Source: a virus. Taken from it: 30,084 nucleotides of DNA. Of this stretch, positions 1-30,084 are shown piece by piece. The stretch covers positions 1 to 30,084 of the IMG/VR virus record IMGVR_UViG_3300035633_000426; one strand, written 5' to 3'. The translations under genes and the position numbers were made by a program. Within the stretch, counting starts at the first letter, position 1. Every line of letters starts with the position of its first letter. The notes beneath the pieces were generated by a model that made no database searches, was not told the origin of the DNA, and saw only the letters and a list, made by a program, of their open reading frames with translations.

Positions 1-67
1 GTAGTATGGGCCATATGTTTATAGCCAAGCCCAGGTAGTACCTAAACTGGACAGTCTGTTACTTTTA
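1..67. repeat. Left arm of 67-bp inverted repeat at window start
   Basis: Bases 1-67 are the reverse complement of 188-254 with a single mismatch (T at 43, where C would pair with G at 212). The arms enclose 120 bases holding the 3' core of a group I intron. The right arm covers the last 16 bases of that intron, a 24-nt capsid exon and the first 27 bases of the next intron, so the repeat ignores the intron and exon borders. That, and its place at the very start, suggests a fold-back assembly or amplification artefact, although a real hairpin cannot be excluded. Confidence 0.9.
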
Positions 68-203
68 AGACTCCTCAGAGACTACACGCCAAACATTCTT
101 ACTGAATGAAGATATAGTCCGAGCTGCATGGAAACGTGCAGAGGTTGCTTCGCAGCAACCCGCCTAAAGAAAAGACGTTTTAGGTCATAAAAGTAACAGA
201 CTG
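68..203 (+). ncRNA. Group I intron A (3' part only), in capsid gene
   Basis: This is the 3' portion of a self-splicing group I intron. The conserved R element (CCTCAGAGACTACACGCC, 73-90) and S element (GATATAGTCCGAGC, 111-124) can pair as P7, with a small P8 hairpin between them. A P9 hairpin and a GGTTGCTTCGCAGCAACC hairpin follow. The 3' end is placed after TAACAGACTG at 203, by analogy with the other introns here and because the frame then continues. P, Q and the 5' splice site are missing, because bases 1-67 are an inverted copy of downstream sequence. Its 3' domain groups with introns E and F in the tail gene rather than with its neighbours B and C. Confidence 0.75.
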
Positions 204-254
204 TCCAGTTTGGGTACTACCTGGGCTTGGCTATAAACATATGGCCCATACTAC
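188..254. repeat. Right arm of 67-bp inverted repeat
   Basis: This is the reverse complement of bases 1-67. The arm spans the 3' end of intron A (188-203), the capsid micro-exon (204-227) and the 5' end of intron B (228-254). If the repeat were transcribed as drawn, its RNA would bury the splice sites on both sides of the 24-nt exon. Confidence 0.9.
204..227 (+). CDS. Major capsid protein, 24-nt micro-exon
   Basis: This exon of eight codons' length lies between introns A and B. It begins with the last two bases of a codon and encodes QFGYYLG plus the first base of the next codon (Tyr after splicing). The 5' splice site of intron B is set by pairing GGGCU (223-227) with the guide GGCCC (243-247), which leaves the expected U-G pair at the cleavage site. 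Joining 204-227, 959-998 and 1253-2042 gives one open frame that reads QFGYYLG-YMAQNFIEGIG and on into the capsid body. The N-terminal coding part upstream lies outside the window. Confidence 0.75.
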
Positions 255-958
255 AGAGACGTAGTATTGAAAATTTGACTATAACGCTGGGAACTCCCGC
301 TAAGTGGTCATTACTACTAAGGTGAAAATATGACTAATATGGGACAATCAGGTGGCAAGACTTTATTTGACTTAGGATGGTTGATCGGAGCCATTGACAG
401 TGATGGAAGTTATGTGTTGTCTAAACAACATCATCATAAAAATAAGACGTTATATCTTTTTCCATCAATAGAAATAACCAATGACAGTGAAGGATTTATA
501 TTAAACTGCGATAGAGTCATTAAAGAGTGGTTTAAAGTAGGCGCTTATATAAGTCCTAAACCCCGTAAAAACGGAAAGCTTGAATACAAAATTTCGTTGG
601 GGGGAATGAAGAGGCTTCATAAAGCACTTCCTGTTTTAGCGGCTAATGAGGTTGCAAAGAAAAAGCAGGCTAAACTATTGTTAGAGTATGTCAATAACAG
701 AATGACTGTCAATAGAGGAACTCCGGTAACCGATAGGGACATTGAAATAGCAATTTCTTTACGAAGTTTGAATGGCAGTAAAGACGTTATAACTATGGAT
801 ATTCCTAAGAGATTAAAATAAAGTAAGCCCCAACGACTATACGTCAAACGCCGATAAGGCGATGATATAGTCTGAACTCACTGGAGACAGTGAGAGGGAA
901 CGCCGAAGAGCTTCCCCGCCTAACGGGTAAAGCCGAGGTCATTACAAGTAACAGGATG
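228..958 (+). ncRNA. Group I intron B, with LAGLIDADG ORF
   Basis: This 731-nt group I intron lies in the capsid gene. P1 pairs exon GGGCU with GGCCC. P10 pairs the 3' exon ATATG with CATAT, just 5' of the guide, which fixes both splice sites. A P2 hairpin follows (ATACTAC/GTAGTAT, 248-267). The P element is near 281-305, a modified Q element at 343-356, R at 827-844 and S at 861-877. The endonuclease ORF (330-821) starts before Q and fills the region between Q and R, that is the P6 loop. The 3' domain is almost identical to those of introns C and D. Confidence 0.88.
330..821 (+). CDS. Intron-encoded LAGLIDADG homing endonuclease (intron B)
   Basis: This is a 163-residue protein with a single LAGLIDADG motif, WLIGAIDSDGSY at residues 17-28, whose acidic residues would bind the catalytic metal. 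One-motif members of this family act as homodimers that cut an intronless allele of the target gene and so drive intron homing. The start ATG has a fair ribosome binding site (AAGGTG, seven bases upstream). The first dozen codons overlap the Q element of the ribozyme core, so translation and RNA folding share sequence. The ORF ends six bases before the R element. The frame is intact and nothing suggests decay. The cleavage site is presumably the B insertion site in the capsid gene; that is inference. Confidence 0.85.
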   Translation: MTNMGQSGGKTLFDLGWLIGAIDSDGSYVLSKQHHHKNKTLYLFPSIEITNDSEGFILNCDRVIKEWFKVGAYISPKPRKNGKLEYKISLGGMKRLHKALPVLAANEVAKKKQAKLLLEYVNNRMTVNRGTPVTDRDIEIAISLRSLNGSKDVITMDIPKRLK

Positions 959-998
959 ATATGGCCCAGAACTTTATCGAAGGTATAGGAGAAGAGGT
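959..998 (+). CDS. Major capsid protein, 40-nt micro-exon
   Basis: This exon lies between introns B and C. It starts with the last two bases of a Tyr codon and encodes MAQNFIEGIGEE plus the first two bases of a Val codon. It follows the 3' end of intron B (TAACAGGATG). It ends in AAGAGGU, which pairs with GCCUCUU of intron C with U-G at the cut. The frame continues into YVPTFAINAS at 1253. The ATG at 961 looks like a start codon but is internal: both junctions keep the frame open. Confidence 0.8.
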
Positions 999-1252
999 TA
1001 GCTAAAATAAATAGGCCTCTTAATCTTGCTATATGCTGGAAAGCCCTTAGAGCTTTGTTTACTGACATGGTAAAAATAACAAAGATTGGGTAATCAGCAG
1101 GAAACTTTTTTAAGACTCCTCAACGACTATACGCCAGACTCCCTGCATTGGGATGATGATATAGTCTGAACTCACAGGAAACTGTGAGAGGGAATGCCGA
1201 AGAGCTTCCCCGCCTAACGGGTAAAGCCGAGGTCATTACAAGTAACAGAATG
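999..1252 (+). ncRNA. Group I intron C, no ORF
   Basis: This is a compact 254-nt group I intron. P1 pairs exon AAGAGGU (992-998) with GCCUCUU (1015-1021). P10 pairs the 3' exon CUAU (1253-1256) with AUAG (1011-1014), directly 5' of the guide. The P element ATATGCTGGAAAGCCC starts at 1031, Q (GGTAATCAGCAGGAAAC) at about 1089-1105, R (CCTCAACGACTATACGCC) at 1118-1135 and S (GATGATATAGTCTGAAC) at 1155-1171. It carries no reading frame of note. Its 3' domain nearly duplicates that of intron B and of intron D in the tail gene. Confidence 0.9.
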
Positions 1253-2042
1253 CTATGTTCCTACCTTCGCTATTAACGCTTCTGCAGATTGGAAAGTGAC
1301 GTACGCTAGAGATTCGAGGATTGACATTGCTCAAAGAGCTGCTGCTAGAGTTGCAAAGGACATTGCCAATTATGAGGAAGAATGCGGTTGGAAGATCATC
1401 ATGCCGGCCGCGACGTCTGCTTTTTCTGGAAAGGGACTGTTGGGTTCACGTCCAGCTCCTATTTATGAGATTGATCCGGCGTCAACTGGTGCTGGTTACC
1501 TTTCTAAGGAACTTATAAATAAGATGTTGGTAGGTTTCAAGAGAATTGGCAGGACTTTGACAGATCTTTACATAGCTCCTGAAGACGCTGCAGACATTAG
1601 AGAGTGGACTGACACGGACATTGATCCTGTGACCAGGAGAGAGATTTTTCAGGCTTCTGGAATGGGTTCCATTTGGAACGTGCAGCTTCATGAGGTGCAA
1701 CATTTGGGAGCAACCGGCATGTACAACATCAATGCCAGCACCGCTGCTTTTGGCAAGTTCATAGCCGACGCAGGCGAAGTTTACAACAACTACACTCTTG
1801 ACAATCCTAACGTAACGTCCGCTGACGGAACAGTCAGTTCGTTGGGGGAAACTCAGATACTTGGTTTTGACATGAGCGTAAATGATTCTCTTGTAATGCC
1901 CATCAGAAAAGAATATGAAGCTATTGATGATCCAGCATTGCTTCGTCAACAAAAACAAGGCTTCTTTGGATGGGCAGAAATAGGATTTGCGTGCCTTGAC
2001 TCAAGAATGCTCGGGATGGGCGTTATTGATAGAAGCTTATAA
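1253..2042 (+). CDS. Major capsid protein, main 3' exon
   Basis: This is the large terminal exon (about 263 codons) of the major capsid protein, which builds the head shell. Upstream exons at 204-227 and 959-998 join in frame. Recognisable stretches are LTDLYIAPEDAADIREW, IDPVTRREIF and FGWAEIGFACLDSRMLGMGV, a pattern seen in HK97-fold phage capsid proteins. The reading frame extends back to 1253 with no start codon, so the GTG at 1296 is not the true start. The visible spliced length is about 283 residues, and the N-terminal part is missing. It is followed by a perfect stem-loop and then a homing endonuclease. Family assignment is by recognition of conserved segments, without a search. Confidence 0.8.
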
Positions 2043-2052
2043 TTTAATCAAT

Positions 2053-2093
2053 AATATTCTGTGCCCTAGCAAGCGTTATGGGCACAGAATATT
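2053..2093 (+). terminator. Perfect 14-bp stem-loop after capsid gene
   Basis: AATATTCTGTGCCC (2053-2066) and its exact reverse complement (2080-2093) enclose a 13-base loop. The position, 11 bases after the capsid stop, fits a transcription terminator or an mRNA 3'-end stabiliser. A run of A rather than T follows on the + strand, so it is not a textbook intrinsic terminator. Protection of an abundant capsid mRNA is an equally good reading. Confidence 0.6.
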
Positions 2094-2107
2094 AAAAAAG
2101 GACAACC

Positions 2108-3496
2108 GTGCTTAAAAAGAAAAGGTGTGAGAGGTGCAACTTGGTTTTCATCCCCACGTCTGGAAATCAAAAACGCTGCTCAACCTGTGGGGATTTGCTT
2201 GCAAAGGAACGTGAGAGGAATCGCAGCAGAGCAAGAAACAACTTTAGAAAACGAGTTAGAGAGTGTTTGGTTTGCGGGAGAGAGTTCAGCACTTATTACA
2301 AAAACAAAACGCATTGCGGATCTGAAGAATGTGAAAAAGAGAGAAGAAAGCTGAATTCTGAGAACGCAGAAAGAAAAAGATCTTTAACGAGGAAAAAGGA
2401 CAGGGCTAGGAAAAGAATTTTTAACAGGGCCAATAAAATAAAGGAAATGAAAAAGCACGTTGAAAGGTTTGGTTACAAAACGCTTTCCGCCAAGGAGTTT
2501 AAAAATTGCCACAACGGTCGCGTTCTCTTGGAGTGCCCAAAAGGTCATGAGTACTGTGTCACTTATCATGGGTTCAAAGACAACGGAAACAGGTGTTTGA
2601 GATGTTTCCTTGGCAACGATTTCGTTTCGCGGCCCGAACGAAAAATGCGAGATTTCATAGAAAGGGACTTGCGAAACGTGAACGTGATTTACAACGATCG
2701 TTCAATCATAGCTCCAAAAGAATTGGACGTTTATTTTCATGATTTAAAGGTGGCGGTGGAAGTGTGCGGTTTGTATTGGCACGGGGAAGCTTCATCGGGT
2801 AAAAACAAATTTTACCATTATGACAAAATGAAAGAATGCGCGGACAAGGGAGTTCGTTTGATCACGGTTTTTGAGGATGAAGCGTGTGACAAATTTGACA
2901 TAGTGGTTTCTATAATAAAACGCGCTTTGGGTTTGAGTGACAACGAGGCGTTGGCTGGAAATTGTTTCATCAAAACTCTTGATTCAAAGACCGCCAACGA
3001 TTTTTTCAATGAAAATCACGTGAGAGGAGGATCTGATTTCGTGGTTGTTTGGGGTTTGTTTAGCGACGATGAGTTGGTGGCCGCCTTGGGTTTGTCAAAC
3101 CCTGTGAAAAAGCGTTCCAATTTGAACAATGAATTGGAGTTGAAGAGATTTTGCGAAAAGAAAAATTTTACCGTGGTTGGAGGGGCTAGAAAGTTGTTTG
3201 AGGTGGCGAAAGAGCATTGCAAAAATCATGGGATCGGTTGCGTTAAATCTTATTGTGACATGAGATACGACAACTTTTTCTCCACTGATTGTGATTTGTT
3301 GGGTTTTAAACCTGTTGGTTTTACCAAATGCGCTCCTCATTATTTTAAGAACGGAAAAAGAATTAAGAATTTTTTTTTGAATGAGAATAAAGAAGAGAGA
3401 GAATTGAATGAAATTGAGTTTGAATCGCTGGTCGGACAAGGGTATGATCGGGTGTGGGACGCCGGTCATAGAACTTATTTATATAACTTTATATAG
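2108..3496 (+). CDS. Free-standing homing endonuclease, Vsr-like (EDxHD type), zinc-finger N-terminus
   Basis: This 462-residue protein has three cysteine clusters at its N-terminus: C7/C10/C24/C27, C53/C56/C70/C75 and a CPxGHE-type finger at C143/H147/C163/C166. A very basic stretch lies around residues 78-118. The nuclease part at about 175-275 shows ELDVYF (205-210), E218-x-x-GLYWH225 and VFEDE (254-258), the pattern of Vsr-fold phage homing endonucleases such as I-Bth0305I. A conserved C-terminal domain follows (NENHVRGG, ELKRFCEKK, VVGGARKLF). It starts with GTG after AAAAGGACAACC. It shares its whole second half with the protein at 19752. It sits directly behind the intron-rich capsid gene, so a DNA target in that gene is likely but unproven. 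Confidence 0.82.
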   Translation: MLKKKRCERCNLVFIPTSGNQKRCSTCGDLLAKERERNRSRARNNFRKRVRECLVCGREFSTYYKNKTHCGSEECEKERRKLNSENAERKRSLTRKKDRARKRIFNRANKIKEMKKHVERFGYKTLSAKEFKNCHNGRVLLECPKGHEYCVTYHGFKDNGNRCLRCFLGNDFVSRPERKMRDFIERDLRNVNVIYNDRSIIAPKELDVYFHDLKVAVEVCGLYWHGEASSGKNKFYHYDKMKECADKGVRLITVFEDEACDKFDIVVSIIKRALGLSDNEALAGNCFIKTLDSKTANDFFNENHVRGGSDFVVVWGLFSDDELVAALGLSNPVKKRSNLNNELELKRFCEKKNFTVVGGARKLFEVAKEHCKNHGIGCVKSYCDMRYDNFFSTDCDLLGFKPVGFTKCAPHYFKNGKRIKNFFLNENKEERELNEIEFESLVGQGYDRVWDAGHRTYLYNFI

Positions 3497-3515
3497 GACA
3501 AGGAGGATTTGAAAA

Positions 3516-4004
3516 ATGAAAGGATACGTTCAAAACGTTTCTAAAACTTGGGCTCACGCAATGAAAAGAAACGTGGCTCCTTTAGGCAAAATTTCTTTGG
3601 AGGAGTTGTACGTTCAATATGGAGAAAAACACGACTTAGCCAGGGGCAAACAGTTTGTCAACTGGTTGAAATCGGTTAAGTTGCAGAACAGAAATAATTG
3701 GAAGATAGAGCTGAAAGACGAGGAACCAAAACCTAAGGTTGAAAAATCAAAAGAAGAGGAACCGGCGCCGCCCAAGACTCAGACTGAAATAGACAACAGC
3801 CCGTCTCCGGTTCCAACGAAAGAACTTTCAGTTGAAGACGTGGTTGGTCTGTCAGTTAGAAAAGCGAGAGAAATCGTTCCCAAGATAAACGATGAGAAGT
3901 TGTTGAAATATTCTTTGCAAGAAGCCCGTCCGCGTCCTGGCAAGGACAGCCTTTGTCAAATTTTAAGAAAAAGACTTCTTGATTTACAGACTTTTAGAAG
4001 TTAA
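3516..4004 (+). CDS. Small structural-region protein of unknown function
   Basis: This 162-residue protein has a strong ribosome binding site (AAGGAGGA). The N-terminal 70 residues look like a small folded domain (KISLEELYVQYGEKHDL, FVNWLKSVKL). A charged, proline-rich linker at about 72-105 (EEPKPKVEKSKEEEPAPP) follows, then a short C-terminal helical domain (SVEDVVGLSVRKAREIVPKI). I do not recognise the family. Its place between capsid and fibre genes suggests a virion or head-assembly accessory role, which is inference from position. Confidence 0.7.
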   Translation: MKGYVQNVSKTWAHAMKRNVAPLGKISLEELYVQYGEKHDLARGKQFVNWLKSVKLQNRNNWKIELKDEEPKPKVEKSKEEEPAPPKTQTEIDNSPSPVPTKELSVEDVVGLSVRKAREIVPKINDEKLLKYSLQEARPRPGKDSLCQILRKRLLDLQTFRS

Positions 4005-4039
4005 CGTTCTATACTTGGTCCAGGAGGTAATTCAATAAA

Positions 4040-4288
4040 ATGCCAGAAACATATGACAGAAACTTAATGTTGGCGAGGTTTTACGCCACCACTGCTCACA
4101 TAGGAAAAAAGGGGTTCAATCCTGAGGTGGTTTTGTATTACAACTCCGATGAAGATTTGATTCAGATAGATGAAACTTTCGGTGGGAAAACTTTTAGACA
4201 GACGGTTTCTGGTACGAAGTCGGGGGGAGGAGTTATAGATCAAACTATCGATTACTCTGTTCATTATTCTTCTTGGTCCGAGGTATAA
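4040..4288 (+). CDS. Small protein of unknown function
   Basis: This 82-residue protein is preceded by CCAGGAGGT, about ten bases before the ATG. It is mostly predicted beta strand (VVLYYNSDEDLIQIDETF, TIDYSVHYSSW), with no signal peptide or membrane segment. It lies 27 bases before the first fibre gene and is probably co-transcribed with it. A small virion or fibre-attachment protein is possible; nothing in the sequence proves it. Confidence 0.7.
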   Translation: MPETYDRNLMLARFYATTAHIGKKGFNPEVVLYYNSDEDLIQIDETFGGKTFRQTVSGTKSGGGVIDQTIDYSVHYSSWSEV

Positions 4289-4315
4289 AAATACATAGAA
4301 TAAGGGAGGAGTAAC

Positions 4316-6889
4316 ATGCCTTCGTTTGATTATAATCCGTTTACCAGAAAACTGGACATGGTCGGAGCCGCGACGTCGTCTGGAGTGAACGATCACCCAA
4401 GAAAACACCACATAGACGGGGTCGTCGATCATTACGGGGTTGCTGGGGCGACAGAAGACAACTTTGTTTCGTTTGATTCAAACGGCCTTCCAAAAGATTC
4501 TGGGTATTCACACTCAGACCTTTCTTCTTATTGGGACAGAACCGGCACGACCCTAACTCCAAAAAACGCCAATGACAACATAGATTACGGAGCCGGAACC
4601 ATTTCTGGAACCGGTGACATTTATTGTGATGAGTTGTTCACTTCTGGCGGAAGCGCGCACGTCGGAGATTCCGTCATAGCCAGCAGTTCCAGGGGACAAG
4701 TCATTGTGAACAGGATGACTTGCAGACAGGACGACTACACCCTAAGATCCAATTTTGGAAATTCTTGGACTGCCAGAGACAGCTCCAGGTTCTGGAACGG
4801 GGTGGCCATGACGTCTGACGGAGTCACTCAAGTGGCTTGCGTTAGCAATTCCGTGTTGTACAAATCGACCGACTCTGGAAAGACTTGGTCGACTCTCACG
4901 GTTGCGGCGTTGCAGTGGTACTCTTTGGCGATGTCGGCTGACGGCAGGGTCATTGCTGGGACTGTGGTGGGCGGTCAAACGCAAGTGTCCGTGGATCATG
5001 GAGAGACTTTCGTTGGTTACGGTCCAGTCCTTGGGGTTCCTTACGGGATGGCAATGTCTTCAAGCGGTAGAAGAATGGCTGTTTTCAATGGTTTGGGGCA
5101 CATTTACGTTTCCAATGACTTCGGGCAAACTTGGAACCACACAGGTCCGTCTGAGGCTTGGTATGGAATTTGGATGTCAGCTTCCGGGGATTACGTCACC
5201 GCTGGCGCCTTCGGAGGTAAATTGTACGTTTCAAGCGACGGAGGACAATCTTGGTCAGCAAAAGACTCCGACAGAAACTGGAAACCGGTTGGCATGTCAG
5301 ACGACGGTTCCATTCAAGCTGCGGCGGTGTGGGGAGGCAACATATACGTTTCCACTGATTATGGCGAGAATTGGTCAGCGAAAGGCGAAAGTCGTCAGTG
5401 GAACGATTTGAAGTTGTCTTACGACGGAAAAATTCAAATCGCTTGCGCGGCCACTGGTGAAGTCAGCGTGTCAGAGGATTATGGAGACAATTGGTCTGAC
5501 GTGACGGCTCCAGGAGAAGTCCTTTCGTTTTTGGCAACCACTCCCACTTTTTCCAAAATAACCGGAACTTCTTGGAACAAGCAAATTTACACGTCATATT
5601 CAGACGTTGACGTTGAAAACGACGTGAATTTTGAAGGCAGCGTCGTCATAACCAACAATTTGACAATAGACAGCAACTCCGTAGATGAGTTTTCCACTGA
5701 CGGAGCTTTTACAGACAATTCCGATTCCGCCATACCAACAGAAAAGGCTGTCAAGACTTACGTTGACACAACTGTCAGCGGAGCTGCAGGAGCTTCGGCA
5801 CACGCAGATCTCACCGGTCTTGACGCTGACGATCACACTCAGTACTTCATAACAACTGGAGCAAGGCCGGCGGAATACGTCAATATAGCGGGCAACGTGG
5901 ATGACTCTCCAATTACAAAAGAAGGTTTGCAACTGCGCGTTTCTGCGGCCAATTTAACTGACAACTTCACTCCCGGTCTTAGAGACAAAGGATCTGCCAC
6001 TTCGTTCGGGATTCCCACCATGATTGGTGACAATTCCATTACAATAACTGACGCTTGCACGGTTTACATTGATGGATCACCAACCGCTGGAGCCAACATG
6101 TCGATCACCAATCCTTGGGCTTTTTACGTGAACGCGGGAGATTCATATTTTGGCGGGGCGCTGTCAGTGAATGGGGATTTGGATTTAAATGACAACAACG
6201 TTGAAGACGTAAACGGAATGTTCACGAAGTACAACGCTGTGTTGGTCAGCAACGACACTGGATCCACTCTTGAGAGAGGGACTCCTGTTTACGTCAACGG
6301 TCTTGTTGGAACCGTTCCATCAGTGGCCGCTTGCGACAACACGGATTGTGACAAGATGCCGTGCATTGGCTTGGTGAGAGCTAACATAGCAAACGGCGAC
6401 GACGGATACGTGGTGCGCTTTGGAAGATTGTTTATGGACACTTCTTCGTTTTCTGGATCTCCTTTGGGAAGCAGAGTTTATGTGACCAGCAGTGGCACTT
6501 TGACCACGGTGGAGCCCACTTTTGGGAGCGTTCAGCGCATTGGGATGTTTACAAAATTAGGATCTGGTACCACCGGAAGGGTGTTCATAAGTTCAAGAGG
6601 AAGGGAAAGCATATTTTCCGCTGAAGCGGAGCACCCAATTCTGAGAATGGGTCTTGATGACGGTCACAGAAAAATATCTTTCTGTGATTATTACAACAAT
6701 GAAGTCGCTTCCATAGACGATGAAGGAAATTTAACCATATCTGGCTCAATGAGTGGTTTATACGTTGACTATGAACCAACTCCGACTTCTTCTGGAGTTC
6801 AAGGTCAGAAGTATTTTGGCTCTGGGTATTTGTATGAGTGCGTAGACACCAACACGTGGGTAAGGCACGCGGTGGCCACTTCTTGGTAA
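4316..6889 (+). CDS. Virion fibre/adhesin with Asp-box beta-propeller
   Basis: This is an 857-residue protein. A fibre-like N-terminus contains WDRTGTTLTP and ISGTGDIYCDELFTSGG. Residues about 140-415 then form a repeat array with six Asp boxes (STDSGKTW, SVDHGETF, SNDFGQTW, SSDGGQSW, STDYGENW, SEDYGDNW) spaced near 40 residues, the signature of sialidase or sortilin-type beta-propellers. It continues with fibre motifs (AIPTEKAVKTYVD, HADLTGLDADDHTQY), a beta-rich domain starting ERGTPVYVNG and a C-terminal module (ILRMGLDDGHRK onward). Asp boxes are structural turns and do not show catalysis. The ribosome binding site GGGAGGAG precedes the ATG. It probably binds a surface glycan or mucin; whether it sits on head or tail is open. 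Confidence 0.75.
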   Translation: MPSFDYNPFTRKLDMVGAATSSGVNDHPRKHHIDGVVDHYGVAGATEDNFVSFDSNGLPKDSGYSHSDLSSYWDRTGTTLTPKNANDNIDYGAGTISGTGDIYCDELFTSGGSAHVGDSVIASSSRGQVIVNRMTCRQDDYTLRSNFGNSWTARDSSRFWNGVAMTSDGVTQVACVSNSVLYKSTDSGKTWSTLTVAALQWYSLAMSADGRVIAGTVVGGQTQVSVDHGETFVGYGPVLGVPYGMAMSSSGRRMAVFNGLGHIYVSNDFGQTWNHTGPSEAWYGIWMSASGDYVTAGAFGGKLYVSSDGGQSWSAKDSDRNWKPVGMSDDGSIQAAAVWGGNIYVSTDYGENWSAKGESRQWNDLKLSYDGKIQIACAATGEVSVSEDYGDNWSDVTAPGEVLSFLATTPTFSKITGTSWNKQIYTSYSDVDVENDVNFEGSVVITNNLTIDSNSVDEFSTDGAFTDNSDSAIPTEKAVKTYVDTTVSGAAGASAHADLTGLDADDHTQYFITTGARPAEYVNIAGNVDDSPITKEGLQLRVSAANLTDNFTPGLRDKGSATSFGIPTMIGDNSITITDACTVYIDGSPTAGANMSITNPWAFYVNAGDSYFGGALSVNGDLDLNDNNVEDVNGMFTKYNAVLVSNDTGSTLERGTPVYVNGLVGTVPSVAACDNTDCDKMPCIGLVRANIANGDDGYVVRFGRLFMDTSSFSGSPLGSRVYVTSSGTLTTVEPTFGSVQRIGMFTKLGSGTTGRVFISSRGRESIFSAEAEHPILRMGLDDGHRKISFCDYYNNEVASIDDEGNLTISGSMSGLYVDYEPTPTSSGVQGQKYFGSGYLYECVDTNTWVRHAVATSW

Positions 6890-6920
6890 TTAAAAAACAC
6901 AATTAAGGCAGGTAATTAAA

Positions 6921-9900
6921 ATGGCTAACGAAATCAAAGGTCTAATAAACATAACCACTGGGGAGGAAATAAACGACGCTGACGTTAGGTACTCAGTGTT
7001 GTATGACGGTTATGGCCCCCCAACCGGCACTGTGTCAGGCACCAATTCAAGAAGAAACGCAGTGCCTGGTGATTATTATTACGACAGGGACACTGGAGAC
7101 GTGTACAAAATGTCTCCAGACGTGGTCGTTAATTACTGCGTGTGGGACCCAGACAACTCTGACATGGATGAGTATTTTTTTGTGTCCGGAGGCCTAAATG
7201 CTGTAAAATACGGCAATGGGGTTGGATCAATAAAAGGTTCTGTCGGCGTGTCTTCAGGAAAGTGGTATTGGGAATTAGATCCTGCTGCGGCTTATGGCTA
7301 CGGGTGGCACATAGGAATTGGGTCTGACAGCACTGGTTTTGATGGCGTAGATTTTTATTATGAAACCGATGGTAAAAGTTATTTTGGGATTAATGGAAAT
7401 AAATATGACGATGGCGATAGTACGGCGTTTGGAGACACTTTTACTGGAACAAACATTATAAGCGTTGCCCTTGACATGGACAACGGCAAGATATGGTGGG
7501 CAAAAGACGGAGTTTGGCAGGCGTCTGGAGATCCGGCCAATGGAACAAATGAAGCTTTTAGCGGGATAACAGGCACGATTTACCCAATGGCAAATGAATA
7601 CTTTGGAAGCGCTCAGTTGCGGGCCAATTTTGGTCAGTCGGCGTTCAGTCATTCCGTGCCGGCTGGTTTTAATTCAGGGTTGTACCAAGCTTCTGATGAA
7701 GGCATTTGGAGCGTTGTGACTTCTGTTTCTGGGTCTTTGCAGGAAGCGATAGACAGAATTCCAGTTTGGCACGACGGGGCCGGCACTCCATCTGGAACCT
7801 TAGGCGCTTACAAAGATTATTATCTTGACAGGGACGATGGAGACATTTTCAAAAAAGAAAGATACGTTACCCATTCATGCACTTGGAACCCAGACGACAA
7901 AGACGCTGGAATAGATTTGTCAAATGGAAATTTAACTTGTTCTTCCAACGACCTTTTTACCAATTCTGTGAGAGCGACAGATGGGGTGTCCAGTGGCAAA
8001 TGGTATTGGGAAATCACTTATACTCAAGAAGACTTGGTCGGCACTTCTTATTTAGGAATTGCCAATGGTTCCGCAGCAATGTCTCAACTATGCGGTTGGA
8101 ATGCAAACAGTTGGGGTTATTCTGAAACTGACGGTAAAATTTATTTTAACAGCTCTGGATACGATTATGGTGACACCTATTCCACTGACGACGTCATAGG
8201 AATTGCGTTGGACATGGACAGTGGTAAGGTTTGGTTTGCAAAGAACGGAGTTTGGCAAGGAGGCGGTGATCCAGAAACAGGCGCTGGGGAAGCGTTTTCT
8301 GGTTTAACTGGCACTATGTATCCATGCGCCGCGCCGCACAGGACAGACGACGTGTTTACAGCGAATTTTGGAGCCACTGGTTTTGCTTACCCCGCTCCAG
8401 CTGGATTTGACACGTTGACGTCATGGTTTTCAGGTTGGTTTAGAAAATGGAATCCTGATGGTAGATACCACACCAAGGAATATATAAACAACACCATTAG
8501 CACTCTTTCTGGTACAGTTCATTTGTGGGATAGAGTTGGAACTGCTTTAACACCAAGAACCGATGGAGATGACATAGATTACAAATATGGCGATATAAAA
8601 GGGTCTGGTAATGTTATAGCTGGCGGTTATTCCAATGCAAATGATTCAATATTGACGGTGCAAGGTGACATTGGTTTAAGAAAACTCAATTCAATTCCTA
8701 CAACTGACAGTGATTTTTGGAAGTTGTATGTGAGAGAATATGGAACTAGCGTTCCTGTTGTTTTGGACGAATGGCAGATAGCTCATTTGGAAGTATCCAA
8801 TGCATCTAGTGGTTATTCTTGTTGTTTTAATGATCCTTATTACGTTGTTGTTGGTGGTTATACTGTTAATCTAAGTAATACATGGGTAAGAGTGTGGTAC
8901 ACTACTGCTTTAAATGGTAATTGGCAATATAATGATGTTTATTCATCTGGTAGATGTTACCCTACTGCTATTGGACATGATGGCAGTAATTATTTCATAT
9001 GTAGTAGAGTAATCCCTAATGATGGAAATCCTTTTGTTTATCAAGCAAAAGTTTTTTATTCTGATACATTAGACGGTACTTGGAATAGTAGTACTATTTA
9101 TAACAGCGATCTTGCTTCTTTTACTCCATATGGAATGATTTATGACAGTGACAATGGGCTTTACGTAGTTGCCGGCACTTATGCTGGAGTTGAAGCTGTT
9201 TATTGTTATTATTCTTCAACTTTATCTGGCACGTGGGGTTCAACTCGTGTTGACAGTGGAGGAGGAAACTTCGGCTCCGGTCGCGATCTTTTGTATGACG
9301 GAACCAACTATGTAATATGCGGCGGACAAAATTTTGATCGGCAAGGATACAAAAGTTCTTGTGATATCTGGTATTCAACGTCAGTTAGTGGTTCATGGTC
9401 TACCAAACAGATTGAATACGACGGTATTAATGATATAAGGGGGACTTCGATAGCATATAATGGTTCTAATCAATACGTCATTGTTGGAGAAGGCGCCAAC
9501 CCGTATGGTCCAGTTAAAGTATGGTATTCATCCTCTTTATCAGAAGGTTGGGTGGACAAAGAAATAGCTTCTGGAGGACATGGTTATTCTATAATTCATG
9601 ATGGCGCCAGTTATATAGTTGTTGGAGATTCTGGTGGTGGTAATGACTCATATCCAAAAGCATGGTTTACAAGCGATCCTAGTGGAAGTTGGTCTAGTGT
9701 TTTAATGGATTCCTTGTATTCTGATGGTAATGCGTATTGTATTTGTTATGATGATGACCATACGTTTTTTGCTTCTGGTTGTTGTACGTCTGATGAAATA
9801 TCTAGTGCTAAGGTGTTTTATTCTACAACAATGTCTGGTTCTTGGAGCTGTGGAAAAGAGTCCTCAGTGTTTGCATTGGATGATTTAGGCAATGAATATG

Positions 9901-10463
9901 ATCTTGTTACTGGAAGTGGCATAGATCATGGTAATTTGTCTGGACTAACAGATGACGATCATCCACAATATCACACCGATGCCCGAGGTGACGCAAGGTA
10001 CTACACAGAAACAGAATTAGACAACGGTCAGTTGGACAATAGGTATTACACTGAATCTGAAGTTGATGATTTAATTACCACTGTGTCAGGAGCGATTGAT
10101 CGTTCATTAGAATCTAAAGAAATGACTATATTTGAACCTGACCAGGTCAACACTCAAGTGCCGATGTTTCACGTCAATGACAGAATTTATCCAAACGGCG
10201 TAGACGTGATTGCGGTGTCGATTCAGTTGTCAGAAGGAACTTCTTACACTATGGGGTTTGAAGAGTGGTCAGGGGATCCGTTGTCATTCAGCTCCACGAT
10301 TGAAGACGTTTCAACCACGGCTTCTGGAAGTTACGCTGAGGTTGAGACAACCGACATAGACGACTCAACCATAGCGTCTGGCAATTGGGTGTTTTTGGAC
10401 ATTCCTTCCACTGACGTGGATTGGGTGGTGTCAACTTGCGTGTTTAGGAAAAAACATTCTTAA
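6921..10463 (+). CDS. Large fibre/adhesin with two SPRY-like lectin domains and a propeller
   Basis: This is a 1180-residue protein. A unit of a short linker (YDGxGxPxGT, YYxDRDxGD) plus a SPRY/concanavalin-like domain occurs twice, at about residues 25-250 and 283-496. Shared signatures are SSGKWYWE, ALDMDxGKxWxAKxGVWQ, EAFSGxTGTxYP and ANFG. Residues about 535-575 repeat the WDRxGTxLTP module of the preceding fibre. Residues about 620-980 form a second propeller of repeating VWYSSSLSEGW/VFYSTTMSGSW blades. Then come the DDDHPQYHTDARGDARYY and RYYTESEVDDL spacers and a beta-rich C-terminus. The propeller-coding part is richer in T at third positions than the SPRY part, suggesting separate origins. 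It is probably a carbohydrate-binding virion fibre. Confidence 0.75.
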   Translation: MANEIKGLINITTGEEINDADVRYSVLYDGYGPPTGTVSGTNSRRNAVPGDYYYDRDTGDVYKMSPDVVVNYCVWDPDNSDMDEYFFVSGGLNAVKYGNGVGSIKGSVGVSSGKWYWELDPAAAYGYGWHIGIGSDSTGFDGVDFYYETDGKSYFGINGNKYDDGDSTAFGDTFTGTNIISVALDMDNGKIWWAKDGVWQASGDPANGTNEAFSGITGTIYPMANEYFGSAQLRANFGQSAFSHSVPAGFNSGLYQASDEGIWSVVTSVSGSLQEAIDRIPVWHDGAGTPSGTLGAYKDYYLDRDDGDIFKKERYVTHSCTWNPDDKDAGIDLSNGNLTCSSNDLFTNSVRATDGVSSGKWYWEITYTQEDLVGTSYLGIANGSAAMSQLCGWNANSWGYSETDGKIYFNSSGYDYGDTYSTDDVIGIALDMDSGKVWFAKNGVWQGGGDPETGAGEAFSGLTGTMYPCAAPHRTDDVFTANFGATGFAYPAPAGFDTLTSWFSGWFRKWNPDGRYHTKEYINNTISTLSGTVHLWDRVGTALTPRTDGDDIDYKYGDIKGSGNVIAGGYSNANDSILTVQGDIGLRKLNSIPTTDSDFWKLYVREYGTSVPVVLDEWQIAHLEVSNASSGYSCCFNDPYYVVVGGYTVNLSNTWVRVWYTTALNGNWQYNDVYSSGRCYPTAIGHDGSNYFICSRVIPNDGNPFVYQAKVFYSDTLDGTWNSSTIYNSDLASFTPYGMIYDSDNGLYVVAGTYAGVEAVYCYYSSTLSGTWGSTRVDSGGGNFGSGRDLLYDGTNYVICGGQNFDRQGYKSSCDIWYSTSVSGSWSTKQIEYDGINDIRGTSIAYNGSNQYVIVGEGANPYGPVKVWYSSSLSEGWVDKEIASGGHGYSIIHDGASYIVVGDSGGGNDSYPKAWFTSDPSGSWSSVLMDSLYSDGNAYCICYDDDHTFFASGCCTSDEISSAKVFYSTTMSGSWSCGKESSVFALDDLGNEYDLVTGSGIDHGNLSGLTDDDHPQYHTDARGDARYYTETELDNGQLDNRYYTESEVDDLITTVSGAIDRSLESKEMTIFEPDQVNTQVPMFHVNDRIYPNGVDVIAVSIQLSEGTSYTMGFEEWSGDPLSFSSTIEDVSTTASGSYAEVETTDIDDSTIASGNWVFLDIPSTDVDWVVSTCVFRKKHS

Positions 10464-10476
10464 TCGAGGTTTTGTC

Positions 10477-11070
10477 ATGAAGAAAACAATTGTCGTTTTG
10501 TTGGTTTTGTTTGGCGTTTTTTTGTGCTCCACGGTGGTTAACAGCACCTGGTTGGTTAGAAAGTTGTCTGTAGATGAGTTGGATCCTGTTATGTATCATG
10601 AACGAGATTCTATAAATCCGTATGAAATATGCTATCCATTGGAGCATGAGTGTCCGGCGTTGAATGACGGTGTTTTATATGAAGCCGACAGTTGTGGAGA
10701 AGGGCAAGAATCAGTTCTTTCAGAGATTAGTTCTAGATCTGGCATGGATTTTGGTTATGCTGTTCCTATGAGTTCGTTTACGTTGCATTGTGTGACTGAC
10801 AATGGGGAAACTCCAACAGGGTACACTTTTTTTGACGCGTACTTTACTTTAGCCAAGTCCAATGACAATTCTTATTATACGGAAGTGGACGCTTATTTAA
10901 ATCCTCCTTTTTCTCATACAGCGCCGGGGGAAATTGCTTGGACTTTTACGTTTGAAGAACAAACCGCAAGGTATTTTGTTGTGTCGGTTGGAGAAAATGG
11001 AAACCCATTGTTTGTTGACACTGACATTGGGCCGTGTCAAGTTCAAGTGTCAGAATTGGATTGGGATTAA
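10477..11070 (+). CDS. Exported or membrane-anchored protein, unknown function
   Basis: This 197-residue protein has an N-terminal MKK followed by a long hydrophobic run (IVVLLVLFGVFLCSTVV), which reads as a Sec signal peptide or single membrane anchor. C17 lies in the hydrophobic run, but the preceding residues VFL do not fit a lipobox. The remainder is acidic and beta-rich, with several cysteines (CYPLEHEC, DSC, HC, PC) that could form disulphides outside the cytoplasm. The ribosome binding site is weak (CGAGG). It follows the fibre gene by 13 bases. A role at the cell envelope is inferred; I recognise no family. Confidence 0.65.
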   Translation: MKKTIVVLLVLFGVFLCSTVVNSTWLVRKLSVDELDPVMYHERDSINPYEICYPLEHECPALNDGVLYEADSCGEGQESVLSEISSRSGMDFGYAVPMSSFTLHCVTDNGETPTGYTFFDAYFTLAKSNDNSYYTEVDAYLNPPFSHTAPGEIAWTFTFEEQTARYFVVSVGENGNPLFVDTDIGPCQVQVSELDWD

Positions 11071-11229
11071 ACACAAACGTTTAGTGTGGGGCTTAGACAT
11101 TATGCTTAATTTTATCACGCGGATAACAACATTGATGTATTAGATGATTTGCCGGGGAAGCAATGATTTTTGCATTTGGGATAAAATAACCGGTAGATTT
11201 AAAACGATTGATTAAGGAGGTAAAGGGAC
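11071..11229 (+). other. Intergenic gap, no gene seen
   Basis: This 159-base AT-rich stretch holds no plausible reading frame beyond about 20 codons. It ends in a strong ribosome binding site (AAGGAGGT) for the next gene. A GGATAAAAT at about 11179-11187 resembles a -10 hexamer, but I see no convincing -35 at the right distance. Confidence 0.5.
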
Positions 11230-11625
11230 ATGTTTGGTTTTTGGAAAAATAGGCATGAAGAAGAAGAATTTGAAATAGGAAGGGACGAAGCTTGGTTTGC
11301 CAATCGTAAAAGAGAGTATGATGAGGGTCAGTATGAGGGTATGGAAGTTAAGAGAAGAGACAGAACTCACATTGACTCTGTGTTGGCTCAGAAGGCTGAA
11401 AGTGACCAGGCCAAGGACGCCATTGCCATTCAGGCTTTGCAGCTTGCTGTTGAGACGGCAAACATGGTGGCCAAACAGTCTATTAGACATACAGATGTAG
11501 CGTCGGACAGGAAATTTAACGTTGAAGAGCAGGATCTGATTGTTGAAGAAATTTTGAAGGACGAACAAGCCAAAACTGCTCTTGCTAAAATTGTCGCTGA
11601 ATTTGTTCGAGGTGAAATAAAATAA
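11230..11625 (+). CDS. Small helical protein, first of a tandem paralogous pair
   Basis: This 131-residue, highly charged, mostly helical protein has the strong site AAGGAGGT upstream. It shares with the next gene, in the same order, the segments RDEAWFANRKREYDE, RDRTH, ETANMVAKQSIRH and a C-terminal VEEILKDE. The N-terminus carries an extra MFGFWKNRHEEEEF. I do not recognise the family. A small oligomeric virion protein or fibre-associated factor fits the location. Confidence 0.75.
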   Translation: MFGFWKNRHEEEEFEIGRDEAWFANRKREYDEGQYEGMEVKRRDRTHIDSVLAQKAESDQAKDAIAIQALQLAVETANMVAKQSIRHTDVASDRKFNVEEQDLIVEEILKDEQAKTALAKIVAEFVRGEIK

Positions 11626-11646
11626 ATTATAAGGGGGTAATTGACA

Positions 11647-12009
11647 ATGGAAAGATCGTTTGAGGTGGGCAAAGACGAGGCTTGGTTTGCCAACATCAAG
11701 AGAACTTATGACGAGTATCAGCAGGAAAGTCTTGAAAGCATTAAAAGGAACAGAACTCATGTAGACAAGATTCTTGTGGACGCTCAGCAAGACACTGAGG
11801 TGAAGAGAAATCTCATCAATCAGTGCATGCAGAACGCCATAGAGACCTCAAACATGGTTGCAAAACAGGCGGTTAGACATGGGGATCTCGCCATAGACAG
11901 ACAATGGAACATTGATGAGCAGAGTTACGTTGTGGCTGAAATTCTGAGGGATGAAGTGTTCAAAGAGGCTATGGCCGCGGCAGTGACTAAGTACGTTCAC
12001 AAAGAATAA
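11647..12009 (+). CDS. Small helical protein, second of a tandem paralogous pair
   Basis: This 120-residue paralogue of the preceding gene shares KDEAWFANIKRTYDEYQ, KRNRTHVDKI, ETSNMVAKQAVRH and VAEILRDE. I start it at the ATG at 11647 rather than the in-frame TTG at 11641, because AGGGGGT (11632-11638) lies at the right distance and the ATG aligns with the family start. Fifteen or so bases separate the pair. Divergence is large enough that both copies are probably functional and specialised. Confidence 0.75.
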   Translation: MERSFEVGKDEAWFANIKRTYDEYQQESLESIKRNRTHVDKILVDAQQDTEVKRNLINQCMQNAIETSNMVAKQAVRHGDLAIDRQWNIDEQSYVVAEILRDEVFKEAMAAAVTKYVHKE

Positions 12010-12018
12010 TAGATGGTT

Positions 12019-12047
12019 TTGTGATGTAAATTTTTATGTTATATAAA
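12019..12047 (+). promoter_or_regulatory. Possible sigma-70-like promoter before fibre gene
   Basis: TTGTGA (12019-12024), a 17-base spacer and TATAAA (12042-12047) match four and five of six consensus positions. The predicted start falls at about 12054, at the base of a stem-loop. The region is the longest gap between genes in this part of the fibre block, which supports a separate transcript for the gene at 12103. AT-rich phage DNA gives such matches by chance, so confidence is modest. Confidence 0.35.
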
Positions 12048-12053
12048 ATCCGG

Positions 12054-12078
12054 TGGTGCGTCGTTTAACGGCGCGCCA
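12054..12078 (+). promoter_or_regulatory. Stem-loop in leader of the fibre gene
   Basis: TGGTGCGTCG (12054-12063) pairs with CGGCGCGCCA (12069-12078) through ten base pairs, two of them G-U, around a five-base loop. No T run follows, so a terminator is unlikely. It may protect the 5' end of an mRNA starting nearby, or modulate translation of the weakly served ATG at 12103. Confidence 0.45.
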
Positions 12079-12102
12079 CAAACGTATAAGGGTCAACAAC
12101 GC

Positions 12103-13788
12103 ATGATAATTTTAAGAAAACCAAAACAATCGGCAGCTCTGATTCACTACCACGATGACAGGTACTATGTTGAATCAGAGATCGATTCCTTATTGGCCAC
12201 TGTAAGTGGTTCTATTGTGGAGGATCACGGGTTGTTGCATGGGTTGTTGGACGACGATCATCCACAATATCATACCGATTCAAGGGGCGACGTTAGATAT
12301 TATCTTAAGTCACAGGTTGACACAATTTCTGGAACCCTGCAATCCAATGTTGATGGTAAATCTGATTTAGGTCACACACATGATGACCGTTATTATACAG
12401 AATCTGAAGTGGATTTTCTTGTAGCCACTGCCAGTGGCATTACTGATCATTCCGCTTTAAATAATTTGAGTTATGTTTCTTCAGGTCACACTGGGTTTGC
12501 TTCGTCAGATCAACTAACCTCTGTTTCTGGTACTTTACAAGAACAAATAGACGGGTTAGACATTGATTTTGATTATGTAATGTACGTTGATGGTGGCACT
12601 TCATTTCCAGTTCTTACGCAGTCTGGTTCTCTGACCGCTCCTTATGGTACTATTCAACAAGCATTGGATGAGATAGGTTACGCTGCTTCAGCAGAGGAAT
12701 TTCAAGAACATTTTTTAATAAATATATTGACCCCAGGAACTTATGCAGAAAATTTATCAGTGCCACATAGATCTATAACCATCATAGGTAGAAATGTAAT
12801 AATAGACGGCAATATTAACAGATATATATCAACCGAAAAGCAGTATTTTGTTCCTTATGTCACTTGGATGGGTTTGTTGTATTTGTGTGGAGATTACATT
12901 AATTACGATTCCACAGTAGATGATTTTTGTAGAGAAGGGATTAAACTTACTGGTAATTACACCATTGACGTAGTTCCTGGGGACTCAGGGGCGCAACATG
13001 AGCTTTTTTTTAAAGGATGTTGTATAGAGGGAGATGTTGCTGTTCTTAATGACGCCGGATCTGCGGTGTTTCATGCGGAAGACTGTAGGTTTACCGGTAC
13101 TGTGTCAGGAACTTCCGTCTTATTGGAGTATGGTAAAAACATAGATTTTGACTGCTCTTTCATCGAGTTTGGATCAATTTTTGAATTACATGACGTTAAA
13201 TTTTATAATAAAGACCCTTGGCTTGGATATCAAGACGTAGACATGCGTATTTATGGTTTTGACAGTGATTCAAATCATTTTAGAGATTGTTATTTTAAAC
13301 AAGTAAATCTAACTACTTACTTAAGTGAAACTGTGCGCATGGATGCATACAGTCATAGTAGTTGGTCCGATGAAGTGAACTATGAAACAATTGTACAAAC
13401 CGAGTCCTTTTTGGAAAAGTCGTCTGGAATTGGTAATGATTCTTCTGTAACTGGGGACACTGTTAAAGACGCTTTAGAGTATTTGGAGTCTAATTGGAAT
13501 TTCGGTTCTAACACAGTTTCTGGAACAGGTGACGTTTATTGTAACAACATTTATACCTTTGGTACAATTTCTGGAACTGGAGATATATATTGTAACGATA
13601 TACACACATCAGGCGATAGTGTTTATATAGGAAGTTCTAATCTTACATCTAGTGGGACTGGTATGAGTGTAAGTAATCATGGTCCTGGAATGTCTGATGA
13701 ATTAGTGAATGTGTGTTATGGTACAGGCGATCCACCAGACGCAGGTACTGTTACAGAGGGAGCTTTATGGATAAAGTATACTACTTAA
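12103..13788 (+). CDS. Fibre protein with beta-helix-like middle domain
   Basis: This is a 561-residue protein. The N-terminal 160 residues are strings of fibre spacers (HDDRYYVESEID, LDDDHPQYHTDSRGDVRYY, GHTHDDRYYTESEVD) that also occur in the 1180-residue protein upstream. Residues about 165-400 begin with YVDGGTS...YGTIQQALDEI and ILTPGTYAENL, the classic opening of right-handed parallel beta-helix (pectate-lyase-like) domains. The C-terminus carries two SGTGDIYC-type modules shared with the propeller fibre at 4316 and a closing PPDAGTVTEGALWIKY. No catalytic residues are evident. The ribosome binding site is weak (AAGGGTCAACAACGC). It is likely a trimeric receptor-binding fibre. Confidence 0.75.
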   Translation: MIILRKPKQSAALIHYHDDRYYVESEIDSLLATVSGSIVEDHGLLHGLLDDDHPQYHTDSRGDVRYYLKSQVDTISGTLQSNVDGKSDLGHTHDDRYYTESEVDFLVATASGITDHSALNNLSYVSSGHTGFASSDQLTSVSGTLQEQIDGLDIDFDYVMYVDGGTSFPVLTQSGSLTAPYGTIQQALDEIGYAASAEEFQEHFLINILTPGTYAENLSVPHRSITIIGRNVIIDGNINRYISTEKQYFVPYVTWMGLLYLCGDYINYDSTVDDFCREGIKLTGNYTIDVVPGDSGAQHELFFKGCCIEGDVAVLNDAGSAVFHAEDCRFTGTVSGTSVLLEYGKNIDFDCSFIEFGSIFELHDVKFYNKDPWLGYQDVDMRIYGFDSDSNHFRDCYFKQVNLTTYLSETVRMDAYSHSSWSDEVNYETIVQTESFLEKSSGIGNDSSVTGDTVKDALEYLESNWNFGSNTVSGTGDVYCNNIYTFGTISGTGDIYCNDIHTSGDSVYIGSSNLTSSGTGMSVSNHGPGMSDELVNVCYGTGDPPDAGTVTEGALWIKYTT

Positions 13789-13807
13789 TTATGAAAGGAG
13801 AATTAAA

Positions 13808-14329
13808 ATGGCTGTAATACAATTTACTTTAGCTAACGAAGCCATTGAGGCAAATAGAAAGTTTGAAGGGGACATTGTTGGGATTCATCCTTGGGGAGTG
13901 TCTTCTGGTGGCAGAAAGACTCGTAAACAATATTTGTTTGTGCCTATAGATTTTGGTGATTTATTTAAAACATGGCAAGATTGTAGGGCTGTATTTAGAC
14001 ATTGTTTATATGACGGAAAGACAGACATTAATGTAGATCCAATTGGCGAGAGTAGAATTTCATTGGCTAAAAATAGATTTAGAGTGACTTTTTCTGACAT
14101 TGACGTTATGGCAAAAGCTAAAGGGGTGGTTATTGATTGGAAGAGGGTTAGAGACGAAGAAGACGACTATCAACCGTTGTTGGATAATAAAATAGTTTTG
14201 GATTATAAAGACATATATGATAAGGCAGTTGGTGTTAAATTGGATAAGTCAGCGATAGAGTGTCTTAGAAATTCCATAGGAGTTTCTGGAGAAGAAATTA
14301 AGAGAGAATTTGTTGGGAGGCAGGAATAA
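13808..14329 (+). CDS. Unknown protein between two fibre genes
   Basis: This 173-residue protein has a clear ribosome binding site (GAAAGGAGAA). It appears to be a mixed alpha/beta globular protein, with no membrane segment or known motif that I can see (GDIVGIHPWGVSSGG, FVPIDFGDLFKTW, RFRVTFSDIDVMAKAKG). It ends two bases before the next fibre gene, so the two are probably translated together. It could be a fibre chaperone or attachment protein; this is inference from position only. Confidence 0.65.
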   Translation: MAVIQFTLANEAIEANRKFEGDIVGIHPWGVSSGGRKTRKQYLFVPIDFGDLFKTWQDCRAVFRHCLYDGKTDINVDPIGESRISLAKNRFRVTFSDIDVMAKAKGVVIDWKRVRDEEDDYQPLLDNKIVLDYKDIYDKAVGVKLDKSAIECLRNSIGVSGEEIKREFVGRQE

Positions 14330-14331
14330 AA

Positions 14332-15384
14332 ATGTCTTCTAGTCGCAGGACGGGCACCAACGAAAACGTCAGCACGGGCGGCAACAACACCCGTGACTAC
14401 GACCTCACGAACAGCGAACTGACGAACTGGGAGCAGGCCACGGACAACGATTTGGTGACGGCGGAACAGAGCGAGGTACTTGAGATATATGACGATGCGG
14501 CGAGTTTTGATGATTATGTAACCATAGGCGGGGCGACTACCAGTAGCAGTTATTTTAGGATTATTCGGCCTGCTGATGGTGAGGGGCATGACGGTACGCC
14601 GAACAACGGGGTTCACTTCTCAAGCAGTGGTTCAATTCCAATATTCCAGATATATTGCGACTATTTTTCGCTGCAAGATGTTATTTTAACGCTAACATAC
14701 AACAGTACACACTGGCGGCGTACTGCATGGTTTGGTGGGGATTGTGATTACGGTGATATGACTGGTGTTATAGTGGCTAACTCTAACAACTCTGGCAGCG
14801 GCGGTTACTCAGGGTTCGGTATGGAAACAGATGCCGGGAAGACGTGTTATTTTATAAATTGCTTATCGTATAATGTCGAGTCTCAGGGCTTCTTTCAACA
14901 TTCTGGCACTGGATATTTCTACAACTGCACGTCCTACAGTCCTGGCGGATATTGCTTTTATCAAAACGGAGGAACAGGTGTAGCCAAAAACTGTATAGCA
15001 GTTGATGGCAGTGATGGAGACTGGTATGGCACATGGTCAAAAACCACGTGTACCGCAGAGGGTGCGTCTGTTACGTTTGTTAACGCGGCGGGGGGAGACT
15101 GTCATCTTTCCAGTGGTGACAGCACGGCCAAGGACCAGGGCACAGACCTCTCCTCAGACGGCACCTATGCTTTCGATGACGATATAGACGGTGACACGAG
15201 AAGCGGCTCATGGGACATTGGGTTTGACGAGTATGTGGCGGCCGGGCCTTCTATGGACATGAAGGTTAATGTGGGAGGTGTCTGGAAGGATGTTGAAGAG
15301 GTAAAAATAAATGTAGGTGGTGCTTGGAAAGATGTGTCAGAAATGAAAATGAATATAGGAGATGCTTGGAAAACCGTATTTTAA
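14332..15384 (+). CDS. Beta-helix adhesin with C-terminal GGxWKDV repeats
   Basis: This is a 350-residue protein. Its body shows the irregular short-strand pattern of a right-handed beta-helix (YFINCLSYNVESQGFF, GYFYNCTSYSPGGYCF, KNCIAVDG). The closing segment GSWDIGFDEY is common in such polysaccharide-binding or -degrading proteins. The last 45 residues hold three tandem 14-residue repeats (MKVNVGGVWKDVEE, VKINVGGAWKDVSE, MKMNIGDAWKTVF). The body is clearly more GC-rich, with different third-position use from its neighbours, while the repeat tail returns to the local composition. That suggests an acquired tip grafted onto a resident anchor. The start follows GGGAGGCAGGA. Confidence 0.7.
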   Translation: MSSSRRTGTNENVSTGGNNTRDYDLTNSELTNWEQATDNDLVTAEQSEVLEIYDDAASFDDYVTIGGATTSSSYFRIIRPADGEGHDGTPNNGVHFSSSGSIPIFQIYCDYFSLQDVILTLTYNSTHWRRTAWFGGDCDYGDMTGVIVANSNNSGSGGYSGFGMETDAGKTCYFINCLSYNVESQGFFQHSGTGYFYNCTSYSPGGYCFYQNGGTGVAKNCIAVDGSDGDWYGTWSKTTCTAEGASVTFVNAAGGDCHLSSGDSTAKDQGTDLSSDGTYAFDDDIDGDTRSGSWDIGFDEYVAAGPSMDMKVNVGGVWKDVEEVKINVGGAWKDVSEMKMNIGDAWKTVF

Positions 15385-15401
15385 TTTACAGGGGAAATAA
15401 A

Positions 15402-15935
15402 ATGATAAGAGTAGACAAGTTAGAAGAATTTCCTATAGTGGCTACAGTTGTGGATGATGACCTTGGATCATTGGTTACTGGTCAAACTGTATATTATGAG
15501 ATACGAGACGCCAACGTTGACGTTGCTCTTGTTCCTCCTATTTCTGGCATTTTGTCAGAATCCAGTTATGAGCCCGGAGTGTATAGAACCGTGGAAACCA
15601 TACCTACAGACGGGGAATACATAATATACACAACATGCAGTGGGTACATTTCTGGAACTGAGGACGTGATTGTCAATCCAGAGTCAATTTATGATTTAAC
15701 AAAACAAAACAGGCAGTGCAACATAAGTGTGGAGGACGTTGTCAGAACCAATGCCGTTCCCACGGCGTCACAATTGTCAAGAAACGTTCCATTGAATAAA
15801 ACAGATTACATTGTGACTTTAATAAAAAGTGACAACGACAGTGATTGGGACGGCACAACCGTGAGTGGAGTGACATACGCTCATTATGAGACAACGTTAA
15901 GTAACCTTCCTTATAAGATGGGAGGACCAACATAA
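15402..15935 (+). CDS. Beta-rich structural protein, unknown
   Basis: This 177-residue protein is started at the ATG at 15402, preceded by AGGGGAAA, because a longer in-frame extension would overlap the previous gene. The N-terminal hundred residues resemble an immunoglobulin-like beta-sandwich (PIVATVVDDDLGSLVTGQTVYYEI, YEPGVYRTVETIPTDGEYI). The C-terminal part contains NISVEDVVRTNAVPT. It overlaps the next small gene by one base (TAATG). It is probably a virion protein of the neck or fibre base. Confidence 0.65.
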   Translation: MIRVDKLEEFPIVATVVDDDLGSLVTGQTVYYEIRDANVDVALVPPISGILSESSYEPGVYRTVETIPTDGEYIIYTTCSGYISGTEDVIVNPESIYDLTKQNRQCNISVEDVVRTNAVPTASQLSRNVPLNKTDYIVTLIKSDNDSDWDGTTVSGVTYAHYETTLSNLPYKMGGPT

Positions 15936-16105
15936 TGAATATAAAATTGATTGTTTCTGCTGGGTACAATTTGTGGGAAGAATATTCACAGGATATAGTT
16001 GTATCTACTAATGTTCCAGAAGTAGATGCGGATGTAGTCGGGGAAATGACGTTTGAAGTTATAGACGTGGGAACCCCCAGGATAAAGGCATACACTGATT
16101 CTTAA
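15935..16105 (+). CDS. Small protein (56 aa), unknown
   Basis: The ATG overlaps the stop of the preceding gene by one base (TAATG), typical of translational coupling. The 56-residue product (MNIKLIVSAGYNLWEEYSQD... to KAYTDS) is predicted mainly beta strand, with no membrane segment. It fills the only space between its neighbours with no other frame competing and is followed after 22 bases by the next start. Function is unknown. Confidence 0.65.
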   Translation: MNIKLIVSAGYNLWEEYSQDIVVSTNVPEVDADVVGEMTFEVIDVGTPRIKAYTDS

Positions 16106-16127
16106 TACAAAATAGGGAGAGATTGAT

Positions 16128-17054
16128 ATGATTCAATTATCAATACAAGTTAATGACATTTCGGTTGTGATGCAGATTTACAATCAAATACAAATACAAA
16201 GAAGTGAATCCGAAACCGGAGCGTTCACAACTATTTCTGGGGCAGGCCCGATAATTTTGGTTTCTGGTCAATCAGAATACACAGAACAGGATCCAACGGG
16301 CACTTCAAGTCATTGGTATAGATCAAGATATTACTCAACGTCCACTGGTTATGGAAGTTCCTGGTCATCCCCTGTTCTTGGACAACTGGGTGATTTATTT
16401 TACGATCCGTTGTTTCCGGAAGAGCCTTGTTATGGCACAACCGTTGATCAAAGCGTGGTGGACAGAATACGCATTTACATAGGAGATCCTCTTTCATTGA
16501 GGAGGGAGTTTGGGGAGGATGCTTCTTCTTCTGTGCATGAGGATGGAAAAACTTATGAACTTGATCACAAAGGATGGCCTGTAAGCATTTACATGAACAA
16601 TCAATCTTACAACACAAGCAACAATCCTTCAGTTCACGGTTATAAGTATTTGACTTTTGACGAAGACATTGATTTGACTTACACAGTGATTTCTGGCTGT
16701 CCTCCAAATCAAACAACAACCACTTATGGATTCGACGTTTGGTATTATTCATTCAGACATTCTGATTGTGAAATAATGAGGGCGTACGATTCATGCCCTC
16801 CACCACCGCCGTTGACCTCTGCAACGGCTACAAGTCAGCATTACATGCTACAAACAGCCATAGACTTGCTGATGATGGAGAATTGGGAAGATGCTATAGA
16901 GGATGGTGCAATTGTTAGAGATGAGGGTTCGTATTATTCACAGGAACCTGGATTTAGATTTAGAGATGATTTATTGGGAAAACTTAGAAAAATGTTGGAC
17001 GACGCAATAAAGGTTAGTGTGTTTAGTGACATTCAGGGAGTATTAATCGACTAA
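16128..17054 (+). CDS. Neck/head-tail connector candidate with Fn3-like N-terminus
   Basis: This is a 308-residue protein. Residues about 1-90 have the strand pattern of a fibronectin-type fold (IQIQRSESETGAFTTI, SHWYRSRYYSTSTGYGSSWS). After a linker, VVDRIRIYIGDP and a helical C-terminus (TAIDLLMMENWEDAIEDGAIVR, FRFRDDLLGKLRKMLDDAI) resemble head-tail connector proteins. A PPPPP stretch lies near residue 226. It is followed by two small genes of neck type, which supports a connector role. The ribosome binding site is AGGGAGAG. The call rests on pattern and gene order. Confidence 0.55.
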   Translation: MIQLSIQVNDISVVMQIYNQIQIQRSESETGAFTTISGAGPIILVSGQSEYTEQDPTGTSSHWYRSRYYSTSTGYGSSWSSPVLGQLGDLFYDPLFPEEPCYGTTVDQSVVDRIRIYIGDPLSLRREFGEDASSSVHEDGKTYELDHKGWPVSIYMNNQSYNTSNNPSVHGYKYLTFDEDIDLTYTVISGCPPNQTTTTYGFDVWYYSFRHSDCEIMRAYDSCPPPPPLTSATATSQHYMLQTAIDLLMMENWEDAIEDGAIVRDEGSYYSQEPGFRFRDDLLGKLRKMLDDAIKVSVFSDIQGVLID

Positions 17055-17069
17055 TGTGTAGAGGTAGTT

Positions 17070-17669
17070 ATGGTAAGAGACAGAATAAGTGTCAAAACAA
17101 AGGAAAGGCACAAAAGAAGAATACAAGACGTTGTCAAAAGTCTTAGCAGAAAGGTGGTTGTGTACAGGCAGCCAACAAAAGCCGAATGTTACAATTGTTA
17201 CTATGACAAGATGACGGATAGATCCACCGGAAAGTGCAAATGGACTCCTGTTCAAGCTTTGGCTAAGCAGGCAGAGTGGGAAGCTCTTGGTTATTCCACC
17301 ACAAGGTACAAGTATTTTTTGAAGGGCCGATGCCCGATATGTTACGGCAAGGGTTACATAGAGACGCATCGCCGAGTGAACGTTGACTGCATGGTTATTT
17401 GGAACCCAACCAACAGGTCTTATGGAAACGAGTCTTTGTACACTCCTGCTGGGTCAGAGGGTTCCACTGACGTTAGACTGAAAACGGATCCAAAACATTT
17501 TGATTTGTTTAAAGCTTCTTCCAAAATGATAATAGATGGAGTGGAATGTAAGTTGGCCAAGGCTCCAGCTTTGAGGGGGTTGGGGGTTCAAGCGGTGTTG
17601 ATCGTGGATGCTTTCACAGCTGACAAACCATCCGCCAGCAGCGGGGAGGTTGTTAAAGATTACAGATGA
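17070..17669 (+). CDS. Head-closure-like protein with zinc-binding cysteines
   Basis: This 199-residue protein has a basic N-terminus. Two CxxC pairs (C40/C43 and C88/C91) are placed to hold one zinc ion, with CPICYGKGYIE at the second. The C-terminal half is beta-rich. Its size, its place after the connector candidate, and the overlap (ATGA) with the next gene fit a head-closure or neck protein. A zinc knuckle in such a protein is known in some phages but is not diagnostic. Confidence 0.55.
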   Translation: MVRDRISVKTKERHKRRIQDVVKSLSRKVVVYRQPTKAECYNCYYDKMTDRSTGKCKWTPVQALAKQAEWEALGYSTTRYKYFLKGRCPICYGKGYIETHRRVNVDCMVIWNPTNRSYGNESLYTPAGSEGSTDVRLKTDPKHFDLFKASSKMIIDGVECKLAKAPALRGLGVQAVLIVDAFTADKPSASSGEVVKDYR

Positions 17670-18274
17670 TTATAGATCCAAGAAAAGAGAGACTGAAAAG
17701 AGATGTTAAGTTTGAAATTCGCAATTCTTTGGTAAAATTGTTGGAGAACAAAATAGTTCCAAGAGTCATAGACATTATTATGGATGAATACAATTCTCAG
17801 CTGAACGGAGTGGTTACGGTTAGCAGTGAATTGGCTCCGGAACATTTCATGTCTGAGTTTTATGACAGATTGAAATCTTTTGATTTTGTAAAAGATCGGG
17901 GCAGAGTTGTGACGTTTAGCTGTCCTGACATGGAAAATTTTGATTTTTCTGGAGATCTTGAATTTATACAAACTGTTTTAGAAGGAATTGTTGGAACTCA
18001 CGTTGAGGTTAGCAGCAAATATTACAACGTAATGTTTGCTTCAGACGTTGTAGATCGTCAAGAGACAACTGATAGAAAACCGTATTTATTGATGTTGACG
18101 GACGAAATACGTCTTTGGGAAAATAGATTGGGAAAAAAGTTCAGAATATTTGAATTTTCCAACTCTTCTCCCAAGGACATATTTAGCGAAGCTGAAAAAT
18201 TTGTTGAGGACAATTTGGATGAATGGATAGATGAGGCTTCTGATTCATGTTTAAATAAGATAAGTAATGGATAA
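17666..18274 (+). CDS. Neck/tail-completion candidate, unknown family
   Basis: This 202-residue protein starts within the stop of the preceding gene (ATGA overlap). The N-terminal amphipathic helix (RKERLKRDVKFEIRNSLVKLL) and the following alpha/beta region could suit an HK97 gp10-like tail-completion protein, but I see no decisive motif. The acidic C-terminus is helical (IFSEAEKFVEDNLDEWIDEA). The call rests on size, coupling and position between connector and terminator candidates. Confidence 0.5.
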   Translation: MIIDPRKERLKRDVKFEIRNSLVKLLENKIVPRVIDIIMDEYNSQLNGVVTVSSELAPEHFMSEFYDRLKSFDFVKDRGRVVTFSCPDMENFDFSGDLEFIQTVLEGIVGTHVEVSSKYYNVMFASDVVDRQETTDRKPYLLMLTDEIRLWENRLGKKFRIFEFSNSSPKDIFSEAEKFVEDNLDEWIDEASDSCLNKISNG

Positions 18275-18277
18275 TTC

Positions 18278-18832
18278 ATGATTAACTGGAAATTTAAACC
18301 GGCGGACATAATTTTGGTTCACGATTCAAGGTGGTTGATTGGCAGGGCAATCAAGTGGGTTTTAAATTTGTTTCAAAAAGACGAGGTTTATTTCAGCCAC
18401 GCGTTGATGGCTTGCGATGAAAGAATTGGCATAGAGGCAGGAGGTTTTCCTGGAGAAATAAGGGAAATAGATCTGTTGGATAAATTAACTAACTGTAACT
18501 CTTACATGATTTTGAGAAGAACCGATTTAACTGACGGCCAGAGAGAGTTAATAGTTAATAAAGCAAGGAAATGTTTAGGCCAGAGTTATGGTTACATCCG
18601 TCTGTTTGCTCAATTGTTTGATCAAGCGTTTGGCACAAACAGATTCACAAGACTGACTGGGCATTGCAGGAGACACATTTGTTCGACGTTTGTGTCTTGG
18701 TCATATTACGTGATTTGCAAAATAGAATTCAACGCGTTGAAATGGTTTTCTGTGGAACCAGATGATTTTGAAGACGACTACTTAGTGAACACAAATTTTT
18801 ACACATGTTCCATTTGGAGAAGTGACATATAA
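18278..18832 (+). CDS. Permuted papain-like (YiiX/NlpC-P60 type) cysteine peptidase
   Basis: This is a 184-residue protein. KPADIILVHDSRW (residues 7-19) and FSHALMA (39-45) carry the opening strand and the likely catalytic His41. HICSTFVSW (133-141) gives Cys135 as the likely nucleophile. The order His before Cys is that of circularly permuted papain-fold enzymes such as YiiX. These hydrolyse amide or thioester bonds, and some act on peptidoglycan or acyl groups. There is no signal peptide. Its position among neck and tail genes suggests a virion-associated enzyme or a structural use of the fold. Start and stop overlap neighbours closely (TAATG with the next gene). Confidence 0.65.
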   Translation: MINWKFKPADIILVHDSRWLIGRAIKWVLNLFQKDEVYFSHALMACDERIGIEAGGFPGEIREIDLLDKLTNCNSYMILRRTDLTDGQRELIVNKARKCLGQSYGYIRLFAQLFDQAFGTNRFTRLTGHCRRHICSTFVSWSYYVICKIEFNALKWFSVEPDDFEDDYLVNTNFYTCSIWRSDI

Positions 18833-19713
18833 TGAGCTATGAAATGAAAAGTTTGAGAAAAGAAGATCTTAGCGTGTTCATGTACATGCGTGATTTTGTG
18901 CTGGCAGATTTCATAGAACTGGAGGAACAGGTGTCGTTGGATTATTTAGAGGGAGTGTCGGATCCTTCTTGCGGTAGTTACGTTTACGAAGCTCTTTCTA
19001 ACATGATTCCCAGCCCCACTGAAAGAGGAAGAGGTTGGGTGTGTTTTGACACTATATCAGGCACTAATAATTATTGTGTTGGGGATTTGCCTGTTAGAGA
19101 ACAGTCCAATAGAGTCACGGTTTATGACAACAACTTAAATGTAGTGAATGAAAATCAATACATGATAGATTACATAGATGGAAGGATAGTCACTGACGGA
19201 ACTTGTTCTCCTGCCTATGTGGATTATTACTGGCATTACGTTAGCTTGGTTGATGAATGGTCTGTGTTGGAGGCCGCAAGTCCTCCTGTGGTTGTTATAG
19301 ACATGAATGCCACGGACAAGATTGGGTATCAGCTTGGCGGGGGGAAGAAAATAATTAGAAAAGTAAACATACACGTATTTGCTTCTGACACGGCTGAGAG
19401 AAATGATTTAATGGAAACCATTTATGATGGGTTGTATGAAAAAAGCTGTTTGTTGCACAGCTTTCCAAATGGGACTCCGTTGGATTATGACGGAACTTTT
19501 TACGGTAGGAGAAACAACCCTAACAAAGACGAGACTTTGTTTGATCGTTCCGTTGTCAATGGGGTTAGCAAGCTGGCGTTTGAAAACGTGAGCGCAAGAA
19601 CAGTGAACTTGCCAGCGTTGATGTCGAGGGGAACAAATGAGATAATGCTTTCCGATTTAAATGCGTATAGGGCTAGAGTGTCTTTTAATTTAGTGAGTTA
19701 CACAAGTTATTAG
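18832..19713 (+). CDS. Tail terminator/completion candidate
   Basis: This 293-residue protein starts at the TAATG overlap with the previous gene. It contains a mixed alpha/beta part (KIIRKVNIHVFASDTAERNDLM, IYDGLYEKS) resembling the strand-helix core of tail terminator proteins. A variable N-terminal half (SNRVTVYDNNLNVV, YIDGRIVTDGT) has the look of a beta-sandwich. It is the last gene before the homing endonuclease and the tail tube candidate, which is where a terminator usually lies. The call is moderate, based on order and pattern. Confidence 0.5.
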   Translation: MSYEMKSLRKEDLSVFMYMRDFVLADFIELEEQVSLDYLEGVSDPSCGSYVYEALSNMIPSPTERGRGWVCFDTISGTNNYCVGDLPVREQSNRVTVYDNNLNVVNENQYMIDYIDGRIVTDGTCSPAYVDYYWHYVSLVDEWSVLEAASPPVVVIDMNATDKIGYQLGGGKKIIRKVNIHVFASDTAERNDLMETIYDGLYEKSCLLHSFPNGTPLDYDGTFYGRRNNPNKDETLFDRSVVNGVSKLAFENVSARTVNLPALMSRGTNEIMLSDLNAYRARVSFNLVSYTSY

Positions 19714-19751
19714 GTTGTGGTTTTCATTGATTTGAAACCGGGAAGGAAGAT

Positions 19752-21359
19752 ATGGGCAGAAGACGTACGGTAGAAGATGTGAGGAAGTACATAGAAGACG
19801 AAGGTTACGTTTTAATCGACAAAGAATACTGTAACGCTCGAGCTAAGTTGACTTTAATTTGTCCAAATGGACATGAATGCAAAATTAGTTTTGACAAATG
19901 GATGGCTGGAAGAAGATGTTTGTGCGAATCTGGAAAGAACAGGCTCGACATTGTTTTTATTGAGAGAGAGTTTTCAAAGCGCGGCTATAAATTATTGTCA
20001 AAAAATTACAAAAACAGGAAGAAGTTGGTTTACCTTTGTCCAAATGGGCATAAACACTCCATACGATGGGATCATTTTAAAAGAGGGCACGGATGCCCAT
20101 ATTGTGCCGGAAAGCCAGTCATTGATTTGGATTCAGTTAAAAATTCTTTCGCGAAAGAGGGTTATGAGTTGTTGGACAGACGGTATGTCAACAGTTCCAA
20201 AAAATTGAATTACGTTTGTCCTAATGGACACGAACACAGCGTTAGTTGGAGAAATTGGAACGCAGGGCACAGATGTCCAGAGTGCTCCCCAAACATGAAG
20301 AAAGACATTGAATTCATTGGAAAGGAATTGTCCAAAGAAGGTTATTCATTAATGTCTTCAGAATACTCCAATCACAATCAAAAACTGCATGCGGTTTGTC
20401 CAAACGGACACGACTGTTTTGTTACTTGGAACAATTGGAGCAACAACAATTCTCGTTGCGTTGAATGCACTGAGTGGGGTTCTTCTTGTCAGGAGAGAGA
20501 GATCATAGAATTTTTAAAACTGGATTGTGGACGTGAGATTATAGAGCGTGACAGGAATTTGATAAAACCATACGAGCTTGACGTTGTGATTCCAGAGTCA
20601 AATCTTGCAATAGAATATTGTGGGTTGTATTGGCATTCGGATCGGGCGGGCAAAAACAAAACATATCACCTGGACAAATTGAATTTGTGTAATTCAGTTG
20701 GGTACAGATTGATAACCGTGTTTGAAGACGAATGGGTTTTCAACAAAAAAGTGGTCAAATCAAGATTGAGGAAATTGTTGAACGTGGAAAAAGGCGAGAA
20801 AGTGCTCGCAGAAAAGTGTCATGTAGAGGAAATAACTGACGGAGTTGCTGAAAAGTTTTGCAACGACAATCATTTGCAAGGATATGGAATCAACGCCGCC
20901 GTAAAAATCGGTTTGTTCCATGAAAATGAGTTGGTCAGCGCAATGACTTTTTCAAAACAGACCATGGAAAATGAGACGGATTTTGATAGAAAGCTTGATT
21001 GGAAGCTCCACAGGTTTTGTTCAAAAACAAATTTCATGGTTGTTGGAGGAGCTTACAAGTTGTTGAAACATTTTGAAAACAATTACAAATGGAGGCGCGT
21101 GCGAAGTTACGTTGACAGACGATGGTCGTCAGGAGACGAACACGACAAGTTGAATTTTTTGTTAGTTGGTTTTACCGGACCGAATTGTTGGTACGTCAAG
21201 AACCAAAAAAGGGTTCGCTGGCTTAATTTTAGAAAAAAAGAAGACGGTTCGGTTTGTTTGGATGAGTGGGGAATTAAAAAGTCCCAGGGTTGGTCAAGAA
21301 TTTGGGACTGTGGAAACGCGAAATTTGACAAGACAAACAATAAACTAACCTCTTTATAA
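19752..21359 (+). CDS. Free-standing homing endonuclease, Vsr-like (EDxHD type), with four zinc-finger repeats
   Basis: This 535-residue protein has four tandem repeats of about 57 residues in its first 240. Each has a helix, EGYxLLxxxYxN, CPNGHE/K and a closing C-x-C or CxxC (about 8-60, 66-118, 125-178, 185-239). These are treble-clef-like fingers that probably read DNA. The nuclease part has ELDVVI (275-280), E288-x-x-GLYWH295 and VFEDEW (323-328). The C-terminal domain (CNDNHLQGYG, LHRFCSKTNFMVVGGAYKLL) matches that of the protein at 2108. The ribosome binding site is GGGAAGGAAG. It lies 159 bases upstream of the intron-bearing tail gene, a likely target by position. Confidence 0.82.
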   Translation: MGRRRTVEDVRKYIEDEGYVLIDKEYCNARAKLTLICPNGHECKISFDKWMAGRRCLCESGKNRLDIVFIEREFSKRGYKLLSKNYKNRKKLVYLCPNGHKHSIRWDHFKRGHGCPYCAGKPVIDLDSVKNSFAKEGYELLDRRYVNSSKKLNYVCPNGHEHSVSWRNWNAGHRCPECSPNMKKDIEFIGKELSKEGYSLMSSEYSNHNQKLHAVCPNGHDCFVTWNNWSNNNSRCVECTEWGSSCQEREIIEFLKLDCGREIIERDRNLIKPYELDVVIPESNLAIEYCGLYWHSDRAGKNKTYHLDKLNLCNSVGYRLITVFEDEWVFNKKVVKSRLRKLLNVEKGEKVLAEKCHVEEITDGVAEKFCNDNHLQGYGINAAVKIGLFHENELVSAMTFSKQTMENETDFDRKLDWKLHRFCSKTNFMVVGGAYKLLKHFENNYKWRRVRSYVDRRWSSGDEHDKLNFLLVGFTGPNCWYVKNQKRVRWLNFRKKEDGSVCLDEWGIKKSQGWSRIWDCGNAKFDKTNNKLTSL

Positions 21360-21518
21360 TAGGAGGATAAAAGGAAAAGGACTTGTAGTTGTCAAATCGC
21401 CTCAATTTGGCAGCCGCAAGAGGAGTTGAAACAAACAATACCAACCTATGTTATGATGTTTTTCAATGAGTTAAGTTGTTTTAATGATTGGGAATAAATA
21501 ACTTAGGAGGAATAAAAA
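21360..21518 (+). other. Leader region of the tail tube gene, no gene
   Basis: These 159 bases have no credible reading frame. A weak promoter-like pair, TTGAAA (21426-21431) and TGTTAT (21449-21454) with a 17-base spacer, lies upstream. An AGGAGG just after the endonuclease stop (21360-21366) has no start codon at a usable distance and may be the original ribosome binding site, displaced when the endonuclease gene inserted. The functional site TAGGAGG is at about 21504-21510. Confidence 0.4.
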
Positions 21519-21628
21519 ATGGCAAGAAATAGAATAATTTATGCCAGCCAGAGTGTGTGGGTTAATGGTGAGGTTCTTTATAGAGTCCAGACACTAGGGT
21601 CCACTACTACATTTACTAGCGAAGACAT
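21519..21628 (+). CDS. Tail tube candidate, exon 1
   Basis: This is the first exon of a 535-residue protein encoded by 21519-21628, 21906-21929, 23019-23039 and 23324-24776. It starts at ATG after TAGGAGG and encodes MARNRIIYASQSVWVNGEVL and on to TFTSED plus two bases of an Ile codon. The 3' end is set by GACAU (21624-21628) pairing with the intron guide GUGUC, which leaves U-G at the cut. Confidence 0.82.
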
Positions 21629-21905
21629 AGTTTAAATGTGTCACCTTTTTGGCAACAAATTGGTAAAAACCTGGCTATATGCTGGAAAACCCTGTTAAGT
21701 TTCTACTACTACCAGAAATGGAGTGATAATGTGGAAAATAAGGGCAATCAGCAGGAAACCTTTAATGGGTTCCTCAACGACTATACGCCAGGCTCCCTAA
21801 ATCGGGATGATGATATAGTCTGAACTCACTGGAAACAGTGAGAGGGAACGCCGAAGAGCTTCCCCGCCTAACAGGTTAAGCTGAGGTTATTAAAGTAACA
21901 GGATG
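21629..21905 (+). ncRNA. Group I intron D, no ORF
   Basis: This is a 277-nt group I intron in the tail tube candidate. P1 is GACAU/GUGUC. P10 pairs the 3' exon ATTTG with TAAAT immediately 5' of the guide. The P element (ATATGCTGGAAAACCC) starts at about 21677, Q (GGCAATCAGCAGGAAAC) at about 21743-21759, R (CCTCAACGACTATACGCC) at 21772-21789 and S (GATGATATAGTCTGAAC) at 21808-21824. The 3' end follows TAACAGGATG. A short open frame inside is incidental. The 3' domain is nearly identical to introns B and C of the capsid gene. Confidence 0.9.
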
Positions 21906-21929
21906 ATTTGAGCTAGGTCACCAGGATAT
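21906..21929 (+). CDS. Tail tube candidate, 24-nt micro-exon 2
   Basis: After one base that completes Ile, this exon encodes FELGHQD and two bases of a second Ile codon. Its end is fixed by AGGAUAU pairing with GUAUCCU of intron E, with U-G at the cut. Both flanking introns interrupt after the second codon base, so the exon is a whole number of codons and its loss would keep the frame. Confidence 0.8.
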
Positions 21930-23018
21930 GAGGTCAAATTGTATCCTCTACTAGGCGACTAGTAGAATAAAAACTTTGCTGTATGCCGGAACATCCAGCT
22001 AAGCTTATACTACTTAACCTACAATAGGAAGTAAAGATGTATAAGATATGGACAATCGGCAGGAAAGAGGTTAAAATGGATAAGAATGAAATTCCAAGTA
22101 AGGAAAGGTTAGAGTCGCTTATGAATGAATTTGGTTCTATGGGAAAGGTTGCTGCTGAGTTATCTAAACCATATGGTACAGTAAGGGCTTGGTTTAATAA
22201 ATATAAGCTGCCTAGACCTGAAAGTAATAGAACTGTATTTCATGAGTTAAGGGAAACTCCGTTCTCAGATATTCAAAGATCTGTTGTGTTAGGTTCTATA
22301 TTGGGTGATGGAGGTCTTCAATTACCTAGAAGGGGAAAAAATGCTAAACTACATATAAAGCATTGTGTGAGACAACTTCCATATTTAAAATGGAAGAAGA
22401 AGTTGTTAGATCCTTTTAGTAGAAAAATTTACAAGACCTCTGAAGATGAAGAACATGTTATAAATGGTAGTAAATTTCATAGTACTAGCACATATGTTTG
22501 TTACACAATATGCCACCCAGACATTACTGATTTTTTTTATAAATATTATTGTAGTGGAAAAAAAGGGATTATTGAAGAGGTAATAGATGAGTTAAATTTA
22601 TTATCTTTAGCAATATGGGTAGCTGATGATGGATCTTTTTATTCTGATAAAAAATGGACTAACTCTATTGGAGGAAAAATCTGTACTAATAGTTTTAGTT
22701 ATCAAGAACAAGAGTTTTTAAAAGATGCTTTAAGTAAGTTTTTTTGTGGAAGAATAAATATAATGCCTTATAGATGTAATGGACGAAACGAACACGTTTT
22801 AAAACTTACTGGAAGTGATTGTTTGAGAGATTTTCTTTCTATGATAAGGAATGTGTTACCAGAATGTATCCATTTTAAACTTGATCCTCAACGACTACAC
22901 GCAAAGCTCTCTAAATAAATTTAGAGATGATGATATAGTCTGAACTACATGGAGACATGTAGAGGTTGCTTCGCAGCAACCCGCCTGAAATTATTCAGGT
23001 CATGAAAGTAACAGATTG
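21930..23018 (+). ncRNA. Group I intron E, with LAGLIDADG ORF
   Basis: This is a 1089-nt group I intron. P1 is AGGAUAU/GUAUCCU, followed by a P2 hairpin (CTACTAG/CTAGTAG, about 21948-21966). The P element (GTATGCCGGAACATCC) starts at 21981, Q (GACAATCGGCAGGAA) at 22051-22065, R (CCTCAACGACTACACGC) at 22886-22902 and S (GATGATATAGTCTGAAC) at 22927-22943. The 3' end follows TAACAGATTG. The ORF at 22076-22918 lies in the P6 loop and its last codons run through R and P8. The 3' domain groups with introns A and F. Confidence 0.88.
22076..22918 (+). CDS. Intron-encoded two-motif LAGLIDADG homing endonuclease (intron E)
   Basis: This is a 280-residue protein. A helix-turn-helix-like N-terminus (GKVAAELSKPYGTVRAWFNKY, 23-43) is followed by two LAGLIDADG motifs, VVLGSILGDGG (70-80) and LAIWVADDGSF (178-188). 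Two-motif forms act as monomers on an asymmetric site. I start it at the ATG at 22076, after AGGAAAGAGG. The upstream in-frame ATG at 22037 would translate the Q element. The C-terminal residues DPQRLHAKLSK are encoded by the ribozyme R and P8 sequences. The frame is intact, so recent activity is plausible. AT-rich codon use differs from the flanking exons. Confidence 0.87.
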   Translation: MDKNEIPSKERLESLMNEFGSMGKVAAELSKPYGTVRAWFNKYKLPRPESNRTVFHELRETPFSDIQRSVVLGSILGDGGLQLPRRGKNAKLHIKHCVRQLPYLKWKKKLLDPFSRKIYKTSEDEEHVINGSKFHSTSTYVCYTICHPDITDFFYKYYCSGKKGIIEEVIDELNLLSLAIWVADDGSFYSDKKWTNSIGGKICTNSFSYQEQEFLKDALSKFFCGRINIMPYRCNGRNEHVLKLTGSDCLRDFLSMIRNVLPECIHFKLDPQRLHAKLSK

Positions 23019-23039
23019 AATCGACGTTGTAGATGATGT
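23019..23039 (+). CDS. Tail tube candidate, 21-nt micro-exon 3
   Basis: After one base that completes Ile, this exon encodes IDVVDD and two bases of a Val codon. It ends in GAUGU, which pairs with GCAUC of intron F with U-G at the cut. It is the smallest exon in the window. Spliced protein reads FELGHQDIIDVVDDVPAV across three junctions, an unbroken and sensible sequence. Confidence 0.8.
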
Positions 23040-23323
23040 CAATTAAAGGCATCCTCGTTAGGTAACTAACGTGTAAAATTCCACGATATGCTGGAAACTC
23101 CCGTTAAGCTTTTACTACTACCAGAAATGGAGTAATAATGTAAAAGATAGGGACAATCAGCAGGGAGGAAGTTAATAAACTTCACCCTCAGAGACTGGGT
23201 GTGGAACCCCTTTAAAAATAAAGGGTGATGGTACAGTCCGAACTGTATGGAGACATACAGAGGCTATTTCGCAATAGCCCGCCTAAAGAAAAGAAATCTT
23301 AGGTCATAAAAGTAACAGATTTG
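23040..23323 (+). ncRNA. Group I intron F, no ORF
   Basis: This is a 284-nt group I intron. P1 is GAUGU/GCAUC, and P2 is a CGTTAG/CTAACG hairpin (about 23056-23071). The P element (GATATGCTGGAAACTCCC) starts at about 23085, Q (GGACAATCAGCAGGGAGG) at 23151-23168, R (CCTCAGAGACTGGGTG) at 23186-23201 and S (GGTACAGTCCGAAC) at 23230-23243. The 3' end is placed after TAACAGATTTG because only that G gives the right frame. This ending has one extra base compared with the other introns, and P10 is weak. The 3' domain matches introns A and E. Confidence 0.85.
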
Positions 23324-24776
23324 CCCTGCCGTCGCGGTGACATTGAATACTAACGAATTTGGTGACGTAAAAAGTTTTGCCGTTCTATCGCAAGTAAGAC
23401 CAGATCGAAGAACCATGGACACTACTGCTAGTGGTAGCAACGCGAACTTGGTTGTGGTAAGTGGAACTAATTTAACCCCTACCAGCACTTATCTTCACGG
23501 TGCGTCTTTGGCTGATTTCGCCATTGTTTGTGGCAATTTGCCAGGAGTAACTATTTGGGCTCCAGTTCAAGACGAGTGTTCTCTTGGAACTCTGGACAAC
23601 AACATTGATCAGACCTTGTTCATGGACGAGGTGTTCATCAATAGTGTTGAATTTAGTTACACCACCGGAGCTAACGCCACTGAGAACTACGCTGGTGAGA
23701 CAGACAACAAGATGTGGCTGTTGAATGACGGTAGGTTTGTCAATTATGACTCTTACACTCTTACTGGCGCGGATGTGGCTAATGGTTACGTTGATTTAAC
23801 GCTGGCCATTACTTACACCATTCCAACGCTGTCAACTGGCAAGCGAGGTTTTCTTAGAAAAGATTCTGATGGATTGCCTGCCGCCACTTGGTTTGATTTG
23901 ACGCGAAATGAGATGGTGAATGTTAAAGTAGAGACAGGTGCCGGCGGAGCCGCTGATCAGTTTACCTATTCTGCACCTGGAGCGCAGCACAGACTTCATT
24001 TGCCCACTTCTGTGGAAGGCATTTCTCTTGCTGCTGGAGATATAATCCAGGTGGTTTACTGCGCTGACGGTTACGGTACTGGAACGTCCAATGCGTATTT
24101 TACCGCCCTTGACGACGTTGACAGGCCGGACACCATTGGTGCCATTAGACAGGGTCAAGTTGAAGCGTACATTGTTGGTCCTACTGACGCTTCTTGGGAC
24201 ATTGCTTGGAGATTGACGGGAGTCACAATTACTTGTGATTTGACCCGTGAGGCCTTGCTTGAGTTGGGTCACTTGTCTCCTTATGATAGACCGCTTACCT
24301 TGCCTATACCCATAACCGTAACTGTGGATTCCACAATGGGCGACCTTGAAAACTGGTCTAGGGTTGCCAACCAACTTACAGCGTACAACGCCGACACTTT
24401 GGATGACATTGATTTGGCTGATTTGATGACTGCTGAAGACAATAAGTTGGTTGTTAAGGTGTACGCGCAGACTGATGAAGAAGCAGGTGGAACTGGAGAC
24501 AGCAGAACGCTTCACACCAACACTGATTTGATTGGTCAGAGTTATTTTCTTGATGGGGTGAAGGGCACTTACGCTTCTGCCGGTGAGACGGAGCACGCTC
24601 TTAAAACAATCATCGTGGAGCATTTGAAGATCACTGATGAAGGTGCTACGTTGGATTTGGGTACTAACATGACCCAGACCTTTGGGTTTAGATCAACCAA
24701 CGATTTGTACGTTGTTAAGGGAGATCTTACCATTGGTAACATCACTGGAGATTTTAAAGTTAGAAGGAACGCCTAA
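23324..24776 (+). CDS. Tail tube candidate, main 3' exon
   Basis: This exon of about 483 codons completes the 535-residue product. The frame runs open back to 23324 without a start, so the GTG at 23337 is internal. The protein is beta-rich throughout (AVAVTLNTNEFGDVKSF, VEAYIVGPTDASWDIAWRL, HALKTIIVEHLKITDEG) with no coiled coil, as expected for a tail tube or related virion protein. Gene order supports the call: it follows terminator and neck candidates and precedes chaperone and tape measure candidates. A different major virion protein cannot be excluded. A strong stem-loop follows the stop. Confidence 0.65.
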
Positions 24777-24795
24777 TTCATATAGGTTGATTGAA

Positions 24796-24836
24796 GCGAA
24801 TAAGTGGGGAGCTTTAAACGCTTCCCACTTATTTGC
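24796..24836 (+). terminator. Strong stem-loop after tail tube candidate
   Basis: The 17-base arm 24796-24812 pairs with 24820-24836 through 15 Watson-Crick and two G-U pairs, around a seven-base loop. The following bases (AATTGTTTG) are only moderately T-rich. It probably ends or attenuates transcription after a highly expressed gene, or protects its mRNA. Confidence 0.65.
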
Positions 24837-24869
24837 AATTGTTTGAAGGCAAAAGGAGGAATAAAGGTC

Positions 24870-25121
24870 ATGGATGAAGATAAATCTAGGGAAAAATTGA
24901 AGAGGACTACAGACAACAGGGTTACAAATTTGTTTCAAAAAATATTGGATTTCGTTGAGGTGATATGCCCCACCAAGGAATCTTACAAAGCCATGAGGTC
25001 AAAAATTTTGGGGCTTGGAAACGATTGTATAAGACAGTTGAAAAAAGACATCGATCATTATGAAGTAAAATACAAATCGGTTGGTGAAGAGCTTATAGAA
25101 GTCAGGCGTTCTTCTAAATAA
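24870..25121 (+). CDS. Small helical protein, unknown
   Basis: This 83-residue protein starts at the ATG at 24870, after AAAGGAGGAA; upstream in-frame codons lie inside the stem-loop and are not used. It is highly charged and helical (LFQKILDFVEVICPTKESYKAM, CIRQLKKDIDHYEVKYKSVGEELI). Its place between tube and chaperone candidates suggests a small tail assembly factor. No family recognised. Confidence 0.65.
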   Translation: MDEDKSREKLKRTTDNRVTNLFQKILDFVEVICPTKESYKAMRSKILGLGNDCIRQLKKDIDHYEVKYKSVGEELIEVRRSSK

Positions 25122-25150
25122 GCGGATTTATGGTAAAGGAGGAAATTAAA

Positions 25151-25939
25151 ATGGAAAACAAGGAAACAAAAGAAGATTTAAGAAGGAATTTTATTGGACC
25201 GGATGGAGAAACAGTTTATTACATAAACGTTCCTACTGCAGAAGACATTAGGGGAGCCGATTGGATTTATAGTAAGACCTATACGAAAAGCCTTGTGGAA
25301 GGAATAACGACAAGCGCTGAGATGATGGACATACTCAGAAGAAGAGGCATCATAGGTCCAGAGTTTGAGGAAAGATCCGCGGAGCTTTCAAACGTTTTGA
25401 ACGAGAAAATATTGGCTCTTGAAAATGCGGATTCTTTAGAAGAGAAGAGAGAACTTGCTGTTGAAGTTGCTCGGGCTAGGGAAGAGTTGTTTACTTGGAA
25501 TCAGAGACTTAATGGTCCTATGAACAACACTTGTGAGCAAATTGCTGACGACGCCCGTCTTGAGTATCTCACTTCCGCCATGATAGAGAAAGACAATGAA
25601 GACAAAGATGGATCCAGAAGGGTTTGGGATTCTTATGATTCTTTTCTTATGGAGAAAAACACTCAGCTGGCTTCGAGATCCAGATTTGAAGTTATGATTT
25701 ATCTGCAAGGTCTTGATTCTGATTTCCTCGAAAAAACTCCTGAAGCGTTGGCGCTGAAAGAGATAGAAGACGACGTTATGTCTAAAGCGGAAGAGGTTGT
25801 GCGTGCCGCTCAGGCTATGGAAGAAGAGGAAAAGTTCGTTGAAGAAATTGAGGCTAAAGAAGAGGGTAAAGAAGATAAGGAAGAAAAGCCTAAGAAAAAG
25901 AAAGGTTCTAGAAAAAAGACGACAAAACCTAAAAAATAA
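25151..25939 (+). CDS. Tail assembly chaperone candidate 1
   Basis: This 262-residue protein is started at the ATG at 25151 (GGAGG nine bases upstream) rather than at the in-frame ATG at 25130, which includes the ribosome binding site. Core segments are WIYSKTYTKSLVEGI, ILRRRGIIGPEFEE and RVWDSYDSFLMEKN. The C-terminal 50 residues are a Glu/Lys-rich tail ending KKKKGSRKKTTKPKK. The core is paralogous to the next protein. Two genes between tube and tape measure are typically chaperones that coat the tape measure protein (lambda G and GT role). This one would be the shorter partner. Confidence 0.6.
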   Translation: MENKETKEDLRRNFIGPDGETVYYINVPTAEDIRGADWIYSKTYTKSLVEGITTSAEMMDILRRRGIIGPEFEERSAELSNVLNEKILALENADSLEEKRELAVEVARAREELFTWNQRLNGPMNNTCEQIADDARLEYLTSAMIEKDNEDKDGSRRVWDSYDSFLMEKNTQLASRSRFEVMIYLQGLDSDFLEKTPEALALKEIEDDVMSKAEEVVRAAQAMEEEEKFVEEIEAKEEGKEDKEEKPKKKKGSRKKTTKPKK

Positions 25940-25958
25940 ACTTTGATTGGGCAGTGAA

Positions 25959-26990
25959 ATGGATCTTACTATAAATGAAGTGGAAGAGTATTTGAATTTT
26001 ATATTTCTTGGGAAAAAAATATTTAAACAAGGAGACATTAGCGTTGTATTCATACAGCCTGACAACGAAGTAAAATTGAAGTCAGGTTACGTATATTCTG
26101 AAACTTACAAAAAAGCGATAGACGAAGGGTTGTTGTCTATAAGAGACATAGAGAAGTTGATAGAAGAGAGAAGTTTAATAAGTGAAGAAGAGAAGTTTAA
26201 ACTTGGAAAGTTAAAATCACAGCTGGAAGCCCAACAGTTGCTTTTGTCTAAAACCAAAAAGGTAAAAGCCAACATAGACAGAATTAAGACGGTAATAAGA
26301 GATTTGACTGAAGACATAGCCAAAATTGAGAACAAGAAGTATTCTAAATTGGCGCTGTCTGCTGAAACCAAAGCCGAAGAAGTTAGACAGTTGTTTTTGT
26401 GTTGGGCTTCCACTTATTCTTATGAAGACGATTGCATTTATTCTTCTAAATTGTTTTGGGACACGTACAAAGATTTTTTGAATGAAAAAGACACGTTGAA
26501 AAGATCTATAATTTTGTCTAATTTTTCTGATTTTTACAGAGGGATAGACACAGAGATCATTAGATACATAGCTAGAAGCACCTTATGGAGAATAAGGTTC
26601 ATCACTAGCCAAAAGACGTCGGAAAAACTTTTTGGGGTTCCTACATCTGAATACACTAATGACATGTTGAATTTGGCTTATTGGTCGAATTTCTATCAAA
26701 ACGTGTATGAAATGCTTCCTGAAGACAAGCCGTCAGATTTAATCATTGAAGACGATGAAGCCCTTGACGCTTACATGAAGGGCTATTATGAGGAAAGGAA
26801 TAGAGAGGCGGCGGCTAAGAGAAGCAAAGCTTCAAGAAGCGGCAAGTTGTCAGCTTTTGATAGCGAAGAAGTGATTGTCACTCAGTCCAATGAGTTGTAT
26901 CAAGACATAGAATATGATAAGCCGAAAGAATCGGGGTTAATTAAAGATAGAGCTGATGTAAGGAAGAGGGTTAGACGGGTCAGGAAATAA
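25959..26990 (+). CDS. Tail assembly chaperone candidate 2
   Basis: This 343-residue protein is started at the ATG at 25959, since the in-frame TTG at 25947 has no better site. It shares with the preceding protein YVYSETYKKAIDEGL, LIEERSLISEEE and LFWDTYKDFLNEKD. An inserted coiled coil (about 85-130, LEAQQLLLSKTKKVKANIDRI) and a basic C-terminus (KDRADVRKRVRRVRK) distinguish it. It is encoded in the +1 frame relative to gene 1 and starts independently 19 bases after that stop. It lies 53 bases before the tape measure start. A chaperone role is inferred from order and paralogy. Confidence 0.6.
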   Translation: MDLTINEVEEYLNFIFLGKKIFKQGDISVVFIQPDNEVKLKSGYVYSETYKKAIDEGLLSIRDIEKLIEERSLISEEEKFKLGKLKSQLEAQQLLLSKTKKVKANIDRIKTVIRDLTEDIAKIENKKYSKLALSAETKAEEVRQLFLCWASTYSYEDDCIYSSKLFWDTYKDFLNEKDTLKRSIILSNFSDFYRGIDTEIIRYIARSTLWRIRFITSQKTSEKLFGVPTSEYTNDMLNLAYWSNFYQNVYEMLPEDKPSDLIIEDDEALDAYMKGYYEERNREAAAKRSKASRSGKLSAFDSEEVIVTQSNELYQDIEYDKPKESGLIKDRADVRKRVRRVRK

Positions 26991-27043
26991 AGTTTTTTAT
27001 CTATCTCTGTGTTTTTTTTAATTAATCTTGGAGGACATTTATT

Positions 27044-30000
27044 TTGGCTGATCATAACGTTTACTTTAAAGACGGAGCTACCACAAACAAACCTACCGGC
27101 GGCGGCGAGTCGCCTATTTCTGTCCAAAGACTTAGTAAAGCTCTTCAAGAAGCCCTGTCTAAGCTTTTTGACGCGTCAAAGCTTAGCAAAGCCATAGCAA
27201 ACGAACTGGGTAAAACCGTAAGTTCTATAAACGCTGTGATTTCTAGAGAAGACATCAACAGGTTGTCTAGAGGGCTCGCAGACGAATTTTCAAAAAAAGC
27301 AATTCAATCCATAATTAAATCAGCTCCTGCTCCAGGACAAAAATTTTCAGACAAAGCCATAGTCAGTTCTCTATCTGATTTGAACAGATCCATAGAGAGA
27401 TCTATAAAGGATTTGAGTAAAAAGATGGAGAAATCCACTGGGATTGGTTTAAGTGACAAGGAAATAAATGAATTGTCGAGAGCCGTGTCTGGATCTATAG
27501 AAAGGGTTTTGCCAAAATCTTTGGACAAGGTAACGAGGGACATGGCCCAAAGCACGTCCACCGTTGTTTCCATAGCCAGAAACATGGTTGCTTTGACCAA
27601 CTCCATGAAAAAGATTAGAACTAGCGGTGGGGGAGTGGACGTTAAGGAACTTGGTCCCCTTTTTACTAATTTAAAAAGCCTAATATCTGAATTCAAAAGA
27701 CTTCCAGGTGAAATTAAACAAGCGAGAGATTCCGCTAAAGAGGCCACAAGGGAACAGAAGGAAATATATAGAGAGTTGTCAAAAGCTCTAACTGACGTTA
27801 AGAAAGCCATGACAGAAAGGGTTTCTGGCGTTAGACAGACGGTCGCAGAAGATCCTCAGCGTTTCATTAAATTGTTGGCTAAAGAGTTGCATGCAGCAAT
27901 AAAAGAAGCGTCTTCTTTGAAAGGGACTCAATTGGAAAAGGTTGTTGCCGGTTTGGAAAAAAAGCCAACAAACGTCACTGATTTAACTAAAGTCATAAAA
28001 GATTTACAAAAAGAAATCAAAACTCAAACCAAGTCTGGGGAAGTAGAAATTTCGGGGATGGATAATTTTACCAAGAGAATAGAGGTTCTTAATTCTAGTT
28101 TGAAAAACCTTCCCAAGCCAATTGAAGGAGAGGCTAAGTCGTTTAAGGACTTGGATTTATTTATAAAGAAGTTAGATTTGTTTACAAAAGAATTGTCTGA
28201 CGTTTCAGTGAAGGTTGACGTTGATGTCAAAGGCATAGAAAGAGCAGTTGGGGACAGTTTGGAAAAAGGATTTAAAGATCTTGATTCTAAAATGAAAAAG
28301 CTTTCCATATTGGATCCTAAGGTGTTCAAAAGCAAACTGCTGTATCAAAGCCATTCTCAGTTCGGAAGGGAGCCTATTTCCGGTCACTCTCTTTTAGCTC
28401 GTCCTGGAGTTTTTGAGTCTTACAAAAAGGCAGAAAAGGCGTTTGGGGAGAAAGATTTGGAAGCTTTGCGAAAAGCGATGAGCGAACTTGAGTCCAAGGT
28501 TGGGGATTCTGACAAATTAATGGCTAAATTGATTCAAGAGATTAGAGAGTCTGTGGTTCATTTAGAGAATATAAGCAAGCAAGGCTCTCCTAAATACAGC
28601 AAAGAAATAAAACAGATGTCAGATGACATAGACTCTTTTAAGAAAGAAGTTAACGCGGCCGAGAAATCTTTGGAAAACACCAAGAAAGCTGCGGATTCGA
28701 CTGCCAGTTCTTTAAAAAAGATGGACAAGTCTTTAAAAGACTCCCCCTCAAAATTAACGTATGCGGGGGCTTTGGAAAAGTTGTCTGGATTAAGGGAAAG
28801 ATTCAGCATTTATAAGTATCCTGATAAAGCTCTTGGTCCTAAGAAACCTGGGGAGAGGTATGAATTGGAAGTTGAAAAACCGTTGTCCAAGTTTGGGGCA
28901 AAGGCTTTTAAATCCGTGGAGGACAATATAACGGAACTTTCTAATTCTTTGTATAAATTACAAAGAACCATGATTGATAAAATGGAAAAAGAATTAAGTT
29001 CTGGGTGGAAGATAGTCAGAGAAAGTTCAAAACAGCCTATAGAAGAGTATTTTAAATTGGCCTCCGGAGCTAATTTAAAAACAAGTGGAAAACAGTGGTC
29101 GTTTGAAATAGCCGATGTTGCAGGTTTAAGAAGCGTTCTTGGGCAAAAGGCCACTAGAGGGCAGTCCACGGCGGAGTTGGTCAGATTGTTTAAGGAAGAG
29201 AAAAAAGCTGAGAAGCTTCGTCAGGTTAGGGGCCAAGAATTGAGGGTTGAGGAGATAGCAGGGTGGGTCAAAGCAGCACATAAAGAAAACATAGGCAGAA
29301 TATTTGGCAAAGAACGGGCGCAAGAAGTGATTAAGTTGAGACAAAAACACCCAGCGTCTGTTCCAAGCAAAGAAATGGTTAACGAATTGAATAAGATTTT
29401 GAGTGATTCTTATGATGAAATAACAAGGGTGTTTAAGGAAACCATAGGCGAGAAATACGCTTTGGATAAATTAATGGGAGGCAAAGATCCATTATTGAGA
29501 AAAATTGCCATCCCTGCTGCAAGATTGACTAGCACCGGCGCCTCTGTTTTTGAAACCTCCACTGGAAGTCAGAGGGCTTTGCAAAAATTTGTCACTTTTG
29601 AAAGTGGCTTGGAAAAAATGTTCAAAAAGTTGGGAACGTTGACCAAAGATTTTACTGAAGAAGGCACTGTTTCTTTGGCCGCTAAATATGGCGCCGGCAT
29701 CAGAGACGTTGGTTATAGGCCCGATCCCGGAGCCACTAAACAAGCGGAAGATTTGTCAAGAGACATGATAAAGAATATAGTTAAGTTTGGAGGCAGGGAG
29801 TTTGTGGCTAAAGGATACAAGGCGGCCGCCGTGTCTAAAGGCGCTCAATTGGAGAAGGCGGGGATAACTTCTTTAGAGGATTTTAAGAAGGGAGTTGATG
29901 AAGTATATAAGACGTTACAAAACATCGACAACAAATCAATAGATGAGTTTATGAAGAGAATGGCAGAAGCCGGTTTGTCTGCGTATGACGTGGCAAAAGC

Positions 30001-30084
30001 TTTGGATTCTTTGAAATTTGAAAACGTTTATGACGTTTTGGAAAAGGTGATGACTTCATCAACTCCCTTCTTAAAATCCTCTAA
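27044..30084 (+). CDS. Tape measure protein candidate, 5' part
   Basis: This reading frame starts at TTG 27044, nine bases after GGAGG, and stays open for 1013 codons to the window end. It is long and dominated by charged helices and coiled coils (SLSDLNRSIERSIKDLSKKM, EIKQARDSAKEATREQKEIY, IKQMSDDIDSFKKEVNAAEK). I noticed no cysteine, and no membrane segment appears in the visible part. The length and helical character, directly after tube and chaperone candidates, are those of tape measure proteins, which set tail length and help DNA ejection. A globular patch occurs around residues 690-800. The C-terminus is outside the window. Confidence 0.75.
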   Translation, partial: MADHNVYFKDGATTNKPTGGGESPISVQRLSKALQEALSKLFDASKLSKAIANELGKTVSSINAVISREDINRLSRGLADEFSKKAIQSIIKSAPAPGQKFSDKAIVSSLSDLNRSIERSIKDLSKKMEKSTGIGLSDKEINELSRAVSGSIERVLPKSLDKVTRDMAQSTSTVVSIARNMVALTNSMKKIRTSGGGVDVKELGPLFTNLKSLISEFKRLPGEIKQARDSAKEATREQKEIYRELSKALTDVKKAMTERVSGVRQTVAEDPQRFIKLLAKELHAAIKEASSLKGTQLEKVVAGLEKKPTNVTDLTKVIKDLQKEIKTQTKSGEVEISGMDNFTKRIEVLNSSLKNLPKPIEGEAKSFKDLDLFIKKLDLFTKELSDVSVKVDVDVKGIERAVGDSLEKGFKDLDSKMKKLSILDPKVFKSKLLYQSHSQFGREPISGHSLLARPGVFESYKKAEKAFGEKDLEALRKAMSELESKVGDSDKLMAKLIQEIRESVVHLENISKQGSPKYSKEIKQMSDDIDSFKKEVNAAEKSLENTKKAADSTASSLKKMDKSLKDSPSKLTYAGALEKLSGLRERFSIYKYPDKALGPKKPGERYELEVEKPLSKFGAKAFKSVEDNITELSNSLYKLQRTMIDKMEKELSSGWKIVRESSKQPIEEYFKLASGANLKTSGKQWSFEIADVAGLRSVLGQKATRGQSTAELVRLFKEEKKAEKLRQVRGQELRVEEIAGWVKAAHKENIGRIFGKERAQEVIKLRQKHPASVPSKEMVNELNKILSDSYDEITRVFKETIGEKYALDKLMGGKDPLLRKIAIPAARLTSTGASVFETSTGSQRALQKFVTFESGLEKMFKKLGTLTKDFTEEGTVSLAAKYGAGIRDVGYRPDPGATKQAEDLSRDMIKNIVKFGGREFVAKGYKAAAVSKGAQLEKAGITSLEDFKKGVDEVYKTLQNIDNKSIDEFMKRMAEAGLSAYDVAKALDSLKFENVYDVLEKVMTSSTPFLKSS

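Follow-up and report, generated by a model that had tools for sequence, protein, structure and literature searches.

Group I introns and free-standing EDxHD nucleases densely arranged at a capsid gene and a putative tail gene of a metagenomic virus

Organization of the two intron-bearing genes

The window, a virus contig of 30,084 bases that was analysed over the whole length of its record (IMGVR_UViG_3300035633_000426), carries two intron-dense genes, a capsid gene near its start and a gene of the putative tail module, each with a free-standing EDxHD nuclease beside it (Table 1). The data are metagenomic contigs throughout. Judging from the sequence, both ends of the window are fold-back artefacts: positions 1–62 are an inverted copy of 193–254 (61 of 62 bases identical) and positions 30053–30084 an inverted copy of 29873–29904. 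Two overlapping contigs together span most of the window, namely 3300034152_000987 (hereafter, L001; window positions 63–10039, 99.94% identical with 6 mismatches) and 3300034152_000748 (L081; window positions 15337–30057, 99.99% identical). Four matches in genome collections all lay in unrelated MAGs, and no host name was obtained from them.

The capsid protein matches the Gp27 major capsid protein (6wkk; E = 8e-16), which supports its identity as the major capsid protein. Intron ends were placed by spliced protein-to-DNA alignment against intronless relatives, and joining the exons yields intact proteins at both genes (355 aa for the capsid gene and 535 aa for the tail-module gene). The six introns in the window, all on the + strand, score 34–85 bits against the Rfam group I model (RF00028), with three of the six exceeding the gathering score. 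At the junctions of both genes, a U precedes the 5' splice site and a G closes the intron; together with the catalytic core, these features mark them as group I introns that are predicted to splice.

True intron A sequence begins in the window at about base 63, because the preceding 62 bases are a fold-back artefact, and the intron is complete in L001 (243 nt, positions 6666–6908). Reaching further upstream, L001 reveals another intron of the capsid gene, its fourth (Z; 1074 nt), which encodes a 311-aa LAGLIDADG ORF with LAGLIDADG_3 and Hom_end matches above cut-off. The intron B ORF gives a weak LAGLIDADG signal (LAGLIDADG_3, E = 0.03; phrog_5046, E = 4e-7) and is kept at the same site in five relatives, with dN/dS well below 1. 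The capsid gene in total contains two LAGLIDADG introns (Z and B) and two ORF-less introns (A and C), and the tail-module gene contains one LAGLIDADG intron (E) and two ORF-less introns (D and F).

An earlier reading of this DNA (hereafter, the original prediction) described a mirror arrangement with one LAGLIDADG intron in each gene. This description fits the tail-module gene; the single LAGLIDADG intron of the capsid gene in the window is an effect of truncation, since L001 shows Z upstream, so that the mirror is approximate and exact symmetry is ruled out by intron Z. Introns without ORFs had been predicted in each gene (C; D and F) and are present there, with A as a further case. Insertion points are as densely packed as had been proposed, with 45 nt of exon enclosing sites D, E, and F and 69 nt enclosing sites A, B, and C. 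For the tail-module protein, no protein-family or PDB match was found, nor any match among isolate phages, and its 'tail' identity is a guess from synteny, as the gene precedes a long tape-measure-like ORF.

Table 1 Features of the two loci in window coordinates.
Feature	Position	Strand	Length	Evidence or remark
Fold-back assembly artefact	1..62	no strand		Inverted copy of 193-254; outside intron A
Capsid intron A, 3' part, group I, ORF-less	63..203	+		Rfam, spliced alignment
Capsid exon A-B	204..232	+	29 nt	Spliced alignment
Capsid intron B, group I	233..958	+		Rfam, spliced alignment
LAGLIDADG-type ORF in intron B	330..821	+	163 aa	Family matches
Capsid exon B-C	959..998	+	40 nt	Spliced alignment
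Capsid intron C, group I, ORF-less	999..1252	+	254 nt	Rfam, spliced alignment
Last capsid exon (major capsid protein)	1253..2042	+		6wkk match
Capsid-side free-standing EDxHD nuclease, Mom-like C-terminus	2108..3496	+	462 aa	Family, 3r3p, model
Tail-side free-standing EDxHD nuclease, zinc-binding repeats, Mom-like C-terminus	19752..21359	+	535 aa	
Tail-module first exon	21519..21628	+	110 nt	Spliced alignment
Intron D, group I, ORF-less	21629..21905	+	277 nt	Rfam, spliced alignment
Exon D-E	21906..21929	+	24 nt	Junction check
Intron E, group I	21930..23018	+	1089 nt	Rfam, spliced alignment
LAGLIDADG_2 homing endonuclease ORF in intron E	22037..22918	+	293 aa	E=3.5e-26
Exon E-F	23019..23039	+	21 nt	Junction check
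Intron F, group I, ORF-less	23040..23323	+	284 nt	Rfam, spliced alignment
Tail-module last exon	23324..24776	+		Joined reading frame

Two lineages of free-standing nucleases

Both nuclease ORFs are intact. The capsid-side EDxHD (Vsr-like) ORF begins 65 nt past the capsid gene, where the original prediction had placed a Vsr-like nuclease, and the expected relative does precede the second gene, with 'tail' remaining the synteny-based name. Both proteins have matches in PHROG 559/3339, annotated as HNH/homing endonuclease (best E = 1e-106), and to the structure 3r3p (E = 7e-4 and 1.5e-4 with single sequences, 5e-7 with a profile), which is I-Bth0305I, the sole solved EDxHD homing nuclease; their catalytic domain is homologous to that of I-Bth0305I. 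The two window nucleases are 35–36% identical over their shared part. Acidic and histidine columns (E.CG.YWH and FEDE) are invariant in both clades and are candidate active-site residues. In AlphaFold models (mean pLDDT 80.5 and 83.0), a zinc-binding-like region at the N-terminus precedes the nuclease, and the C-terminus forms a GNAT domain, for which the best PDB match in both proteins is phage Mu Mom; a match to phrog_1384 also supports the Mom-like C-terminus. The same nuclease family is annotated as a Hef-like homing endonuclease in isolate phages.

In a tree built from 32 relatives, 18 capsid-side rows separate from 11 tail-side rows with support of 100/100, and the two clades are locus-faithful, each confined to its own slot. 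These two clades and the Mom-like GNAT C-terminus are new here. Clean intergenic insertion of the nuclease is seen when L035 is compared with L026, L072 with L238, and L135 with L158 (locus labels of our comparison set). The nuclease is thus an optional gene between two conserved genes and is absent from relatives, as is characteristic of a free-standing homing gene.

Since both nucleases end in a Mom-like GNAT fold and phrog_1384 is matched, the proteins could be restriction-like exclusion effectors instead of homing enzymes, the Mom-like domain marking the phage's own DNA and the nuclease attacking host or competing phage DNA, a mode of action predicted for the Mom-REase fusions of jumbo phages (PMC7824862). 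We regard this as improbable, given that each lineage is held to one intergenic slot and is optional there, as homing genes would be, and that the family carries the Hef-like homing endonuclease annotation in isolate phages.

The capsid slot of some phages holds an extra HNH gene. An apparent frameshift in the capsid-side nuclease of genome G013 is actually a 207-nt in-frame deletion.

Distribution of introns and nucleases among relatives

Intron-dense genes with flanking free-standing nucleases are often read as cases of cooperation. The original prediction likewise invoked collaborative homing, in which the EDxHD nuclease would cut the intronless neighbouring gene at the intron insertion site, repair would copy in the ORF-less intron together with the nuclease, and the intron would shield the phage's own copy. 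Consistent with this idea, the nuclease adjoins an intron-bearing gene at both loci of the window. We compared more than 100 related loci, in which the nucleases are 36–54% identical to the window's own.

A nuclease follows the capsid gene in 22 of 83 dereplicated loci. It is present at 5 of 10 capsid genes with introns and at 17 of 73 without (p = 0.12; taking the tree into account, P = 0.09), meaning that 17 of the 22 nuclease-bearing clusters have an intronless capsid gene and five an intron-bearing one. On the tail side, with tests picked after seeing the data and with small samples here as throughout, the nuclease accompanies 5 of 7 genes with introns and 5 of 43 without (p = 0.002; comparison with traits simulated along the tree gives P = 0.006), an association that weakens to p = 0.047 once near-copies are collapsed and the nuclease of L138, a degenerate one, is no longer counted. 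Seven intronless tail genes (L011, L112, L116, L135, L137, L144, and L173) adjoin a tail-side nuclease. In the 22 genomes with both loci read, tail introns are likewise associated with the capsid-side nuclease, which lies many kilobases distant (p = 0.010), and the presence of one nuclease goes with that of the other (p = 0.011). The tail association is therefore not local and points to element-rich lineages rather than to a local partnership. All ORF-less introns seen are in nuclease-flanked genes (4/4 genes in two lineages, p = 0.25).

Natural allele pairs, in which near-identical phages carry the same nuclease with or without an intron, allow the cooperation reading to be tested. Genomes G010 and G011 (L164 and L173) are near-identical, with 100% identical tail-side nucleases; G010 has intron E, all tail sites of G011 are empty, and divergence starts about 10 nt before the E site. 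Our first reading of L164/L173 as a nuclease homing sweep (2.3 kb of 100% identity holding the nuclease, with surroundings of about 80%) was dropped because longer contigs show the two to be near-identical throughout, with the divergent segments as exceptions. In the pair G013 and G012 (L130 and L167), the nuclease region is 99.9% identical, the ORF-less intron D is found only in G013, and mismatches cluster within about 12 nt upstream and about 25 nt downstream of it. This ORF-less intron was thus recently gained or lost in a nuclease-bearing background, as collaborative homing would allow. The D and E sites are identical in L135, which has the nuclease, and L127, which lacks it.

At the capsid locus, L244 has the nuclease without intron C, and L044 has intron C without the nuclease. 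Their capsid genes are about 98% identical in the middle and diverge beside C and in the last 105 nt by the nuclease slot (24 differences in −783..−555, 16 in −105..0, and 7 in the 450 nt between), so that the nuclease and intron C leave two separate divergence footprints. In L048 and L058, exon 1 and intron B are 99% identical and the first half of the nuclease is 89% identical. The allele pairs so far favour independent turnover.

The same elements could instead form an island of homing endonuclease genes (HEGs), with separate targets and no common cut site, that hitch-hike on each other's conversion tracts. Such islands have been described (PMC10448857), both nucleases and introns co-occur in the same genomes, and some phages have the additional HNH gene in the capsid slot. 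However, in L244/L044, G010/G011, and G013/G012, single elements moved alone with short flanks, and we consider an island possible but unlikely; it overlaps with independent turnover and differs only in the frequency of joint transfer.

LAGLIDADG-bearing introns occupy the sites of all four ORF-less introns of the window in relatives: site A in G011, site C in L013/L015, site D in L138 and L149, and site F in L152. An intron that depended on the free-standing nuclease would be expected to have no cognate intron-encoded one at its site, and these relatives speak against such a dependence. In their 5' parts, intron F and the L152 intron share 88% identity. The introns of this genome are mosaics (C shares 86% identity with A, 87% with B, and 80% with D), and in a tree built from the 3' ends of introns, mosaicism obscures any clear descent by site or genome. 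A further candidate for site C, in L108, was rejected, as its second intron sits at the W of EECGW and site C is empty.

Taken together, these patterns suggest that introns and neighbouring nucleases mostly come and go independently. Both nuclease families sit at each gene, as had been proposed; the accompanying idea of ORF-less introns being mobilised by the free-standing nuclease is weakened by the comparison. Tail introns are enriched beside the nuclease, and a nuclease neighbours each of the ORF-less introns seen, as collaborative homing would predict, but nuclease-bearing relatives can have every site empty, near-identical phages differ in their introns, the D and E sites are the same with and without the nuclease, footprints are separate in L244/L044, LAGLIDADG introns occur at the same sites, and the association is equally present with the distant nuclease. 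Genomes bearing an enzyme that cuts at the insertion sites should lack an empty target, and the empty targets found concern the relatives' enzymes, not the window's own. Should the Mom-like domain shield the phage's own DNA, as predicted for REase-Mom fusions (PMC7824862), the nuclease could sit next to an empty target without harming its own genome, and arguments from the sites would be weaker; we therefore regard them as strong, not conclusive, and collaborative homing as having a low probability. It is very improbable that an EDxHD nuclease with its own Mom-like DNA-marking domain keeps its target uncut and partly drives neighbouring introns whose LAGLIDADG genes decay, which would amount to self-protecting collaborative homing at two virion genes.

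We consider it likely that independent selfish elements have stacked at two conserved virion genes and move largely independently. Group I introns would insert at a few conserved codons, their spread driven by LAGLIDADG nucleases encoded in introns at those sites, and introns A, C, D, and F, which have no ORF, may be forms that lost their LAGLIDADG gene or borrow one in trans. The EDxHD nucleases would form two lineages with one slot each, one downstream of the capsid stop and the other upstream of the tail-module start; they most likely spread into these slots by their own intronless homing, cutting nearby. We infer nuclease activity, the location of the cuts, and LAGLIDADG-gene loss as the origin of ORF-less introns from these comparisons. 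Running against independent movement are the enrichment of tail introns beside the nuclease, the nuclease neighbour of every ORF-less intron seen, and an ORF-less intron at a further site, H, for which there is no LAGLIDADG-bearing counterpart among these relatives.

Relation to known homing systems

The locus is a real and unusually dense case of a known kind, for which collaborative homing is not supported at present, and it provides good natural material for testing collaborative homing. In addition, locus-faithful EDxHD lineages with a Mom-like domain raise a testable question of self-protection for homing nucleases.

Collaborative homing is known from F-CphI and the psbA intron of cyanophage S-PM2 and from T7-like phages (PMC6083498, PMC3984707). 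As in those systems, a free-standing nuclease adjoins an intron-bearing gene, including ORF-less introns. Cleavage of the intronless gene by the nuclease has been demonstrated there, with the intron preventing self-cleavage (PMC6083498, PMC3984707), whereas relatives of the window phage carry the nuclease together with empty sites and have LAGLIDADG introns at the same sites.

Vibrio phage ICP1 has comparable tape-measure and terL loci and HEG islands (PMC10448857). The likeness extends to a three-intron gene, usually with the HEG in the middle intron, to HEG content that turns over at fixed splice sites, and to a free-standing HEG that adjoins a gene with an ORF-less intron; turnover was proposed there as an alternative to collaborative homing (PMC10448857). 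The ICP1 nucleases are of the HNH-3 and T5orf172 types, whereas the present loci combine LAGLIDADG and EDxHD-Mom nucleases, have a larger number of insertion sites, and involve two free-standing lineages that each keep to one locus.

The window nucleases resemble I-Bth0305I and the Hef-like phage nucleases in their 3r3p match, PHROG 559/3339 membership, and matches annotated as Hef-like. They differ in being free-standing and in having a zinc-binding N-terminus and a Mom-like GNAT C-terminus; the 3r3p structure is limited to the catalytic domain. In Staphylococcal phage Twort, as cited in PMC11878797, orf142 (tail tube protein) is likewise a single virion gene interrupted by three group I introns. 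Twort belongs to another phage group, and the window phage has in addition a four-intron capsid gene and a nuclease beside each gene. In Cluster J mycobacteriophages, a capsid gene has a HEG-bearing group I intron and a tail gene an ORF-less one, and free-standing nucleases are numerous (PMC3706429), but there is one intron per gene and the free-standing nucleases are of the HNH type. Their capsid and tail introns have sequence in common, much like the mosaics of the window (PMC3706429).

C-terminal domain of the free-standing nucleases

Both free-standing EDxHD (Vsr-like) nucleases in the window are fused at their C-terminal parts to a Mom-like GNAT domain. Phage Mu Mom was the top PDB match for the C-terminal parts of both predicted nuclease models, and the tail-side protein was matched by phrog_1384 (Mom-like; 1.5e-6).

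Features located in the window
Feature	Position
Capsid-side EDxHD nuclease with Mom-like GNAT domain	2108-3496
Tail-side EDxHD nuclease with Mom-like GNAT domain	19752-21359
Short inverted copy of nearby sequence	1-62
Short inverted copy of nearby sequence	30053-30084
Weak resemblance to ribosomal S15 leader	11577-11616

Capsid and tail loci of related phages

The capsid gene of the related contig L250 (phage G013; 474-4950) contains four introns, at sites different from those in the window and including one ORF-less intron (280 nt), and nucleases adjoin its capsid and tail genes alike. Compared to the copy in the near-identical phage G012, the L250 capsid-side nuclease carries a 207-nt in-frame deletion, and it is possibly a decaying nuclease. 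An additional ORF (263-269 aa) separates the capsid gene from the EDxHD gene in L246 (phage G011), L013, L020, and L032; the L020 ORF, which was the copy tested, is an HNH nuclease. L246 and phage G010 are near-identical outside a 2.8 kb segment (reverse complement of L246, about 11.2-14.0 kb) with about 80% identity, a replaced block immediately ahead of the tail-side nuclease.

Contig ends and a weak RNA match

The inverted copies at both window ends form a sequence pattern typical of fold-back artefacts. The 5' copy truncates intron A of the capsid gene and removes the fourth capsid intron from the window. The S15 leader match (25.4 bits, under the 39.5 cut-off) is probably due to chance.

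Follow-up and report, generated by a model that had tools for sequence, protein, structure and literature searches.

A candidate tail-tube gene of a large uncultured phage, interrupted by three group I introns with exons of 24 and 21 nt

The window analyzed here (the whole stretch of 30,084 nt, from an IMG/VR virus record) raises the question of how a gene that begins with a well-placed start can be read beyond its first few dozen codons. An AGGAGG ribosome site lies immediately 5′ of the frame that opens at 21519, and this frame terminates at codon 39 (TAA, 21633-21635) if left unspliced; farther downstream, a GTG ORF of 479 aa (23337-24776) is present. The original prediction joined these parts through four exons, two of them only 24 and 21 nt long, into a tail-tube candidate of 535 residues. 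We examined whether relatives of this phage, the introns themselves, and the modeled protein fold agree with this reading.

Exon map and introns of the tail gene

Joined, the four exons comprise 1608 nt, which encode 535 aa and a stop; all features described in this report lie on the + strand. Exon 1 (21519-21628, 110 nt) supplies codons 1-36 and the AT of codon 37, exon 2 (21906-21929, 24 nt) encodes (I)FELGHQD(I), exon 3 (23019-23039, 21 nt) encodes (I)IDVVDD(V), and exon 4 (23324-24776, 1453 nt) runs from V52 to the stop and includes the GTG of the shorter ORF. Homologues carry FELGHLDI and IIDVVDDV at the positions of the two short exons, and intronless relatives in IMG/VR follow the spliced frame without interruption across each of the three junctions (FELGHLDIIDVVDDVPAV). 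When the window was aligned to a consensus of the intronless relatives by a splice-aware method that permitted only introns following T and ending in G, the identical four exons were recovered. The predicted product, its two short exons, and its exon boundaries thus proved correct to the base. A mismatch between the spliced N terminus and its homologues had been named in advance as evidence against the model; in the comparison, now run, the two match, and the junction peptides of the spliced protein belong to FELGHQDIIDVVDDVPAV. Retention of intron 2 alone would lead to a stop at codon 53, and retention of intron 3 alone to a stop at codon 54.

The three interruptions show features of group I introns. 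Against the catalytic-core model RF00028 (Rfam cut-off, 50 bits), intron 1 (site A, 21629-21905, 277 nt) scores 85.4 bits and intron 3 (site D, 23040-23323, 284 nt) scores 62.1 bits; neither contains an ORF, and the two share 86% identity across 79 nt. Intron 2 (site C, 21930-23018, 1089 nt) scores 44.2 bits (E 1e-9), under the cut-off, and its core is split by an endonuclease ORF; we assign it to group I by its P1, its terminal G, a 3′ end common to the other introns, and its homologues. All of the predicted P1 pairings, GACAU/GUGUC for intron 1, AGGAUAU/GUAUCCU for intron 2, and GAUGU/GCAUC for intron 3, were found at the 5′ sites, each of which has a U.G pair in P1, and the last intron base is G in three of three. 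Across 25 introns of this phage family, which as related introns are not fully independent, the P1 score averages 10.9 with an intron's own exon and 4.9 when exons are swapped between sites (Mann-Whitney p 6e-12). Potential P10 pairing with the 3′ exon reaches up to 8 bp for intron 1 (with ATTTGAGC), 3 bp for intron 2, and only 1 bp for intron 3, a point against the model. Together, the Rfam matches, P1 pairings, terminal G residues, and homologues support the identification of all three as group I introns, which would be removed from the transcript by splicing.

An insertion hotspot and its probable origin by homing

Intron 2 carries an ORF (22037-22918) that matches LAGLIDADG_2 homing endonucleases (PF03161, E 3.5e-26; phrog_11023, E 5.5e-15). 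Translation more likely starts at 22076, behind the ribosome-site-like AAAGAGG, than at 22037. By eye, both acidic LAGLIDADG motifs are present (ILGDG and WVADDGS), and the 3′ end of the ORF overlaps the core segments P6′ and P7.

Among relatives, introns occupy five sites, at coding nucleotides 110, 123, 134, 150, and 155 (A to E), within a highly conserved stretch of 45 nt. The window has introns at A, C, and D, L028 at A, B, and D, L042 at B and D, and L032 at A and E; single introns occur at A (L025), C (L041), and D (L033 and L155). Introns with LAGLIDADG ORFs occupy four of these sites in relatives (A, C, D, and E). The shortest exon is the 13-nt middle exon of L028, between introns A and B, which could form 7 bp of P10 with intron A and 3 bp of P1 with intron B. 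In a tree of 57 tail proteins, intron-bearing members are nested among intronless ones, and intron presence requires seven changes, at least five of which are forced by the starred branches.

We propose that the tail-tube gene of a large uncultured tailed phage was invaded by three group I introns at neighboring sites. The guide of each intron would pair with the last bases of the preceding exon (P1), with cleavage after U; ligation to the next exon would follow the terminal G of the intron, and three such removals would give one frame of 535 aa. The introns most likely arrived by homing, in which intron-encoded LAGLIDADG endonucleases would cleave intronless alleles at conserved coding sites and repair of the cleaved allele would introduce a copy of the intron. 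In the window, introns A and D may have lost an endonuclease gene or never had one, while C retains one. The micro-exons would then be remnants between independently homed introns, and they probably cannot become shorter than the space that the preceding intron takes up with its P10 and the following intron with its P1. The exon map, the intron cores, the varied use of sites among relatives, and the fold similarity are observed, and splicing, homing, endonuclease activity, and the exon size limit are what we infer from them; that this is a tail-tube gene with three group I introns at neighboring conserved sites, most likely placed there by homing, we consider highly probable.

A different endonuclease may have contributed. 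Directly upstream of the tail gene lies a free-standing endonuclease gene (19752-21359; phrog_559, E 2.7e-106; phrog_3339; PF21817) with CapR-type repeats and a weak VSR/MTES_1575-like nuclease domain (PF18741, below the cut-off). In collaborative homing, for which, as for HEG islands, there are precedents (PMC3984707, PMC10448857), this VSR-like enzyme would cut the intronless tail gene and carry the ORF-less introns along. Of 8 intron-bearing clusters, 6 have a relative of the endonuclease directly 5′ of the tail gene, versus 4 of 40 intronless ones (Fisher p 4e-4), and the capsid gene shows a similar, weaker trend (4/8 versus 8/48, p 0.055, with L100 excluded for too little downstream sequence). 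However, the tail-gene trend loses significance when relatedness is controlled (median p 0.5, with about 2.4 pairs for and 0.2 against), and 16 loci are unclassified in the cluster count, among them some (L150, L178, and L179) that carry the gene without introns. The tail introns also possess a LAGLIDADG lineage of their own, and the upstream endonuclease is linked to them by proximity only. We therefore regard a collaborative route as possible but rather unlikely, and homing by the introns' own LAGLIDADG enzymes as the better account.

The layout might also yield more than one protein. Because the three tail introns share the same codon phase, the frame survives the loss of exon 2, of exon 3, or of the two together, and the resulting products (527, 528, or 520 aa) are all open to the normal stop. 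In Staphylococcus phage Twort orf142, a 23-nt exon is skipped between two similar introns (PMC10136302), as introns 1 and 3 of the tail gene are similar to each other over the 79 nt given above; an exon is likewise skipped in a SIOphi phage transcript (PMC11878797). Yet the residues lost by skipping rank among the most conserved of the tail protein, and in L028, skipping of the 13-nt middle exon disrupts the frame, which indicates that frame-keeping is not conserved. Production of exon-skipped tail proteins alongside the full product, as in Twort, is thus doubtful.

Identity of the product and integrity of the sequence

We found no family match for the tail protein in Pfam or PHROG, no match by sequence in the PDB, and no homologue among GenBank phages. 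Since no sequence family names the protein, the tail-tube assignment relies on fold and synteny. The structure modeled was that of an intronless homologue, L003, at moderate confidence (mean pLDDT 73, pTM 0.78), and pLDDT falls below 50 across residues 22-55, a range that takes in the part encoded by the micro-exons. Foldseek matched this model to the tail tubes of T5-like, P74-26, and SH-Ab15497 phages (8hrg, 8ed0, 9iny, and 8xan) with E values of 2e-6 to 2e-5 and TM scores, normalized by target, of 0.41-0.53. Downstream of the tail gene, an ORF that runs off the contig end (27044-30082) resembles a tape-measure gene in length, helical composition, and position. The fold match and the position upstream of this ORF support the earlier naming of the gene as a tail-tube candidate, and the major tail-tube protein is its probable product. 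Weaker Foldseek matches to T5 tail-tip chains and to tube proteins of contractile systems would also suit a different tube-like component in place of the main subunit, for instance a terminator or a tail-tip ring; the best matches are nevertheless main tail-tube subunits, and placement shortly 5′ of the tape-measure-like ORF suits a major tail protein, which makes this alternative improbable.

A decayed or misassembled pseudogene with coincidental short exons can be set aside as very improbable: although one relative, L039, is an apparent assembly chimera of repeated intron pieces (and was set aside as such) and the window contig has an inverted repeat of 71 nt at its start, a second contig, L001, is 99.99% identical to the window across the three tail introns, three relatives from three data sets (L028, L029, and L030) have a common three-intron layout of their own, and the spliced frame of 535 codons is intact, with conserved residues present.

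A second split virion gene, and comparison with known systems

The major capsid gene of the same phage is also split, by four introns, with exons of 29, 29, and 40 nt. The window contains a 29-nt exon (204-232), equal to exon 3909-3937 of L049, a contig of the same phage; the 40-nt exon (959-998); and the last exon (1253-2042), which matches the major head protein family phrog_2522 weakly (E 0.0012). A capsid family member, L067, matches the gp27 major head protein of Bacillus phage G (E 2e-9). The intron at 233-958 contains a LAGLIDADG-type ORF of 163 aa (330-821; phrog_5046, E 4e-7), whose counterpart in L060 has a weak, under-cut-off match to PF14528, and the 254-nt intron at 999-1252 is a group I intron by RF00028 (74.7 bits) with P1 AAGAGGU/GCCUCUU. 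A 1074-nt capsid intron (site 183) has no match above the cut-off in Rfam, and its 3′ end is unusual. Downstream of the capsid gene lies a free-standing homing endonuclease gene (2108-3496; phrog_559, E 1.9e-57; phrog_3339, E 1e-54). We rejected a many-exon capsid alignment of L100 as aligner noise. A tree of intron 3′ ends suggested a likeness of introns across genes within one genome (intron A of the window with capsid introns 241 and 281), but with low support, and we make no claim for it. In GTDB, the capsid matches were four MAG contigs whose phyla are unrelated to one another and which may be misbinned phage. For both virion proteins, tail tube and capsid, the N terminus would probably be overlooked by gene callers.

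The insertion-site cluster in the tail gene is unusually dense, and the arrangement closely parallels that of Twort orf142. This gene, known since 1999 (Landthaler and Shub; described in PMC10136302 and PMC11878797), shares with ours a tail-tube role and interruption by three group I introns, and one of its exons, flanked by two similar introns, is a micro-exon of 23 nt; our likening rests on gene role and layout. Twort introns 2 and 3 belong to subgroup IA2, whereas by eye the window introns have a short P7-to-P3 linker with no room for P7.1/P7.2, so that IA looks unlikely for them. A further difference is that intron 2 of the window contains a LAGLIDADG gene and that the relatives have five sites within 45 nt and an exon as short as 13 nt. 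With so close a precedent, the window gene is a known type of split gene with an extreme layout.

Other phages share some of these features. The tape-measure gene of phage ICP1 is likewise a tail gene with four exons, three introns, and an endonuclease in the middle intron, and its splicing has been demonstrated by RT-PCR; it differs in the gene affected and in its intron endonuclease, HNH-3 (PMC10448857). Cluster J mycobacteriophages have RT-PCR-confirmed group I introns in capsid and tail genes, also recognized through intronless homologues, but with a single intron per gene and, in the part of the report available, no micro-exons reported (PMC3706429). Jug phages, huge phages of the gut, resemble ours in being very large and rich in group I introns (about 18 per genome, with 37 of 76 splicings backed by metatranscriptomes), whereas their examples lie in terL, nrdD, and polymerase genes and their endonucleases are mostly HNH (PMC12363816). 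The family studied here occurs in contigs of up to 545 kb.

Tentatively, and with somewhat less than even confidence, we suggest that several LAGLIDADG intron lineages have stacked in a 45-nt homing hotspot, that the exons between them approach the minimum needed for P10 plus P1, and that frame-preserving skipping in the window phage could also give rise to several tail-tube variants. If this is true, the 13-nt exon would be shorter than the 23-nt exon of Twort, and the arrangement would set a lower bound on exon length between two group I introns. L042 (B and D) and L028 (A, B, and D) are natural intermediates in which stepwise homing and minimum exon size can be studied. The locus illustrates to what extent one essential gene can be filled with group I introns while its expression presumably remains possible.

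Exon structure and identity of the tail gene

The tail gene consists of four exons (21519-21628, 21906-21929, 23019-23039, and 23324-24776; 110, 24, 21, and 1453 nt in 5' to 3' order), which when spliced give an open frame of 535 codons plus a stop. If one intron is left in, the protein ends at codon 39, 53, or 54. The spliced protein matched 42 loci in an IMG/VR scan, and most of these align from residue 1 to residues 518 to 535 in a single unbroken stretch; at the junctions, homologues read FELGHLDIIDVVDDVPAV and the window reads FELGHQDIIDVVDDVPAV. At the DNA level, homologue sequence continues exactly at all three window junctions, and a wider scan using protein alignment found more intronless relatives, with identity down to ~33%. 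A purpose-written splice-aware aligner, supplied only with the intronless-protein consensus and the rule that T precedes and G ends an intron, recovered the identical four exons. Together, these results bear out the original prediction of a 535-residue product obtained only through these four exons, with intronless homologues matching it through every junction, mostly from residue 1.

No sequence family names this protein in Pfam, PHROG, or PDB sequence searches. We therefore cite structure: an AlphaFold2 model of an intronless homologue (L003; alignment of 23 sequences) reached a mean pLDDT of 73 and a pTM of 0.78, with mostly poor model quality in residues 1 to 55, including the micro-exon part. 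Its top PDB matches by Foldseek are the tail-tube proteins of DT57C, P74-26, T5, and SH-Ab15497 (E values of 2.2e-6 to 2.2e-5), with modest TM-scores to these tube entries (0.41 to 0.53 by target, 0.29 to 0.34 by query). Family-conserved genes and a tape-measure-like ORF lie downstream, and the suggestion of a tail tube candidate agrees with both lines of evidence. IMG/VR contigs carrying the gene reach 545 kb; the family thus includes very large phages. Elsewhere in the window, adjoining ORFs at 11230-11625 and 11641-12009 encode similar products and resemble a tandem duplicate, and an ORF at 4316-6889 with repeated 'VSTDYGENWSAKG'-like, BNR/sialidase-type-like units is perhaps a tail fibre.

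Group I introns and their insertion sites

Introns 1 (21629-21905) and 3 (23040-23323) score 85.4 and 62.1 bits against Rfam RF00028, over the curated cut-off of 50. Intron 2 (21930-23018) falls under it (44.2 bits, E value of 1e-9); an 882-nt ORF splits its core, with the model's 5' half forced onto ORF sequence. Intron 2 has the strongest P1 (guide pairing with the upstream exon) of the three, at 7 bp, a terminal G, and a 3' end similar to those of other introns. These sequence features support group I status for all three, as had been proposed. A strong P10 (guide pairing with the downstream exon) is found only in intron 1. Across 25 family introns, some related and hence partly non-independent, the mean P1 score was 10.9 with the intron's own exon versus 4.9 with exons of other sites (p = 6e-12). 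The intron 2 ORF, probably starting at 22076, is a predicted LAGLIDADG_2 endonuclease (PF03161, E value of 3.5e-26).

In relatives, a conserved stretch of the tail gene, among the most conserved parts of the protein, contains a hotspot of five insertion sites spanning 45 nt: A, B, C, E, and D, at CDS nt 110, 123, 134, 150, and 155. The window uses A, C, and D; L028, L029, and L030 use A, B, and D; L042, B and D; L032, A and E; L025, A; L041, C; and L033 and L155, D. In L180, the gene is interrupted at E and is cut off by the contig end. Genes related to the intron 2 endonuclease gene lie inside the site A, C, D, and E introns of relatives. The L028 gene has 13-nt and 32-nt exons. The 13-nt exon (L028 6416-6428; ATTCGAGCTTGGT), also present in L029 and L030, is flanked by two group I introns, with a 7-bp P10 to intron A and a 3-bp P1 to intron B. 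L042, which the tree places close to L028, has B and D without A, so this exon appears by gain, or disappears by loss, of one intron. A tree of 57 proteins requires 7 changes in intron presence, no fewer than 5 of them on starred branches, the pattern expected of mobile elements. Separately, one intron segment occurs three times in L039 (200-1600), where assembly has probably fused similar introns into a chimera.

A phrog_559/3339-type free-standing endonuclease gene (19752-21359) adjoins the tail gene upstream, and a second lies downstream of the capsid gene (2108-3496). The upstream endonuclease may act together with the tail-gene introns in collaborative homing: such a gene lies upstream of the tail gene in 6 of 8 intron-bearing versus 4 of 40 intronless clusters (p = 4e-4). 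However, relatedness of the clusters can account for this association, so collaborative homing stays an idea only.

The capsid gene

The window begins within a major capsid gene, part of which occupies 1-2042; the gene lies at 2383-5747 in L049. This contig, 99.99% identical to the window across 6977 nt, is from the same phage. Four introns, of 1074, 243, 726, and 254 nt, interrupt its capsid gene and are separated by exons of 29, 29, and 40 nt; the 1074-nt intron has an odd 3' end and no match over the Rfam cut-off. Relatives use six insertion sites in this gene, and in L055 (2693-5099) a 15-nt exon lies between two introns. One member of the capsid family (L067) is distantly similar to Bacillus phage G gp27 (23%, E value of 2e-9). 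A 71-nt inverted repeat at the contig start (1-71 and 184-254, 97%) looks like an assembly artefact because L049 continues without it; we regard bases before ~63 as untrustworthy. The 3' ends of capsid (861-963 and 1155-1257) and tail (21772-21910) introns are 85 to 94% identical, hinting at exchange between introns within one genome.

Precedents and new features

The arrangement is of the same kind as in Twort orf142, a tail-tube gene that is split by three group I introns, includes an exon of 23 nt, and undergoes exon skipping (PMC10136302, PMC11878797). The ICP1 tape-measure gene likewise has three introns and four exons (PMC10448857). A literature search, brief and incomplete in coverage, found no report of an exon shorter than 13 nt between two group I introns. 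What is new is how densely the insertion sites are packed (five within 45 nt), the exon of 13 nt that a relative of the window phage carries, the LAGLIDADG lineage of the tail-gene introns, and a capsid gene whose pattern matches that of the tail gene.
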